Source: Rhodovulum adriaticum (GTDB lineage Bacteria > Pseudomonadota > Alphaproteobacteria > Rhodobacterales > Rhodobacteraceae). Taken from it: a stretch of DNA of 64,000 nucleotides. The notes under the pieces are model-generated. The model searched no databases. It was not told the origin of the DNA and was given only the letters and a program-made list of their open reading frames with translations. Positions 1 through 64,000 of this stretch are shown here, in pieces. Numbering within the stretch: position 1 is the stretch's first letter; each line of letters opens with the position of its first letter. Position numbers and translations under genes: made by a program. The stretch covers positions 62,001-126,000 of the forward strand of contig NZ_SLXL01000003.1 in NCBI RefSeq assembly GCF_004345735.1. Direction: 5' to 3'.

Positions 1-2057
1 CGATCCTCTGGCAGGCCGATCCCGTTATCGGCGATGGTGATGACGCCGAATTCGTCTTCTTGCCTCAGGCTGGTCCGAATTTCCGGCGCATACCCCTCGG
101 GCGCCCCTTTTTCAACAAGGGTTTCCGTGGCTTCGCCAGCATTCTTCAGCAGGTTTGTCAGCGCCTGCGCAATCATCGTCGCGTCCAGTTCGGCGGGCAT
201 CTCGCTGTCCGGCAGATCCTCGACGAACCGCACGCCCGGCTGTCCGCTTTCCTGCAAAAGCAGCGCATCGCGCAGCAGCGCGGTCAGGTCCGCCCGTTTG
301 CGCTCTGGCTCGGGCATCCGGGCGAACTTGGAAAACTCGTCCACGATGCGGCGCAGGTCGTCGGTCTGGCGCATGATGCGATCGGTCAGGTTCGCGACCT
401 TGTCGGCGTCCTCCCCCTCCAACCGCCGGGCAAAACTGCGCTGTATGCGCTCTGCCGACAGCTTGATCGGGGTCAGCGGGTTCTTGATTTCATGCGCGAT
501 GCGGCGGGCCACGTCGCCCCAGGCGGCCATGCGCTGCGCGGTCACCAGATCCGTCACGTCATCGAAGGCCACGACATAGCCCTCCAGCCGCCCGTCCGAC
601 CGGCGCCGCGTGGCCATCCGAACCAGCAGGTTTTCCATCTTGCCCCGGCGCACCAATCGGATCTCGCCTTGCGCCACCTCCCGAGGACCGCCGCGCAGCT
701 TGTTGAAAAGCTGCAGAAATTCCGGCGCGGCCTGTTCCAGGGAAACGCCGTTGTCGCGCTTTCCATCCAATTCCAGCAGGGTCAGCGCAGAGCGGTTCAT
801 GAACTCCACCCGGCCCTGGGCATCCAATCCCATGACGCCCGCCGTCACCGAGGACAGCACCGAGTCGAACAGCCGACGCCGCTGTTCGATCTGGCGGTTG
901 GTTTCCAGCAGGGCCTCGCGCTGGCCCTTCAACTGCCGCGTCATCTGGTTGAACAGGCGTCCCAGCATCGCGATTTCGTCGTCTCCGACCTCTTCGCGCA
1001 CCTGCACGTCCAGATCGCCCGCGCCCACCTGTTGCGCCGCGCCCGCCAGCCGCCCCACCGGCCGCGACAGGCGTTCGGCGAACCACAACCCCAGCCAGAC
1101 CGCGGCCAGGATCAGAATGGCGGCGAACCCCAGATAAAGCAGGCCGAATTCGAACAGGACGCGGCCGCGCTCGCTTTCCAGCTGGTGGTAGAGGCGGACG
1201 GTTTCCTGGGTGTCGTCCAGCAGGTTCAGGATGTCCCCGTCCACCGTGCGGGAAATATAAAGGAAGCGGTCCACATAGGCGCCAAGCCGCAAGAGCGCGC
1301 GAAACTCGTTATTGTCCCAGTCCTCGATGATGACGGTTTCACCGTCGGCTGCGCGGGACAGATCCTCGGGGGGCGGACGCTCATAGTCGAACAGGTAAGA
1401 CCGTTCGCCCCGTGCCTGGATCTCGCCCGTGCCGTCGATGACATAGGCCTCTTTCAGGCCGCGCTGCACTCGGCTTTGGGCCTGTGTCAGCAATTGGCGC
1501 ACCTCGCCGTCGGACAGGAAAAACGTCGCCTGCCGCGCCACGTTCAGGTACCCGGCCAGCGATTCCGCATCCGTGGCCAGATCGCGGCGGTGTTCCTCTT
1601 CATACGCTTCGGCCGCCGCCAGCGAGGCGCCGACCACGTTGCGCACCCGGTCGGAAAACCAGCCCTCCAGCCCGATATTGATGGTCAACCCCGCAAAGAC
1701 CGCGACCAGAACCGTCGGGATCAGCGCGATCAGCGCAAAGACCCCGGTCAGCCGCAAGTGCAGACGCGAGCCCGCGGAATGGCGCCGTCTTGCCGCGATC
1801 ATCCGCGCGATGCGTTGAAACACCAGCGCGGCCACGACCAGCGCATAGACAAGATCGACCAGCAGAACCGCGCGCAGACCGGCCGAGGTCGCCCCCTGCC
1901 CCAGCGGCCCCAGCAACAGGAAGGTACCGATCGCCAGCACCGGACCCAGCACGACCACGCCCAGCGTCGCCGCGTTCTGCAGGCGCCGTGTCTTGCGCGC
2001 CTGCAAAAGCCGTTCGAGGGACATCTTTCCCGCCAGGGCTGGCACTGCCCGCCTCAT
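1..2057 (-). CDS. ntrY: Nitrogen regulation sensor histidine kinase NtrY (partial; C-terminus beyond left edge)
   Basis: Membrane sensor kinase that partners with NtrX (expected just outside the window) in nitrogen and redox-linked signalling. The translated N-terminus carries about three hydrophobic segments, then a periplasmic region of roughly 170 residues, another membrane segment ending in WLGLWFAERLSRPVG, a HAMP region, a PAS domain, and a HisKA domain with the phospho-acceptor motif [11 protein letters not shown]. The N and G1 boxes (NLLKNAGEA, ADNGIGLPED) are visible before the sequence runs out, so only the end of the ATPase domain is missing. It follows ntrC by 78 bases on the same strand. 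I chose the ATG at 2057 with a GCAGG just upstream; an in-frame ATG at 2024 is possible. Identification rests on domain order and on the conserved ntrBC-ntrYX synteny. Confidence 0.93.
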   Translation of the reverse strand, partial: MRRAVPALAGKMSLERLLQARKTRRLQNAATLGVVVLGPVLAIGTFLLLGPLGQGATSAGLRAVLLVDLVYALVVAALVFQRIARMIAARRRHSAGSRLHLRLTGVFALIALIPTVLVAVFAGLTINIGLEGWFSDRVRNVVGASLAAAEAYEEEHRRDLATDAESLAGYLNVARQATFFLSDGEVRQLLTQAQSRVQRGLKEAYVIDGTGEIQARGERSYLFDYERPPPEDLSRAADGETVIIEDWDNNEFRALLRLGAYVDRFLYISRTVDGDILNLLDDTQETVRLYHQLESERGRVLFEFGLLYLGFAAILILAAVWLGLWFAERLSRPVGRLAGAAQQVGAGDLDVQVREEVGDDEIAMLGRLFNQMTRQLKGQREALLETNRQIEQRRRLFDSVLSSVTAGVMGLDAQGRVEFMNRSALTLLELDGKRDNGVSLEQAAPEFLQLFNKLRGGPREVAQGEIRLVRRGKMENLLVRMATRRRSDGRLEGYVVAFDDVTDLVTAQRMAAWGDVARRIAHEIKNPLTPIKLSAERIQRSFARRLEGEDADKVANLTDRIMRQTDDLRRIVDEFSKFARMPEPERKRADLTALLRDALLLQESGQPGVRFVEDLPDSEMPAELDATMIAQALTNLLKNAGEATETLVEKGAPEGYAPEIRTSLRQEDEFGVITIADNGIGLPED

Positions 2058-2135
2058 CCTGCTGCACCGCTGCCGCGCGGCCTTGTTCGCGTCCCGGCGC
2101 CGAACTGCGTCCTTGGCGCCACGGGTGTTGCGAAA

Positions 2136-3506
2136 CTACATCAACTTGCGGCGGCGTGTCACGCGAATATCCAGATCGTTGATCTTCTTGCGCAGGGTAT
2201 TTCGGTTGATGCCCAGCAGATCGGCGCATTTGGCCTGGTTGCCGCCGGTGGCGTCCAGCGCAATCTCGATCAGCGGCATTTCCACCTCGCGCAGGATGCG
2301 GGCATACAGGCCCGGCGGCGGCAGCACGCCGCCATGCAGGTCGAAATAGCGGCGCAGGTGTTTGGCAACCGAGACCGACAGCTTTTCGCCGTCGCCGCCG
2401 CCCACCAGCGGCTCGATCTCGGGCTGGTTGCCCAGGACCGCCTCGACCTCGGCGCGGCCGATCACCTGCTCGGGGCTGGTCACCACAAGACGGCGGATGG
2501 TGTGTTCCAACTGACGGACATTGCCCGGCCAGCTATAGGCGCGGATCAGGTCCATCGCATCCTCGGCCAGTTGCCGCTGGGGCGTGCCGTCCCGTTCCGC
2601 ACGGCCCAGGAAATGTTCGGCCAACAGCGGAATATCCTCGACCCGTTCGCGCAGGGACGGCACCGCCAGCGTGACGCCGCCCAGCCGGTAGAACAGATCC
2701 TGCCGAAAGGCACCCGCTTCCATCCGCGATGTCAAATCGCTTTGGCTGGTGGCCATGACGCGCGGCGCGCTGTCGCCGAAACTGTCCATCATGCGCACGA
2801 TGCGGCCCTGGGCCTCGTCGTCGAAATCCGCGACCTCATCGAACAGGATCGAACCGCCCCGCGCCCGCGCAACCAGCGCCGAAGGGCCATCCGCCCCCTG
2901 CAGATCGCCCGCGGTCGCCACGATGAAGGGCAGGTTCCGCCGGTCGGAAAAATCGTGGATCGCCCGTGCGATCAGCGACTTGCCGGTGCCCGATTCACCC
3001 GTGACCAGAACCGGCAGATCGGCGTTCATCACCCGTGCCACCAGACGGTAAAGCGCCTGCATCTGCGGCGTGCGGCCAACCAGCGGCAGGTCGTCCTGTT
3101 CGGCGCTCGGGGTGGGAACCTCGGACACGGGCCGGGCACGGCGCTTGCTTTCCAGGGCGCGCGCGGCGCGTTTCATCAGGTCGGGCAGGTCAAAGGGTTT
3201 TGGCAGATAGTCATAGGCCTCGGCCTCGGCGGCCTGGATCGCCGTCATGATGGTGTTCTGAGCGGAGATCACGATCACCGGCAGACCGGGGCGATCCTGG
3301 GCGATCTTGGGCAGCATCTCCAGCCCGTTTCCGTCGGGCATGACCACGTCCGAGATCACCAGATCGCCCTTACCCTCGCCGACCCATCGCATCAGCGTGG
3401 TCAGCGAAGAGGTGGCATGCACCTTGCACCCCGCCCGCGTCAGCGCCTGCGTCAGCACGGTGCGGATCGTGCGGTCGTCATCGGCGACAAGAATGGTTCC
3501 GTCCAT
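2136..3506 (-). CDS. ntrC: Nitrogen response regulator NtrC (NR-I), Rhodobacter type lacking the GAFTGA loop
   Basis: Response regulator that activates nitrogen-assimilation genes when phosphorylated by NtrB. The receiver domain spans about 1-120 with acidic pocket D9-D11, phospho-acceptor D53 and K103. An AAA+ domain follows with Walker A GESGTGKS (170-177) and Walker B LFDEV (221-225). A Fis-type helix-turn-helix closes the 456-residue protein ([21 protein letters not shown] is its core). Between beta-strand FIVAT (194-198) and GGSILFDEV the segment is only about 20 residues long, and the sigma-54-contacting GAFTGA motif is absent. The same deletion is known in Rhodobacter capsulatus NtrC, which works with sigma-70 RNA polymerase. 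It starts 5 bases after ntrB stops, so the two are co-transcribed and probably translationally coupled. Confidence 0.96.
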
Positions 3507-3511
3507 CGGGG

Positions 3512-4585
3512 TCAGTCCTTTTGCGGTTTCGGCGCGACCGGCAGCGAGACGCGGAACACCGTCCGGCCGGGGACGGAGTCCACGGCGATCCAGCCGCCAT
3601 GGTCGGAGATGATCTTGGATACCAGCGCCAGGCCGAGCCCGGTGCCGTTTTCACGGCCAGACACGAAGGGCTCGAATATGTCGCCGGCAATCTCGGGCGG
3701 CAGGCCGGGGCCGTCGTCGACGATTTCCACCTGCAGGGGCACCGGCATCCCCGAGCCATCGGGATGGCGCAGCCGCAGCGACAGGTCATAGAAGGTGTGC
3801 AGCCGGATCGTGCCCCCCTGCGGCCCGGCGGCCTGGGCGGCGTTCTTGATGAGATTGGTAAAGACCTGCATCAGCTGATCGGCATCGGCCCAGGTGGGGG
3901 GCAGCGAGGGGTCGTAATCCTCGACGATGGCCATGTTCGCCGCATAGCCGACCGAGGCGGATTTGCGCACCCGGTCCAGCACGTCGTGGATGTTCACGGG
4001 CTTGCAATCGGGCGGGCGCAGGTTGCCGAACTGTTCGACCTGGTCCAGCAGCTTCACGATGCGGCGGCTTTCGGCGACGATCAGGTCGGTCATCTCGCGG
4101 TCGCCGTTGGACAGGTTCATCGACAGCAGTTGCGCAGCGCCGGTGATGCCCGCCAGCGGGTTCTTGATTTCGTGGGCCAGCATCTCGGCCATGCCGATGG
4201 CCGATTTCGCCGCCGATTTCACCGAATGCGCCCGCCCCAGCCGCCCGGCGATTTCACGGGGGGAAATCAGCAGCAGCAGGTGATCGGCCTGATCGTTCAT
4301 CGGTGCGACCTGCAGATTGCACTCGACCGGCGGGCGCGTTCCGGCGGTGACATCCACGTCGTTGATGAACAGGGCGGCATGATTGGCCCGCACCCGGGCA
4401 AAGGCCTCGTCCAGCGGGGCATCGACGGCGATGCGGTCGAACACCGGCACCCCGCGCAGACCCTTGATGGTGGCATTCATGAACAGTTCTGCCGCGGGGT
4501 TGATCGCGGCCACCTTGTCCTCGGCGTCCAGCAGAAAGGTTGGAATGGGCAGGGCCGTCCAGATGGCATCTTGATCCAGGGTCAT
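3512..4585 (-). CDS. ntrB: Nitrogen regulation histidine kinase NtrB (NR-II)
   Basis: Cytoplasmic PII-responsive kinase/phosphatase acting on NtrC. The 357-residue protein has no membrane segment. An N-terminal PAS domain (about 10-110) is followed by the HisKA motif [11 protein letters not shown] with the phospho-acceptor at H138. The HATPase domain has N box [12 protein letters not shown]1 [11 protein letters not shown] box [17 protein letters not shown] and G2. The start ATG overlaps the dusB stop as ATGA, and ntrC follows after 5 bases. This dusB-ntrB-ntrC order is the classical nifR3-ntrBC operon of alphaproteobacteria. Nothing in the sequence is unusual. Confidence 0.96.
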
Positions 4586-5571
4586 GCTGCGACCCTTTCA
4601 CCGGACGTGCCTGCAAGGGCCTCTGGCAGCAGGGCCAGGACGCGTTCGGGATCGCGGGCGGTCAGCACCGCGCGGCGCAGATCTGTGGGCGTGCCCGCGT
4701 GATCCATGTACCAGCCCAGATGCTTACGCACGACACGAACCCCAAGGTCGCGCCCGTAAAAGGACAGCGCGTCCTGGTAATGACCGGCCACCATGGCGGC
4801 AAAGGCTGCCCCCTGTGGCGCCTCTGGCACCGGCTGGCCCTCCAGCGCCGCGGCGATCTGCGCCAGCAGCCAGGGCCGCCCCTGTATGCCGCGCCCGACC
4901 ATCACGCCATCGGCGCCGGAGTGATCCAGGGCGCGGCGGGCGCTTGGCCCGTCGACGATATCGCCATTCGCGATGACCGGCACCGAAACGGCCTGTTTGA
5001 CCGCGCGGATCGCCGCCCAGTCCGCCCGCCCCGTGTAAAACTGGCACCGGGTCCGGCCGTGGATCGTGATCATCTGCACGCCCGCAGCCTGGGCCCGGGC
5101 GGCGATATCCGGGGCGTTTATCGTGCCCTCGTCCCACCCCAGCCGCATCTTCAGCGTGACCGGGACAGACACGGCACCCACCACCGCCCCTATCAGCGAC
5201 AGCGCACGGTCCGGGTCGCGCATAAGCGCCGAGCCGGAATAGCCCCCGGTCACCTTCTTGGCCGGGCAGCCCATGTTGATGTCGATGATACGGGCGCCCT
5301 GCCCCTCGACCAGGCGCGCGGCGCGGGCCATCCAGACCGGATCGCGCCCGGCCAGCTGGACGGCGGTTGCCGCCTCGCCCAGCCCCAGGGCCGCGCGTTC
5401 GCGCACACCGGGTTTGGCCTGAACCATTTCTTGGCTGGCCACCATTTCGGACACGACCAGCCCCGCGCCAAAGCGGACCACGAGCCGACGAAAAGGCAGA
5501 TCGGTGATGCCAGCCATGGGGGCCAGCAGGACGGGCGGGTCTAGGGGGATATTTGCCACCTGAATGGCCAA
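4582..5571 (-). CDS. dusB: tRNA-dihydrouridine synthase DusB (NifR3)
   Basis: Flavin enzyme that reduces uridine to dihydrouridine in tRNA; historically named nifR3 because it leads the ntrBC operon. The TIM barrel begins with LAPMAGITDLPFRR, has the catalytic cysteine in NMGCPAKKVTGG (C102 from the chosen start), the HGRTRCQFYTG motif, and the FMN phosphate site IANGDI followed by GADGVMVGRG. The open frame extends upstream to 5823, but that extension does not resemble the family. I chose the TTG at 5571, which has AAGG nine bases upstream and gives 329 residues; the GTG at 5562 is the alternative. It overlaps ntrB by 4 bases. Confidence 0.93.
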   Translation of the reverse strand: MAIQVANIPLDPPVLLAPMAGITDLPFRRLVVRFGAGLVVSEMVASQEMVQAKPGVRERAALGLGEAATAVQLAGRDPVWMARAARLVEGQGARIIDINMGCPAKKVTGGYSGSALMRDPDRALSLIGAVVGAVSVPVTLKMRLGWDEGTINAPDIAARAQAAGVQMITIHGRTRCQFYTGRADWAAIRAVKQAVSVPVIANGDIVDGPSARRALDHSGADGVMVGRGIQGRPWLLAQIAAALEGQPVPEAPQGAAFAAMVAGHYQDALSFYGRDLGVRVVRKHLGWYMDHAGTPTDLRRAVLTARDPERVLALLPEALAGTSGERVAA

Positions 5572-5758
5572 TTGATTAATCCTTGTGCATTCGGGATGGA
5601 TGTAACAACGCTGGGCGCCAATGGCAATCGGCGGGGCCGCGCTGCACCCGCAGAAAAACGCGCATGCCCAAAATTTAAGCGCATGATATCGGCAGATTGC
5701 CCCATTGCCCCGCAGCCTCGCGCCGCCTAGAACGCCAGCGAACAAAGAAGGGCATGCG

Positions 5759-6904
5759 ATGACGGTCACGGCACTCATCGTTGCTGCGGGACGCGGCACA
5801 CGGGCGGGGGGCGACAGGCCCAAGCAGTATCAGGCGCTTATGGGGCGGGCCATCCTGGGCCGCACGCTGGCCGCCTTTGCCGCGCATCCGCGGGTGGACG
5901 CGTTGGTTGCGGTGCTGCATCCAGACGATGACGACCTGTTCGCCGAGGCCGTGGCCGGGCTGGACCTGGATGTGACGACCGTGCACGGCGGCGCGACGCG
6001 CGATGCCTCGGTCCAGGCGGGGCTGGCCGCCGTCGCGGACGAAAGCGGCCTGGTCCTGATCCATGACGGCGCCCGCCCGCTGGTCGCCCCCGACCTGATC
6101 GACCGGGTGATCGACGCGCTGGCCGATCACCCCGGCGCGGCGCCCGCCCTGCCGGTGACCGATGCGTTGTGGCGCGGCGCCGATGGCAAGGTGCAGGCCC
6201 CGCACCCGCGCGACGGGCTGTTCCGGGCACAGACGCCGCAAGGCTTTCACCTGCGCGCCATCCGGGCGGCGCATGACGCCCATCCCGGCGGTGCCGCCGA
6301 CGATGTCGAGGTGGCGCTGGCCGCGGGCCTTGACGTGGCCATCGTGCAAGGGGATGAGGACAACCTCAAGATCACCCACCCAGAGGATTTCGCCCGCGCC
6401 GCGCGGGTCTTGCGGGAGAGAGACATGGATATTCGCACCGGCAACGGCTTTGACGTGCACGCCTTTTGCGAGGGGGACGGGGTGATCCTATGCGGGGTGA
6501 AAGTGCCCCACGACAAGGCGCTGAAGGGCCACTCGGACGCCGATGTGGGCATGCACGCGGTGACGGATGCGATCTATGGCGCGCTGGCCGACGGCGATAT
6601 CGGCCAGCATTTCCCGCCCTCGGACCCGCAATGGAAGGGGGCGCCGTCCGACATCTTTCTGAAACATGCCGTCGCACTGGCCGGGGAACGCGGCTATCGC
6701 ATCTCAAACGCCGATCTGACGCTGATCTGCGAACGCCCCAAGATCGGCCCGGTGGCCGGTGCCATGCGCGCCGAGATGGCCCGCCTGATCGGCATCGACC
6801 TTGACCGCATCAGCGTCAAGGCCACCACCTCGGAACAGCTTGGCTTTACCGGTCGGCAAGAGGGGATCGCCGCGCTGGCCACCGTGACCCTGGTGAAACC
6901 ATGA
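5759..6904 (+). CDS. ispDF: Bifunctional IspD/IspF isoprenoid enzyme (MEP cytidylyltransferase / MECDP synthase)
   Basis: Catalyses two non-consecutive steps of the MEP pathway: CTP-dependent activation of methylerythritol phosphate (IspD) and cyclisation to MECDP (IspF). The IspD half starts with the nucleotide-binding [18 protein letters not shown] (about residues 5-22) and contains [11 protein letters not shown]. The IspF half begins at [14 protein letters not shown] (about residue 223) with metal-binding D and H, followed by [11 protein letters not shown]. The fusion is usual in alphaproteobacteria. The ATG at 5759 has AAGAAGG upstream; 381 residues. The stop overlaps the pgpA start in an ATGA, so ispDF, pgpA and cinA form one operon. 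Confidence 0.97.
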
Positions 6905-7389
6905 GCCGCTTTGTCGCCACCTTTTTCGGCGTCGGACTCTTGCGGCCTGCGCCGGGCACCTGGGGTTCGCTCGCCGCGCTGCCGCTGTTCTGGGCGCTGC
7001 ATGTGCTGGGCGGGCCCTGGCTGACGGGGCTGGCCTGTCTGGCTGTCACGCTGATCGGCTGGTGGGCCGTCGGCAGCGCCTCGCACGGGGCCAGCGATCC
7101 CGACCTCAGCGAATACGTGATCGACGAGGTCGCGGGCATGTGGATCGCGCTGATGCCGGTGTCCATCGGGGCCGCGCTCGCGCGGGTGGATGTCCTGGCG
7201 CTGTATCCCGGGTGGATCGCCGGGTTCCTGGCCTTTCGCCTGTTCGACATCTGGAAGCCCGGGCCGATCGGCTGGGCGGACCGGATGAAGACCCCCCTGG
7301 GCGTGATGCTGGACGACGTGTTCGCCGGGATCGCGGCGGGGATCGTCGTACTTGCACTGGCGATAATCTCGCATACCTATTTCATGTGA
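6901..7389 (+). CDS. pgpA: Phosphatidylglycerophosphatase A
   Basis: Membrane enzyme that dephosphorylates phosphatidylglycerophosphate to phosphatidylglycerol. The 162-residue protein has the family N-terminus with [20 protein letters not shown], the acidic active-site motif [10 protein letters not shown], and several hydrophobic segments including a C-terminal one ([10 protein letters not shown]). It overlaps ispDF by 4 bases upstream and the cinA start downstream, so its translation is coupled on both sides. Length and motifs are normal for the family. Confidence 0.96.
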
Positions 7390-7856
7390 GTATCGACGCC
7401 CAGACCCTGGTTCAACGCGCCCGCGACGCGGGCGTAATGATCGCCACCGCAGAGAGCTGCACCGGCGGCATGATCTCGGCCGCGATCACCGATATCCCGG
7501 GCTCGTCGCGCGTGTTCGACCGCGGCTTTGTCACCTATTCCAACGGGGCCAAGCAGGCCATGCTGAGCGTGCAGCCCGCTACGCTGGAGGCCCATGGCGC
7601 GGTTTCCGAAGCGGTTGCCGCCGAGATGGCCGCGGGCGCCCTGGCGCGTTCCGATGCGGATATCGCGGTTGCCGTCACCGGCATCGCGGGCCCCGGCGGT
7701 TCGCAGCACAAGCCAGAGGGCCGGGTCTGTTTCGGGCTGGCGCGCGCCGGGCAGGCCGTACGTACCGAAACGGTCGAATTCGGCGCGTTGGGGCGAGAAC
7801 GGGTGCGCCGGGCGACGGTGGACCATGCCTTGCAACTGCTCCTATCGGCGGTCTGA
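7386..7856 (+). CDS. pncC: CinA C-terminal domain protein / nicotinamide-nucleotide amidase PncC
   Basis: Likely deamidates nicotinamide mononucleotide in NAD recycling; this is the stand-alone CinA C-terminal domain (156 residues). Family motifs are visible: TAESCTGGMISAAITDIPGS near the N-terminus, FVTYSNGAKQ, and AVTGIAGPGGSQHKPEGRV. The start is a GTG at 7386 that overlaps the pgpA stop as GTGA; a frame extension further upstream only mirrors pgpA. Third gene of the ispDF-pgpA operon. The N-terminal competence-type MoCF domain of full CinA is absent, as usual for PncC. Confidence 0.94.
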   Translation: MSIDAQTLVQRARDAGVMIATAESCTGGMISAAITDIPGSSRVFDRGFVTYSNGAKQAMLSVQPATLEAHGAVSEAVAAEMAAGALARSDADIAVAVTGIAGPGGSQHKPEGRVCFGLARAGQAVRTETVEFGALGRERVRRATVDHALQLLLSAV

Positions 7857-8031
7857 GCGCGATCACAGATCGCCCCTTTCGCAAGCGCCGACCTCAATAA
7901 CAGCCCATTTCCGCGCCACTTTTTGAATCGCACAAGGATTCACCGTCGCCAAACACGATTGCCGCTTTTCCTTGCGCTGATTGACCGCTTCAACCCCCGG
8001 CAACCTGAAAAGAACCGAAAGGAACGAGGGA

Positions 8032-9210
8032 ATGAACGGGGCGGATACTGCCTGGATCCTGGTCGCCACCGCGCTGGTGCTGTTCATGACGCTACCGGGG
8101 CTGGCGCTGTTTTACGGGGGGCTGGTGCGCGCGCGCAACGTGCTGTCCGTCTTTATGCAAACCTATGCCATCGCCTGTTTGATGAGCGTGCTGTGGTTCG
8201 CGCTTGGCTACTCTATCGCGTTCGGGGACGGCGGCGCGCTTTGGGGTGGGCTGGGCAAGGCCTTCCTTGCGGGCGTGGGCGATGACAGCCTGTCGGGCAC
8301 CCTGCCCGAATACCTGTTCATGGCGTTCCAGATGACCTTTGCCATCATCACGCCCGCGCTGATCGTGGGGGCCTATGTGGAACGGATCGGCTTTGGCTTT
8401 GTGCTGCTGTTTTCGGGCCTGTGGATGCTGATCTGTTACGCGCCAGTCGTGCACTGGATCTGGGGCGGCGGGATGTTGGCCGATGGCGGCATCTTCGGCG
8501 ACGTTGGCGCGCGCGATTTCGCCGGTGGCATCGTGGTGCACGAAACCGCCGGTCTGGCCGCGCTGGTGATCGCTGTGATGCTGGGCGCGCGGCGCAACCG
8601 CACCACGCCGCCGCATGCGCCCGGCTTCGTCTTCATCGGCGCGGCGATGCTGTGGGTTGGCTGGTTCGGGTTCAACGGCGGTTCGCAACTTGCCGCCGAT
8701 GGCGGCGCGGCCAAGGCGCTGCTGGTCACGCACCTGTCGGCGGCGGTCGCCTCGCTGAGCTGGGCACTGTGGGAAAAGATCAAGTACGGCACCCCCTCGC
8801 TGGTGGGGATCGTGACCGGCACCATCGCGGGTCTGGCCTCGATCACCCCGGCCAGCGGATTCGTCGGGCCAGTGGCGGCCCTTGTGATCGGGGCTGTGGC
8901 GGGCATCCTGTGCCAAGAGGCCGTGAACGTCATCCGCAACAAGCTGCACATCGACGACACGCTGGACGTGTTCGCGGTGCATGGCGTGGGCGGCATCTTC
9001 GGCACGATCATGATCGCACTTTTCGGGGCGGGCAGCTGGATCGCGCAACTGGGCAGCCTGGTCATCGTCGGCGCCTTCACGCTGGTCGTGACGATCGTGC
9101 TGGTCAAGCTGGTGGCGCTGGTCACCCCCCTGCGCGTCGATCCCGAGACCGAGACAACGGGCCTGGACCTGAGCGTGCACGGCGAACGAGCCTACGACAT
9201 CGTATCGTAA
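8032..9210 (+). CDS. amt: Ammonium transporter Amt
   Basis: Inner-membrane ammonium channel of 392 residues with about 11 membrane segments. Typical family blocks are TLPGLALFYGGLVRARN near the N-terminus, a WIWGGGML block, DFAGGIVVHETAGLAALV, and GWFGFNGGS. A conserved pore histidine is in DVFAVHGVGGIFGT. The ATG at 8032 follows GAACGAGGGA. No glnK (PII) gene accompanies it, unlike most amt loci. I looked for a sigma-54 promoter in 7857-8031 and found none, which fits an NtrC that would use sigma-70. Transcription ends at hairpins directly after the stop. Confidence 0.95.
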   Translation: MNGADTAWILVATALVLFMTLPGLALFYGGLVRARNVLSVFMQTYAIACLMSVLWFALGYSIAFGDGGALWGGLGKAFLAGVGDDSLSGTLPEYLFMAFQMTFAIITPALIVGAYVERIGFGFVLLFSGLWMLICYAPVVHWIWGGGMLADGGIFGDVGARDFAGGIVVHETAGLAALVIAVMLGARRNRTTPPHAPGFVFIGAAMLWVGWFGFNGGSQLAADGGAAKALLVTHLSAAVASLSWALWEKIKYGTPSLVGIVTGTIAGLASITPASGFVGPVAALVIGAVAGILCQEAVNVIRNKLHIDDTLDVFAVHGVGGIFGTIMIALFGAGSWIAQLGSLVIVGAFTLVVTIVLVKLVALVTPLRVDPETETTGLDLSVHGERAYDIVS

Positions 9211-9216
9211 AAGAAT

Positions 9217-9239
9217 GCGCCCCCGGCAAGCGGGGGCGC
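9217..9239 (+). terminator. Hairpin after amt
   Basis: Perfect 8-bp stem GCGCCCCC/GGGGGCGC with a 7-base loop, starting six bases after the amt stop codon. There is no T-tract, so efficiency as an intrinsic terminator is uncertain. It is followed at once by a second, longer hairpin. Confidence 0.55.
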
Positions 9240-9251
9240 GACAACAGGATC

Positions 9252-9279
9252 GGGGCCGGGTGGCGTTGCGCCCGGCCCC
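9252..9279. terminator. Bidirectional hairpin between convergent amt and prfB
   Basis: Perfect 9-bp stem GGGGCCGGG/CCCGGCCCC with a 10-base loop, located between the 3' ends of amt (plus) and prfB (minus, ends 9292). The position suggests termination from both sides. No T-tract is present on either side, so this may act as an RNA-stabilising 3' structure or a Rho-assisted end. Confidence 0.5.
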
Positions 9280-9291
9280 TGTCGTTCGCGA

Positions 9292-10419
9292 TCAGTCCTC
9301 GGCCTGGGCCTCGGCGCGGGTCTTGCCGGCCACGTCCATTGCCAGGGTGGCGGCCATGAACGGGTCCAGCGCGCCGTCCAGCACGCCCGAGGTGTCCGAG
9401 GTTTCCACGCCGGTCCGCAGATCCTTGACCATCTGGTAGGGCTGCAACACGTAGGATCGGATCTGGTTGCCCCAGCCGGCCTCGCCCTTGGCCTCGTGCT
9501 GGGCGTTGATCTCGGCGCTGCGCTTGTCCAGCTCCAACTGGTACAGGCGCGATTTCAGGGCCTTCATGGCGATATCGCGGTTCTGGTGCTGCGATTTTTC
9601 AGAGCTGGTCACGACAATCCCGGTGGGCATGTGGGTGATCCGCACGGCCGAGTCGGTGGTGTTGACGTGCTGGCCGCCCGCGCCCGAGGACCGATAGGTG
9701 TCGATCCGGATGTCCGACGGGTTCACCTCGATCTCGATATTGTCATCCACCACCGGGTAGACCCAGACCGAGCAGAACGAGGTATGCCGCCGCGCCGCGC
9801 TGTCATAGGGCGAGATGCGCACCAGGCGGTGAACCCCCGATTCCGATTTCAGCCAGCCATAGGCGTTATGCCCCGAAATCTTGTAGGTGGCAGAGCGGAT
9901 ACCAGCCTCTTCGCCCGGGTTTTCCGATTGCAGTTCCACCTTATAGCCGTGCTTCTCTGCCCAGCGGACATACATCCGCGCCAGCATGCTGGCCCAGTCA
10001 CAGGATTCCGTGCCGCCCGCCCCTGCGTTGATTTCCAGGAAGGTGTCGTTTCCGTCGGCCTCGCCGTCCAGCAGGGCCTCCAGCTCTTTCTGGGCGGCCT
10101 TTTCCTTCAGCGCCTTCAGCGCGGTTTCAGCCTCTTTGACGACCTCGTCGTCCTCTTCCATCTCGCCCAGTTCGATCAGGTCGATATTGTCCTGAAGGTC
10201 TTGGGAAATGGACTTGTAGGTGTCCATCGCATCGACCAGCGCCTGCCGCTCGCGCATCAGCTTTTGCGCGCGGTCGGGGTCGTTCCACAGGTCGGGATCC
10301 TCTGTCATCGCGTTGAACTCTTCCAGCCGATGCTCGGCGGTGTCGTAGTCCATTCGCTGGGCCAGCAGCGTCAGCGACTTGCGGATATCCTCGACGATGT
10401 TCTGCGCCTCTGCACGCAT
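9292..10419 (-). CDS. prfB: Peptide chain release factor 2
   Basis: Recognises UGA and UAA stop codons and triggers peptide release. The 375-residue protein has the GGQ motif in [15 protein letters not shown] and the helical N-terminal domain. The reading frame runs through the [13 protein letters not shown] region without interruption, so the in-frame UGA and +1 programmed frameshift used by Escherichia coli prfB for autoregulation is not present here. The ATG at 10419 is preceded by AGGGTGG; a longer frame to 10461 is less likely. It lies 90 bases after the penicillin-binding protein gene on the same strand. Confidence 0.96.
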
Positions 10420-10509
10420 GGGGCCACCCTTGAATGAGATGTCAGGCGCGAGAGATACCAACCCCCCCGGCGGCCCGCAAGTAGGCAGGCGGGACAGCCC
10501 CGCCCTGCC

Positions 10510-13038
10510 CTAGTACAACCCGCCCGAGGACAGCGTGCCGAAATTCGCCTTGGGGCCCACGGTGGCCTTGCGGCCGGTGGATGTTGTGACCTCTTCGCCC
10601 ATGTCCACGGGCGGGGCATCTTCGCCCGGCTCGAACAGCGGCAGGTCGGACCCCATGGCAAAGCCGCCATCGATCATCCCACCCAGGCCAAAGATCGGCT
10701 CTGCCCCGGCGCGGAAATACTCTGCCACCACGTTGGGACCAGCCGCATCGTCAGGCAGGCGTGCGCCGGAATAGCGGTCGATCTTGATGAAACGCCCCCC
10801 CGGCGGCACCTTGAACGGGCCACCGCCGTATTTCGCCGTCGCCACCTTCATGAAGGCATTGAAGACCGGGGCGCACATGCTGCCCCCGTAGGATCCGCGC
10901 CCCAGACCGCGCGGGCGGTCGAATCCCATGTAACACCCCGCCGCGATGTTCGAGGTAAAGCCCACGAACCACACGTCGCGCGCGTCGTTGGTCGTGCCGG
11001 TCTTGCCCGCCGTGGGCACACCCAGGTTGACGCGGCCCGCTGCAGTGCCCCGTTCGACGACACCCCGCATCATCGAGGTCAGCTGGTAGGCGGTGATCGC
11101 GTTCATCACCCGCTTGCGGTCGGACTCGATCTGCGGCGCCTCGCCCTCTGCCAGTTCGGGGGTGTCGCAGTCGATGCAGCGGCGTGTGTCATGGCGATAG
11201 ACCGTCCGCCCCCAGCGGTCTTGCACCCGGTCGACCAGCGTCGGTTCCACCCGCTCGCCGCCATTGGCGAACATCGCGTAGGCGGCCACCATGCGGTAAA
11301 GCGTGGTTTCCTGCGCCCCAAGCGCGTTGGCAAGGTAAGGTTCCAGCCGGTCGTAGACGCCGAACCGCTCGGCATAATGAGCGACGGTTTCCATACCGAC
11401 CTCGCGCGCCAAGCGCACGGTCATCAGGTTGCGCGATTGTTCGATCCCGGTGCGCAACGGCGTCGGGCCATAGAACTTGTTGGACGAGTTGCGCGGACGC
11501 CAGATGCCCTCGCCGGTGTCGATCTCGATCGGCGCGTCGATGACGATGGTCGCAGGCGAATAGCCGCTGTCCAGCGCGGCGGCGTAGACAAACGGCTTGA
11601 ACGACGAACCGGGCTGCCGCGTGGCCTGGGTGGCGCGGTTGAACACCGAATCCTGGTAGGAAAATCCTCCCTGCATGGCCAGAACGCGGCCGGTATTGAC
11701 ATCCATGGCAACGAAGCCGCCCTGGATTTCCGGCACCTGCCGCAGGGTCCAGCGGATAAAGCTGCCATCGCTGTCGGCGGTCATGCGCCGGACATGAACC
11801 ACATCGCCCGGTTTGAAATTCTCGAAGAAGTCGCCCTTCATCCAGGCGATGTCCTTGCGCGGCACCTCGGCCGTGCCTTCGACATCCTCGATTCCGATCA
11901 CAAGGCGCTGCGCCTCGACCCTCAGCACCACTGCGGGCAACCATTTCCCGTCAAGCGCGATATCGCGGGGCACCCGAACCTCTGCCAGGGCCGCGCGCCA
12001 GGCCGCCTCGTCCGCCAGGGCGGCGGGATCGACGGTTTCGCCGGTCCCCCGCCAGACGCCGCGGTCGCGGTCGTAGGTTTCCAGCCCACGGCGCAGCGCC
12101 TGGGCAGCCTCGGCCTGCAATTCCGGGTCGATGGTCGCGCGAATGCTCAGCCCGCCGCCAAAGAATTCAGCCTCGCCGAAATCGCGCGACAACTGTCGGC
12201 GGATTTCGTCGGTGAAATAGTCACGCGATGGCAGGCTGGCAGAGAACGGCTGGTAATCACCGTTCTGAACGCTGCGCAGGGGCGCGGTATGGGCGGCCTG
12301 ATAGGTTTCGGCGTCCAGAAACCCATTTTCATGCATCTCGCGCAAGACGAAGTTGCGCCGCTCGACCGCGCGCTCGCGTTCGCGGACCGGATGATAGCGC
12401 GAGGGGGCCTTGGGCAGGGCAGCCAGATAGGCGGCCTCTTCGGGGCGCAGTTCTGAAAGCGTCTTGTTGAAATAGGTCTGGGCCGCCGCCGCCACCCCGT
12501 AAGAGTTCTGCCCTAGGAAGATTTCGTTGAGGTAAAGCTCAAGGATCTCGTCCTTGCTCAGGGTCTCCTCGATCCGGGTGGCCAGGATCAGTTCCTTGAC
12601 CTTGCGCTCGCCGGTGCGCTCGCCGCCCAGCAGAAAGTTCTTCATCACCTGTTGGGTGATGGTGGACGCACCGCGCACGGTCTGACCGCGGCTTTTCACG
12701 GCCTCGACCAGGGCGGCGGCAATACCGCGCGCGTCATAGCCCTTGTGGGTATAGAAATTCTTGTCCTCGGCCGAAATGAAGGCCTGTTTGACAAGCTCCG
12801 GGATCTCGTCTGCGGGGGCGAACAAACGCCGTTCCTCGGCGAATTCGTCGATCAGGCGTCCCTCGCCGGAATAGATCCGGCTGATCGTCTTGGGCTCGTA
12901 ATTCGCCAGATCCTCGGTATCGGGCAGGTCGCGGGCATACATCCAGAACACCGCACCGATCATCATCACCCCGGCCACAAGGCCCAGGGTCACGAAGGTA
13001 AGGATCGCGCCGAAGAAGGAAAAGATGAACCGGACCAA
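10510..13038 (-). CDS. mrcA: Class A penicillin-binding protein 1A (glycosyltransferase/transpeptidase)
   Basis: Bifunctional peptidoglycan synthase anchored by an N-terminal membrane segment (FIFSFFGAILTFVTLGLVAG). The GT51 domain has the catalytic glutamate in SAEDKNFYTHKG and the RGASTITQQVMKN motif. An OB-like insertion follows, and the transpeptidase carries SxxK in RQPGSSFKPFVY, SRN in EQSRNLM, and KTGT in AGKTGTTNDARDVWFVG. About 842 residues from the proposed TTG start at 13038, placed just before the membrane helix with a GGGGGCAGGG upstream; the frame is open to 13128 but that part looks non-coding. Start confidence is moderate. Confidence 0.94.
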   Translation of the reverse strand: MVRFIFSFFGAILTFVTLGLVAGVMMIGAVFWMYARDLPDTEDLANYEPKTISRIYSGEGRLIDEFAEERRLFAPADEIPELVKQAFISAEDKNFYTHKGYDARGIAAALVEAVKSRGQTVRGASTITQQVMKNFLLGGERTGERKVKELILATRIEETLSKDEILELYLNEIFLGQNSYGVAAAAQTYFNKTLSELRPEEAAYLAALPKAPSRYHPVRERERAVERRNFVLREMHENGFLDAETYQAAHTAPLRSVQNGDYQPFSASLPSRDYFTDEIRRQLSRDFGEAEFFGGGLSIRATIDPELQAEAAQALRRGLETYDRDRGVWRGTGETVDPAALADEAAWRAALAEVRVPRDIALDGKWLPAVVLRVEAQRLVIGIEDVEGTAEVPRKDIAWMKGDFFENFKPGDVVHVRRMTADSDGSFIRWTLRQVPEIQGGFVAMDVNTGRVLAMQGGFSYQDSVFNRATQATRQPGSSFKPFVYAAALDSGYSPATIVIDAPIEIDTGEGIWRPRNSSNKFYGPTPLRTGIEQSRNLMTVRLAREVGMETVAHYAERFGVYDRLEPYLANALGAQETTLYRMVAAYAMFANGGERVEPTLVDRVQDRWGRTVYRHDTRRCIDCDTPELAEGEAPQIESDRKRVMNAITAYQLTSMMRGVVERGTAAGRVNLGVPTAGKTGTTNDARDVWFVGFTSNIAAGCYMGFDRPRGLGRGSYGGSMCAPVFNAFMKVATAKYGGGPFKVPPGGRFIKIDRYSGARLPDDAAGPNVVAEYFRAGAEPIFGLGGMIDGGFAMGSDLPLFEPGEDAPPVDMGEEVTTSTGRKATVGPKANFGTLSSGGLY

Positions 13039-13163
13039 ACGCCCTGCCCCCTGAATTCTGGTCCGCTCTGTATACGCATCGCAGGCGGGCCGGTCAAAGC
13101 ACGACAGGCGCCATTTCGCCCACCGCAAGCGATTTCATCGCTCACGTTCCCGCCAGACCGCCG

Positions 13164-14408
13164 TCACCGCCGCAGCAGCCCGGCCAGTGCCGCATCCTCG
13201 GCCGCCCAGGCACTCAGCCCGGCGACCAGCCCTGCCACGGCCTTGGCCCGCCATTGTGGGGACACCAGGCGTTCGCGGTCGCTTTTCGAGGACAGAAAAC
13301 CCAGTTCGACAAGGATCGAGGGAATATCGGGCGATTTCAGCACCGAGAACCCGGCCGACAGCTGCGGCCGCTTGTACAGATGCCCGGCGTGCGCCTTCAG
13401 CCCGGCCACCACCGCGGCGGCCAGCCTGTCGCTGCGCGGCGCGGTTTCGGTGCGGGCCAGGTCCATCAGCACGGTCGCGATCACGTCGTCCTGTTCGCTC
13501 AGGTCCACCCCGGCCAGCAGCGCGTCGCGGTCATGCCGTTCGGCCAGCAGCGCCGAGGCCTTGTCTGACGCGGTTTCGGACAGGGTATAGACCGTCGCGC
13601 CAGAGGCATGGCCATCGGCCAGCGCATCGGCGTGAATCGATACGAACACATCCGCCTGCGCGCGCCGGGCGATGTCGATGCGGGTTTCCAGCGGCACGAA
13701 TATATCGGCGTCCCGAGTCAGCACGACCTCGAATCCCGCGCGGCGCAGCGCCTCGCGCAACTCGCGGGCAAATCGCAGGACCAGGGTGGATTCGCGCACG
13801 CCATCGCGTTCAGCTCCGGGGTCGATCCCCCCGTGACCGGGGTCCAGCACGACCCGCAGCGGGCGGGTGCCATCGGGGCGACGCCGGGGCGGCGGCAGGG
13901 TTTCGGGGTCAGGCAGGCCCCACAGCGCGCTTTGCGGCGGGCGGCTTTGGGCGGCGAATGCCTCGGGGGCGGCGGGGCGCAGCGCCAGACGCAGCAGCGC
14001 ACGCCCGGTCACGGGATCGGGGCGCATCTCGGCGCTGTCCAGCCCCAGCGGACCGGCCAGGTCCAGCACCAGCCGCGACCAGCCCGGCCGCACCACCCCG
14101 GCGCGGGCCCCCTGAACCCGTTCGGTCCGGATCAGGGCGGCAGGATCGGTGCCGGCCCAATCGACCTCGCGAAAATCGGCGACCAGACGGGGCGGGTCGG
14201 CCAGGGTAAAGACGCGGTAGGGCACCGGCTGGCTGAGCGAAAGCTGCACGCGCACGCCGCCGTCGGCCCCGTCAGCGATGGCCGATGCGCCGATGTCAGG
14301 CCGCGCCAGCGCACTGAGATCCTGTGCCGCGACCGGCAATGCCAAGGCCAGAGACAACAAGAGGGCCAATCCCGACAGGCGGCCGCGGTTCCGGAATAGG
14401 GGTCTCAT
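13164..14408 (-). CDS. amiC: Periplasmic N-acetylmuramoyl-L-alanine amidase (AmiC type)
   Basis: Zinc amidase that cleaves the stem peptide from peptidoglycan during daughter-cell separation. The signal peptide is residues 1 to about 28 (LALLLSLALALPVAAQ). An AMIN-like domain follows (about 35-150), then the Amidase_3 domain with zinc ligands in LDPGHGGIDPGAE, VSIHADAL and the catalytic glutamate in ILVELGFLSS. The ATG at 14408 was chosen because it begins the signal peptide; the upstream extension to 14477 adds nothing recognisable. 414 residues. It precedes the penicillin-binding protein gene on the same strand by about 125 bases, so the two may be expressed together. Confidence 0.94.
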   Translation of the reverse strand: MRPLFRNRGRLSGLALLLSLALALPVAAQDLSALARPDIGASAIADGADGGVRVQLSLSQPVPYRVFTLADPPRLVADFREVDWAGTDPAALIRTERVQGARAGVVRPGWSRLVLDLAGPLGLDSAEMRPDPVTGRALLRLALRPAAPEAFAAQSRPPQSALWGLPDPETLPPPRRRPDGTRPLRVVLDPGHGGIDPGAERDGVRESTLVLRFARELREALRRAGFEVVLTRDADIFVPLETRIDIARRAQADVFVSIHADALADGHASGATVYTLSETASDKASALLAERHDRDALLAGVDLSEQDDVIATVLMDLARTETAPRSDRLAAAVVAGLKAHAGHLYKRPQLSAGFSVLKSPDIPSILVELGFLSSKSDRERLVSPQWRAKAVAGLVAGLSAWAAEDAALAGLLRR

Positions 14409-14589
14409 GTAGTGGTGCAACTGCTCGCTGTTGTTGGGGACAGGATAACGCAGCGCCCGGCCCGCGCAAACCGGCATATGCCCTGGTGACCGGGGACGGT
14501 GCGGGCGATGCTCACGATTGCGTCACCCCGCGCGCGGCGCGGCGGAAAACCCATTGGCGCGGCGGGCGGCCAAGTTTAATACTCGGCTC

Positions 14590-16566
14590 ATGTTTATCGA
14601 ACTCGGCCACTTCGCCCTGACCCTCGCCTTCGCCGTCTCGCTGGTGCAGATGGTGATCCCCCTGATCGGTGCCCACAAGGGCTGGAGCGGCTGGATGGCC
14701 ATGGCCGAACCGGCCGCCATCGCGCAGTTCCTGTTGACCGGGCTATCCTTTGCGGCGTTGACCTACGCCTTCGTCACCTCCGATTTCTCGCTTCGGATCG
14801 TGACGGCGAACTCTCACACGCTGAAGCCGATGCTTTACAAGGTGTCGGGCGTCTGGGGGAACCACGAGGGATCGATGCTGTTGTGGGTGTTGATCGTGAC
14901 GCTGTTCGGCGCCATGGCAGCGCTGTTCGGCGGCGGCCTGCCGCCCAGCCTGCGCGCCCGCGTCCTGGCGGTACAGTCGGCCATCGGGGCGGCGTTCTTC
15001 GCCTTTATCCTGTTCACCTCCAACCCGTTCGAGCGGTTGGCGATGCCCCCCTTCGACGGGCGCGACCTGAATCCGCTGTTGCAGGATCCCGGCCTCGCCT
15101 TCCATCCGCCGTTCCTGTACCTGGGCTATGTGGGTCTTTCGATCTGCTTCTCCTTCGCCGTGGCCGCGTTGATCGAGGGGCGGGTGGATGCCGCCTGGGG
15201 CCGGTGGGTGCGCCCCTGGACGCTGGCCGCCTGGATCTGCCTGACCATCGGCATCGCCCTGGGGTCGTGGTGGGCCTATTACGAACTGGGTTGGGGCGGC
15301 TTCTGGTTCTGGGATCCGGTTGAAAATGCCAGCTTCATGCCCTGGCTGATCGCCGCAGCCCTGCTGCATTCGGCCATTGTCGTGGAAAAGCGCGAGTCGT
15401 TGAAAAGCTGGACCATCCTGTTGGCGATCGTGGCCTTCGGCTTCTCGCTGATCGGCGCTTTCATCACCCGCTCGGGGATCATCACCTCGGTGCATGCCTT
15501 TGCCACGGACCCGACGCGGGGCGTGTTCCTGCTGTTGATCCTAGGCGTCTTCATGGGGGGGGCGCTGACGCTTTTCGCCGCGCGGGCGAACGCGATGGAG
15601 GCCAAGGGCGTCTTTGGCCTGGTCAGCCGCGAATCCGCGCTGGTGTTCAACAACATCCTGCTGGCGGTGTCGGCCTTCGTGGTGTTCATCGGCACGATCT
15701 GGCCCCTGGTGGCGGAGATGGCCTTTGACCGAAAGCTGTCTGTCGGCGCGCCCTTCTTCAACATGGCGTTTACGCCTTTCATGGTGATCCTGGGGATTAT
15801 CCTGCCGCTGGGGGCCATCATGCCGTGGAAACGGGCACGGCTGGGCCGGGCGGTTCGCTATCTGCTGCCCGCGATGATCCTGGCCGTTGCCCTGGGGGCA
15901 TTGACCTGGGCTATGCAGACGGGCCGCTCGGCACTGGGGCCGGTCGGCATCGCGTTGGGAACCTGGCTGGTGTCCGGCGCGGCGATGGATCTGTGGATGC
16001 GCGCGGGTCGCGGGGCGGCGGGGGCCAAACTGGCCCGTATCGCCCGCCTGCCGCGCGCCGACTGGGGCAAGGCCGTGGCCCATTCCGGGCTGGGCATCAC
16101 CATGATCGGCATCGCCGGCATGATGGCCTGGCAGCAAGAGGATATCCGCGTCGCCCAGATCGGCGAACGCTTCGAGGTCGGCGAATACGGTATTCTGCTG
16201 GACAAGGTCGAGCGGGTGGAGGGGCCGAACTATCTGTCCACCACCGCGACTGTCACGGTCTGGCAAGCTGATGAACAGGTCGCAACGATGTACCCGGAAA
16301 AACGGGTCTACCCGGTGGCCGCGATGCCCACGACAGAGGCCGCGCTGGACAACGGCGTGCTGCGCGACGTCTATATCGCCATCGGCGACCCGCAGGATGG
16401 CGGCGGCTGGGCGATCCGCACCTATATCAAGCCCTTCGCGAATTGGATATGGGCGGGTGCGCTGATCATGGCGCTTGGCGGTCTGCTCAGCCTGTCCGAC
16501 CGTCGCGTCCGTGTCGCGGCCGGGGCGCGCAAGGAACGGGCCGCCGCGCCCATGCCCGCGGAGTGA
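14590..16566 (+). CDS. ccmF: Cytochrome c haem lyase subunit CcmF
   Basis: Inner-membrane haem lyase component of System I cytochrome c maturation, acting with CcmH to attach haem to apocytochromes. 658 residues with about 14 membrane segments. The tryptophan-rich WWD haem-binding motif is at about residues 233-250 (GWGGFWFWDPVENASFMPW). Conserved periplasmic histidines sit in HLKPM-like and LLHSAIVVEKR contexts. The ATG at 14590 has no clear Shine-Dalgarno sequence; it aligns with the family N-terminus (MFIELGHFALTLA). ccmH follows after 5 bases. Confidence 0.96.
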   Translation: MFIELGHFALTLAFAVSLVQMVIPLIGAHKGWSGWMAMAEPAAIAQFLLTGLSFAALTYAFVTSDFSLRIVTANSHTLKPMLYKVSGVWGNHEGSMLLWVLIVTLFGAMAALFGGGLPPSLRARVLAVQSAIGAAFFAFILFTSNPFERLAMPPFDGRDLNPLLQDPGLAFHPPFLYLGYVGLSICFSFAVAALIEGRVDAAWGRWVRPWTLAAWICLTIGIALGSWWAYYELGWGGFWFWDPVENASFMPWLIAAALLHSAIVVEKRESLKSWTILLAIVAFGFSLIGAFITRSGIITSVHAFATDPTRGVFLLLILGVFMGGALTLFAARANAMEAKGVFGLVSRESALVFNNILLAVSAFVVFIGTIWPLVAEMAFDRKLSVGAPFFNMAFTPFMVILGIILPLGAIMPWKRARLGRAVRYLLPAMILAVALGALTWAMQTGRSALGPVGIALGTWLVSGAAMDLWMRAGRGAAGAKLARIARLPRADWGKAVAHSGLGITMIGIAGMMAWQQEDIRVAQIGERFEVGEYGILLDKVERVEGPNYLSTTATVTVWQADEQVATMYPEKRVYPVAAMPTTEAALDNGVLRDVYIAIGDPQDGGGWAIRTYIKPFANWIWAGALIMALGGLLSLSDRRVRVAAGARKERAAAPMPAE

Positions 16567-16571
16567 TTGCG

Positions 16572-17033
16572 ATGCTGAAACGCCTGATCCTGGCCCTTGC
16601 GCTGACCCTGCCCCTGCCCGCGCTTGCGGTCGAACCCGCGGAAATGCTGGACGACCCCGCGCAAGAAGCCCGCGCCCGCGAGGTCTCGAAAGAGCTGCGG
16701 TGCCTGGTCTGCCGGAACGAAAATATCGACGATTCCAACGCCTCTCTCGCCAAGGAATTGCGCCTGCTGGTGCGGGACCGCATCACCGAAGGGGACAGCA
16801 ACGAAGAGGTGATCGAGTATGTCGTCGACCGCTACGGCGAATACGTGCTGCTGAAACCCACGGTGACCGGGTCCAACCTGCTGCTGTATATCGCGGGTCC
16901 GGCCATGTTGCTGATCGGGTTCATCGTGGCGATGGTCTATATCCGCGGCCGCAGCCGCCGCACCGATGTCGCCGCCGACGGGCTGAGCCCCGAGGAAGAG
17001 GCCCGCCTGAAAGAGATCATGGGCGGCAAGTGA
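16572..17033 (+). CDS. ccmH: Cytochrome c maturation protein CcmH (Ccl2)
   Basis: Thiol-redox protein that reduces the apocytochrome CXXCH motif before haem ligation by CcmF. The 153-residue protein has a signal peptide (LILALALTLPLPALA), the redox motif LRCLVC (C44, C47) followed by RNENIDDSNASLA, a C-terminal membrane segment (LLLYIAGPAMLLIGFIVAMV) and an acidic cytoplasmic tail. It sits directly behind ccmF, as in Rhodobacter ccl1-ccl2. The CcmI-type extension is absent. Confidence 0.95.
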   Translation: MLKRLILALALTLPLPALAVEPAEMLDDPAQEARAREVSKELRCLVCRNENIDDSNASLAKELRLLVRDRITEGDSNEEVIEYVVDRYGEYVLLKPTVTGSNLLLYIAGPAMLLIGFIVAMVYIRGRSRRTDVAADGLSPEEEARLKEIMGGK

Positions 17034-17120
17034 CGCGACGGCCCGGCGGCGGGTTGCCCCTTCCCCCCGCGCCCCGCATCCCTGTAACCTGTTGCGCGAC
17101 CCCAATGGCAGGAGCGCGCG

Positions 17121-17897
17121 ATGGTTTACAAGGTGATTGATCTGAAGGTCGAAAACGACGTGGCCGTGCTGACGTTGAACCGGCCCGAGGTGATGAACGC
17201 GCTGAACACGCAGATGCGCGCGGAAATCCTGGATGCCGTGCGCGAGGCGCCCGATCACGCCCGCGTTCTGGTGCTGACCGGGGCCGGGCGGGCGTTCTGT
17301 TCGGGCCAGGATCTGGGCGATAAAGCCAATGTCGCCAATATCGACCTGGAACGCACCCTGCGCGACGAGTATGAACCGATGCTGCGCGCGATCTTCGATT
17401 GCCCGATCCCCACCATCGCCGCCGTGAATGGCCCCGCCGCCGGGGCAGGCGCGAACCTGGCGCTGGCCACCGACGTGGTGATCGCGTCAGAGGCCGCGAT
17501 GTTTCTACAGGCCTTTACCCGGATCGGGCTGATCCCCGATGCGGGTGGTACCTACTGGCTGCCCCGTCAGGTGGGATTCGCCCGTGCCATGGGGGCGGCG
17601 CTCTTTGCCGAGCCCGTCCCGGCCCGGCAGGCCGCCGATTGGGGCATGATCTGGGAAGCGGTGCCCGAGGACGGGTTCGAGGCCCATTGGCGCGCCCGCG
17701 CGGCCCATCTGGCTGTTGGTCCAACGCTTGCCTACGGCCGCCTGAAACAGGCGATCCGGCAGTCCTACGACAACGCGCTTGAGGATCAGTTGGCGCTGGA
17801 GGCCGAATTGCAAGGCGATTGCGGCAAAAGCCACGATTTCAAGGAAGGGGTTGTCGCCTTCCTTGAAAAACGCCGCGCCCGGTTCGAGGGGCGCTGA
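17121..17897 (+). CDS. Enoyl-CoA hydratase/isomerase family protein (PaaG-like)
   Basis: Crotonase-fold enzyme of 258 residues. The oxyanion-hole segments are seen in GRAFCSGQDL (about 56-65) and NGPAAGAGANLALATD (about 95-110), followed by GLIPDAGGTYWLPR. The aspartate in IPDAGGT matches the position used by PaaG-type isomerases acting on ring-epoxide or enoyl-CoA substrates. The specific substrate cannot be set from sequence; no other phenylacetate genes are nearby. The ATG follows CAGGAG at good spacing. The gene converges with the holin gene, 9 bases apart. Confidence 0.85.
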   Translation: MVYKVIDLKVENDVAVLTLNRPEVMNALNTQMRAEILDAVREAPDHARVLVLTGAGRAFCSGQDLGDKANVANIDLERTLRDEYEPMLRAIFDCPIPTIAAVNGPAAGAGANLALATDVVIASEAAMFLQAFTRIGLIPDAGGTYWLPRQVGFARAMGAALFAEPVPARQAADWGMIWEAVPEDGFEAHWRARAAHLAVGPTLAYGRLKQAIRQSYDNALEDQLALEAELQGDCGKSHDFKEGVVAFLEKRRARFEGR

Positions 17898-17906
17898 ACA
17901 CAGGGC

Positions 17907-18440
17907 TCAGCCTGCCCCCATCGTCCCGCCCCCGGCCCGCCAGGCATCGAGGGCGGGATTGGCGTCCGTGCCAGCGCCTTGCCCCCGCCACCCCGCGCCA
18001 TCCGACGCCCCCATGGGCATACGGGCCAGCGAGACCGCCAGCGCACGCTGAAACTCTTGCCCCTTGGCCTGGTGCCGGGCGCCGAAATAAAAACTGACGA
18101 TCGCGCCCAGCAACCACCAAAGCGGTTCGGGCACCAGCGCCAGCCCCTGCATGCGGCTGGCGAACCAGACCGGATTCACCATGGCCGCCCCCAGCAGCCC
18201 CAGGGTGCCAAAGGCCATCGCCGGGCGCGGCAGCCGATTCAGCCCGTCGATCACCCGGTCGAACAGACTGCGCCCGGGCGCGCCGAACTCTGCCGCGAAC
18301 TGGGCCAGCGCGGCGGCCTGCGCCGCGGCTGCGCGTTCGTCCGATGCATCCGCGTTCACCCGGAACACCTGCGCCGTTTCGGCAATCGGATTGCGCCCAT
18401 CGCCGAACACGGTTTCCAGCGCGCCGCCGATCAGTCCCAT
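17907..18440 (-). CDS. Holin of the gene-transfer-agent release family (3TM holin)
   Basis: Likely forms inner-membrane lesions that let the endolysin reach the wall. The 177-residue protein has an Ala-rich helical N-terminal half, then two clear membrane segments (MAFGTLGLLGAAMVNPVWFA and LWWLLGAIVSFYFGARHQAK), and a hydrophilic C-terminus. The combination and its pairing with a GH108 endolysin match the GTA_holin_3TM family, whose Rhodobacter capsulatus members (rcc00555/rcc00556 pair) are needed for gene transfer agent release. The start overlaps the endolysin stop by 10 bases. No phage structural genes are nearby, so the pair is an isolated lysis cassette. Confidence 0.85.
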   Translation of the reverse strand: MGLIGGALETVFGDGRNPIAETAQVFRVNADASDERAAAAQAAALAQFAAEFGAPGRSLFDRVIDGLNRLPRPAMAFGTLGLLGAAMVNPVWFASRMQGLALVPEPLWWLLGAIVSFYFGARHQAKGQEFQRALAVSLARMPMGASDGAGWRGQGAGTDANPALDAWRAGGGTMGAG

Positions 18441-19042
18441 GCCGCCACCCGCGCGCGATGGGCGTCTTCGCCCAGGTGATAGCCCGGCGCGATGAAGGTT
18501 TCGGCCCGCTTGATCCAGCCGCCCTTGCCGCCATCGCGACGGCGCACGTATTTGCGGCTGGCCGGGCGCCGGTCGGCCAGCGCGTAATAGTAGTTGCGCC
18601 GCGCGATACCATAGGCGTCGGCGATATGCTCCGGCGCCTCGGTGACAGCGGCGCGCGCGGTCTGCGCGGTCTGCGGGCCGATCACCCCGTCCACAACCAG
18701 CGCGGCGCCCATATCGTTCAGCAACCGCTGCAGCAGGCGCACAGCGTTGGCACCGGAATGCACATACATGTCAAAGACAGAGGGTTGCAGCGCCTCGGGC
18801 AGTTGATCCAGCCGGGGCGCGGCGTAGTAATGCTGGACGAAGATGTCCACCGCGCGATCCTGATCCAGCTTGCGCAGGTCCAGCAGATCCACCTGTCCGT
18901 CGCCGTCCAGATCGATGCCCAGCCCGCGCAAGGTGGCCAGCGTCACCCCGTGCTTGGTGAGGCCGCCCGGATCGTCGGGATCGTTAACAAAGCCGCCCTC
19001 ACGCGCGACGATCGCGCGGGCCAACTCTTGGACCGTCTGCAT
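18431..19042 (-). CDS. Endolysin: GH108 N-acetylmuramidase with peptidoglycan-binding domain (GTA release type)
   Basis: Peptidoglycan hydrolase of 203 residues. The GH108 motif REGGFVNDPDDPGGLTKHGVT (cut at 20: REGGFVNDPDDPGG) carries the catalytic glutamate E15. The C-terminal part has the PG_binding_3 signature VDGVIGPQTAQTA. No signal peptide is seen, so export depends on the partner holin. The ATG at 19042 is the only good start; its sole Shine-Dalgarno candidate (GGGGG at 19071-19075 side, read on the minus strand as the end of a hairpin stem before TTTTTC) is buried in a stem, suggesting controlled translation. Co-transcribed with the holin gene. Confidence 0.87.
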   Translation of the reverse strand: MQTVQELARAIVAREGGFVNDPDDPGGLTKHGVTLATLRGLGIDLDGDGQVDLLDLRKLDQDRAVDIFVQHYYAAPRLDQLPEALQPSVFDMYVHSGANAVRLLQRLLNDMGAALVVDGVIGPQTAQTARAAVTEAPEHIADAYGIARRNYYYALADRRPASRKYVRRRDGGKGGWIKRAETFIAPGYHLGEDAHRARVAAWD

Positions 19043-19043
19043 G

Positions 19044-19075
19044 AAAAACCCCCGGTCGATGGTTCAGACCGGGGG
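19044..19075 (-). terminator. Terminator-like hairpin in the endolysin leader
   Basis: On the minus strand a perfect 9-bp stem CCCCCGGTC/GACCGGGGG (19067-19075 with 19049-19057) and a 9-base loop is followed by TTTTT (19044-19048). It lies downstream of ccmE (ends 19107) and ends one base before the endolysin start codon. It is a textbook intrinsic terminator for ccmE, and its 3' arm is the only ribosome-binding candidate of the endolysin, so any read-through transcript would have that site closed. Confidence 0.8.
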
Positions 19076-19106
19076 CACTTTCGCGTGGCATGGGTTAACG
19101 GTGCCG

Positions 19107-19571
19107 TTAGCTACCGCTCGGAACCTCGCCCTCTTCCATGTGGCGATAGACGCCCTGTTCCTTCAGCGCGTCGACCACTTCCTTGGGCATATAGCTTTCG
19201 TCGTGCTTGGCCAGGATCTCGCGCGCGACGAACACGCCGTCGACCAGTTGCCCGGTGCCGATCATGCCCTGATTCTCGGCAAACAGATCGGGCAGCACGC
19301 CCGTATAGGTGACCGGCACCGTCGCCCCGCCATCTGTCACGTTGAACCGGATCACCTCGCCCTGCCCGCGCTGCAGGCTGCCCGCCTCGACAAGCCCGCC
19401 GATGCGGAAGGTTTCGGTCGGCGGCGGCGGCGCCTCGACGATCTGGCTGGGCGCGCGGAAGAAGTTGATCCCATCCTTCATCGCATAGCCGATCAACGCC
19501 GTGGACCCCGCCAGCGCCACGATGGCCACCACGATGATCTGTATCCGCCTTTGCTTCTTCAGTCCGCGCAT
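19107..19571 (-). CDS. ccmE: Cytochrome c maturation haem chaperone CcmE
   Basis: Periplasmic haem chaperone anchored by an N-terminal membrane segment (IIVVAIVALAGSTALIGYAM). The OB-fold has the family blocks FRIGGLVEAGS and TGVLPDLFAENQG. The haem-binding histidine is H123 in AKHDESYMP. 154 residues. It follows argC by 13 bases and is likely in the same transcript; a strong hairpin ends the unit. It is separated from ccmF/ccmH by the enoyl-CoA hydratase and lysis genes and lies on the opposite strand. Confidence 0.95.
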   Translation of the reverse strand: MRGLKKQRRIQIIVVAIVALAGSTALIGYAMKDGINFFRAPSQIVEAPPPPTETFRIGGLVEAGSLQRGQGEVIRFNVTDGGATVPVTYTGVLPDLFAENQGMIGTGQLVDGVFVAREILAKHDESYMPKEVVDALKEQGVYRHMEEGEVPSGS

Positions 19572-19584
19572 CTTTCACTCTCCA

Positions 19585-20613
19585 TCAGGGGAAGCAGGGG
19601 GCCAACATCAGCCCCTCCTCCTCCGCGATCCCCAGCATCAGGTTGGCGTTCTGGATCGCCTGCCCCGAAGACCCTTTCGTCAGGTTGTCCAATGCCACGA
19701 TCACCATCGCGCGTCCCGGCCTGCGGTCGGCCACCACGCCCACATGCACGAAATTCGATCCGCGCATATGCCGGGTAGAGGGATGCTCGCCCATCGGCAA
19801 AACCTGAATGAAAGTCTCATCTTCATAGGCGTTTGCCAAGGTTTCATGCACCCGCCCCGGATCACCTTTCAGATAGGTGGTCACCAGGATACCCCGGTTG
19901 GCGGGAATCAGGTGGGGGGTGAACTGCACCTCGACCGGGCGCCCGGCGATGGCGGAAAATTCCTGGTCGAACTCGCCCAGGTGGCGGTGGGTGCCGCCGA
20001 CCGCGTAGGCGTGAAAGCCCTCGGACAGCTCGGCGTGCAGCAGGTTTTCCTTCAGCGCGCGGCCCGCGCCGGAAACCCCGGCCTTCAGGTCCATCACGAT
20101 GTCGTCCAGATCAATCACAGCCGCCGCGATCAGCGGGCGCAGTCCGTACTGACCGGCCGCCGCGTTGCAGCCCGTGCCCGCCACCAGCCGCGCATTGCGG
20201 ATGTCGTCGCGGTAGAATTCCGTCAGGCCGTAGACGGCCTCTTTCTGCAACTCCAGCGCGGCGTGGGGCTTGCCGTACCATTTTTCATAAGCGGCCGGAT
20301 CGCGCAGCCGGAAATCGGCGGACAGGTCCACCACCTTCAGATCGCGCGGCAATTCCTTGATGACCGCCTGAGACGTCGCATGGGGCAGCGCGCAAAAAGC
20401 CAGGTCAACACCGGCAAAGTCGATCTGGTCGATCTTGACCAGATCCGGCAGATCCAGGTGGCGCAAATGGGGGAACACGGCCGCCATCGGCAGGCCGGCC
20501 TTGCGTTCGCCCGACAGGGCGACGATCTCCATCCCCGGATGGGTCGCGATCAGGCGGACAAGTTCCGCCCCCGTATAGCCAGAGGCGCCCAGAATGGCGA
20601 TCTTGTGGGTCAT
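19585..20613 (-). CDS. argC: N-acetyl-gamma-glutamyl-phosphate reductase
   Basis: NADPH-dependent reductase of arginine biosynthesis. The Rossmann motif [14 protein letters not shown] is at about residues 8-21. The catalytic cysteine lies in [17 protein letters not shown] (more often written as GCYPTA in other clades), and the histidine in THRHLGEF. 342 residues, normal length. The ATG at 20613 has GGAAGGA upstream. It lies 53 bases after murI, with ccmE 13 bases downstream. Confidence 0.95.
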
Positions 20614-20666
20614 GGTCCTTCCCGCAGCGTTTTCAGCTATCTAGGCAGAAATCCGCGTCACCGCAA

Positions 20667-21479
20667 TCAGGCGGCGGTGAATTCGATGCGCCGGTGCAGG
20701 AATTGCGTGGCCTTGTCGGATACCGCCGCCGGGTCGCCGGTGGTCAGGAAAAGGCTTTGTTCGCCCGCGCCCAGCATTTCAGGATGGCGTTGCAGATAGT
20801 CGGCCAGGCTTTCGGCGACCAGGTTGGCCTGCGAATAGACCCGCACCTGCGGGCCGAGCGCCTGCTGGAACGCCTGTTCCATCAGCGGATAATGCGTGCA
20901 GCCCAGGATCGCGGCCTCGGGGTGGGGCATGCGCCGTTTCAACGCCTCGACATGGGAGCGCACCAGCGCCTCGGCCAGCATCTCGTCGCCCTCCTCGATG
21001 GCGTCGACCAGCCCGCCGCAGGGCTGGGCCTCGACATCCACGCCGATGGCGCGGAAGGCCAGTTCCCGCTGAAAGGCACGGCTGGCCACGGTCGCGGGGG
21101 TGGCAAACAACGCGACATGTTTCACGGCGACCTCACGCGGGGGGGAATTGTCGCCCCACTGCCGTTCGGTCAACGCCTCGATCAACGGCACGAAGACGCC
21201 CAGAACGCGCTTACCCTCGGGCACCCAGCTTTCCTGCATCCGCCGCAGTGCCGCGGCACTGGCGGTATTACAGGCCAGGATCACCAGATCGCAGCCCGCG
21301 TCGAACAGCCGGGTCACCGCGGCCGTGGTCAACTGATAGACATCCTCGGCATCGCGGGTGCCATAGGGCGCATGGGCGTTGTCCCCGAAATAGACAAAGG
21401 GAACCTCGGGCAGCCGTCGCGCCGCGGCGTCCAGAACCGTCAGACCGCCCAGACCGGAATCGAAAATACCAACCGCCAT
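20667..21479 (-). CDS. murI: Glutamate racemase
   Basis: Makes D-glutamate for peptidoglycan. Both catalytic cysteines are present: C70 in ILACNTASA and the second in LGCTHYPLM. The N-terminal [12 protein letters not shown] and [12 protein letters not shown] motifs are canonical. 270 residues from an ATG at 21479. First gene of a probable murI-argC-ccmE unit. Confidence 0.96.
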
Positions 21480-21614
21480 CGTCTCTTGCCCTGCGCCTGT
21501 GATCGGACACTGTCAGCCCCGCACGGCCGCCAGAGTCCATGTGACAAGTCATAAGTCGCATTGCCGCGGAAATCCATCGCCGCCATGTGCCTGCGTCCAT
21601 CGATCCGCGCGTTC

Positions 21615-24600
21615 TCAGGCCGCGGCCGCCCCCTCCTTGCGGCCGCCTGCGCGGATTTCGGCCAGCAGCTCTGCGCGCCGCGCGGCGGCCTCCTGCTCTG
21701 CGGCCTGCTTGACCGGGCCAAAGCCGCGGATCGAGTGGGGCAGTTCCGCCAAAGCGATTGCAGGCGCCAATGTTTCAGGGCCAAGGTGCCCCAGAAGCTC
21801 GCGCATATCGGCCTCGTACTGGCGGATCAGGGCGCGTTCGCGTTTCCGCTCCCCCTGCCAGCCGAACGGGTCCAGCGGCGTGCCGCGCAGCCGCCGCATC
21901 CCCGCCAGCACCCGGAAAAGCCGTTCCATACCAGCGCCAAAGCGGCGTTTGCTCGGGCGGCCCGACGCGTCCTTGCCGGGCAGGAAGGGCGGGGCCAGGT
22001 GCCAAGCAACCCGGAAATCGCCTTCGAAGGTTTCGCGCGCCTTTTCGACGGTTTGCAGATGCAGACGGGCGACCTCGTATTCGTCCTTGTAGGCCAAGAG
22101 CTTGTGATAGCCTTTTGCGATGGCCAGACGCAGATCAGGGTCCGCAGCGCGGTCCACAAGGCGGCGATAGCGGCGGGCAAGCCGCGCGGACTGATAGGCG
22201 CGCAGGTGATCGGCGCGTAGGGCGATCTGCTGGTCCGGGGTTTTCGGTTTTTCCAAGGTCTCGGACATGACCAGACGCGTGGCCTCTTCGGAATGCAACG
22301 CGGCCCACCGCCCGATCTCGAACGCGCGGCGGTTGCCCGCCACGCCCGCGCCGTTCAACTGAATCGCGCGGTCGATGGCGTCGAAGCGCACCGGGATCAG
22401 CCCGTTCTGCCACGCCGTCCCTGTAACGATCATGTTGGCAAAGATCGTGTCGCCCATCAAACGACGGGCCAGTTCGGTGGCATCCAGAAACTGCACCCGC
22501 TGTTTCAATCGCGCCTCAAGAGAGACCTGCAACCTATCGGATGGAATGCGAAATTCGGGATCGCGGGTAAAGGCGCCGGTGACGATGTCGTGGTTGTTTA
22601 CCACCGCGCCGGTGCGCCCCGTGGTCATCAGGCCGATGGTCTTTGCCCCCGCCGTCACCACCAGATCGCCGCCGATCACGGCGTCGGCCTCGCCCGTCGC
22701 CACACCGATCGCGGAAATGTCCTCGGGCCGGTTGGCGATGCGGCAGTGGATATGCACCGCGCCGCCCTTCTGGGCGAGGCCGGCCATTTCCATCATCCCC
22801 GCGCCCTTGCCGTCGATATGGGCGGCCATGGCCAGGATCGCCCCGATGGTCACCGCGCCCGTCCCACCGACCCCGGTGATGACCAGATTATGGGTGCCAT
22901 CGATTGCCGGCAGCGTGGGGTCCGGCAACGCGCCGATCTCGACCTCGGCGCTGGCCTGCTTGCGCAACTTGGCGCCGCTCAAGGTGACGAAAGAGGGGCA
23001 AAACCCTTGCAGGCAAGAGAAATCCTTGTTGCATGCCGACTGATCGATGGCGCGCTTGCGGCCCAGATCGGTTTCCACCGGCACGATGGCCACGCAGTTG
23101 GATTGCACCCCGCAATCGCCGCAGCCCTCGCAGACATCGGTGTTGATGAACACCCGCGTATCGGGATCGGGGAAACTGCCACGCTTGCGGCGACGGCGCT
23201 TTTCGGCGGCACAGGTCTGAATGTAAACGATGGCCGTGACGCCGCTGATTTCACGCAGTTTTTCCTGAACCTGCATCAACTCTACCCGCGGGTGGCAGAC
23301 AACACCAGGCGGAAAGCTGCCTGTATCCAGATCCTCTTTCTCATCATAGACCACCTCGACGCGTTTCACGCCCGCAGCCACCAGTTCGGCGACGATCTGT
23401 TGCGGGGACAGGCCGCCATCGTTGCCCTGCCCGCCGGTCATCGCCACCGCGTCGTTGTAAAGGATCTTGAAGGTGATGTTGGTGTCGGCGGCCACTGCCG
23501 CATGGATCGCCATGCGCCCCGAGTGGTTGTAGGTGCCGTCGCCCATGTTCTGGAAAACGTGGTCGCGGGTGGAAAACGGGGCCTCGCCCACCCAGTTCGC
23601 GCCCTCGGCCCCCATATGGGTATAGCCGCTGGTTTCGCGATCCATCCACATCGCCATGATGTGACACCCGATCCCGGCATAGGCGCGGCTGCCCTCGGGC
23701 AATTTCGTCGAACTGTTATGCGGACACCCCGCACAGAAATAGGGCAGCCGGGCGGCCAGGTCCTCGGCATTGTCGGCGCGGCGGGATTCTTCGACCCGGG
23801 CAAGGGCCGCGCGCAGGGCGTCCGTGCCGCGGCCCTCTTCGATCAGGATCGCGCCCAGTTTCTCGGCGATCATCACCGGGTCCAGCGCGTAACGCGACGG
23901 GAACAGTTCGGCGCCCCGATCGTTCTGCGCCCCATAGATGCGCCGCCCCCGCCGGTCATGGAAGATGGCCTCTTTCGCCTGCACCTCGATCAGCTTGCGC
24001 TTTTCCTCGACCACCACGATCAGGTCCAGCCCCTCGGCAAACGCGGCAAAGCCGGCCATGTCCAGCGGCCAGGTCTGGCCCACCTTGTAGGTGGTGATGC
24101 CCAACCGCTCGGCCTCGGCCGCATCGATGCCCAGCAGGCCCAGGGCATGCACCAGGTCCAGCCAGTTCTTGCCCGCGGCGACCAGCCCGATCTTTGCGCC
24201 CGGTTTGCCCCAGACCCGACGATCGATGCGGTTGGCATGGGCAAAGGCCTCGGCGGCGAAGCGCTTGTAATCCAGCATCCGCGCCTCTTGCGCGACCCAA
24301 TGATCGCCCAGCCGGATGCTCAGCCCGCCCTCGGGCATATCGAAGTCCGGCGTGACGAAGGACATCCGGTCCGGGCGGCCATCGACAACCGAGGTCACCT
24401 CGACCGTGTCCTTCATAAGCTTCAGGCCGGCCCAGACCCCGGCGAAACGCGACAGCGCGAATCCATAAAGCCCGTAATCCAGAATTTCCTGCACGCCCGC
24501 GGGGGACAGCACCGGCATATAGGCATCCACCATCGCCCAGTCCGACTGGTGACAGGTGGTCGAGGATTCGCCGGTATGGTCATCCCCCATCGCCATGATG

Positions 24601-25019
24601 ATCCCGCCATTGCGCGATGTGCCCGCCATGTTGGCATGCCGCATCACATCGCCCGAACGGTCCACCCCCGGCCCCTTGCCGTACCACAGGCCGAATACGC
24701 CGTCGTATTTGCCCTCGCCGCGCAATTCGGCCTGCTGGGTGCCCCACAGCGCGGTGGCGGCCAGATCCTCGTTCAAACCGGGTTGGAAACGGATTTCGGC
24801 GGCCTGCAGTTCGGCCTGGGCGCGGGCCATCTGCACATCGACCGCCCCCAGCGGCGAGCCGCGATAGCCCGTCACATAGCCGCCCGTGTTCAGCCCCGCC
24901 GCCCGGTCACGGGCCTTTTGCATCAGCATCAACCGGACAAGCGCCTGTGTGCCGTTCAGCAAAACGGGCGACTTGGCCAGATCGAAGCGGTCTTGCAGTT
25001 GAATGTCCTGCCGGGTCAT
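21615..25019 (-). CDS. Indolepyruvate ferredoxin oxidoreductase, fused alpha and beta subunits
   Basis: Oxidatively decarboxylates aryl-pyruvates from aromatic amino acid breakdown to acyl-CoA, with ferredoxin as acceptor. The 1134-residue single chain has a pyruvate-binding N-terminal region (GYVTGYRGSPLGAVD), a thiamine diphosphate-binding region (GDGTYNHSGRMAI), a 4Fe-4S region (CEGCGDCGVQSNC and CNKDFSCLQGFCPS), and the gamma/beta-type domain (VGGTGAVTIGAILAMAA). The fusion is common in aerobic proteobacteria. It is divergent from the LysR gene, with a perfect inverted repeat 39 bases upstream of its ATG, so regulation by that LysR protein is likely. Confidence 0.93.
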   Translation of the reverse strand: MTRQDIQLQDRFDLAKSPVLLNGTQALVRLMLMQKARDRAAGLNTGGYVTGYRGSPLGAVDVQMARAQAELQAAEIRFQPGLNEDLAATALWGTQQAELRGEGKYDGVFGLWYGKGPGVDRSGDVMRHANMAGTSRNGGIIMAMGDDHTGESSTTCHQSDWAMVDAYMPVLSPAGVQEILDYGLYGFALSRFAGVWAGLKLMKDTVEVTSVVDGRPDRMSFVTPDFDMPEGGLSIRLGDHWVAQEARMLDYKRFAAEAFAHANRIDRRVWGKPGAKIGLVAAGKNWLDLVHALGLLGIDAAEAERLGITTYKVGQTWPLDMAGFAAFAEGLDLIVVVEEKRKLIEVQAKEAIFHDRRGRRIYGAQNDRGAELFPSRYALDPVMIAEKLGAILIEEGRGTDALRAALARVEESRRADNAEDLAARLPYFCAGCPHNSSTKLPEGSRAYAGIGCHIMAMWMDRETSGYTHMGAEGANWVGEAPFSTRDHVFQNMGDGTYNHSGRMAIHAAVAADTNITFKILYNDAVAMTGGQGNDGGLSPQQIVAELVAAGVKRVEVVYDEKEDLDTGSFPPGVVCHPRVELMQVQEKLREISGVTAIVYIQTCAAEKRRRRKRGSFPDPDTRVFINTDVCEGCGDCGVQSNCVAIVPVETDLGRKRAIDQSACNKDFSCLQGFCPSFVTLSGAKLRKQASAEVEIGALPDPTLPAIDGTHNLVITGVGGTGAVTIGAILAMAAHIDGKGAGMMEMAGLAQKGGAVHIHCRIANRPEDISAIGVATGEADAVIGGDLVVTAGAKTIGLMTTGRTGAVVNNHDIVTGAFTRDPEFRIPSDRLQVSLEARLKQRVQFLDATELARRLMGDTIFANMIVTGTAWQNGLIPVRFDAIDRAIQLNGAGVAGNRRAFEIGRWAALHSEEATRLVMSETLEKPKTPDQQIALRADHLRAYQSARLARRYRRLVDRAADPDLRLAIAKGYHKLLAYKDEYEVARLHLQTVEKARETFEGDFRVAWHLAPPFLPGKDASGRPSKRRFGAGMERLFRVLAGMRRLRGTPLDPFGWQGERKRERALIRQYEADMRELLGHLGPETLAPAIALAELPHSIRGFGPVKQAAEQEAAARRAELLAEIRAGGRKEGAAAA

Positions 25020-25057
25020 GGGGATCTCCGTCGTGCTGGGCCGTGTCGCCTTGACAT

Positions 25058-25078
25058 TAGGTCAAAAACAATGACCTA
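25058..25078. promoter_or_regulatory. Inverted repeat, probable LysR operator
   Basis: Perfect palindrome TAGGTCA-N7-TGACCTA in the 147-base divergent region between the indolepyruvate oxidoreductase and the LysR gene. Its inner part (TCA-N7-TGA) contains the T-N11-A core expected of LysR-type binding sites. It lies 39 bases before the oxidoreductase start and 88 bases before the LysR start. Confidence 0.7.
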
Positions 25079-25166
25079 CAAAATGAAATCTCCGGCAAGA
25101 CTGCAATTGCAATGGCCAGAGCGCGCCCGCTAGGACTGATAGACGGGAAAAATCGGGACATTCGCC

Positions 25167-26072
25167 ATGGACTGGGACAAGCTGAGGATCTTTCACGCGG
25201 TCGCCGACGCCGGAAGTCTGACCCATGCGGGCGATACGCTGCACCTGTCGCAATCGGCTGTATCGCGCCAGATCCGCGCGCTGGAGGAAAGCCTGGACAC
25301 CACGCTTTTCCACCGTCACGCCCGCGGCCTGATCCTGACCGAACAGGGCGAACTGCTGTTCGACGCGACCACCGCGATGAACAAGCGGCTGGATACCGCC
25401 GTGGCCCGCATCCGCGACAGCGTCGAAGAGGTGTTCGGTGAATTGCGGGTGACGACCACCACCGGGTTCGGCTCGCTCTGGTTGGCCAAGCGGCTGCCCA
25501 AGCTTTATGAACGCTTTCCCGACCTGCGCATCGACCTAATGCTGGAAGAGCAGGTGCTGGACCTGCCCATGCGCGAGGCCGATGTCGCCATCCGCATGAA
25601 GGAACCCAGCCAGGCCGACCTGATCCGCCTGCGCCTGATGAGCGTGCGGATGCGGCTATACGCCGTGCAGTCCTACCTGGATCAGAACGGCACCCCCACC
25701 AGCCTGGAGGATCTGGGAACCCATCGCCTGATCTGCCAGAACACCGGCGCGACCCAGGTTACGGCCGGTGCCCAGCTGGTGCGGGAACTGATGACGCACC
25801 CGATCCGCTCTACCCTGACGGTGAACAACTATTTCGGCGTGCTGCAGGCCGTGCTGAACGGTTTGGGGATCGGGGTGCTGCCCGACTACGTGACCGAGGA
25901 TCACCCGCAACTGGTGCGGGTTCTGGAAGACGTCGAATCAACCGAGGTTCCGGTCTATCTGGCCTATCCCGAGGAATTGCGCGCATCGCGTCGGATCGCG
26001 GTGTTCCGGGATTTCGTCACCAGCCAGATCAGCGAACAGCGCCTCAGGCAAAAGGACATGCCCGACATGTGA
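25167..26072 (+). CDS. LysR-family transcriptional regulator
   Basis: DNA-binding regulator of 301 residues. The winged helix-turn-helix occupies about residues 1-62 (AGSLTHAGDTLHLSQSAVSR and LTEQGELLF), and the rest is a substrate-binding domain (GELRVTTTTGFGSLWLAKRL onwards). It is divergent from the indolepyruvate oxidoreductase, the usual layout for a LysR protein and its target. The ligand is unknown; an aryl-pyruvate or related acid would fit the target. The gene is followed by a candidate small RNA, not by a related gene. Confidence 0.9.
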   Translation: MDWDKLRIFHAVADAGSLTHAGDTLHLSQSAVSRQIRALEESLDTTLFHRHARGLILTEQGELLFDATTAMNKRLDTAVARIRDSVEEVFGELRVTTTTGFGSLWLAKRLPKLYERFPDLRIDLMLEEQVLDLPMREADVAIRMKEPSQADLIRLRLMSVRMRLYAVQSYLDQNGTPTSLEDLGTHRLICQNTGATQVTAGAQLVRELMTHPIRSTLTVNNYFGVLQAVLNGLGIGVLPDYVTEDHPQLVRVLEDVESTEVPVYLAYPEELRASRRIAVFRDFVTSQISEQRLRQKDMPDM

Positions 26073-26157
26073 GATATGTGTCACAGGCATGACGGACATA
26101 CGCCAGCGCCACAAATTTTGGTATTGAACTGCCCGGTTCGTGGGCATACTTGGCTTC

Positions 26158-26232
26158 ACGAAGGCGGAGGCAGCGCTTTCGTCTTTACCTCCCTGTTGGA
26201 CTTGGGCCGGGCTTCACGCTCGGCCTTTTTTT
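26158..26232 (+). ncRNA. Candidate trans-acting small RNA with own terminator
   Basis: About 75 bases with two hairpins and no credible reading frame. Stem 1 is 9 bp with one G-U (ACGAAGGCG/CGCTTTCGT, loop GAGGCAG, 26158-26182). A single-stranded stretch containing TACCTCCCTG follows (26187-26196), then stem 2 is an intrinsic terminator (26205-26232). A promoter-like pair lies upstream: TTGAAC at 26124-26129 and ATACTT at 26146-26151, 16 bases apart. The exposed CCTCCC could pair with Shine-Dalgarno sequences. The plan resembles CU-rich-loop sRNAs known in Rhodobacter, but I cannot assign a family. Read-through from the LysR gene as a 3'UTR-derived RNA is an alternative. Confidence 0.55.
26205..26232 (+). 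terminator. Intrinsic terminator upstream of purL
   Basis: Stem GGCCGGGC/GCTCGGCC (8 bp, one G-T pair), loop TTCAC, followed by seven T residues. It is the strongest classical terminator in the window and lies 133 bases after the LysR stop codon, too far to be only that gene's simple end, which supports an independent transcript. Confidence 0.85.
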
Positions 26233-26344
26233 GTTTCCTGGCGGCGCGCGGACCGGGTCCAAACCCGCCTTGGGCGCCCCTGCCCCCTTCCCCCGCGCCC
26301 GCGCCTGTCGTAGACGCTAGGCAATCCGACCTGAGGGGGACGTC

Positions 26345-28504
26345 ATGGAAGAGCCGCAGATCACCGAAGAGCTGATAGAAGCCCACGGGCTGAAGCCCGA
26401 GGAATATGCCGAGATCCTGCGGCTTCTGAATCGCGCGCCAAGTTTCACCGAACTGGGTATCTTTTCGGCGATGTGGAACGAGCATTGTTCCTACAAGTCG
26501 TCCAAGAAATGGCTGCGCACCCTGCCCACCGACGGGCCGCAGGTGATCTGCGGGCCCGGGGAAAACGCGGGCATCGTCGATATCGGCGACGGGCAGGCGG
26601 TTGTGTTCAAGATGGAGAGCCACAACCACCCCAGCTATATCGAACCCTACCAGGGCGCCGCGACCGGCGTGGGCGGCATCCTGCGCGATGTCTTTACCAT
26701 GGGGGCGCGCCCTATCGCGGCGATGAACGCGCTCAGCTTCGGCGAGGTGGACCATCCCAAGACCCGGCAACTTGTGCACGGCGTGGTCGAGGGCGTGGGC
26801 GGCTATGGGAACTGCTTTGGCGTGCCCACCGTGGGCGGCGAGGTTCGCTTTCACCCCGCCTATAACGGCAACTGCCTGGTCAACGCCTTTGCCGCCGGTT
26901 TGGCCGATGCGGACAAGATCTTTTACTCGGCCGCCAGCGGCGTCGGCATGCCCGTGGTCTATCTGGGGGCCAAGACCGGGCGCGACGGCGTCGGCGGCGC
27001 GACCATGGCCAGCGCTGAATTCGACGAGGGGATCGAGGAAAAGCGCCCCACCGTGCAGGTCGGCGATCCCTTTACCGAAAAGCGGTTGATGGAGGCCTGC
27101 CTGGAACTGATGGCCTCGGGCGCGGTGATTTCCATTCAGGACATGGGCGCGGCGGGGCTGACCTGTTCGGCGGTGGAAATGGGCGACAAGGGCGGCCTGG
27201 GCATTCGGCTGGACCTGGATCAGGTACCGCAGCGCGAAACCAACATGACCGCCTACGAAATGATGCTGTCGGAATCCCAGGAACGGATGCTGATGGTCCT
27301 GCGCCCGGAAAAAGAGGCCGAGGCGCGCGCGATCTTCGACAAGTGGGATCTGGATTTCGCCATCGTGGGTGAGACCCTGCCAGAGGACCGCTTTGTCATT
27401 ATGCACCAGGGCAAATGCTGGGCCGATCTGCCGCTGTCGAAACTGTCGTCCTCGGCCCCCGAATACGACCGCCCCTGGCAGGAAACGCCCCCCGCCCCCG
27501 AGATGGACGAGGTGCCGGGCATCGATCCCGTAGACGGCCTGAAGGCGCTGATTTCCAGCCCCAACTACGCCTCGAAACACTGGGTCTATGAACAATACGA
27601 CACCCAGGTGATGGGCGACACGGTGCGCCGCCCCGGCCTGGGCGCGGGCGTGATCCGGGTCCACGGCACCGACAAGGCGCTGGCCTTCACCTCGGACGTG
27701 ACCCCACGCTATGTGCGCGCCAACCCGGTCGAGGGCGGCAAGCAGGCGGTGGCCGAGGCGTATCGCAACCTATGTGCGGTCGGCGCGAAACCGCTGGCCA
27801 CCACCGACAACATGAATTTCGGCAACCCCGAGAAACCGGAAATCATGGGCCAGTTCGTGGGCGCGATTCAGGGCATCGGCGCGGCCTGTACGGCGCTGGA
27901 CATGCCCATCGTGTCGGGCAACGTGTCGCTTTACAATGAAACCGACGGCGCCCCGATCCTGCCCACGCCCACCATCGGCGCGGTAGGCCTGATCGCGCAT
28001 ATCGACGAAACGATCGCCGGTCTGGCCGCAGCTGGGCATGTCGCGCTGCTGCTGGGGGAAACGACGGGCCATCTGGGCCAGTCCGCCCTGCTTTACGAGG
28101 TGTTCAACCGCGAGGATGGCGATGCCCCCCATGTGGATCTGGACGCCGAGCGCCGCCATGGCGAGTTCATCCGCGCCAACCGCACCTGGATCGCCGCCGT
28201 AACCGACCTGGCCGATGGCGGCCTGGCGCTGGCCGCCTTCGAGATGGCCGAGGCCGCCGGGATCGGCGTGACGCTGGACGCGGGCGACACCCCCACCCTG
28301 TTCGGAGAGGATCAGGGCCGGTACCTGATCGCGGCCTCCTTCGACGCGGCCGAGGCGCTGATGGTCGAGGCGGGCAAGGCAGGCGTGCCGCTGGCGACCG
28401 TGGGCCGGTTCGGCGGTGATGCGGTCAGCTTCGGCGGAAATGCGGCCCCGCTGGCCGAATTGTCGGCGATCTACAGGGCCGCCTTCGCCGACACGCTTGG
28501 CTGA
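26345..28504 (+). CDS. purL: Phosphoribosylformylglycinamidine synthase subunit PurL (small type)
   Basis: ATP-dependent FGAM synthase of purine synthesis, working with PurS and PurQ (not in the window). 719 residues, the length of the small PurL form. Motifs include [14 protein letters not shown] near the N-terminus, [42 protein letters not shown], and the second-half [15 protein letters not shown]. The ATG has GAGGGGG upstream. A GNAT acetyltransferase gene begins 12 bases downstream. Confidence 0.97.
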
Positions 28505-28516
28505 GGTGTGGGACCG

Positions 28517-28999
28517 ATGACCGATACGATCCGCCCCGCGCGGCCCGACGATTTCACCTTTATCCACGCCATCGCGGCGCGGACGGAAAACGCGCGCTTC
28601 ATCATTGACGAGGATGACGCGGCGCTGGCCGCTCATGTGGCTGCCCCCGACCGCGATCTGGTCATCTGGGAAGATGGCGGCACACCGCAAGGCTTTGCCC
28701 TGTTTGCAGAGATCGGAAATCCCGCAGCCCGTGTGGAACTGCGCCGCCTGGCGCTGGCCACGCCCGATGCGGGTCTGGGCGCGCCGTTCCTTCGGGCGCT
28801 GATCGCCCACGGCTTTGACGGGCTGGGGGCCGAACGGATCTGGCTGGACGTGGCTGGCGACAACCTGCGGGCGCAGAAAACCTATGCGCGGGCGGGCTTC
28901 GTCCACGAGGGGACATTGCGCCGCCATTGGTGCAGGCCCGCAGGCGATGTCGCCGATCTCGCGATTTACGGCCTGCTGCGCGAAGAGTGGCAGCCCTGA
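28517..28999 (+). CDS. GNAT-family N-acetyltransferase (RimJ/RimL-like)
   Basis: Acetyl-CoA dependent transferase of 160 residues. The N-terminus IRPARPDDFTFI and the C-terminal pattern GLGAERIWLDVAGDNLRAQKTYARAGFVHEG are typical of GNATs acting on amines or protein N-termini. The acetyl-CoA loop is degenerate (ATPDAGLGAPFLRALI). The ATG at 28517 was preferred to a GTG 9 bases earlier. It is close behind purL and probably co-transcribed. Substrate unknown. Confidence 0.8.
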   Translation: MTDTIRPARPDDFTFIHAIAARTENARFIIDEDDAALAAHVAAPDRDLVIWEDGGTPQGFALFAEIGNPAARVELRRLALATPDAGLGAPFLRALIAHGFDGLGAERIWLDVAGDNLRAQKTYARAGFVHEGTLRRHWCRPAGDVADLAIYGLLREEWQP

Positions 29000-29061
29000 C
29001 CGCTTGCCCCGGCCCCGACGCTCCCTTACATCTTGGGCGACAACAGGAAGGACGCACGCAG

Positions 29062-29304
29062 ATGGCCATTGCGCCCGAAGAAATCGAAACCCTGATCCGC
29101 GCCAAATTTCCCGATGCGCAGATCACGATCACCGACATTGCTGGCGACGGGAACCACTATGCCGCCGAGGTGATCGACGAAACGTTCCGCGGCATGAACC
29201 GCGTACAGCAGCAGCGCGCGGTCTATGCCGCGCTGAAAGAGCAGATGGACGGCTCTGACGCCGCGCTCCATGCGCTCGCCCTGACCACCAAAGCCCCGGA
29301 GTGA
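29062..29304 (+). CDS. bolA: BolA/IbaG-family protein
   Basis: Small iron-homeostasis partner of monothiol glutaredoxin (80 residues). Conserved BolA features are [30 protein letters not shown] with the invariant histidine available for cluster binding. The ATG at 29062 follows AGGACGCACGCAG; the longer upstream frame has no support. The stop overlaps the region of the grxD ribosome binding site (GGAG at 29298), and the bolA-grxD pairing is a well-known functional partnership. Confidence 0.92.
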
Positions 29305-29309
29305 TCCAG

Positions 29310-29672
29310 ATGTCCGACGCGCAGACCCAGATCAAGGAAACCATCGACGCCAACGATGTCGTGCTGTTCATGAAGGGCACCGCCGGCGCCCCGCAATGCG
29401 GATTCTCCAGCCGCGTGGCCGGTGTGCTCAGCTTCATGGGGGTGACCTACAAGGACGTGAACGTTCTGGCGGACGAGGAAATCCGCCAGGGCATCAAGGA
29501 CTTCTCCGACTGGCCGACGATCCCGCAGTTGTACGTCAAGGGCGAGTTCGTGGGCGGTTGTGACATCATCACCGAGATGACCCTGTCGGGCGAGCTGGAC
29601 AAGCTGTTCGACGACAAGGGCGTGACCTATGACAAGGACGCCGCCGACAAGATCCGCTCTGCCAACGCCTGA
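29310..29672 (+). CDS. grxD: Monothiol glutaredoxin (Grx4 type, CGFS)
   Basis: Carries and delivers 2Fe-2S clusters with BolA. The 120-residue protein has the CGFS active site (C30), preceded by MKGTAGAPQ, and the glutathione-binding [19 protein letters not shown]. The ATG at 29310 is favoured by GGAG upstream; a GTG at 29301 would add three residues. Placed directly after bolA. Confidence 0.95.
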
Positions 29673-29680
29673 GGCCGGAC

Positions 29681-30175
29681 ATGTTGCGCGCGCGCCTGTG
29701 GTACGGCCCGGCCGGGCAGGACGTGGCGCTGGACCGGGTGGCGCGGTATCTGAGCGGGCCGCTGGCCTGCACCACGCGCCCCACCCAGCGGCGTCATCGT
29801 GATGGCTGGGTCGCGCAGATCGAACTGCGCGGCCCGCTGTGCGCTGCGGTAGAGCAGATCCGCGCGCCGCATGTCGGCGCCGAGGCGGAGCTGCTGGCCC
29901 GGCGCCTGCACCCTGCGGCCCCTGGCGCGCTGGCCAAGCGGCTGGTCGCCTGCACCGCACGGCTGGAGGTGCACGATCTGCCCGGCGCCGCCCCGTTTCT
30001 GCCGGCCACGGGTACGGCGCGCAGCGTACTGCTGCCGCTGGCCTATGCCATGGACGGCTATGTCGAAGAGGTCGAAACCGGCCGGCTGTTCTACTATCCC
30101 AAACCCGGCGACCGGCGCCGCACCGCGCCGATGCGGTTCGCGCTTGCGGCCCTTGGACGATTGATCCGGCGTTAA
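29681..30175 (+). CDS. Hypothetical protein
   Basis: Unrecognised 164-residue protein with a GC-rich coding pattern like its neighbours. It is basic, rich in Arg, Leu and Ala, has no signal peptide or membrane segment, and no catalytic motif that I recognise. A tract VLLPLAYAMDGYVEEVETGRLFYYPKPGD near the C-terminus looks like a folded core. It starts 8 bases after grxD and is likely part of that transcript. Confidence 0.65.
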   Translation: MLRARLWYGPAGQDVALDRVARYLSGPLACTTRPTQRRHRDGWVAQIELRGPLCAAVEQIRAPHVGAEAELLARRLHPAAPGALAKRLVACTARLEVHDLPGAAPFLPATGTARSVLLPLAYAMDGYVEEVETGRLFYYPKPGDRRRTAPMRFALAALGRLIRR

Positions 30176-30261
30176 GCGCTCCAGTTGCATTCCGGACATT
30201 TTGGCGCATTCCTCCGGGGGCGATCCGTGCTCATCTGAAGAGGGCCCCAAGGAGCATGGCC

Positions 30262-30735
30262 ATGGAACAGAAGACGGGACATTGTCCCTTTGCCGCGCAA
30301 CACGACACCATCACTGGCCATCATCCCATACGGATCGGCCGCTCTGTCATGAATCGGGAAATCCTCCGCCCGGTCCTTCGGCAGGCGGGCGTGTCCGAGA
30401 TGCCGTTCGATCCGCATGTGCTGGTGGCCTCCTGCCCCTGTCCCGTGGATTGGGACGCGGCCGCCTTTGCGCCGGAACACAACCGGATCGCGATCTCGCC
30501 CCGCAAGCCGCGGCTTGTTCGCACGCCCGAGGACACGGTTGCTCTGGCCTTCGATGCGGATGAACTGAGCGCGCGCTGGAAAACCCTGACAGAGGCCGGC
30601 GCCCACTGGACCGGGGCCGCCTACGTGCCGCAGATCGTGCTGGGCCCCGCCCCTGACGACCTGCCCGAGACCTGCTTTTTCAGCGGACCGATCCTATTCG
30701 GCCCAGAATGGCGCAAGACCCCCGACTGCGCCTGA
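30262..30735 (+). CDS. Hypothetical cysteine-containing protein
   Basis: Unrecognised 157-residue soluble protein. Cysteines occur in HCPFAA near the N-terminus and in VASCPCPVDWD around residue 58, a CxC pair that might bind metal or be redox active, but no family was recognised. The ATG at 30262 lies 7 bases after AGGAG; an ATG at 30256 is too close to that site. It ends 13 bases before the convergent modC. Confidence 0.6.
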   Translation: MEQKTGHCPFAAQHDTITGHHPIRIGRSVMNREILRPVLRQAGVSEMPFDPHVLVASCPCPVDWDAAAFAPEHNRIAISPRKPRLVRTPEDTVALAFDADELSARWKTLTEAGAHWTGAAYVPQIVLGPAPDDLPETCFFSGPILFGPEWRKTPDCA

Positions 30736-30748
30736 GACCCGGCTTGCC

Positions 30749-31870
30749 TCAGGCGGTGTGCGCGGGCGGCGCCTGCGCCAGTTCCGGTGCGGCACCCGGC
30801 GCTGCCAAGGCAACCGCCTTTAGCCGCGCCACGACCGTTTCCCCCACGCGCAATCCCAAGGTGTCCCAGGACTTGAGCGAAACACTGGCCAGCAGCGCGG
30901 CGCCCTCGCCCCGTTGCCCTAGGCGCAGACGCACGACCACCTGATGGGCGGCGGTTTCCTCGGCGCCCTCGATCCGGGCGGGCAACGCGTTCAGGATCGT
31001 GGTGTCCTGCGGCGCCCGGCGGCCCAGGCTGACATCGCTGGCGGGGATCCGCAGGCGCCGCCGCCGCCCGATCGGCCCCAGGTCGCCCTGCACCGTCACC
31101 ACGCCGCCGGGAACCCGTAGATCGGTCAGCCCGTAACGCGCATCACGCGCGATAACCTGCCCGTCGATCACCGCGGCCGGTTGCGGCATGTGGATCAGCG
31201 GCAAGGCGGGATCGGCCAGAAGGCCCGCGATGGGACCAGAGGCCCGCACCCGCCCCCGCTCCATCAGCACCAGGGTATCGGCCAGCCGCTCGACCTCGGC
31301 GATGTCGTGGCTGACATAGATCACCGGGATCGACAGGCTGGCATGCAGGCGTTCGAGGTAGGGCAGGATCTCTTCCTTGCTGACACGGTCCAGCGCCGAC
31401 AGCGGTTCGTCCATCAGCAATAACTGCGGTTGGGACAGCAGGGCGCGGCCGATGGCGACGCGCTGCCGCTCGCCCCCCGACAGCATCGCCGTGGGCCGGT
31501 CGAAGAGCGGCGCGATACCCAGCAGGTCCACAACCTCGTTCAGGCCGATGCGGGCGGTGCTGCGCGACCGGCGCAGGCCAAACCGCAGGTTGTCCTCGAC
31601 CGAGAGATGGGGAAACAGGCTGGCCTCTTGAAAGACATAGCCGACGGCGCGGCGGTGTGGCGGCACGAACCGGCGGCCCGCCTGCCACGTTTCGCCGTTG
31701 ACCTGCAAGCGCCCGTCGCGCAGCCGGGCCAGCCCGGCGATCGCGCGCAGCACCGTCGTCTTACCCGATCCCGACGCCCCGAACAGCGCCGTGATCCCCT
31801 GCCCCGGCACCCGGAATTCGGCATCCAGATCGAAACTGCCCAACCGCCCGCGAAACGCAGCCTCGATCAT
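30749..31870 (-). CDS. modC: Molybdate ABC transporter ATP-binding protein
   Basis: ATPase of the molybdate importer, 373 residues. Walker [10 protein letters not shown] is at 31-39, the signature [16 protein letters not shown] follows, and Walker B is [14 protein letters not shown]-terminal MOP/TOBE domain (about 290-355) would bind molybdate, as in family members that feel substrate levels. Its ATG overlaps the modB stop by 4 bases; a longer frame to 31972 overlaps modB and is rejected. Confidence 0.95.
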
Positions 31871-32550
31871 GTCCGCCCCCGGTTCAGCCGACGTTCCAGC
31901 AGCAGCATGGCCAGGATCACGACGAAGGACAGCACCAGCATCCCCCCGGCCAGCACATGCGCCTTGCCCCATTGCAGGGTTTCCACGTAGTCGAAGATCG
32001 TAACCGACAGAACCTTGGTCTCACCCGGGATGCCGCCGCCGATCATCAGCACGACGCCGAACTCGCCCACCGTGTGGGCGAACCCCAGTATCGCCCCCGT
32101 CATCAACCCCGGCAGGGCCAGCGGCAATGCCACGGTCACGAACGCATCCAGACGCGAGGCGCGCAGCGTCGCCGCAACCTCCATCGGACGGTCGCCCATC
32201 GCCTCGAACGCGTTGCGGATCGGGTTCACCACGAAGGGCAGGGAATAGATGACAGACCCCAGCACAAGCCCCTCAAAGGTAAAGGACAGCTTGAATCCCA
32301 GAAGGGCGGTCAGCGGGCTGTCCGGCCCCATCGCGATCAGCAGATAGAACCCCAGCACCGTCGGCGGCAGGACGATAGGCAGCGACACAAGGCTGGCGAT
32401 GACCTCTTTCCACGGGCCGCGGGTCCGCGCCAGCCACCAGGCCAGCGGCGTGCCGACCAGCAACAGCACCACGGTCGTTATCGCCGCCAGCTTTAGCGTC
32501 AGCAGGATCGTTTCGATCATCGATGCGTCGAACAGATGTCCCTCGCCCAT
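31867..32550 (-). CDS. modB: Molybdate ABC transporter permease
   Basis: Inner-membrane permease of 227 residues with five or more membrane segments. The coupling motif for ModC is in [25 protein letters not shown], the usual EAA loop. The protein is intact. It overlaps modC by 4 bases and begins 3 bases after the modA remnant, consistent with an original modABC operon. Confidence 0.95.
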
Positions 32551-32553
32551 GGC

Positions 32554-32700
32554 TTAACCACCCGTTCCGTAGCCGAGTTTGCGGGTGATCGCCTGCGCCG
32601 CCGGGTGGCCCGGATACGCCAGACAGGCCCGCGCCGCCAGGGCCAGCCCGACGATCAGGGCCACAGCACCGCCGCGTATCGAGGAACGGAAAAGGATCAT
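32554..32700 (-). pseudogene. modA: modA remnant: signal peptide joined to the ModA C-terminal tail
   Basis: A 48-codon frame starts at an ATG with AGGAAAG upstream. Residues 1-25 form a signal peptide (RGGAVALIVGLALAARA). The remainder, CLAYPGHPAAQAITRKLGYG, resembles the last helix of ModA-type periplasmic binding proteins (typically a ...AxAFLxYLxSPxAQAIxxxxGYG pattern). The central roughly 200 residues of a molybdate-binding protein are missing, which suggests an in-frame internal deletion. Location between the divergent modE and modB, where modA is expected, supports this. The short product is probably non-functional; an assembly collapse cannot be ruled out. Confidence 0.7.
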
Positions 32701-33031
32701 CGGTCTTTCCTTGTTGTCGGCACCTTGTGCGGGACCGGTACGGCGGCCGAGAGACAGCGCCACGGCACCTTCCCGCATAACGTCGTGCAACGGTCTGTTT
32801 CAACAGCCCCGCTATTACCTCGCACTACATAACGCAGGGCGTGACCCCAATGCGACAGCCCCGCAGCGCCCACACCCACAGGCGAAATTGCGTAGCAGCC
32901 GCGCAGAAGGATGACCCGTGCCGAAAAACGCGCCGTTCTGCGAACAGTTCTACGGTCGTGCCCCTCGCCGCTGGTCCCAATGGGCGCGACTCGTTAAGAC
33001 AGACAGGCCAATGCAGAGGGGAGCGGGACCA
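32701..33031. other. Divergent mod intergenic region
   Basis: About 330 bases between the modA remnant (minus) and modE (plus). It holds the ribosome binding site of the remnant, a Mo-box-like repeat, and, on the plus strand, AGAAGG before a GTG at 32918 that could start a longer ModE. I see no other gene here. Confidence 0.6.
32810..32834. promoter_or_regulatory. Mo-box-like ModE binding site
   Basis: Imperfect inverted repeat CGCTATTAC-N7-TACATAACG. The right half matches the ModE half-site TATATAACG at 8 of 9 positions; the left half matches its complement less well (mainly CG-TAT). It lies 110 bases upstream of the mod operon start and about 200 bases from modE, a suitable place for repression of transporter genes by molybdate-bound ModE. 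Confidence 0.5.
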
Positions 33032-33817
33032 ATGCCCGAAGGATTACGCAGTGCGCTGACACTGGAACGGCCCGGCGCGCGTATGGGCGCCGACCGGGTC
33101 GCGCTGCTGGCCGCGGTCGGGCGCACCGGCTCGATTTCCGCCGCCGCCCGCGAGGTGGGCCTGTCCTACAAGGCCGCCTGGGACGGTGTGCAGGCAATGA
33201 ACAACCTGTTTTCCGGTCCTCTGGTCACAGCCGCGCCGGGCGGGCGCGCGGGCGGCGGCGCCACGCTGACCCCGGCGGGCGAAAAGGTGATCACCGCCTT
33301 CACCGCCATGCAAGAGGGGCTGGAGCGCGTTGTCGCCGCGCTGGACGCCCAGATCGACCTAGACCCGACCGACATGCTCTGGAGCCTGATGATGAAAACC
33401 TCGGCCCGCAACACCTATCGCTGCACCGTCACCCAGATCACCCAGGGCACGGTCAGCGCCGAGGTGGACATGGACCTGGGCGGGGGACAACAGATCACCG
33501 CCGTCATCACCGGCCGCAGTGCCGCGGACATGGGCCTGGCACCGGGGACCGAGGTCTTTGCCATGGTCAAGTCGAGCTTTGTCATCCTAGCCAAGGGCCA
33601 GGCCGAGGGCATGCTGTCCGTCCGCAACCGCCTGACCGGCACCGTCACGGCCCGCACCGACGGCCCCGTCACCAGCGAAATCGTTCTGGATCTGGGCGGC
33701 GGCAAGACGCTGGCCGCGACCATCACCCACGAAAGCGCGAACAACCTGGAGCTGCGGCCCGGCGACACGGCAACGGCCCTGATAAAGGCCAGCCATGTGA
33801 TCCTGGCCCTACCCTAG
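33032..33817 (+). CDS. modE: Molybdate-responsive regulator ModE (MopA/MopB type)
   Basis: DNA-binding sensor of molybdate. The N-terminal winged helix contains GARMGADRVALLAAVGRTGSISAAAREVG (only the first part shown is needed: GARMGADRVALLAA), close to Rhodobacter MopA/MopB. Two tandem MOP domains follow (about residues 125-190 and 198-261), each with TSARN or SVRNRLTG starts and a VKSSFVILA or IKASHVILALP end. 261 residues from the ATG at 33032 (GGAG upstream). A GTG at 32918 with AGAAGG would add 38 residues that lack family similarity. The stop codon lies in a CTAG shared with the convergent neighbour. Confidence 0.93.
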   Translation: MPEGLRSALTLERPGARMGADRVALLAAVGRTGSISAAAREVGLSYKAAWDGVQAMNNLFSGPLVTAAPGGRAGGGATLTPAGEKVITAFTAMQEGLERVVAALDAQIDLDPTDMLWSLMMKTSARNTYRCTVTQITQGTVSAEVDMDLGGGQQITAVITGRSAADMGLAPGTEVFAMVKSSFVILAKGQAEGMLSVRNRLTGTVTARTDGPVTSEIVLDLGGGKTLAATITHESANNLELRPGDTATALIKASHVILALP

Positions 33818-35655
33818 GTCGCGTCCGGGGTTGCATCGGCCAGGGCCAGGCAGCGTTGCCAAAGGCGCTCGGCAATCTCTTGGTCCAGCACATGCGGCAC
33901 GGGGTTGTCCTGCCCCTCCATCACGAAGAAACCGCCATTGCGCACCACCTCGGGGCCTTGAACGGCCAGATCGGCGATATGGCTGGCCACGTCCCGGGGC
34001 GAGGTCATCTGCATCACCGCCCGGTTGCGCAGGGTTTCGCGCCGCTGCCGTTCCTGCGCGCCCAGCATCTCGTTATCCTGGGACAACGGCGGCAGGCGCC
34101 AGGTTTCCGACCGTTCCGCCCGCGGCACAAGGGTTGCAACGCGAATGCCGCTGCCCTCTGTCATGCCGGACAGGACGAACCCGCACATCATCAGGGCCGC
34201 CTGCGCCCGCCCCATCGCCATAAGCGGCGCATAGACGATCCGGCTTTCCAGATCGTCGGGGTCCACGGGACAATCGGCATAGCTGTTGTTGACGACGTTC
34301 ACGACCAGCGCATCCTGCGCCGCCTGCAACGGCCCGGCCAACAGGTCAGTCAGCAAAAGCTGTCCCAGCAGATTGGCGGCAACACTGCGCTCGTGCCCCT
34401 CGGCGGTTTCTTCGCGGGTGTCGTGCAGGCGCAGCACCGTGTTGAACAGCAGGTCGATCTGGCCCGGCGTTTGGCAAAGCTGCCCGGCGATGCGGCGCAC
34501 ATCGCCCATCAGCGCGATATCGCCATGCAACAGATCCAGCTTGCCCGCCTTTTCAAAATCGCCGAACCGGGCTTGTAGCGCCGCAGCATCCTCGGGCCGG
34601 GTGACGACATGCAGATGCGCCCCCAGCCGCAACAACAGCGACACCAGTTCGCGCGTCGCCGGGGTCGCGGCCTCGGTCACGACGACATGCTTTCCGGCAA
34701 GGGGCGTTTGCCCGGCCTCGACCGCGGTCAACGCGGGTGGCAGGCTGGACCGCACCGGCGGCAACAGCCCGCCATCGCGGTCGCGGCGGATGACCTCTTG
34801 CAGGATCTCTGCGAAATTCACCCAGACCCGTTTGCGCGGGCGAAATCCCAGGACCTGGACCGCGCGCGCGGTGTTCAGGACCGGCGGCACCTCGGGATAG
34901 ACCGGCCGAACCCGGATGGTCGTATCGGTGTCATCCAGCAGCATCTTGCCCAGGCGTTGGCATTCGGCGGCGGCACTGTCCGCCCCCACGGCGACCGGCC
35001 CGGCCAGGTTGAAGGCCAGACCGGCCGCGCCGGGCCGTTCCGCAGCGGCCAGCACCATATCGGCCAGTTCGTCGACATCGACCGGATGCAACCGGCCAAG
35101 GCCCGCTTGTGGCTGGCCAGTGCGCCACATGTCCCGGATCGCGGCGCGCGCGGCGGGGCAATCCCGCGACAGCACCGGCAGGCAGCGCAAAACGGTGGCC
35201 TGCGCATCCTCGGACAGGTCGGACAGCGCACGTTCCAGCGCGATGGCCGCCCGGGCCAACGGATCGGCCGTCTGGGCGGACACGAAGGGGCCGTTTTCAT
35301 CCACCGTCGCGGATTGCAACGCGACCGGGTCATAGACGGCGGCGCTGTTGACCAGCACGATGCGCGCCACGCCCGCCTTGTCGGCGGCCGCGATCAGCCC
35401 CGCGATATCGGCCGCAGCCTGCTCCGGCTCTTCCGGGGGCGTCGCGAAATCGGGGATGACCACCAGCGACACGCGCGCCAGCCGCCGCCCGAACCGCCCC
35501 GGCGTCTTGGGCCAGGGGCCTGTGCGCACGCCCTCTGGCGCGCGGTCAGCCTCTTCGGGCGACGCCAGGCCGGTGACCTCATACCCCGCTGCAAGCAGGC
35601 GCTCCGCTACCCGTTTGCCCAAGGGGCCGCAAACATCCGATATCAGTGCGCGCAT
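33814..35655 (-). CDS. Tandem Rossmann-fold (SDR-like) protein with degenerate active sites
   Basis: 613-residue fusion of two short-chain-dehydrogenase-like domains. Domain 1 (about 1-285) is of the epimerase type, but the glycine motif reads SDVCGPLGKRV instead of TGxxGxxG. Domain 2 (about 318-613) is of the classical type; its glycine motif is TEAATPATR and the usual NNAG is FNTVL. No YxxxK is evident in domain 1, so catalysis in the usual sense is doubtful. Last gene of the large minus-strand unit, 12 bases after another Rossmann protein. Possible roles are binding an acyl or nucleotide ligand or a structural partner function; this is inference. Confidence 0.75.
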   Translation of the reverse strand: MRALISDVCGPLGKRVAERLLAAGYEVTGLASPEEADRAPEGVRTGPWPKTPGRFGRRLARVSLVVIPDFATPPEEPEQAAADIAGLIAAADKAGVARIVLVNSAAVYDPVALQSATVDENGPFVSAQTADPLARAAIALERALSDLSEDAQATVLRCLPVLSRDCPAARAAIRDMWRTGQPQAGLGRLHPVDVDELADMVLAAAERPGAAGLAFNLAGPVAVGADSAAAECQRLGKMLLDDTDTTIRVRPVYPEVPPVLNTARAVQVLGFRPRKRVWVNFAEILQEVIRRDRDGGLLPPVRSSLPPALTAVEAGQTPLAGKHVVVTEAATPATRELVSLLLRLGAHLHVVTRPEDAAALQARFGDFEKAGKLDLLHGDIALMGDVRRIAGQLCQTPGQIDLLFNTVLRLHDTREETAEGHERSVAANLLGQLLLTDLLAGPLQAAQDALVVNVVNNSYADCPVDPDDLESRIVYAPLMAMGRAQAALMMCGFVLSGMTEGSGIRVATLVPRAERSETWRLPPLSQDNEMLGAQERQRRETLRNRAVMQMTSPRDVASHIADLAVQGPEVVRNGGFFVMEGQDNPVPHVLDQEIAERLWQRCLALADATPDAT

Positions 35656-35667
35656 GATCTTCGGCCC

Positions 35668-36633
35668 CTAGTCTTCCAGCATGTAGGCCGGCAGGCGGAT
35701 ACTCTCGGACGAGGCGAAGTCCAGCCGGCCCAGCACCTCCTCGATACAGTCGCGCACGGGAATCTCGGCCCGCCAGCCAAGCGCCTTCAGCTTGCGCGGT
35801 TCACGCTTCACCAGTCCGATATTGTTGCGCGAGGCCAGCTCGGTCACCGGGTTATCCGTTCGCCCGACATTGAGGATATCCCAGACCATCGCCTGGATAT
35901 CGTACAGCGTGATCGGCTCTTCGCCCGCGACCAGAAAGCACTGATTGCGCGCGCGGTCATCCTCGGCCACCAGCAGCGCGGCGCGGGCCAGATCCTTGCC
36001 GTGGGTCCATTGCATGACATCCCACAATCGGCGCTGCATCTCGATCTGGGCAGGCTGGTTGCGCAGAACAGTGCTCACCATGGTTTCGATCGCGGGGCAT
36101 TTGCGCCCGGCGATGACCGTGGGCCGCAGGATCGCATAGTCCAGCTTGCCTGTGGCGCCCGCATCCATCAGGGCATCCTCGGCGGCGATCAGGGATTCCG
36201 ATTCCGCGACCTGGGTGGGGTTGCCATGGGCGTGGCGGGGATCGTCGTCCAACAACGGCCACATCGCGGGCGAGCGGTGCAGACCGTAGATGTTGTTGGA
36301 CGTGACCATGACCATCCGCCGGGCGGACCCGGCGCAGGCCGCGATCAGGTTGCGGGTGCCCGTGACGTTGACCGCGTCCAGCGTATCCGCCCAAAGCGTC
36401 GGCGTCGGAGAGACCAGCGCGGTATGAAAAACCAGGTCCACACCGCGCGCGGCCTCTGCCAACGAGACAGGATCCAGCACATCGCCCGGCACCATCTCGA
36501 TCCGGTCGCGAAACCGCACCCGATGCATCGAATCCGCCAGCGCAAGAACCCGGACATCGTGGTCCGTGGTCATCAGGGTTTCGAGAATGTATTGACCTGC
36601 CGTGCTTGTCGGCCCTGTCAGGAGCACCTTCAA
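35668..36633 (-). CDS. NAD-dependent epimerase/dehydratase-like protein lacking YxxxK
   Basis: 321-residue extended SDR. The N-terminal LLTGPTSTAGQYILETL is a variant nucleotide motif. The expected catalytic tyrosine/lysine pair after the TSNNIYG strand is missing: the sequence reads NPTQVAESESL where YxxxK would be. The C-terminal substrate region (ILRPTVIAGR, MQWTHGKDLARA) retains family features. It sits 12 bases before the tandem Rossmann gene and 49 bases after the TPR gene. It is probably active in an unusual way or serves as a binding protein. Confidence 0.78.
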   Translation of the reverse strand: MKVLLTGPTSTAGQYILETLMTTDHDVRVLALADSMHRVRFRDRIEMVPGDVLDPVSLAEAARGVDLVFHTALVSPTPTLWADTLDAVNVTGTRNLIAACAGSARRMVMVTSNNIYGLHRSPAMWPLLDDDPRHAHGNPTQVAESESLIAAEDALMDAGATGKLDYAILRPTVIAGRKCPAIETMVSTVLRNQPAQIEMQRRLWDVMQWTHGKDLARAALLVAEDDRARNQCFLVAGEEPITLYDIQAMVWDILNVGRTDNPVTELASRNNIGLVKREPRKLKALGWRAEIPVRDCIEEVLGRLDFASSESIRLPAYMLED

Positions 36634-36682
36634 ACCAAGTCTCCCCGCCCCCTGTCATATGCCTGGCCCATTCGAACGGGGC

Positions 36683-37906
36683 CTAGTCCCTGTCACCCAT
36701 CCTGAACAACGAGGACATCATGTCCTTCTGGCTTTGATCCAGCGCATCGGTGTAAAGCGCGAACAGTTCCGTGTCCGACAGCTTGCGCGCCGACCGCGCC
36801 TCGTCGATCTTGCGGATATAGGTCTCGCCTTTCGGGGCAGAATGCAACGCCGCACGATAGGATTCTTCGGCTGCGGTGATATTTCCCTCTCGGGCAAAGG
36901 CGTCGCCATACAGGCGCTGGATCGCGACGGCCATGTTCCCGCGGCGGGGCAATTGTGCCAGGATCTCGCGTGCCTCGGACTGCTTGTTCTGCGGGATCAG
37001 GGCCTGCACCAGCAAAAGCTGGGCAAAGACCCGCGGCCGCCCGCGGAACCAGTCGGCCATACGGCGGCGGAATTCGGCCTGGCGGGGCGATTGTGCCTGG
37101 CCCTGGCCCAGTTGGGACGCTTGCTCGCCACCGGCGGCAGCCGCGCGACGGGGCAGTGTCACCGCCCGGCGCAACAGTCCCTCGGCCTCTTGGAAATTGC
37201 CGGACCGGATCAGCATGTTGCCAAGCGCGGACAGCAACCCGGCATCCTCGGGATGCGCCTCTGCCGTGCGCCGCAACAGGGTCAGCGCCTCATCCGCCTT
37301 ACCCATGTCATGCAGCGCGTTGCCCAGCTGGATCACGGTCGGGATATCGTCCGGGAAGATCGAAAGCACATGTTCCAGATGCGCCTGCGCGTCCTCGTAG
37401 CGATCCTGATCGACACAAAGCGCGGCCAGTCGCTGGCGCAGACGGCGGGATTGCGGATCGGCCTCGATCGCGCGTTCAAGAACCGTGATCGCCTCTTCGG
37501 GTTTGTCATTACGCAAATGCAGCCGGCTGAGGCCGGTCAGCGCACGGACAGAGTTCGGATTGGCGGCCAGCGCCTTGTGAAAGTTGACCTCGGCATATTC
37601 GGGGTTGTCGCCGCGCATCCCAACCTGGGCGGCCAACAGCGCCGGAACCTCGTTCTCGGGGTCCAGATCCATCGCCTTTTCGAACTGGCGCGCGGCCTCT
37701 TCCAGCCGTCGCTCGCGCAGCAGCGAAAAACCAAGCGCGATCACCGGGCGCGCATTGTCCGGGTCGGCCTCGATCTGCTTTTGCAGTTCGGCCCGCGCCT
37801 CTTCTACGCGGCCTTCGGAAAACAGACTGCGGATATAGCCCATCGACTGGGTATCGGTGTCGTCGAATTCCCGAAAACTCGGGGTCCATTCATTGGTATC
37901 AGACAT
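36683..37906 (-). CDS. Tetratricopeptide-repeat protein
   Basis: 407-residue soluble protein made mostly of TPR helices. Repeats of the form EA-x2-x-x-A-x-x-x-x-P (for example EEARAELQKQIEADPDNARP, EEAITVLERAIEADPQ, DEALTLLRRTAEAHPEDAG) start about residue 30 and recur every 34 residues, six to eight times. A Gln/Ala-rich spacer lies near 255-275. No signal peptide. It probably scaffolds partners within the cluster; similar repeat proteins often assist multi-enzyme assemblies, but no specific partner can be named. Confidence 0.8.
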   Translation of the reverse strand: MSDTNEWTPSFREFDDTDTQSMGYIRSLFSEGRVEEARAELQKQIEADPDNARPVIALGFSLLRERRLEEAARQFEKAMDLDPENEVPALLAAQVGMRGDNPEYAEVNFHKALAANPNSVRALTGLSRLHLRNDKPEEAITVLERAIEADPQSRRLRQRLAALCVDQDRYEDAQAHLEHVLSIFPDDIPTVIQLGNALHDMGKADEALTLLRRTAEAHPEDAGLLSALGNMLIRSGNFQEAEGLLRRAVTLPRRAAAAGGEQASQLGQGQAQSPRQAEFRRRMADWFRGRPRVFAQLLLVQALIPQNKQSEAREILAQLPRRGNMAVAIQRLYGDAFAREGNITAAEESYRAALHSAPKGETYIRKIDEARSARKLSDTELFALYTDALDQSQKDMMSSLFRMGDRD

Positions 37907-37957
37907 GATTTCATTCCCCCTGACAAATCATGACAAGCTGCGGCCTGCCCAAAAACC

Positions 37958-40465
37958 CTAAATCGCTCCGCTCCGTTCCTCGGTTTTTCGGGTGTTTCCC
38001 GGCGACGGGATTGGTCCCTCTGCCACAGGCAGATGCCCGGCTGCCTGCTCGGCCTCGATGATGCGCCGCAACCCCTCTGCAAAGGGCACCCGCGGGGAAA
38101 ACCCCATCTTGGTGCGCGCGCGGCTCATGTCGTATTGCTGAACGTAACGCCGCCAGATACGGGTGCGGTCCGGGCTCAGATCACCCGGGCCCGGCTGTCC
38201 GATGGCGATGCGGGTCATCTTGCCCAGATCGCGATAGGTAATCAGGTCCGGCCCGGCCACGTTGAAGGTCACATTGCGCGCCTCGGGCTGGAAGATGGCG
38301 CGTAGCAACGCCTCGACCGCGTCGTCGATATGCACGAACTGGCGCTGCTGATCGCCCCCGGGCCCCGAGCCGAAGCCCGGATCGGGCGCGTTGTCGCGCA
38401 CCATGGGCGCGACCAGGGGATCGCCCACCCCATAGACCAGCGCCAGGCGCAGGATCGCGTGATCGAAACCGTGCTGCTTGCCGTAATGCTGTACCAGATT
38501 CTCGCCGGCGATCTTGCTCATCCCGTATTCGGCAAGGTCGTTGTCGGCATCCATGCGCAGGGCGTGGGCCTCGTGGATGGGCCATTCGGTTTCGGTGAAC
38601 TGGTGCTGGTAGACCGCGACCGAACTGGTGAAAACGAAATGCTTCAGCGTCCCGTCCGCGATGCAGGCGCGCAGCAGGTCGTGGGTGCCGTCGACATTGG
38701 TCCGGCGCAGATCCTGCCGGGTGCAGGCCCCCGCCAGACGCGCGGCCATGTGCACCACGGTTTCCGCCCCGGCGACAAGGTCCGAAAGCGCGGTCTTGTC
38801 CTCCAGCGTGCCCTCGATCACCTCAAGGTTTTTGTGCGCGGGGATGTCGCCCGCCGTGCCCGGCAGGGTCAGAACCCGCAACCGATAGCCCGCCTTCAGC
38901 AGATGCGGCAGCGCGTGGCTGCCGAAATAGCCGGTCAGACCCGTCGCCGCGATCAGCGGCGTCTTCTTGCGCCCGGTTGCGGCGGGAACCTTATAGGGAA
39001 CGGTGTCGCCGTTGCCGATGAATACCTCGGTCCCGCCATCGGGGTTTTCGATGTATTCCCAACGCGAGGCCAGGCGCGCGGGCGATTTGCCCCCGAACAC
39101 GTTCGCCGTGCCCACCGCCAGCCCCTTGGGCGTGGAAACCATCGTCCGTCCGCCGTAATTGAACGGGTTTCCCATGCCGTTCAGCGTGACCGGCATCCAG
39201 TTGACGCCGTCGCGGGTGCGCCACATCTCGAACCCGCCGCCGACACTGGCCAGTTGCTCATAGCTGATCCCATTCAGCAGGCGTTTCGACGTGGGCGAGG
39301 GCCGGTGCGCGTATTGCAGGAACACCGACCAGTCAAAGGTGGTGGTGTAAAGCCAACCGTCATGCACGCACATCCGCCACGTATAGCCGGCAAAGATGTT
39401 GTCGAAGCCGGGGCCAAGGCCGGACAGCGGGTATTTCACCCCGTCGGGGGTTTCCCGCGGGCTGCCCACCAGCAGATCCCAACTGCCATCGGGCCAGATG
39501 CGGATGACCTCGCCCGAGGCGGGGCCGACCAGGTTGGTGCGGTCATAGCCGCCGTTCTGGATCGACGATCCGACATAAAGCGCGCCATTGAATTCGACCA
39601 TCGCCATGGCGATTTCGGAAACGGGGCCGCGATAGGCGCCCTTGTCGATCACCTTGCGCCATTGCAGCGGGCCGTCGCCGCAGGGCGGCGTGGTCCAGAT
39701 CTGATAGCCCTCGAAATTGTTGAAGGTGCCCGCGTATAGCTGGCCGTTGGCCACGGTCATCATGAAGATGCCGTTGTTGGTCGGATCGCCAAAGCCCAGG
39801 TCGCAGGCGACCTCCCAATTGCCGGGGCGCGGGTCCTTGGACCGCATCAGCACGCCCGAGCGGTTGGAGTTGAACTGGATCCCCTCGCCCGCCGGCGGCG
39901 CGTAAAGCCAACCGTCAAAGGAGACAAGCTCGCGAAACGTGGAAATCCGGTCGTTGCCGATCCCCGGCTCGCAGGCCGGTTCGAAGTTCAACCCATCCTC
40001 GGACCGCAGCACATGGGCCGCGCAACCGCGCAGCACCGTTGACATGGTGGACACGTAAAGCGTGGGTTTCTCGTCCGAGGCGCCCTGAAACACCGTCATG
40101 CCGCGATAGCCCAGGTCGCGCGGGGCCGGTTCGCCCTTTTTGCCGGGGATCATGGGCGAGCGAAAGGCCAGTTCCCAGTCGTCGGTTTCCGGGGTCCAGC
40201 GCCAGATCTGGCCCTGCATGTCCAGATCCTCGACCCGGGGCGGCACCTCGACCGGCCAGGGGTCCAGTGCGGGCGGGTCGATCGGCGGAAACAGCTTGAG
40301 CAGCTTGAACGAATTGCGGGTCATCCCGCAGTAAAGCCGCCCCTCGTACCACGCCATGCCATGCACATAGGCGTTGGCCGGGTCACCGATCCCGTTCTTG
40401 GCGATCTGCCGAAACTGGCCCGCTGTCAGGCCCTGTCCGTCCAAGTCTTTGGCGTTACCGCTCAT
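37958..40465 (-). CDS. Beta-propeller/NAD-dependent epimerase fusion
   Basis: 835-residue two-part protein. Residues 1 to about 495 show repeated blade-like motifs with the pattern (D/N)G-x-LY-x-G (GRLYCGMT, GWLYAPPA, GQLYAGTF, GALYVGSS, GWLYTTTF) and Trp-rich strands, suggesting a six- or seven-bladed propeller. Residues from about 498 form an extended SDR with ATGLTGYFGSHAL, TSSVAVY and the catalytic YGMSK (tyrosine near 647), so this half looks enzymatically intact. I do not know another example of this fusion. The ATG follows AGGGCGC. In the middle of the polyketide transcription unit. Confidence 0.8.
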   Translation of the reverse strand: MSGNAKDLDGQGLTAGQFRQIAKNGIGDPANAYVHGMAWYEGRLYCGMTRNSFKLLKLFPPIDPPALDPWPVEVPPRVEDLDMQGQIWRWTPETDDWELAFRSPMIPGKKGEPAPRDLGYRGMTVFQGASDEKPTLYVSTMSTVLRGCAAHVLRSEDGLNFEPACEPGIGNDRISTFRELVSFDGWLYAPPAGEGIQFNSNRSGVLMRSKDPRPGNWEVACDLGFGDPTNNGIFMMTVANGQLYAGTFNNFEGYQIWTTPPCGDGPLQWRKVIDKGAYRGPVSEIAMAMVEFNGALYVGSSIQNGGYDRTNLVGPASGEVIRIWPDGSWDLLVGSPRETPDGVKYPLSGLGPGFDNIFAGYTWRMCVHDGWLYTTTFDWSVFLQYAHRPSPTSKRLLNGISYEQLASVGGGFEMWRTRDGVNWMPVTLNGMGNPFNYGGRTMVSTPKGLAVGTANVFGGKSPARLASRWEYIENPDGGTEVFIGNGDTVPYKVPAATGRKKTPLIAATGLTGYFGSHALPHLLKAGYRLRVLTLPGTAGDIPAHKNLEVIEGTLEDKTALSDLVAGAETVVHMAARLAGACTRQDLRRTNVDGTHDLLRACIADGTLKHFVFTSSVAVYQHQFTETEWPIHEAHALRMDADNDLAEYGMSKIAGENLVQHYGKQHGFDHAILRLALVYGVGDPLVAPMVRDNAPDPGFGSGPGGDQQRQFVHIDDAVEALLRAIFQPEARNVTFNVAGPDLITYRDLGKMTRIAIGQPGPGDLSPDRTRIWRRYVQQYDMSRARTKMGFSPRVPFAEGLRRIIEAEQAAGHLPVAEGPIPSPGNTRKTEERSGAI

Positions 40466-40524
40466 GCGCCCTGCCTTTCAGCGCCCGTCCGGTTCGTTCT
40501 CGTGGAATTCATCCCGGCATCTCC

Positions 40525-41355
40525 TCAGGCCACGGCGTCCAGCGACGCGACAAACGCGGCCGGCCGCAGCAACGGGAAGAAATGGCCGGCGCCGGGCAAC
40601 AGCAGGCTTTCATGCTCTGGCAGGATCTCTGCCAGCCGGTCCCGCGTGGGCAGGAAGCGCGAGCGCGATCCGTAAACCAGCCGCACCGGCACCTCGATGC
40701 GTTGCAGCGCATCAGGGTCCAGACCGGCGGGATCGTGGATCTCGGCCTTGGCCGTCGGCAGCGCCATCAACTGTTTCCAGCGCTTCATCGCCCGACCACC
40801 GCCCTGGCCGGGAAACCCCATCATCCCGGTGCCGGAAACCGCACCCTCGGGAGAGTCGAGAACCTCTTCGAAAAACCCGCGCACCACCAGGGGCATGTCC
40901 GGCTCGGCACTGACGCCCTGATCGGCCAGACGCTTTTGCAGCCCCGACCATTCGCCCTGCGCCGTCAGCAGCGGCGCATCCTGAAGCGAGGGCAGCCACG
41001 CATCGGCCAGGCTCAGCCGGTGGACCCGGTCGGGATGGGCCGCCGCCAGGGCCGCCGCAACCGCGCCGCCAAAGCTGTGCCCGACGATATGCGCCCGCTG
41101 GATTTCAAGGTGGTCCAGCAGCGCCAGCACGTCCTCGGCCATGTCACGGGCGCGATACCGGTCGGGCGTCAGGCCGGAAAAGCCGTGACCGCGCAAATCC
41201 ATCGCGGTGACCCGATGGGTTTCAGCCAGCTTCGGCGCGACCCAGAACCACCAGAAGGCGATGCTGCAAAACAGCCCATGGATCAGGACGATATCGGACC
41301 CTTGCCCAAGCTGTTGATAATGCGTCGTGTTTCCGCGGAGCTGAACCCTGGGCAT
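40525..41355 (-). CDS. Alpha/beta hydrolase
   Basis: 276-residue hydrolase with IHGLFCS, DLRGHGFSG, nucleophile elbow GHSFGG (S94) and C-terminal histidine in GAGHFFPLLRP. The usual acid position reads YGSRSRFLP, where the aspartate is replaced, so the catalytic acid must be elsewhere or missing. In the context of two synthases and an acyl carrier protein it could be a thioesterase that releases or edits acyl chains; this is inference. It starts 8 bases before the phosphodiesterase gene end on the same strand. Confidence 0.82.
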   Translation of the reverse strand: MPRVQLRGNTTHYQQLGQGSDIVLIHGLFCSIAFWWFWVAPKLAETHRVTAMDLRGHGFSGLTPDRYRARDMAEDVLALLDHLEIQRAHIVGHSFGGAVAAALAAAHPDRVHRLSLADAWLPSLQDAPLLTAQGEWSGLQKRLADQGVSAEPDMPLVVRGFFEEVLDSPEGAVSGTGMMGFPGQGGGRAMKRWKQLMALPTAKAEIHDPAGLDPDALQRIEVPVRLVYGSRSRFLPTRDRLAEILPEHESLLLPGAGHFFPLLRPAAFVASLDAVA

Positions 41356-41363
41356 GGCTATTC

Positions 41364-42971
41364 CTACAGATAGCCCAGGGATTTTAGGCGTTCCCTGATC
41401 TGCGCCTCGGCCTCATCGGTCAATGTCTCGCCATCGCCGCCTGCCTGGGGGCCGTCCCCGGCACGGGCGAACCGGACCGGGTGCGCGGCGCTCCACTCCT
41501 CGGCAAAGGCATTTTCGGCAACGATGCCCTCCATGTCGTCGGGCACGGCAAGTCCCAGCGAATGCAGGACGGTCGGCGCCACATCAGCGATCTTCAGCGG
41601 CGCCAGCGCCGTTTCCCCGGCGATGCCCGCCCCGGTGGCAACAAAGATGCCGTCGGGATGGTGGGTGGCGTAGGGCACGCGCCGGTCCTTCAGCGGCGCA
41701 TCCGCACGCAGCACAGACAGGAAGCTGTAATCCTCCAGCATCAGGGTAATGTCGGGCGCACGATCCGAATAGGTGCCGGGGAACGCCTCTTCGCGGGTAA
41801 AGACATGCTTGACCACCTTGCGGCCCGTCACCGGATCGGTCAGCGCTCTTAGCCCCGCGATCAGTTGCGCACGGAAGGCGGGGTAATCCTCGGCGGTCAC
41901 GCCGGGATCGCCGGGGTTTTCCGCGTGCCGGATAAAGATCGCGTTGGACGAGGAACTCAGCGAATAGGCCTTGGTCTGCGCCCAGTCGATCAGGGTGCTG
42001 GCCTCGGTATTCTCATCCAGCGCCACGCGGCCCTGATCATCCATCGGCGTGCCCTCGACCCAGCCCAGCAGGCCCTGCTGTTCCAGCCAGGTATTGGCAT
42101 AGAATATCCGCTTGCCCGAACGGGTAAAGCCATGGTCGGACACGATAAAGACCTGCGCCTGCGGTCCCGCGGCCGCGATCAGTTCCGCGATGAACCCGTC
42201 CACCATCCGGAAATACTCCAGCACCAGGGCGCGGGTGCGCTCGGCCTCTTCGGTCTGGTAGTCGTCGCGGGTGGCCGGATCGACCAGGTGCCAGCACAAA
42301 TGCTGGATGCGATCAACCCCGTCGAACAGCACCGCGCCCAGTTCGGACGGTTCCTTGCGGATCAGCGTCATCATGGTCTCGAACCAGCGCCGTTCACGGG
42401 TGATATGAAACTGAACCCAATCCTCCAGCTGGTTTTCCTCCAGCCCCTGCACGGCCTTGCGTTCATGCTGCCAGTCGGTGGACATCTCGGATGCCTTGAA
42501 CACGCCCTCGGCCTTCAGCATCTTGAAGGTCTCGCGCGGACGGATGGCGCGGCCCAGATAGGACCAGGGCACATAGCCGGGGATCACCACCCCTTCGATC
42601 GGCTTGGCCGGGAAGGTAACGGGAAAGTTCAGCGTCGTGGCCCGCAGCCCGGCCCCGCTGGCGATCTGCCAGATCGTGGGCACCATGACATCGGCAGAGG
42701 TCGCCAGCGTATAGCTGGGCTTGTCGCCCGTGCGCGTCACGCGGATAAAGTCGAAAACGCCGTGGTTCCCAGGGGACCGGCCGGTCGTCATGGTCGTCCA
42801 GGCGGGCGGCGTCAGCGGGTGGATGGTCGAACGCAGGATACCGCGCGCGCCCTCTGCCATGATCCGCCCCAGAACGGGCATCACGCCTTCGGCCACCAGC
42901 GGATCAAGCAGATCGTAGGTCGCCCCGTCCAGACCGATCATCAAGGTGCGGGTTTCGTGCCGGGTCGTCAT
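41364..42971 (-). CDS. Type I phosphodiesterase / nucleotide pyrophosphatase superfamily protein
   Basis: 535-residue metal-dependent phosphohydrolase of the alkaline phosphatase fold. Metal site residues are seen in MIGLDGATYDLL (D15), the probable nucleophile in PPAWTTMTTGRSPGNHGVFDF (cut at TTMTTG, near residues 59-63), and SDHGFTRSG and HHPDG later. No signal peptide, so cytoplasmic. It is encoded 12 bases after the ACP gene and 8 bases before the hydrolase gene, in the same transcript. A role in processing a phosphate or nucleotide-linked lipid intermediate is possible. Confidence 0.85.
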   Translation of the reverse strand: MTTRHETRTLMIGLDGATYDLLDPLVAEGVMPVLGRIMAEGARGILRSTIHPLTPPAWTTMTTGRSPGNHGVFDFIRVTRTGDKPSYTLATSADVMVPTIWQIASGAGLRATTLNFPVTFPAKPIEGVVIPGYVPWSYLGRAIRPRETFKMLKAEGVFKASEMSTDWQHERKAVQGLEENQLEDWVQFHITRERRWFETMMTLIRKEPSELGAVLFDGVDRIQHLCWHLVDPATRDDYQTEEAERTRALVLEYFRMVDGFIAELIAAAGPQAQVFIVSDHGFTRSGKRIFYANTWLEQQGLLGWVEGTPMDDQGRVALDENTEASTLIDWAQTKAYSLSSSSNAIFIRHAENPGDPGVTAEDYPAFRAQLIAGLRALTDPVTGRKVVKHVFTREEAFPGTYSDRAPDITLMLEDYSFLSVLRADAPLKDRRVPYATHHPDGIFVATGAGIAGETALAPLKIADVAPTVLHSLGLAVPDDMEGIVAENAFAEEWSAAHPVRFARAGDGPQAGGDGETLTDEAEAQIRERLKSLGYL

Positions 42972-42983
42972 CGGGCCCCTCCG

Positions 42984-43271
42984 TCAGACGCAATCGGGTG
43001 CGCCGACGCGCAGGACAGAGGTCACGATATCGTCGACCGTCATGTCCTTCAGCAGGCGACCTTCTTCCCTAAGCGCTTTGAAGACCCTGTCGCCCAACCC
43101 GAAATGCTGTTGCAGCTCGGACACCAGATAGACCAGCGAAATAGACTCCAGCCCCAGGTCAAGCAGCTTGCTGTCGGGGGTCAGATCAGTCGTTTCCAGT
43201 TCAAGGTCGTCGCCAAGATCCTCAAAGACTTCGGTCAGGACGGCCAGCACATTTTCTCTTGAAATCATCAT
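42984..43271 (-). CDS. Acyl carrier protein
   Basis: 95-residue carrier protein with phosphopantetheine attachment site LGLESISL (S43). Acidic N-terminal helix (EVFEDLGDDLELE) and helical remainder are typical. Start ATG at 43271 overlaps the upstream synthase stop as ATGA, giving translational coupling. A free ACP beside a synthase that contains only one internal ACP suggests it shuttles the finished or a second acyl chain. Confidence 0.93.
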   Translation of the reverse strand: MMISRENVLAVLTEVFEDLGDDLELETTDLTPDSKLLDLGLESISLVYLVSELQQHFGLGDRVFKALREEGRLLKDMTVDDIVTSVLRVGAPDCV

Positions 43272-46200
43272 CGGGGATTACCCATGTCACTTATTTGTTC
43301 TCCATGATGCACACGCAACGCAATCGCGGCAATGCAGTTCGCGCAAGAAATGTAAAGAAAACCCGTTGTTATTTCTTCATTTGTTTCGCTATCGATCATC
43401 TTCAAGTTGACTTCCGTCGCACTGTCCAGGTCGGGCACGAACCGCGAAAAGGACTCGATCCCCAGCCCGAATGCCTTTGATGTCGCTTCGTGCGCGCACC
43501 AAAGGCGGGTCACGGCACGGTTCCGTTCTTCTCCCTTCGGTAGAGCATCAAGATACCTGCCTTCCGCAACGGAAAAGGCCGTGGACACAAAGGCTGCGTC
43601 ACGCTCTGTGACCTTTTCGACATCAACGCCGATACCTGCGAACAGAGCCGGATCCGCGGCGGCCCCAAGGGCCAGTTCGGCCGTGTGGCTGATCGACACA
43701 TGCGGGGGGCGCTGTACCTCGAAACCGGGCCGGTCGGCCACCTGTGGCGCCCCCTCGGCGGTTGCAAGGATCGGGATATCAGCCAGACAGGGCCCCTGCC
43801 CTGTCAGCGCGCGCACCGCATCCTTGACCGCGACCCGCCCGCGCAACCAGTCCCACCTGCGCCGGGCAACGGCCCCGGCCATTTCGGCCCACTCCGCCCG
43901 CTCTGGCCGCGACAGGGCAAGCCGGGCCAGCGTATCGCCCCAGATGCCGCCGCCGCTTTCCAGAAAGGCATCGTCCAGATCGTTCAGCAGGCACAGGCTG
44001 ATCCCCGCCCCCGGCAACCCCTCGGGCCGCAGCACCCGCGAGACAAAGGCAGACGCGGGATCCAGCCGGGCCTGAAAGAAGCCCTCGGGCAGGTCGAACC
44101 GCTTGTCCCACCAGCCGGTCAGCCGACATTGCAGGTGGCCATCGGCGCACACGACCTCGATATCCGAGCGCAGATCGTCCGCCCCCGGGCGCGCGATCTT
44201 GCAGCGGCATTGCACCGCCTCGCCCGCCGCCAGCGGCCGACGAAAGACTTCCAGCCGCTCGGCGCGGAAGGGAAAGACGTGAAAGGCACTGTCCAGTGTC
44301 TCGGCCGCCCAGACCCCGACCAATTGCCCGACGGCGTCCAGCGTCACCGGGTCCAGTTCGAAATACGGCCGGTCGGTGTGGGCCAGCAGCGGTTCTTGCG
44401 GCACGCCCAGGATCCGGCCATCGGCCCAGTCCGGGGTTGCGCGATCCATGCTGTCCAGCGCTTGCAGGCTGGGGCCATGGAACATGATACGGCTGTAGAT
44501 GTCCTGCCGGGTCCAGGGCGCGCCGGTGGGATCATCGCTGCTGGCAAGACTGGCCTCGGGCGCGGGAACGGGGTGCGGGGCAAGCTCCACGATCGCCTCT
44601 GCCAGGATCGGGCGCAGCTTGGCGCTGCCTGCCTCGCGCAGGCGCACGGTGATCGCGTTGGGATCGTCGGAATGGCGCGCCTCGGCCAGGGCCTCCAACT
44701 CCAGCCCGGTTTCATCCACCTTCAGCCAGCGCGAGCCGCGCATCTCGCGCATGCCGGTCACGACCATCGACGGACGCAGGGCCGCCGCAGCCTCGGCCAG
44801 AACCTCCATGGTAAAGGTCAGCGGCACGATGGAAACACCCAGAAGCGCGGGGTCGGCATGGGAAATCCCGTTGCCGAAACAGTGGTCGCGCAGAAACGGC
44901 ATCGCGTCGGTGTCAAAGCGCAGACGGGCGGTCAGGCTGCGACCGTCGGCGGCGGGTTCGACCTGCGCCAGCAGGGGGAAACGGTCTGCGGTCGGCTGGG
45001 GCGCGGCCACTGGCTGGGCAGCGGGCGCCTGCCCCAGATAGGCCTGCATGATCTGGGTTTCCGAGGTCAGGAACTGCGACATCGTATCGTAATAGGCCGC
45101 GACTGCACGGTCACCGGCGGCAGGCTGTTCCGGCGCCGCCGAATTCCCCTCGTCCTCGGGTGCCGCCGGTGCGCCGGTGTCCGCAGGGCGGCGCACCGGC
45201 GGCTCTCCGGTCAGCTTCATCGGCTGGATGCCGGTGCGCAATGGCATTCCGCGTGGCGCACCCTGGTCTGAGGATTGTGGCGCGCCCACGGCGCCGATAT
45301 CGAACGGCACGCCCTCGACCGCCAGCCGCGCGGCCAGGTGATGCAACTGTACCAGCCCCGTCCGGCCAGCCGTATCCGCGGCCACGGCGACATGGGGCTG
45401 GCCGCGCAAGATGTCGTTGACGAAGGCGCACAGCGTATTGCGCGGCCCGCATTCGACAAAGATACGGGCGCCATCCGCATGCATGCGCCGCACCGTTTCG
45501 GTGAAACGCACCCGTTCCGACCATTGCGCCGCGGTCAGGGCGCGGATCGCCTCGGCCTCGGGGGGGAAGGGTTCGGTCGTCACGCAGGAATAAACCGGGA
45601 TCTGCGGCGGGTCGAAGGCGACCGATTGCAGATGCGGCAACAGCCCCTCGCTGAACCCCTTGAAGGCCGGGCAGTGATAGGCGCGCTCGAACGGCAGCCG
45701 TTCGGCGAACCCGCCAAGGGCGGCAATCGCCCCCTCCAACCAGTCGGCGGCGTCGGGCGAGCTGGTCGCAACGACCGCCTGACCGGGGCAATTGTCCATC
45801 GCCAGGAACAGATCGTCCCGTTCGCCGACCCGTTCGGCCAGGGCGGCGGCGTCCACCGCGCCCACGGCAATCAGGATACCCGACGCGACCACCCCATCGG
45901 CCATCAGCGCCTGATAGGCCGCGTTCACGGCGCGGATCTCGTCCTTCAACTGGGCGGGATCGTCACGCCGCGTCACCCCGGCCGCGTAAAGCGCCGAGTA
46001 TTCGCCCGAGGAATGGCCCACCGACATGTCGCAGCGCAGGCCCAGACGTTGATACAGTTCGAACACGGCCTGGTTCGCGGCAAAGATGGCCTCTGGCCCG
46101 ATATCCATGCGCCACAGGCCCGCGCCGCCGTCACTCTCGCCCTTGGGAAAGATCACCTGCCCCGGCAGCACGTCGCGCCCCATCCCGGTGCAGGCCCCAT

Positions 46201-48037
46201 CGACCAGATCGAACCAGCCGCGCATTTCAGGGTAATGCAGCATCAGTTCGCGCAGCATACCGACATGCTGGCTGCCCTCGCCGGGGAACATGAAGGCGAC
46301 CTTGCCGGACGCCCCCAGCGGATCGGCGGACAGATAGCTGCCGCGCCGGTCGGCCATCCGCGTCTTGCCTTTGCCCAGGGCGGTGGCGATCTTGTCCAGC
46401 TTGGCATGCGCGTCGGCGGGATCGGTCGCGACGATGGCCGCGCGCCAGGTGCCCTGCCCAAGACCGGCATTGACCTGCGCAGCCAGATCGTCCAGCGAAG
46501 GCGCCGTGTCGAGGGCAGCGCGCAGATCCGCGATCCGGGCCAGCAGCGCCTCGGCGCTGTCCCCGTCCAGCGCCAGAACCTCGGTTTCGCGCGGGACCAC
46601 GGGCACGGGTTGCGCGCCGCCGGTATATTCCTCCAGCACCGCATGGGCGTTGATCCCGCCAAAGCCAAAGGCGTTCACCCCCGCCCGGCGGGGCGTGCCA
46701 TCCGCCTGCACCCAGGGCCGCGCCTCGGTGTTCAGGTAAAGCGGCGTCTCCTGCATCGCCAGCGCGGGGTTCGGCGTTTCCACCCGCGTCGGCGGCAGCA
46801 CCCGGTGATGCAGCGCCAGCGCGGTCTTGATCAGCCCCGCCGCCCCCGAGGCTGGCAGGCAATGGGCGATGTTGGATTTCACCGTGCCCAGGGCACAGTC
46901 GGGCATGCCCGGACCGCGCCCGCCGAACTGGCGCGACAGGGCGGTGATCTCGGCCTCGTCGCCGACGGTGGTGGCGGTGCCGTGAGCCTCGATCAGGCTG
47001 ACGGTGGCAGGATCGATCCCCGTTTGCGCATAGGCCCGTTCCAGGGCCAGCATCTCGCCCTCGATCCGGGGCGCCAGGATGCCCGATCCCTTGCCATCGC
47101 TGGCCACGCCCACACCGCGCACCAGCGCATAGATGCGGTCGCCTGCGGCCTCGGCCTCTTCCAGCCGTTTCAGGCAGAGAATTCCCACCCCCTCGCCCAG
47201 CAGGGTGCCGTCCGCCTCGGCCGAGAAGGGGCGGATCTGCCCCTGCCGCGACAGCGCCTCGAGCTGACAAAAGATCTGGTAGATCGGCACGGGCGTAGAG
47301 GCATGCACGCCCCCCACGATCGCCATGTCGCAGCGCCCCGCTTGCAGGTCCGCCACGCCCCGATCCAGCGCGATCAGGGACGAGGCGCAGGCCGCGTCAA
47401 TGATATAGTTGGCGCCCCGGAAATCCAGCCGGTTGGCGATCCGCCCGGTCACCAGATTGGGCACCAGCGCGGGCGCGATTTCCGCGTTGAAGGGCGGCAG
47501 CGACGCCTTGAGCTGGCGCTTGACCTCGGCCAGTTCGTCATCGCCGGTATCGGGATGCAGACGCCTCAGCACATCCAGGAAGCGGTCCACCATCACCCCG
47601 TGCTGCACCACCGAGGTAAAGCCGCGGTTGATATAGGTGCCCCGCCCCAGAATCACCGCCACCCGGTCGCCCGGCACCGGGCGCGCGTCGAAATCGGCGT
47701 CCTCCAGCGCGTCGGCCGCCAGGTCCAGCGCAAGGAACTGGTCCGGCTCGCCCCCGTCCACGGATGAGGGCATCACCCCGTGGCGTAGCGGATCGAAGCG
47801 GGCCAGATCGCCCAGGAACCCGCCCCGGGCCGTATAGACCCGGTCGTTGTCGGAACTGTCAGCGTCCAGGAACAGGTCGGCGTGCCAATCCGCGGGCGCA
47901 TCGCTGACGCAATCGGCCTTGGACAGGATATTGCGCCAGAATGTTTCCTTGTCCGGGGATTTCGGAAACAGGCCGGCCATGCCGACAATGGCGATGGGCG
48001 TCTGCCCGCCATCGGCCTGGCCGGGCGCGCCCGTCAT
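43268..48037 (-). CDS. Iterative synthase 2: KS-AT-DH with fused phosphopantetheinyl transferase
   Basis: 1589-residue type I synthase. KS (about 12-460) has the active cysteine in DAACASSL (C217) with EAHGTATTVGDEAE and NIAHCLPASGAAG. AT (about 575-900) has the serine in GHSSGEYSALY (near 677). A hot-dog DH pair (about 1020-1310) has DHCFG and LDPVTLDAVGQL. A C-terminal phosphopantetheinyl transferase (about 1460-1589) has IGVDVE and WCAHEATSKAFG, where the usual KEA lysine is histidine. The domain pairing resembles Pfa-type PUFA synthases. ATG overlaps the upstream stop by ATGA; the last 150 bases of the gene are AT-rich. Confidence 0.9.
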   Translation of the reverse strand: MTGAPGQADGGQTPIAIVGMAGLFPKSPDKETFWRNILSKADCVSDAPADWHADLFLDADSSDNDRVYTARGGFLGDLARFDPLRHGVMPSSVDGGEPDQFLALDLAADALEDADFDARPVPGDRVAVILGRGTYINRGFTSVVQHGVMVDRFLDVLRRLHPDTGDDELAEVKRQLKASLPPFNAEIAPALVPNLVTGRIANRLDFRGANYIIDAACASSLIALDRGVADLQAGRCDMAIVGGVHASTPVPIYQIFCQLEALSRQGQIRPFSAEADGTLLGEGVGILCLKRLEEAEAAGDRIYALVRGVGVASDGKGSGILAPRIEGEMLALERAYAQTGIDPATVSLIEAHGTATTVGDEAEITALSRQFGGRGPGMPDCALGTVKSNIAHCLPASGAAGLIKTALALHHRVLPPTRVETPNPALAMQETPLYLNTEARPWVQADGTPRRAGVNAFGFGGINAHAVLEEYTGGAQPVPVVPRETEVLALDGDSAEALLARIADLRAALDTAPSLDDLAAQVNAGLGQGTWRAAIVATDPADAHAKLDKIATALGKGKTRMADRRGSYLSADPLGASGKVAFMFPGEGSQHVGMLRELMLHYPEMRGWFDLVDGACTGMGRDVLPGQVIFPKGESDGGAGLWRMDIGPEAIFAANQAVFELYQRLGLRCDMSVGHSSGEYSALYAAGVTRRDDPAQLKDEIRAVNAAYQALMADGVVASGILIAVGAVDAAALAERVGERDDLFLAMDNCPGQAVVATSSPDAADWLEGAIAALGGFAERLPFERAYHCPAFKGFSEGLLPHLQSVAFDPPQIPVYSCVTTEPFPPEAEAIRALTAAQWSERVRFTETVRRMHADGARIFVECGPRNTLCAFVNDILRGQPHVAVAADTAGRTGLVQLHHLAARLAVEGVPFDIGAVGAPQSSDQGAPRGMPLRTGIQPMKLTGEPPVRRPADTGAPAAPEDEGNSAAPEQPAAGDRAVAAYYDTMSQFLTSETQIMQAYLGQAPAAQPVAAPQPTADRFPLLAQVEPAADGRSLTARLRFDTDAMPFLRDHCFGNGISHADPALLGVSIVPLTFTMEVLAEAAAALRPSMVVTGMREMRGSRWLKVDETGLELEALAEARHSDDPNAITVRLREAGSAKLRPILAEAIVELAPHPVPAPEASLASSDDPTGAPWTRQDIYSRIMFHGPSLQALDSMDRATPDWADGRILGVPQEPLLAHTDRPYFELDPVTLDAVGQLVGVWAAETLDSAFHVFPFRAERLEVFRRPLAAGEAVQCRCKIARPGADDLRSDIEVVCADGHLQCRLTGWWDKRFDLPEGFFQARLDPASAFVSRVLRPEGLPGAGISLCLLNDLDDAFLESGGGIWGDTLARLALSRPERAEWAEMAGAVARRRWDWLRGRVAVKDAVRALTGQGPCLADIPILATAEGAPQVADRPGFEVQRPPHVSISHTAELALGAAADPALFAGIGVDVEKVTERDAAFVSTAFSVAEGRYLDALPKGEERNRAVTRLWCAHEATSKAFGLGIESFSRFVPDLDSATEVNLKMIDSETNEEITTGFLYISCANCIAAIALRVHHGEQISDMGNPR

Positions 48038-51000
48038 TGGGCAGCCTCGGACGTGCCGGGGGCCAGGTCGTTTTCCCAAGGCCCCCGGCCCCAGACGATT
48101 TCCGCCGGCTCGCCGGGCGGGGCGGCAATCTCGGCGGCCAGCGCCTCGACGCCCAGATGGGGCGGGATCGGCTCGATCCCCATTTCGGCGAACTGGCCGC
48201 GGACCTCGTCCGACACCATGCCGCCGCTGTCCCACGGCCCCCAGCTGACCGCCAGCACGCGGCCCGGCCAGCGGGCGTTCAGGTGGCTGGCCAGTTTGGC
48301 AACGGTTTCGTTCGCGGCGCCGTAATCGCCCTGCCCTCGATTGCCGAACCGCCCGGCAACCGAGGTGAAGAAGACCAGAGTTCCGACCTCATCGGGGTTC
48401 AGCGCCCGGGCCAGCGCAAAGGCGCTGCGCGTCTTGGTGCCCATCACCCGGGCAAAGCTATCGGGCGATTTGTCCAGGATCAGCTTGTCCTCAATGATGC
48501 CCGCGCCGTGGATCACCGCGTCGATGCGGCCATGTTCGCCGCGCACACGCGCCACCAGCGCTGACAGCGCGTCGGGATCGGTCACATCACAGCTTTCATA
48601 GCTGACTGCGGCGCCTGCCCCCTGCACCGCCGCAAGGGTTTCGTGGATTTCCCGCGCCTTGGTCAGAGCGCGATAATCGGCCTCGATCGCCGCCGGTGTC
48701 ATGGCGCGGCCCTCGGCCTTGGCCGCGGCGATCAGCGCCGATTTCAGGGCGCGCATGTCGGTGATCCCGGCGGTTTCCGGCCCCTCGGCCCGCGGCAGCG
48801 GGGACGAACCGACAAGCACGAAGCGGCAGGGCGTGCTGGCCGCCAGACGCCGCACCGCCCGTGCAGTGATCCCGCGTGCGCCCCCGGTGACCAGCACAAC
48901 CGCATCCTTGCCCGGCAGCGCCGCATCCTTGGCCGCCGCCAAGGGACGCAACTGCGCGAACAGGCCCAGACGCTGCCCGTCGCGATAGCCGATCTCGACC
49001 ATCCCGTCGCGGCGGCCTGCCTCCGCGAACAGGGTGCGCGCGCGGGTTTCCGCATCCGCCGTGTCCCCGAAATCGACCGCCCGGCAATGCGCCCCAGTCC
49101 ACTCTTTCGACAGGGTCTTCAGCAGCCCCGGCGGGCCGCCCGCGGCCGGCGCCTGCGCGGCCATGTCGAATCCGAATGCGCCCCCCATCGCGGTAGCACA
49201 CAGGATCACCGCGTCCTTGCGCGCGGACAGGTCCGGCCCAAGCTCCGACAGCAGATGGAAGAAGGCCCCCGTCGCAACCTCGACCGAGCGATCCCAGTCC
49301 GCCTGGGACAGCACCGCCACATCCGGCGCAGCCGACAGTGGCGCGCAATGGAGGATGCCCGCCACGCTGTCGCGATGCGGCGCGACGGCGGCGCGCAGGG
49401 CCGCGGGATCGGTCAGGGTTTCGGGCGCGATCAGCACCGGCACCCCGCCCTGCGCGGCGATCAGATCGGCCAGCCGGGCGGCGACACCCTCCGCATCCGG
49501 GGTCAGCACGTAGGCCGCGCCATTGCGGACCCATTCAGCCACGGGCGGCGCAGAAACCGGTTGCGCGATCATCTGGAACCGGGCCGGCCAGTCGGCAAAT
49601 CCCGGCCCACCTGGCTCGGGCTCGGGGTCCGCCTCCCCGGTGACCTCGCCGGCCGTGGGCTTGGCATCGCGGCCGCCGCGCGAAAACTCGGCCGCGACCT
49701 CCATGAAGCGGGCGACGATGCCCGGCACCGTCTTTTCGCGCGAAACAGGCCCCATCTTCGCCTGCGCCGCCTCGCCCGCATGGGGCAGCAGGTCGGTACG
49801 CAGCGCGCCCAGGATCTCGACCCGCTTGATCGAGTCGATGCCCAGATCGGCCTCCAGGTTCAGCGCGCCTTCCAGCATCTCGGGCGGATAGCCGGTCCGG
49901 TCGGCGATCAGGGTCAGCAGCGTGTCGCGCACCCGGTCCTCTGTGATTGCGGCCTCGGCCGAGGCGGGCGCGGGTGCTGCGGCGGGGGCCGGGGCTGCGG
50001 GCGCTGCGGGGGGGGCAGCAGGCACAGGGGGCGCGGCAGCAACCGGGGGCTGCGCCACTGGCGCGGGGGCGGCAACCGGCATGGGCGCCGGGGCGGGCGC
50101 CTGCGGTTGCGCCAGCGGCGCCGCAAGGCCCGGCATTTCGGGCTGCCCGCCCAGATAGGCCATCATCACCGAACGGTTGGTTTCCAGGAACCGCGCCATC
50201 AATTCCTGATGGCGCTGCATCGCCGCCTCGGCGCCCGTGCGGGCATAACCGCCTGCAAGGGGCGCGGGCGCCGGAGCGGACCCGCTGTTCTGGCTGTCAT
50301 TCGCCATTGCCGGACCTCCATAGTTCTCTTGTATTTGCCCCGGCACCGGATCGTCCTCGATCCGGGCGGACATGCCGATGGTTTTGGGCGGCTCGCCCAC
50401 GGGATGGGCGCGCGCAGGATCGACCATCCAGACCGGACGCCCCGCCAGCGGGTCGTCGATTTGCAGGTTCCACGTCACTACATCCACAGGGCGCGACACG
50501 CGCTGATCCCAGAGCGACGCAAGATCCAGCGCATGCCCGGCAACGCTGGCCGCGCCAAGCGCGCACAGCAGTTGCTGCACCCCGGGCCGATCCTTGCGGT
50601 CCGTGGCGACCGCCAGATAGGGCCGACCGCGCAGGATACGATCGGTCAAACCGCTTAGCACCGCACTGGGCCCGACCTCGATGAACAGCCGGGTGCCCGC
50701 GTCGTGCATCGCCTCGATCAACCCCTGAAAGGCGACCGGATCGGTCAGGTGGCTGACCAGTTGGGCGCGCACCTTGGCCGGGGTGCCCGGATAGGGCGCT
50801 GCCGTCGCATTCGCATAAACGGGGACGCCAGGGGCGCCGATCGGGGCCTCTTCCAGAACCTTGGCCAGCCGCCGGGCGGCCGGCGCCACGCAGTCCGAGT
50901 GGAAACCGCAGGCCACCGGCAGCATCTTGACCGGCAGGCGCGCGGCCTCGATCACCGGCACAGCAGCCTCGATGGCGGCGGTCGGCCCGGCGATGACGGT

Positions 51001-54000
51001 CTGATCCGGCGCGTTGAGATTGGCCAGCGTCACGCCTGGCACCCCGTCCAGAACCCTGGCCAGTTCCTCGGCGCCACAGCCCACGGCGGCCATCGCGCCC
51101 AGATCGTCGCCCCCCTCGCGGATCATGGCGTCGCCGCGGGCATGGGCCAGGGTCATCAGCGTGTCCGCATCAAAGGCCCCGGCGGCATGCAACGCGCTGT
51201 ATTCACCAAAGCTGTGCCCGGCATGGCATCCGGCCTGCAAACCCAGCCCGCGCAGCAATGACAACATTGCAACCGAGACCGCCCCGATGGCGGGCTGCGC
51301 GCAATCGGCGCGTTTCAGCGCCTCGGCCTGTTCTGCGCGCTCGGCCTCCGTCAAGGCGGGGCGCGGATAGATCAGCTCGTCCAGCGGGTCGGGCGTTCGC
51401 CCCTCCAGGTGGCGCGCGGCGGCCTCGATCTTGTGGCGGACCTGCGGGAAGTGCATCGCCATATCCGCGGCCATGCCGGGGTATTGCGCCCCCTGCCCCG
51501 GGAACAGGAACGCAGTCTGGTCGGGGCCGATCGGATCCTCGGCGCTGAACCAGGCCCCCTGGGGATCGGTCTGTTTCAGCGCGCTATCGCCCTGCGCGAT
51601 CTGCTGGGCCGCACGTTCCAGCCGCCCGGCCAGATCGTCCAGTGCCCCCGCCACAACGGCAAAGCGCGCGCCCGCCCCGGCATCGAAGGTTTCGGCCAGC
51701 GCCGCGGCCAGATCGGCCGGCCGCAGGTCGGCGGGGGCACCGGCCAGCGCGGTGGCCGCGGTGCGCAACGCGTCGGCCAGCGCCTCGGGCCTATCGGCGG
51801 AAAACAGGAACAGCTCGTGCGTCCAGTTGCGGCGCAGCGGGGCCTGATGGCGGGGCAGATAGCCGCCCTGGTATTCCTCCAGCACCGCGTGAAAATTCGT
51901 GCCGCCGAAACCGAACGCGCTGACACCGGCCCGGCGCGGTTCGTCATCGCGTTTCAGCCAGGGCCGGGTGTCGGTCAGCAGATAGACCGGGCTGTCATCG
52001 AAATCGACGCCCTCATTCGGGGCCTCGACATGCAGGGTCGCGGGCAGAACCTTGGTGTGCAGCGCCATCGCCGCCTTGACCAGCCCGGCGCTGCCAGCGG
52101 CGGCCTTGGTGTGGCCGATCATCGACTTGACCGACCCGACACCGCAGGTTTGTCGATCCGCGCCAACCTCTTTGAAGAACGATACCACGCTTTCCAGTTC
52201 CGTCCGGTCGCCCACCACGGTCCCGGTGCCATGCGCCTCGACCAGGCCAACGCTGGCCGGGGAAACGCCTGCCCGCCGGTAGGCCCGGTGCAGCGCGGCC
52301 TGCTGCCCCTCGGAGCGCGGCGCCGTCAGCGACAGCCCCCGCCCGTCAGAGGCACCGCCGACCCCGCGCAGCACTGCATAGATGCGGTCGCCATCAGCCT
52401 CGGCGTGCTCCAGCTTGCGCAGCACGAGGAAGGCCAGACCTTCGGAAATCGTGATCCCGTCGGCGGTGGCATCGAAGGTCCGGCAAACGCCGCGCGGCGA
52501 CAGGGCGCCGGTCTTGGAAAAGGCGATGAAATCAAAGGGGTTCTGGAAACTGTCCGCGCCCCCGACGATCACCATGTCCGAGGTGCCAGTCTCGATCTCG
52601 CGCGCGGCGGCCATGACAGCGGCCAGCGACGAGCCGCAGGCCGCATCCACCGTGAAATTCACCCCGCCCAAGTCAAAGCGGTTGGCCACGCGCCCGGCGA
52701 TAACGTTGATCAGGATGCCAGGAAAGCTGTCCTCGGTCCATTCCGGCAGCCGGTGGCGCGCGGTGGGGGGAATTTCCCCGTTGATCGCGGGCAAGGTCGC
52801 GCGGGTGGCATAGCATTGCCCCAGCGGCCCGGTGCCCCCGCCCACGCCTATGATGACAGAGGTCCGCCGCCGCAGCTCCGGATCCGGGATCACCCCGTCG
52901 GGGAAACCGGCATCCTCCAGCGCCTGGCGAACCACCTCCAGCGCCAGCAATTGCAGCGGCTCGATTGAGGGGACAGATAGGGGCGGAATGCCATAGCGGA
53001 TGGGATCGAAGCGGATCTCGTCCACGAACCCGCCCCATTTGGAATAGGCCTTGTCGGGCGCATCGCGGTCGGCATCGTAATAGCGGCGCCAGTCCCAGCG
53101 GCGCTCGGGCACCTCCTGGACGACGTGACGCTTGTCCAGAATGGTTTCCCAATACCCGGCGGCATCGGTGGAGCCCGGCAGAATCGTTCCGATCCCGGTA
53201 ATCGCGATCCGTGCGCCCGGCCCCTGGTATTCGGGCGCGGCGCGCTGATGCGGGGCGCGCTCCGCCAACACCTGCGCGGCACCGTCGCAGATCGCGGCGT
53301 GCAGCTCGGCCATGGTGGTAGGGCGGTCGTGCAGGTCGGCCACCTGACCGATCATGAACAGGCCGGTGCGCGTCTGGTCGGCATCCGGCACCTGCACAAA
53401 TTTCGGCGCCTTCGGGTCGCGGCCGAAATCGGGGTTGCGGTCGATCCCCTTGGAGGCGATGCGCGAGCGGCCGATGTTGAAGCGTTCCAGCCGGTCCTTG
53501 ATCTCGTCAGGGTCGGTGCCCTCGGCGTGCAGGCGCAGTTTTTCGGCCAGGAATTCATCGACCACGGGGGTCCGGACCACCCGCGTCGAATGTCCGGGCG
53601 CCGAGGTCAGCAGCGTCGTGCGATCCGAGTCCAGCGCGAGCGACTGATAATTCGGCAGGATCGCGCCGCTGGTCACGGCCTCTTCGGTCAGCAGGTAGGC
53701 GGTGCCCACGATCACCCCGATCCGCGCGCCGCGCTGTGCCAGTTCGGCCGACAGCGCCGAGACCATCGCCCCCGACACACCGTCATGCACACCGCCGGCA
53801 AAGATGATTTCGCAGTCGATGGGATCGTCGGGGCCGAAATGGTCCAGCAGCGCATCCACCGCCTGTTGCCACAGAACGGCGCTGGCCCGTGGCCCCACAT
53901 GGCCACCGCATTCGCGCCCCTCAAAGATCAGACGCCGCGCGCCGCTGTTCAGAAACAGCGACACCAGCCCCGGCGAGGGGACGTGCAGATAGGTCGCGAT

Positions 54001-55320
54001 GCCCTCTGCCTCCAGCGCGGTGGCCTGTTCGGGGCGCCCCCCGGCAATGACGGCAAAACCGGGCCGGTGCGCGGTGATGGCGGCGACCTGCTCTTGCCGC
54101 AAGTCGTCGTCGATAAAGCCCAGGATGCCGACACCCCAGGGTCGCTCGCCCAGCTTCGCACGGGTTTCGGCCAACAGCCGGTCGGCCTCTTCGCCGCGCA
54201 TCAGTGCCAGCGCGGAAAAGGGCAGCGCGCCGGCCTCTGCCACGGCAAGGGCGAAATCGGGCACGTCGCTGACCCGCGTCATCGGCCCCTGCAGGATGGG
54301 GTAGTCGGTTCCGTTGGCCTGCGCCAGCGGACCGCCCCGCCCCAACGGGGCCAAGTCGCGGGCCAGGTCGATCAATTCACCGGACTGGCGTTGCAGCGCA
54401 CTCAGCGCGCCCCCCAGGGTGCGATGACGGCGGCTGAGCGCGCCTGCCAGCGCCGCATCCTGCCCGATCAGCCATAGCGACCGCTCCGGCGCGGTAGGAT
54501 CGACCGCCGCGTTCAACGCCTCGACAAAGGCCGCGCTGTCGCCGCCCGCATTGTCCAGATCGTTCAGCGCCCGGGCCGGTGCGTGATCGGCCCGCCAATA
54601 GACCCGGTGCGGCCGGTCCCGATCGGCCCCCAGCACGATGGTTTCGCTGCCGTCCATGCGGGCCACCGCCTGCGCCAGCGGCCTGGGCGTCCCGGATTCG
54701 GGAAACAGCGCCAGTTGCCAATCCAGCAGCACCCCCGAGGCCCCGGCCACCCGGCAGGCGGCCGCGCTGTGTGGACCGATGCCGCCATGGGCATAGACCG
54801 GCAGGTCGGTCTGCCCGACCAGATGTTGCAGCAAAAGGAAGGCCGGCTTGTCCCCGACCGCGCCGCCCGCCTCGTTGCCCTTGGCGACCAGGCCATCGAC
54901 ACCGGCACGCTGGATCGCCGACAGGTCGGCCACATCCCGGATCTCGGCCAGCAGTTCAACGGCGGGGAACGCGGCGCGCAGGCGGTCGATCATCTTGCCG
55001 GTCAGCGCCGCGGTATCGCCACACAACAGCAAAGTGGTGATACCGCACAGGTCCTGCGCCCGGCTCTCGCAGAATTCGGCTGCCACACCGGCCCGCAGTT
55101 TCAGACCCCATTGCCCGCGTGCGGCGCGTTGCAGCGCACGCAGCGCGGCGCCGACATCGGCACCATCCAGAGCTGCGTGTTCAAGATCGAGCAGCCCGCA
55201 ATGCCCCGCGCGCGACGCGGCGATCGCGGTATCCGGACACAGATTGTTGGAAAGTGACGCGGCGTAAACCCGGAAGGATGTTGGAACCATATTCATATCA
55301 GCCGGGCCGAACCCCTCCAC
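48034..55320 (-). CDS. Iterative synthase 1: flavin-reductase barrels-KS-AT-ACP-KR
   Basis: Giant 2428-residue synthase. The N-terminus (about 1-640) is two nitronate-monooxygenase-like TIM barrels: barrel 1 with YAHGGIGPHSAAACRVAG, barrel 2 with PILQGPMTRVSD and EGRECGGHVGPR; the second resembles PfaD-type enoyl reductases. KS (about 704-1160) has the cysteine C895 in DAACGSSLA, EAHGTGTVVGDRTE and SMIGHTKAAAG. AT (about 1262-1560) has GHSFGEYSALH (near 1367). After an Ala/Pro linker comes a single ACP with LGIDSIKRVEIL (serine near 1829), then a KR (about 2130-2400) with VTGGARGITARAV and YGAANETVA. Start is GTG 55320 or ATG 55296. First gene of the cluster transcript. Confidence 0.9.
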   Translation of the reverse strand: MEGFGPADMNMVPTSFRVYAASLSNNLCPDTAIAASRAGHCGLLDLEHAALDGADVGAALRALQRAARGQWGLKLRAGVAAEFCESRAQDLCGITTLLLCGDTAALTGKMIDRLRAAFPAVELLAEIRDVADLSAIQRAGVDGLVAKGNEAGGAVGDKPAFLLLQHLVGQTDLPVYAHGGIGPHSAAACRVAGASGVLLDWQLALFPESGTPRPLAQAVARMDGSETIVLGADRDRPHRVYWRADHAPARALNDLDNAGGDSAAFVEALNAAVDPTAPERSLWLIGQDAALAGALSRRHRTLGGALSALQRQSGELIDLARDLAPLGRGGPLAQANGTDYPILQGPMTRVSDVPDFALAVAEAGALPFSALALMRGEEADRLLAETRAKLGERPWGVGILGFIDDDLRQEQVAAITAHRPGFAVIAGGRPEQATALEAEGIATYLHVPSPGLVSLFLNSGARRLIFEGRECGGHVGPRASAVLWQQAVDALLDHFGPDDPIDCEIIFAGGVHDGVSGAMVSALSAELAQRGARIGVIVGTAYLLTEEAVTSGAILPNYQSLALDSDRTTLLTSAPGHSTRVVRTPVVDEFLAEKLRLHAEGTDPDEIKDRLERFNIGRSRIASKGIDRNPDFGRDPKAPKFVQVPDADQTRTGLFMIGQVADLHDRPTTMAELHAAICDGAAQVLAERAPHQRAAPEYQGPGARIAITGIGTILPGSTDAAGYWETILDKRHVVQEVPERRWDWRRYYDADRDAPDKAYSKWGGFVDEIRFDPIRYGIPPLSVPSIEPLQLLALEVVRQALEDAGFPDGVIPDPELRRRTSVIIGVGGGTGPLGQCYATRATLPAINGEIPPTARHRLPEWTEDSFPGILINVIAGRVANRFDLGGVNFTVDAACGSSLAAVMAAAREIETGTSDMVIVGGADSFQNPFDFIAFSKTGALSPRGVCRTFDATADGITISEGLAFLVLRKLEHAEADGDRIYAVLRGVGGASDGRGLSLTAPRSEGQQAALHRAYRRAGVSPASVGLVEAHGTGTVVGDRTELESVVSFFKEVGADRQTCGVGSVKSMIGHTKAAAGSAGLVKAAMALHTKVLPATLHVEAPNEGVDFDDSPVYLLTDTRPWLKRDDEPRRAGVSAFGFGGTNFHAVLEEYQGGYLPRHQAPLRRNWTHELFLFSADRPEALADALRTAATALAGAPADLRPADLAAALAETFDAGAGARFAVVAGALDDLAGRLERAAQQIAQGDSALKQTDPQGAWFSAEDPIGPDQTAFLFPGQGAQYPGMAADMAMHFPQVRHKIEAAARHLEGRTPDPLDELIYPRPALTEAERAEQAEALKRADCAQPAIGAVSVAMLSLLRGLGLQAGCHAGHSFGEYSALHAAGAFDADTLMTLAHARGDAMIREGGDDLGAMAAVGCGAEELARVLDGVPGVTLANLNAPDQTVIAGPTAAIEAAVPVIEAARLPVKMLPVACGFHSDCVAPAARRLAKVLEEAPIGAPGVPVYANATAAPYPGTPAKVRAQLVSHLTDPVAFQGLIEAMHDAGTRLFIEVGPSAVLSGLTDRILRGRPYLAVATDRKDRPGVQQLLCALGAASVAGHALDLASLWDQRVSRPVDVVTWNLQIDDPLAGRPVWMVDPARAHPVGEPPKTIGMSARIEDDPVPGQIQENYGGPAMANDSQNSGSAPAPAPLAGGYARTGAEAAMQRHQELMARFLETNRSVMMAYLGGQPEMPGLAAPLAQPQAPAPAPMPVAAPAPVAQPPVAAAPPVPAAPPAAPAAPAPAAAPAPASAEAAITEDRVRDTLLTLIADRTGYPPEMLEGALNLEADLGIDSIKRVEILGALRTDLLPHAGEAAQAKMGPVSREKTVPGIVARFMEVAAEFSRGGRDAKPTAGEVTGEADPEPEPGGPGFADWPARFQMIAQPVSAPPVAEWVRNGAAYVLTPDAEGVAARLADLIAAQGGVPVLIAPETLTDPAALRAAVAPHRDSVAGILHCAPLSAAPDVAVLSQADWDRSVEVATGAFFHLLSELGPDLSARKDAVILCATAMGGAFGFDMAAQAPAAGGPPGLLKTLSKEWTGAHCRAVDFGDTADAETRARTLFAEAGRRDGMVEIGYRDGQRLGLFAQLRPLAAAKDAALPGKDAVVLVTGGARGITARAVRRLAASTPCRFVLVGSSPLPRAEGPETAGITDMRALKSALIAAAKAEGRAMTPAAIEADYRALTKAREIHETLAAVQGAGAAVSYESCDVTDPDALSALVARVRGEHGRIDAVIHGAGIIEDKLILDKSPDSFARVMGTKTRSAFALARALNPDEVGTLVFFTSVAGRFGNRGQGDYGAANETVAKLASHLNARWPGRVLAVSWGPWDSGGMVSDEVRGQFAEMGIEPIPPHLGVEALAAEIAAPPGEPAEIVWGRGPWENDLAPGTSEAAQ

Positions 55321-55342
55321 AAATCAGCGCCTTAACCAGCAT

Positions 55343-55380
55343 ATTGAACATTATGCGCCTGCGGCAAAGGAAAAATTGGA
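55343..55380 (-). promoter_or_regulatory. Candidate promoter of the polyketide unit
   Basis: On the minus strand CATAAT (55350-55355) matches the -10 consensus at five of six positions, placing a start near 55343, 23 bases before the GTG of synthase 1. The AT-rich stretch upstream has no good -35 hexamer, so an activator or another sigma factor may be needed. The 99-base region also contains the leader of the divergent sulfotransferase fusion. Confidence 0.35.
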
Positions 55381-55419
55381 ACTTACTTTCGATCACTGGC
55401 GTGGCGCGGCACGGATGTC

Positions 55420-57951
55420 GTGGACATCGCGCAGCGGTTCACGGCACACTCGGCCACGCAAGTACGGGGCAGCGGCGTGTTCAAACCCATCTTTATCCTT
55501 GGGCCGGGGCGGTCCTACACCACGATCATTTCGGCGATGCTGGGCCAGCACCCGCAGCTTTTCGGCTTTCCCGAGTTGAACCTCAGCGTTGCGGACACGG
55601 TCGGCCAGTGGGTCGCGGAAACGACGCACCCGCACCGGGCGTGGATGCGCTTTGGCCTGGTCCGCACCGTGGCGCAGTTTCTGACCGGCAACCAGGGCGA
55701 GGCAGCCGTCGCCCAGGCTGAACAATGGCTGGCCACCCGGCCCGGGATGGCGATGACCGAGCTTTACGGGATGCTGGCGCAGGAAATCGCCCCGCGCCGC
55801 ATGGTCGAGAAAAGCCCGCACATGATTTCCAGCGCGGCGCACCTGGCAAGGATCGACCGGATGGCACCGGATGCGATCTATTTGCATGTCACACGCCACC
55901 CGTTCAGCGCCGGTGTCTCGATGAACAAGACCGAGTGGTTCCGCCTGGCGCTGATGCTGGGCGACCGGCAGGCCTATGACGACCGGCAGGTGCCGCCGGT
56001 GTTCGACGCACAGTTCTATTGGCTGCGCAGCCATCGGCGCATCCTGGATTTTCTGGCGACGATCCCACCCGAGCGGCAGTTGCGGGTCCGTGGCGAAGAT
56101 GTCCTGAGCGATCCGGGCCAGGCCCTGGCCGATATCTGCGCCCGCATCGGTCTGGACAGCGGCGCGCAAGCGGTCGAGCGGATGCTGCACCCCGAGGAGT
56201 CGCCCTTCGCCTGCCTTGGCCCGGCCAACGCGCCCCACGGCAACGACCCCGACTTTCTGGAAAATCCCAGGGTCCGGGCCTATACGCCGCCGCGCGCGCC
56301 GCTTTCGGGGCCGGTGCCCTGGCGCAATGACGGGGCCACTCTGTGCCCCGAGGTGATCGCGCTGGCGCAGGAATTCGGTTACCGCGACGAACAACCGGGC
56401 CCGAAACCGGCCCGCCCGTCCGATCCGCCGACCTGGCCGGATGCGGCGCTGACCTCGCTTGTTACCGATGGGCCCGGCGTGCCGATGGCCCATGCCAACC
56501 TGCTGGACAATTCCTATTGCGAGTTGCCGCCGATGCAGGCCCTGACCCGCGTCGATTACCGCCCGGCGCCCGCTATCGGCTGGATCAATTTCGGCAGCTA
56601 CACCGCGGGCGATCTTGCGGTCTCGGTCTTTGACAGCCGCGATGAACCCGCGCTGGTCGCAACCGATCCGCGCAGCGGGGAAACCCTGTGGCAGACCGCG
56701 CCCGATGTTCTGCCCCCCAGCGGGCAAAGCCGCCTGCGTTGGGTCAGCGGCCTGTTGATGGCGCGGCTGGGCTTTGCCGACGGCAGCCAGCGGCGCTGCA
56801 TCTTTGCGGGCAACGCCGCCGAGATCGTCTGCCTGGATCACACGGGCCGCGTGCTGTGGCGCAACCGCAGCGGCGACGCCGGGCCGCCGCGCTGCATCCG
56901 CTTTACCGCCGACCGCTGCCTGATCTTTGCCACCACACCCACCGATCCGGCGACGCCGGGCCAACTGGTCAAGATGGACCCGGTCACGGGCGAGATCGTG
57001 GACCGCCTGCGCCTGACCGCAGAGGCCGAGGTCGAGGGGCGCCGCATCCGCGGGGGGTACCATGTCTATCAGTCGATCATCGTGGCCGGCGACCACGCCT
57101 ATGTGGAGGGCATGTTCGTACCGGAAACCCCGCAGCCGCCCCAGGCGGACCGTTTTCTGCCAACAACGGTGATGCGGTTCCGCGTTTCGGGCACGCAGGA
57201 CCGCCGTATCGAGCGCGCCGAAGGCGATGTCGCGGTGGCTGCGCCGGTTCTGCAACGAACCATCGGACGGGTGGGCACCCGCCGGCAGGGCGGGTCGCCT
57301 TCTGCGATCAGGGATGCACAGGGGCATCCGGTCATCGTGGCCAACGGGTTCGCCGACACCCCGCCCGGCGCCCCGGATGAATACGTGCTTCAGGCGCTGC
57401 GCGACACGGGCGACCGGCTGGAGCCCCTGTGGCAGTTCCGCATCCGCGGCGAGGAAGACCCCAAGATCACCGCCGCCCCGGCCATCGATCCGCTGACCGA
57501 AACCTATGTCGCGGCCACGCGCACGACGCTCTACCTGTTCGGCAACATCACTGCTCTGACAGGCAACCCCATGCCCGACCTCGCGGTGCCCTCGCTTGAT
57601 CTGCTGGCCGCCCCCTTCCGCCAAGAGGCCACCGCCGCCGAGGTATCCAGCCCCATCATCCTGTCGCGGTCCAAGGGCGAACGGGGGTTCATCGCCTATC
57701 TTGGTCTTGCGGCCTGGGCGCCGGGCGTGGCGCAGAACTATTCCCTGCTGAGCGCGCTGCGTATCGACGTGGCGCCCTATCGCGTGACGCCACTCTGGAC
57801 CGCCTCGACCGCGCAATCGCCCGAGGGCATTCCGATCCCGACCGCGCGCTCGTTCGCGCAGCCCGCGCTGTTCACCCATGACACAGACGGCACGCCCCGC
57901 ACGGGTGTCATCATGAGCAACATGACCGCAGGCGTCGCGATCATGCGTTAG
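55420..57951 (+). CDS. Sulfotransferase fused to PQQ-like beta-propeller
   Basis: 843-residue two-domain protein. The N-terminal sulfotransferase (about 1-330) has the PAPS-binding loop FILGPGRSYTT (about 25-35) and the 3'-phosphate motif TRHPFSAGVSM with Arg and Ser retained, so it should be active. From about 370 to the end there are PQQ-dehydrogenase-like blades (DPRSGETLWQT, DHTGRVLWRN, DPVTGEIVDRL), without Trp-docking calcium or quinone ligands that I can identify. The GTG at 55420 is the start of the open frame; no signal peptide. The 3' end overlaps the convergent hydrolase by 11 bases. The fusion is unusual. Confidence 0.83.
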   Translation: MDIAQRFTAHSATQVRGSGVFKPIFILGPGRSYTTIISAMLGQHPQLFGFPELNLSVADTVGQWVAETTHPHRAWMRFGLVRTVAQFLTGNQGEAAVAQAEQWLATRPGMAMTELYGMLAQEIAPRRMVEKSPHMISSAAHLARIDRMAPDAIYLHVTRHPFSAGVSMNKTEWFRLALMLGDRQAYDDRQVPPVFDAQFYWLRSHRRILDFLATIPPERQLRVRGEDVLSDPGQALADICARIGLDSGAQAVERMLHPEESPFACLGPANAPHGNDPDFLENPRVRAYTPPRAPLSGPVPWRNDGATLCPEVIALAQEFGYRDEQPGPKPARPSDPPTWPDAALTSLVTDGPGVPMAHANLLDNSYCELPPMQALTRVDYRPAPAIGWINFGSYTAGDLAVSVFDSRDEPALVATDPRSGETLWQTAPDVLPPSGQSRLRWVSGLLMARLGFADGSQRRCIFAGNAAEIVCLDHTGRVLWRNRSGDAGPPRCIRFTADRCLIFATTPTDPATPGQLVKMDPVTGEIVDRLRLTAEAEVEGRRIRGGYHVYQSIIVAGDHAYVEGMFVPETPQPPQADRFLPTTVMRFRVSGTQDRRIERAEGDVAVAAPVLQRTIGRVGTRRQGGSPSAIRDAQGHPVIVANGFADTPPGAPDEYVLQALRDTGDRLEPLWQFRIRGEEDPKITAAPAIDPLTETYVAATRTTLYLFGNITALTGNPMPDLAVPSLDLLAAPFRQEATAAEVSSPIILSRSKGERGFIAYLGLAAWAPGVAQNYSLLSALRIDVAPYRVTPLWTASTAQSPEGIPIPTARSFAQPALFTHDTDGTPRTGVIMSNMTAGVAIMR

Positions 57952-58684
57952 CCTCCATCGCCAGGTGCATCCGGGCCAGGTCGGCGGGTTCGGTGCGCAG
58001 GTGGGCCTCCAGCACGCCGCGGTCGCGCAACCGCGCGCCCAGCTCGGTATGGGTCTTGCTCTTGCTGGGAACCGGAAAGATCTGCGGGAAATCCTGGATC
58101 GCGTGGGCGTTGTTGCGGTCCATTTTTAGGTTCTCCGAATGGTAGGCAATCATCGGGCCGACCGTACTGTCGCGGCTTTCGAACAGGGCGCGCAGATCCA
58201 GATAGCGCGGAACTTCCTCGCGCTTGGCGTAATACTCGTAAACCGCGTCGAACTGGCCGGGCCAGCGGGGACCGCACCGCCGCTTGCGGGCGATGTCATA
58301 GTCGCAACAGGTCCGCGCATTCGCCGTCAGGACATCATCCGCCCCGACAAGAAAGCCGTGCAACAGGGCGGCATACCCGCCGGTACAGATCCCCAGGCAT
58401 GTCACCCGCTCGACATCCAGCCGGCGGCGCAGATAGGCCAGAAACTCGACATTCTCTTCGATCGAATCCGTCACCCCGGCAAAGCCGGAATGGTAGGAAT
58501 CGCCGCCGGAATCCCGCGCCAGCAGGACATGGCCCTTGTGGTCCAACATGGCGTTTGAAAATTCGAACTTGCCCGAGGTCGCGGAAACCACCGTGCTGAA
58601 CGCCACGACCAGATGCCTGCCATTCCCGCGCCGCAACAGCAGATCGGGGCCGATTTCTTCTTCCAACATCTTCAACGCAATCAT
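57941..58684 (-). CDS. Alpha/beta hydrolase-like protein with cysteine nucleophile
   Basis: 247-residue protein with VAFSTVVS, RDSGGDSYHSG and the nucleophile elbow LGICTGGYAALLHG, where C100 stands in the serine position, as in dienelactone hydrolases. The C-terminal half is variable and contains several Tyr/Arg-rich helices. No signal peptide. It is convergent with the sulfotransferase fusion (11-base overlap) and 65 bases upstream of the SDR gene on its own strand. Substrate unknown; an acyl or lactone ester of the cluster product would fit. Confidence 0.65.
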   Translation of the reverse strand: MIALKMLEEEIGPDLLLRRGNGRHLVVAFSTVVSATSGKFEFSNAMLDHKGHVLLARDSGGDSYHSGFAGVTDSIEENVEFLAYLRRRLDVERVTCLGICTGGYAALLHGFLVGADDVLTANARTCCDYDIARKRRCGPRWPGQFDAVYEYYAKREEVPRYLDLRALFESRDSTVGPMIAYHSENLKMDRNNAHAIQDFPQIFPVPSKSKTHTELGARLRDRGVLEAHLRTEPADLARMHLAMEANA

Positions 58685-58749
58685 TCCACCTGCCGGCCTT
58701 CGGGGCCTTTAGACGCCCGCGACGGTCCGGGCAGATTGGCCCATCCCCT

Positions 58750-59427
58750 TTACCAGGGCAACGGGCTGCCCCGAAAATCCAGGAAGGCACCGCATTGCGC
58801 CGGGGTCAGCCGATCCACCGTCACACGTATCCCGGCCGCGCTTTGCTCGGGCAAGATCGGGCCGTCGGGTCCGCCCATTTCGGTACGAACCCAGCCCGGA
58901 TGCATCGCGATCCCGATCACGCCGTTCTGCGCCCACACGTCCGAGAACTGGCGAATCCGGTCATTCAGCGCCGCCTTGGATTCCCCATACAGGCGCAGGC
59001 GGCGGCCATTGCCTCGAATCCCGTCGGCGCTGGAAATGAAGACCAGCCGACCCATAGGCGCGTTCTTGAGGTTCTCGAAGATAGCCTCGGCCACGCGGAT
59101 CGGGGCCTCGGTATTGATCGCGAACACTTCTTCGGCCGGGATCGGCGGGCCCGAACCGAAGGCCCCCCCGACCCGGTCATAGGTGCCCGCTGCGTGAATC
59201 GCCACATCCAGCGGGGTATCGCCCAGGTCGCGCCGCAGCTGTTCGATCTGATCGGCGTTGCGCACGTCCAGCCGGTGCATGATCAGATTGTCCCCGCAAT
59301 CGGCCAGGGCCTCAGGGCGGGTGCCAGAGCGCGTGGTCGCATGCACCCGCCAGCCGAGCATGGCGTATTGGCGCGCCAGTTCCGCACCGATGCCGCGGCT
59401 GGCGCCGACGATCAGAACCGTGGACAT
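58750..59427 (-). CDS. Short-chain dehydrogenase/reductase (classical SDR)
   Basis: 225-residue NAD(P)-dependent oxidoreductase. Nucleotide motif LIVGASRGIGAELAR (8-22), HAAGTYD, catalytic S132-S133, Y147 and K151 (YGESK) are all intact. ATG at 59427 has GGAGAG upstream; an upstream frame to 59445 is unlikely. Follows the esterase gene by 18 bases on the same strand. Likely oxidoreductase in the cluster pathway, substrate unknown. Confidence 0.88.
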   Translation of the reverse strand: MSTVLIVGASRGIGAELARQYAMLGWRVHATTRSGTRPEALADCGDNLIMHRLDVRNADQIEQLRRDLGDTPLDVAIHAAGTYDRVGGAFGSGPPIPAEEVFAINTEAPIRVAEAIFENLKNAPMGRLVFISSADGIRGNGRRLRLYGESKAALNDRIRQFSDVWAQNGVIGIAMHPGWVRTEMGGPDGPILPEQSAAGIRVTVDRLTPAQCGAFLDFRGSPLPW

Positions 59428-59445
59428 TCGGTCTCTCCGCTCCAC

Positions 59446-60393
59446 TCAGCGATGCGCATCGAAGAAGGCCATGACCTCGGCCGAGGCGTTCAGGTCGGGC
59501 CGGAACGGCCCAAGCAGACCCATGCCCTTGGGCGCCCCCGGCCAGGCATGCCCCATCCGCGGAACCACGCACAGCATCGAAACCGCAGCGCCGGGGCAGT
59601 TGGTATAGGCGCTGCAGGTCGTGTCCAGGGTGCGCGGCTTGGAAATGGCTTTGGTCGCCCCGGTGCCACAGCCATTCCGGCGGGCAATCGTGCGCACCAT
59701 CTTGGCCGCCGGTTCCATGTAGCCGATATCCTTGGCGAACAGGCCTTCGCCATAGCCCCCTTCGACCGGCGAGCCGCGGTCGCGGTCGCCGTGGATGTGC
59801 ATCACCGGCACCCGCCCCGACCGGCAACGGTCCATGTTCCGCGTCGCGCCCACGCCAACGACCGCCGCGACGGTCTGCGGCTGGTTGCACAGGATATGGT
59901 AGACCAACTGCGACCCGCCCGAGAAACCGGTCAGATAGGCCTTGCTCTCGATCGGGATGAGGCTGGCAACGTCCTTGCGCATCGCGTTGAAGAAGCCCAG
60001 ATCATCGATCCCCTCGCGATGGGCGCGCCCGCAGCAATCGCCTGCGTTCCAGGTCGGGTAATAGCCATCGGGATAGACCACCACGTAATTGCCCCCGCTG
60101 CGCGTCGCATGCAGCTTGGTGCGCGTGCGCATCCACCGCCCCTGTGCCACCGCCGGGTGAAAGGCAAAGATCACCGGCCAGCTTGCGCGTGCCTTGGGGT
60201 TGTTGGGCAGGATCACGGTATAGGTCCGCTCGATCCCGCCGACCCTGATCTTGCGATCGACCCGCTGACCGGCCTCGGCCGCGGGTGCGGAAACCAGTGA
60301 AACGGTCACCAGCAGGCCGGCAAGGCCCGCCCAGGACCGCCGCGCAAGTGCGGTCATCCGAGTTCTGAGGCACGATAGGCGTGACAGCTTCAT
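59446..60393 (-). CDS. Secreted PHB-depolymerase/LpqC-family esterase
   Basis: 315-residue exported serine esterase. A signal peptide precedes the mature chain (AGLAGLLVTVSLVSAPAAEA). The catalytic serine is S158 in TGFSGGSQLVYH, with YPDGYYPTWNAGDCCG (disulfide-forming cysteine pair) and the histidine in MGHAWPGAP, matching LpqC/feruloyl esterase-like polyester hydrolases. It precedes the SDR by 18 bases. A periplasmic or extracellular esterase next to a lipid-like synthase could modify the exported product. Confidence 0.85.
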   Translation of the reverse strand: MKLSRLSCLRTRMTALARRSWAGLAGLLVTVSLVSAPAAEAGQRVDRKIRVGGIERTYTVILPNNPKARASWPVIFAFHPAVAQGRWMRTRTKLHATRSGGNYVVVYPDGYYPTWNAGDCCGRAHREGIDDLGFFNAMRKDVASLIPIESKAYLTGFSGGSQLVYHILCNQPQTVAAVVGVGATRNMDRCRSGRVPVMHIHGDRDRGSPVEGGYGEGLFAKDIGYMEPAAKMVRTIARRNGCGTGATKAISKPRTLDTTCSAYTNCPGAAVSMLCVVPRMGHAWPGAPKGMGLLGPFRPDLNASAEVMAFFDAHR

Positions 60394-60641
60394 GACGAGA
60401 TCTCCCTAGTCTGTACCGCAAGCCAGCGGCGGTGTTGACGCGACTCGGTCCCGCTCACGATAACGCGCCCTTTCCGCGTGCCAAAGCGCCGATCCCCGAT
60501 TGACCTCTGCACGCGGCAAATCGCTGATTTGTCCGGCAAAGCGCGCCGCCCGCCGACGCTGCGCAACGTTGCACCGATGGTTCGAATATGGAAAGAAGAT
60601 AAGGATCGGGTCCGGACCGACCTGCCATATGGGCTTTAACG

Positions 60642-63569
60642 ATGACAGCGCTCAATCACGCTTGGCCCGATAGCGGCGACATTCCCGGCCTGGGCCTGGG
60701 GCCCGGTGTTTCGGTGTCGCGGCGCGGCGACGCGGATGGTTCCGTCTTCGTCAAGAATGCCGGTACGGGCCGGGTCTTGCGGCTTGGCGCCGAGGAGGAT
60801 TTCCTGCTGACCGGCGGGATCGAGGGCGGCAGCCTGCAAGCCTTGTGCGACAGCTTTGCCGAGCGTTTTGGCAAGAAGGCCGCGCCCCAGACCGTGATCA
60901 ACTTTCTCGATCAGATGGTCGAACGGGGCATCCTGGTGCCAGTCGAGGACGCACAGGTTGTCGAAAGCAGCCCTAGCCGCCCGGCCAGCACTGGCCCGAG
61001 CGGCCCCAAGCTGGTCGCTGGCGAGGTCGTAAACGGCGACGCGCCACCGGAGGACGAGGATCCGTTCGGCCCCGAGCTCGACGAGATGGAACAGGAAATC
61101 TTCGGCGAGGGGCGCCGCCCCCAAAAGCCGGGACGCCAGACACCCAAACCCGCCGAAGATGCCAGCAACCCGGATGCCGCAGCGACCTCGCAGCCGCCCA
61201 AGACAGCCCGTTTCCGCCCCAAACGGACGCCCAGGCCCGCCAGCGACCGGGCACCGGCGGGCACCGGCACAGGTGATGCGGCGCAAAATCGGGGCACGCC
61301 CGACCGGGACGCGCGCGCCGAGAGCGCCGCCGGGGCGCGCGATCCCGGGCCAACGTCGGCCCCGCGTGCCAAACCCGCCCCCAAGCCCAAGGATACCCAG
61401 TCGCAAGAGGGCGGCGTTCAGCCCGCGCTGGCCCGGAAAAAGATCAGTTTTCGCGACAAGCTGGACGCGCCAGGGGAAAAACCCGGTGGCATGCTGTCGC
61501 TGTTCGACCCGACCGGGCTTTTGCGCTTTCTGTCCGGGACATTCGGCTGGCTGCGCTATTTCCAGTGGCTGATCTACCCCTTGGTGATCTTCGCGATCAT
61601 GATCACCTTGAACCGCCTGTCGCAATATGGGCTCAGCTTCGCGTTCAGCTTTGGCCAGGTAACCCTGATCGCGACGCTGTTCGTGTCGATGATCACGGTG
61701 AACCTGTTCGCTGTCCTTGTGCCGGCGGTCGTCGCCTATCGCCACGGGGCCGAGATCCGGCATTTCGGCTTCATCTTTGCGCTTTTCGTCATTCCGCGCT
61801 TTTCGATGGACACGACCGGGACGATGCTGCTGGACCGGGCGGGCAAGCTGGCCTTTCACGCCGCCGCCCTGAAGACGCGGCTCACGATCTTCGCCCTCAC
61901 CACCTTCCTATGGGCGGTGACGCGGCAAGAAGGCACCTTCTTGTCCGATCTGGCCTTCATCGTGTCGCAGATCGCCTTGCTGAGCTTCCTTATCACCGCT
62001 TTCCCGCTGCTGCCCGGCAACGGTTACACCTGGATCGCGACCTATGTGGAACAGCCTTTCCTGCGGCAGCGGGCGTTCAACTATCTTTTCGGCACCTCGA
62101 AAAAGATTGTCGAGCGCCTGCCGCCGCCAACCCCGCGCGAGAAGATGGCCTTTGCGCTGTATGCCCTGGGATCGGTCCTGACGATCGGGGTGCTGGCCAG
62201 CCTTTTCGCGCTGCACTTTACCTCGGCCCTTGAGGGCCGGTTCGGCGGTACCGGGCTGCTTATGTTCCTGGGTCTGCTGGTCGCCCTTGTCCTGTGGATG
62301 TCGGTCATGAAGCGGGCCTATCGCAAGGCCGGGGCACAGACGATCCGGCGTGCGGTGGTCAAGGGAATGCGCGACGGCAACACCAACCTGCCGGTCCCCC
62401 TGGGCGGCAAGGCCAAGACCGGCACCACCCTGCCCGTGCCCGCCGGACGCGGCGGCGCCCTGGTCAAGCAGGGCCAGCGCCTGCCCGGACCGCCCCGGCG
62501 GGTGCCGCTGGCCGGTGTCTATACCACCCCGGCCAAGACGCGCTGGCGGTGGGTGCGCCGCGGCGTGCTGGTACTGGGGCTGGCGGCGCTGATCTACGGG
62601 GCCTTTCAGCCCTACACCTACGAAACCGGCGGGGATTTCGTGATCCTGCCCGATCAGCGCAGCAAGGTCAGCCCCCGGGTCGAGGGTGAGCTGGTCGAAA
62701 TCTATGTCGACGAGGGCGATATCGTCGAGGCCGGGCAGCCGCTTGCCCGCCTGTCCGATCTGGCGCCGCGCCACGCCGTCGCCTCGATCGCGGCGGAACT
62801 GGAAAAGGCGCGCGCTGTCCTGTCCCGGCTGGAGGCCGGCGCCAGTTCCGAGGAGATCCAGGTCGCCCGCGAACAGGTCGAACTGGCCAAGGCCGACCTG
62901 CCCTACAAGGAGGGCCAGATGGCCCGCGCCGAGGCGCTGTTCGAACGCGGCACCATTTCCCAGGCCGAACTGGACAGCTATCGCACGGCCTATGCGGTGG
63001 CGCTGCAGAAACTGCGCACCGCCGAGGCCAACCTGGCCGAGGTTCAGGCCCCGGCCAGCGATGCCGATATCCGCATCGCACGCGCCGACGTGAACCGGCT
63101 GGAGGCCGAGCTAGCCTATCAGCAGAACCGCCTGGACGAGGTCGTGATCCGCGCCCCGGTGACCGGTCAGATCGTGACCGAGAATGTCCGCCTTCTGCAT
63201 GGCAAGCACATGTCCGAGGGCGAGCTTTTCGTCGAGATCGAGGACCATAGGGTGGCCCGTGCCGAGGTCCGCGTGCCCGAGGCCGATATCGGCCTGGTCA
63301 CGGCCGGTGATGCGGTGCGCCTGAAGGCCTGGGCCAGCGCCTCCAGCGAATTGGTCGGCGAGGTTGTGGGCATCGCCCCCCAGGCCGAAGAGGCCGAATT
63401 CGGCAATACCGTGCGGGTCAAGACGCAGCTGGACAACAGCAGCGGCTTTTTCCGGCCGGGCATGACCGGCTATGCCAAGATCGACGGCGCCGAGATGAAA
63501 AGCTGGCAGGCCTTCTCTCGCCTGGTCGATCGGTTTTTCCGGATCGAGGTCTGGGGCTGGATCCCATAA
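60642..63569 (+). CDS. PqqD-like/M50-like membrane/HlyD fusion protein
   Basis: 975-residue inner-membrane protein. Residues 20-105 look like a PqqD/RiPP-recognition winged helix (GRVLRLGAEEDFLL, FLDQMVERGILVP). Residues 110-270 are Pro/Ala/Arg-rich and probably disordered. A set of membrane segments (about 294-540) resembles M50 peptidase-like transport proteins, but the HExxH zinc motif is absent; only HGAEIRH (from residue 368) is found. Another membrane segment (about 636-655) leads to an HlyD-type adaptor with lipoyl half-motifs and coiled coil (about 670-975). An ATG at 60642 without a Shine-Dalgarno was taken. Probable role in export of the cluster product. Confidence 0.72.
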   Translation: MTALNHAWPDSGDIPGLGLGPGVSVSRRGDADGSVFVKNAGTGRVLRLGAEEDFLLTGGIEGGSLQALCDSFAERFGKKAAPQTVINFLDQMVERGILVPVEDAQVVESSPSRPASTGPSGPKLVAGEVVNGDAPPEDEDPFGPELDEMEQEIFGEGRRPQKPGRQTPKPAEDASNPDAAATSQPPKTARFRPKRTPRPASDRAPAGTGTGDAAQNRGTPDRDARAESAAGARDPGPTSAPRAKPAPKPKDTQSQEGGVQPALARKKISFRDKLDAPGEKPGGMLSLFDPTGLLRFLSGTFGWLRYFQWLIYPLVIFAIMITLNRLSQYGLSFAFSFGQVTLIATLFVSMITVNLFAVLVPAVVAYRHGAEIRHFGFIFALFVIPRFSMDTTGTMLLDRAGKLAFHAAALKTRLTIFALTTFLWAVTRQEGTFLSDLAFIVSQIALLSFLITAFPLLPGNGYTWIATYVEQPFLRQRAFNYLFGTSKKIVERLPPPTPREKMAFALYALGSVLTIGVLASLFALHFTSALEGRFGGTGLLMFLGLLVALVLWMSVMKRAYRKAGAQTIRRAVVKGMRDGNTNLPVPLGGKAKTGTTLPVPAGRGGALVKQGQRLPGPPRRVPLAGVYTTPAKTRWRWVRRGVLVLGLAALIYGAFQPYTYETGGDFVILPDQRSKVSPRVEGELVEIYVDEGDIVEAGQPLARLSDLAPRHAVASIAAELEKARAVLSRLEAGASSEEIQVAREQVELAKADLPYKEGQMARAEALFERGTISQAELDSYRTAYAVALQKLRTAEANLAEVQAPASDADIRIARADVNRLEAELAYQQNRLDEVVIRAPVTGQIVTENVRLLHGKHMSEGELFVEIEDHRVARAEVRVPEADIGLVTAGDAVRLKAWASASSELVGEVVGIAPQAEEAEFGNTVRVKTQLDNSSGFFRPGMTGYAKIDGAEMKSWQAFSRLVDRFFRIEVWGWIP

Positions 63570-63601
63570 CGGTTTGAAACCAGCCATCGGCCGCGTCTTA
63601 C

Positions 63602-63625
63602 CCTGCCCGCAGCCGTTCGGGCGGG
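63602..63625. terminator. Hairpin between convergent genes
   Basis: 8-bp stem CCTGCCCG/CGGGCGGG (one T-G pair) with an 8-base loop, between the HlyD fusion and the convergent sulfotransferase. No T-tract on either strand, so its termination strength is uncertain. Confidence 0.4.
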
Positions 63626-63629
63626 ATGC

Positions 63630-64000
63630 CTAGGCCCGGTTGCGGTAAAGCGTGCTTTCCACCGCGCCGGCCATCGCCCCCCGATCCAGACCGCCGCCCA
63701 GGAATTCGTCCAGAGCCTGGGCCGCCTGCGCGGGGTCGGCGACCACCTGCCCGTAGTCCAGGCGCAGCAATGCAATGTTGCGCTGCGCCTCGGCCCAGCG
63801 AAGAAAGCGGATCACCTCTTCTTGAAACAGCCGGTGCAAGACGTCCCGGCCGATCGCATCGGGATCCAGCCCGTCGCGGCGCATCATCACCTCTTGCGAG
63901 GCGAGAACCTCGTCCAGGTCGCGCTGCATGAACACCAGACGGTACTCTACGTCCGGGGGCAATTCATAGGCCAGCTTGTAGATGACCTTGACCGCCTGGC
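63630..64000 (-). CDS. Sulfotransferase-family protein (partial; N-terminus beyond right edge)
   Basis: The visible C-terminal 120 residues include KVIYKLAYELPPDVEYRLV followed by FMQRDLDEVLASQEVMM, where Arg and Ser of the PAPS 3'-phosphate site are present, then a helical end. This matches the 'sulfotransferase family' in which RDLDEVLASQ is characteristic. The P-loop must lie outside the window. It is the second sulfotransferase of the region, converging with the HlyD fusion, and supports sulfation as a theme of the cluster. Confidence 0.78.
   Translation of the reverse strand, partial: QAVKVIYKLAYELPPDVEYRLVFMQRDLDEVLASQEVMMRRDGLDPDAIGRDVLHRLFQEEVIRFLRWAEAQRNIALLRLDYGQVVADPAQAAQALDEFLGGGLDRGAMAGAVESTLYRNRA

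Follow-up and report, generated by a model that had tools for sequence, protein, structure and literature searches.

The window, a 64,000-nucleotide stretch of the Rhodovulum adriaticum genome, carries at positions 33814-63998 an accessory cluster of about 30 kb around Pfa-like lipid synthases, as delineated by domain and motif analysis. Its synthetic part consists of a PfaA-type synthase with an N-terminal enoyl reductase, a KS-AT-DH-PPTase protein, a free acyl carrier protein and an NPP-type phosphodiesterase. The remainder comprises four Rossmann-type proteins and two alpha/beta hydrolases, a secreted esterase, a TPR protein and two fusions, one joining a sulfotransferase to a propeller and the other combining PqqD, M50-like and HlyD parts.

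33814..35655, minus strand: SDR2, tandem Rossmann protein (epimerase-like plus adh_short), 613 aa; 29-36% identity in G274, G322, G127, G050 and G372
35668..36573, minus strand: EPI, epimerase/3beta-HSD-like, OleD/HpnA-like far under the cut-offs; about 57-64% identity in five relatives; start uncertain, as the ORF reaches 36633 with TTG
36683..37906, minus strand: TPR protein, 407 aa; homologues adjoin the cluster in G274, G322, G127, G050 and G372
37958..40465, minus strand: PROP-EPI, N-terminal all-beta propeller-like part (about 1-490) and Rossmann epimerase (about 505-803); 73-81% identity in five relatives
40525..41355, minus strand: ABH, alpha/beta hydrolase and candidate releasing thioesterase (domain and active-site alignment)
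41364..42971, minus strand: PDE, cytosolic-looking NPP-type phosphodiesterase (PF01663; Pfam and alignment)
42984..43271, minus strand: free acyl carrier protein (ACP), 95 aa, motif GLES
43268..48037, minus strand: PfaC-like synthase, KS-AT-DH-PPTase (domain search)
48034..55320, minus strand: PfaDA synthase, ER(NMO-like)-KS-AT-ACP-KR, 2428 aa (domains and NCBIfam PfaA)
55420..57951, plus strand: ST-PROP, CurM/OLS-type sulfotransferase with PQQ_2/BamB-like propeller, 843 aa
57941..58684, minus strand: HYD, alpha/beta-hydrolase-like, 247 aa, G-x-C-x-G elbow (model pLDDT 68.4)
58750..59445, minus strand: SDR, short-chain dehydrogenase, 231 aa
59446..60393, minus strand: EST, PHA-depolymerase-kind esterase with a signal-peptide-like N-terminus, 315 aa (85.7 bits, under the cut-off of 150)
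60642..63569, plus strand: HlyD fusion, 975 aa, in which a weak PqqD-like N-terminus is followed by an M50-like membrane part and a C-terminal HlyD/RND adaptor
63630..63998, minus strand, start beyond the window: ST2, C-terminal portion of a sulfotransferase-like gene that differs from the first

The elements named by an earlier, sequence-only reading of this DNA are all present, both fusions included, and the tight spacing it described is real: PfaDA overlaps the PfaC-like gene by 4 nt, the latter overlaps ACP by 4 nt (taking the first ATG as the ACP start), and gaps of 12 and 8 nt separate ACP, PDE and ABH. Its two Pfa-like synthases stand with amended domains, the first being ER-KS-AT-ACP-KR and the second KS-AT-DH plus a fused PPTase that had gone unnamed. 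Two sulfotransferases are likewise present, ST2 differing in kind from that of ST-PROP; it is split over two frames in R. adriaticum and has unsplit homologues in G274, G322, G127 and G050. The TPR protein belongs to the set but was not named in that reading, and two paralogues of HYD lie just past the window end.

PfaDA passes the NCBIfam PfaA model TIGR02813 (1027.1 bits against a cut-off of 1010.1), and its N-terminus contains two NMO stretches. It holds a single ACP motif, as do four distant relatives, against 2-4 in five close ones; the tandem ACPs typical of Pfa-like synthases, which their authors do not require, are absent from it. In the PfaC-like synthase the domain search found no chain-length-factor domain, nor does the protein have the KS-CLF-DH2 layout of omega-3 PUFA Types A/B. 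A polyunsaturated membrane lipid of the EPA/DHA kind was therefore rejected, as the chain-length factor and second dehydratase are missing. Judged by domains and motifs, they are Pfa-like 'secondary lipid' synthases, a class already described; no product is known for most of its members, and searches of the open literature gave none for this cluster. In the accessible text on that class (PMC3098273), the PPTases of Types M-T carry the motif hShxH, which VSISH at residue 1449 of the PfaC-like protein fits, and Type O, from marine Alphaproteobacteria and Gloeobacter, has no product assigned. The PDE residues resembling metal ligands and nucleophile are invariant in 10/10 aligned sequences.

Nearly the whole gene set is kept in four genomes, representing four other genera. 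The cluster is indeed accessory, as had been proposed: the PfaC-like gene has a long match in 2/16 genus genomes and occurs in 14/394 family genomes (E<=1e-150). The expected association of sulfotransferase and HlyD genes with the synthases was found as well. Among those 14 genomes, 13 have the propeller and 12 the fused-type sulfotransferase, the p-values of this co-occurrence carrying no correction for phylogeny; HlyD and ST2 accompany the synthases in 4/4 complete close relatives. The gene set is beyond chance, being kept in four genera, with synthase, propeller and sulfotransferase co-occurring over 394 genomes.

The core of synthase, phosphodiesterase and hydrolase also occurs in Gammaproteobacteria, Cyanobacteria, Planctomycetes, Acidobacteria and Chloroflexi. 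At the best 80 of 151 related loci, read with flanks of at most 10 kb that often end at contig ends, partners were ABH (73/80), DH-PPTase (61/80), propeller (46/80), sulfotransferase (23/80) and HlyD (16/80). A Gloeobacterales MAG (L125) has ACP, PDE, ABH and propeller, and up to three sulfotransferases occur per cluster (G001, L086, L138). Because several phyla keep the core, often with sulfate-transferring enzymes and an export protein, the cluster looks like a real pathway. Among plasmid records, the synthase search gave at least 80% query coverage only in two Streptomyces records; the best 25 of 60 phosphodiesterase matches were archaeal and other proteins at 25-29% identity.

The neighbouring modE has no match in the stretches fetched from 14 other genomes; it is therefore probably an incidental neighbour, and a regulatory role or linkage was rejected. 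In a look-up for an empty insertion site, modE matched in 12/16 and the downstream permease in 8/16 genus genomes; only G006 and G010 have both on the same contig, 18-29 kb or less apart, and neither shows a simple junction.

Among solved structures, the sulfotransferase of ST-PROP matches only those of CurM and OLS at E<0.1, and its three PAPS motifs are intact. This resemblance, a new finding, assigns the propeller-fused sulfotransferase to the CurM/OLS (polyketide, acyl-ACP) type. Cluster sulfotransferases share PE[LVI]NL and GNDP-FL stretches with CurM/OLS, yet in a tree they group apart (93/90), with CurM/OLS as their own branch outside them. Five other genome sulfotransferases entered this tree as long rows; their placement was left uninterpreted because some frames (L153, perhaps L154) look wrong. 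All three PAPS motifs are kept in 24/41 cluster rows; the 41 include some that are one gene reached by two routes (L126/G328) and four whose start was clipped by the gene caller (G322, G380, G394, G328). The motifs are lost in the sole sulfotransferase seen at L087, L093, L109, L116 and L137, where ABH is kept, and DQSP replaces DKSP in both sulfotransferases of G274 and the single one of G322; sulfation may therefore not be general. An APS kinase is present in R. adriaticum and in 16/16 genus genomes, so PAPS supply was dropped as a discriminator.

ABH aligns with an OLS thioesterase over 278 residues (28%). The median best score of its family to OLS thioesterases is 58.9 bits (n=64), whereas none of 10 other alpha/beta hydrolases of the genome exceeds 51; these controls came from 13 loci besides ABH, of which L192, L193 and L195 gave no ORF and were left out. 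In the ABH family an acid lies 24 residues past the serine (position 118; D in 57 and E in 6 of 64), and a serine occupies the usual acid site (position 232) in 62/64. This layout recurs in 8/8 OLS thioesterases and in one control (L185); the usual Asp is found in 7/10 controls, L194 and L197 being unreadable. By alignment, then, the hydrolase beside the phosphodiesterase has its active site laid out in the same unusual way as OLS thioesterases, which is also new. The GGHN at the catalytic histidine of 8/8 OLS enzymes was found in 0/21 ABH rows examined. The nearest solved relative is the esterase 5egn, and the CurM thioesterase is absent among the best 60 of 291 structure matches.

The propellers of PROP-EPI and ST-PROP have no mutual similarity by BLAST. 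That of ST-PROP scores 28.4 with Pfam PQQ_2 (cut-off 27.6) and that of a relative 19.3 with Reg_prop (cut-off 20.4); two isolated propellers gave no Pfam match. The PROP-EPI model has a pLDDT of 83.2, and its all-beta half was recognized from its secondary structure. As the best 50 fold-search matches are epimerase/SDR-type entries, all on the other half, assignment of this propeller relies on secondary structure and weak Pfam matches. The HlyD fusion scores 122 with TIGR01730 (cut-off 94.9), pointing to a HlyD/RND periplasmic adaptor; its M50-like part is without HExxH.

We propose that the cluster is a horizontally patchy yet widely conserved secondary-lipid pathway, whose likeliest single outcome would be a sulfated, exported long-chain lipid; we give this explanation as a whole a probability of roughly 0.4. 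By homology, PfaDA and the PfaC-like synthase would assemble a long chain, reduced in part, on carrier proteins primed by the fused PPTase. The sulfotransferase of ST-PROP may use PAPS to sulfate a hydroxyl group of the chain on its carrier, while the epimerase/SDR enzymes, one of them linked to the pathway by its propeller domain, would adjust other hydroxyl or keto groups. ABH would free the chain as a thioesterase, PDE would process a phosphodiester in either the carrier or the head group (its substrate is a guess), and the HlyD fusion would export the amphiphile. The order of steps, the role of the propellers and retention of the sulfate are guesses too. With up to three sulfotransferases per cluster and an exporter, a decorated amphiphile is favoured over a hydrocarbon. 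We counted for this proposal the PfaA cut-off, gene-set conservation, co-occurrence, intact PAPS motifs, the polyketide-type sulfotransferase and the APS kinase; against it, CurM/OLS leaving-group chemistry, motif-less sulfotransferases with ABH kept, and G033, where the 37 kb read include a sulfotransferase-propeller-esterase set but no synthase.

Given the CurM/OLS-type sulfotransferase and the OLS-like layout of ABH, the sulfate may decorate the lipid or leave it, giving a terminal alkene. In CurM and OLS the sulfate is a leaving group, according to the portions consulted of PMC3903477 and PMC6274090 (structures 4gbm, 4gox), which speaks against the sulfated product of the sequence-only reading. 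By analogy with curacin A (CurM) and the OLS of cyanobacteria, the sulfotransferase would sulfate the beta-hydroxyl of the final intermediate on ACP, which ABH, acting as a thioesterase that also decarboxylates, would hydrolyse with release of CO2 and sulfate to yield a long-chain terminal alkene. The exclusive structural match and the ABH alignment, scores and layout argue for this outcome, which we still consider doubtful: the layout is not exclusive, GGHN is missing, 5egn rather than the CurM enzyme is the nearer structure, the sulfotransferase and thioesterase do not share one chain with ACP, CurM/OLS form their own branch, and ABH is retained where the sulfotransferase seen is degenerate. 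A rather unlikely variant has the propellers as a shared docking module bringing sulfotransferase and epimerase to a carrier-bound Pfa chain; the sulfate would be temporary, Pfa-derived terminal alkenes would arise outside OLS cyanobacteria, and sulfotransferases without PAPS motifs would be chain-binding partners.

That the sulfotransferases act on a head group or glycan instead of the carrier-bound chain, their polyketide-type resemblance being family kinship, seems improbable. Their separation from CurM/OLS in the tree, the synthase-free set of G033 and the unrelated ST2 fit it; the shared PE[LVI]NL and GNDP-FL stretches speak against it, and no glycosyltransferase turned up among the genes that the set has in the window. 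Least probable is a lipid serving as structural or surface anchor in cyst, capsule or outer membrane, comparable to phenolic lipids or heterocyst glycolipids and placed in the envelope by the esterase and HlyD fusion: both proteins are in the set and several characterised secondary lipids are structural (PMC3098273, as far as available), but a general Pfam/NCBIfam scan showed no hgl, ars or wcb/rkp genes in it.

Coming back to the proposed secondary-lipid pathway, its conserved partners (a phosphodiesterase, an OLS-like hydrolase, sulfotransferases of polyketide type linked to propellers, and an exporter) offer, across phyla, testable handles on the chemistry of one secondary-lipid class. If the sulfate stays, the cluster would point to exported sulfolipids of a class so far overlooked; if not, long-chain terminal alkenes would have a new source.

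Compared with CurM/OLS as described in the consulted portions of PMC3903477 and PMC6274090, the cluster sulfotransferase shares their subfamily and has the PAPS motifs, and ABH has the acid and serine placement of their thioesterases but no GGHN. Here, sulfotransferase and ABH are separate genes on opposite strands, the sulfotransferase is fused to or paired with a propeller, several occur per cluster, and no FAAL was found in the window set. The swf cluster of sponge symbionts likewise pairs an iterative type I PKS/FAS with a neighbouring sulfotransferase, and an alkyl sulfate is proposed for it; SwfA (KS-AT-DH-ER-KR-ACP) and SwfB (thioester reductase-sulfotransferase), as given in the available part of PMC3908369, have layouts found in neither synthase nor sulfotransferase of our cluster.

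With the secondary lipid synthases of Shulse and Allen 2011 (PMC3098273, accessible text), the cluster has KS, ACP and KR in common, its PfaA-like first gene passes TIGR02813 and its PPTase matches Types M-T; it differs from the EPA/DHA types (KS-CLF-DH2) in its missing chain-length factor and its one DH, and PfaDA has one ACP motif. Sulfotransferase has 0 occurrences in that text, and partners of the phosphodiesterase or propeller kind go unmentioned there as well. The claim that the combination matches no known pathway thus holds for the accessory set only, since the synthases fit the described secondary-lipid class, and other bacteria are on record with a fused pfaDA and a second gene bearing a PPTase (PMC13291983, in the part available). 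There, the synthases of Aquimarina and Flavobacterium are tied to NRPS-PKS lines, of which this cluster has none; with the fused pfaDA/pfaBC-PPTase of Aquimarina, Flavobacterium and Renibacterium it shares both the ER-PfaA fusion and the fusion of PPTase to the second synthase.

Fifteen genes of the set lie between modE and the end of the window (G000:C3:62001-126000, in the 3.35-Mb, 36-contig source genome). The sequence-only reading had described a cluster for a probably sulfated, putatively exported polyketide lipid, and domain scans of the window located all of its elements: synthases, ACP, phosphodiesterase, Rossmann enzymes, sulfotransferases, hydrolases, esterase and HlyD fusion.

55320 to 33814, minus strand: nine-gene run of PfaDA (48034-55320, ER-KS-AT-ACP-KR synthase), PfaC (43268-48037, KS-AT-DH-PPTase synthase), ACP, PDE (NPP-type phosphodiesterase), ABH (alpha/beta hydrolase), PROP-EPI (propeller-like and epimerase fusion), TPR, EPI and SDR2
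Starting 99 bp upstream of PfaDA, plus strand, divergent: ST-PROP (sulfotransferase and propeller fusion)
Then, in order: HYD (alpha/beta-hydrolase-like; minus), SDR (minus), EST (secreted esterase; minus), HlyD fusion (adaptor-type export protein; plus) and ST2 (second sulfotransferase; minus)

The window also holds a SorX RNA (singlet oxygen resistance RNA X, RF02784) at 26153-26231, plus strand, with 47.8 bits against a gathering score of 46.6.

PfaDA (2428 residues) scores above the TIGR02813 (PfaA) cut-off and contains two NMO stretches, a KS (ACGSS, HGTGT, KSMIGH), an AT (GHSFGE), one ACP motif and a KR. PfaC combines a KS (ACASS), an AT (GHSSGE), a PS-DH and a PPTase with PHVSISH. Judging from homology, the chain would be built on ACPs, a polyketide-type sulfotransferase would act on it while carrier-bound, ABH would release it and the HlyD fusion would export the product.

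Long PfaC matches occur in two of 16 genus genomes (the source itself, and G001 at 43%), and matches at E<=1e-150 in 14 of 394 family genomes. Four of these relatives, each assigned to a different genus (G274, G322, G127, G050), cluster a near-complete set: homologues of the whole nine-gene run together with HYD, EST, HlyD and ST2. The fused-type sulfotransferase lies inside the cluster in three of them, the propeller-fused copy of G127 being on another contig; a close SDR homologue is found in two of the four. Six more distant genomes (G001, G220, G180, G380, G328, G363) keep the synthases with varying subsets of PDE, ABH, propeller, sulfotransferase, HlyD and TPR, and their sulfotransferase mostly adjoins a separate propeller gene.

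Across the 394 family genomes, profiles matched the propeller in 14 and the sulfotransferase in 15. Synthase and propeller coincide in 13, synthase and sulfotransferase in 12, propeller and sulfotransferase in 13 (hypergeometric p = 3e-22, 2e-18 and 2e-21, values that ignore kinship), so that the expected association of sulfotransferase with synthases is indeed found in related genomes. As for exceptions, G157 has a synthase with neither propeller nor sulfotransferase (84% complete genome, contig stopping inside the cluster), G231 a synthase without sulfotransferase, and G053 and G148 a sulfotransferase alone. G033 groups sulfotransferase, propeller and esterase homologues (L158 17109-19377; L159 44-559), and no synthase was matched within the 37 kb covered there.

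A scan with the PDE alignment gave 151 relatives. Among the best 80, where many stretches stop at contig ends, we found ABH in 73, a DH-PPTase match in 61, a PfaC-type KS in 59, KR in 56, propeller in 46, sulfotransferase in 23, EST in 18 and HlyD in 16. These 80 include Gammaproteobacteria (Nevskia, Solimonas, Hydrocarboniphaga, Lamprocystis, Competibacteraceae), Cyanobacteria (Fischerella, Westiellopsis, Trichocoleus, Cyanaurora), Planctomycetota, Acidobacteria, Deltaproteobacteria and Chloroflexi; the two Chloroflexi stretches, both short, showed no propeller. Lineage-specific extras (L128, L121, L112, L123, L111) comprise a radical SAM/B12 protein, a chlorophyllase-like hydrolase, a CoA-transferase III, a methyltransferase and a hexapeptide protein.

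Searched against PDB sequences, ST-PROP matched the sulfotransferases of CurM (4gbm, 7e-22) and OLS (4gox, 3e-21), and nothing else below 0.1. In the tree, CurM and OLS form their own branch (99/100) and the cluster enzymes another (93/90). The latter share the stretches R-S-[FY]-[TS]-[ST], [DE]KSP, RHP and PE[LVI]NL, with DQSP in both G274 copies and the G322 copy. At L086 (12377-20796), three sulfotransferase-like genes stand in one cluster, each followed by a propeller gene. All three PAPS-type motifs are intact in 24 of 41 cluster sequences; losses occur at L087, L093, L109, L116 and L137 and in the second copies from G220, G180 and G380, among others, and involve four Nevskia MAGs and a single gammaproteobacterial MAG. 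Most enzymes that lost them retain the PE-x-NL stretch. Because of this loss, the predicted sulfotransferase step must have changed, at least in these several relatives.

ST2 is of a different kind from ST-PROP, with PRSGTS intact at its start. It is split over two frames in the source genome (window 63630-63998 and C3:125947-126201), by either a real frameshift or an assembly error; relatives carry unsplit homologues.

The earlier interpretation is upheld in part: the conserved Pfa-like cluster with its co-occurring sulfotransferase stands, and the sulfate itself may either stay or depart. That it stays on the product is the best single outcome, held tentatively at a probability of about 0.42, and is favoured by the several sulfotransferases per cluster and the exporter. 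Its departure as a leaving group, which we consider rather unlikely, is favoured by the nearest sulfotransferases (CurM, OLS) and the thioesterase layout of ABH. OLS sulfotransferase matches occur in 13 of 244 genomes, and of 12 cyanobacterial loci examined eight have a thioesterase and four other C-termini. ABH aligns with OLS thioesterases of this kind at 28% over 278 residues. An acid 24 residues past the nucleophile (ABH 63/64, OLS 8/8) and a serine where the acid normally sits (62/64, 8/8) are common to both, a layout seen in one of ten control hydrolases. GGHN, however, is present in the OLS thioesterases and absent from all 21 ABH sequences listed. Because of the shared layout, ABH may work like an OLS/CurM-type thioesterase, but it fails this one family feature. 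In the CurM thioesterase the triad is reportedly Ser-His-Glu, and an arginine accommodates the sulfate (work of Gehret, 2011).

In PDE, D15, T54, D220, H224, D279, H280 and H437 are invariant in ten of ten aligned sequences, with roles that we assume from NPP enzymology. The predicted PROP-EPI model (pLDDT 83.2, pTM 0.82) is all-beta in its N-terminal half and of Rossmann type in its C-terminal half; that of HYD is an alpha/beta hydrolase, at modest confidence. The membrane part of the HlyD fusion weakly matches an intramembrane metalloprotease family (29.4 bits against a cut-off of 300) and contains no HExxH motif. Beyond the window end lie two HYD paralogues and the following gene.

C3:128922-131159 (L007 4923-7160), 3 kb past the window: FkbH-ACP protein, 745 residues, ACP-like C-terminus (FkbH 228.1 against 146.65)

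An FkbH protein also adjoins the G050 cluster; a glyceryl unit is therefore possible in the products of these two genomes.

The open-access journal literature searched yielded no paper giving the product or describing the gene set. Pfa-like or OLS genes in cyanobacteria are discussed in PMC4247773, PMC11804610 and PMC4558948, the available portions of which do not describe the present set. As far as the accessible parts of the two sources go, both synthases fit the hShxH-PPTase group of secondary lipid synthases (Shulse and Allen, PMC3098273), and they resemble the fused pfaDA and PPTase-bearing pfaBC genes of PMC13291983.
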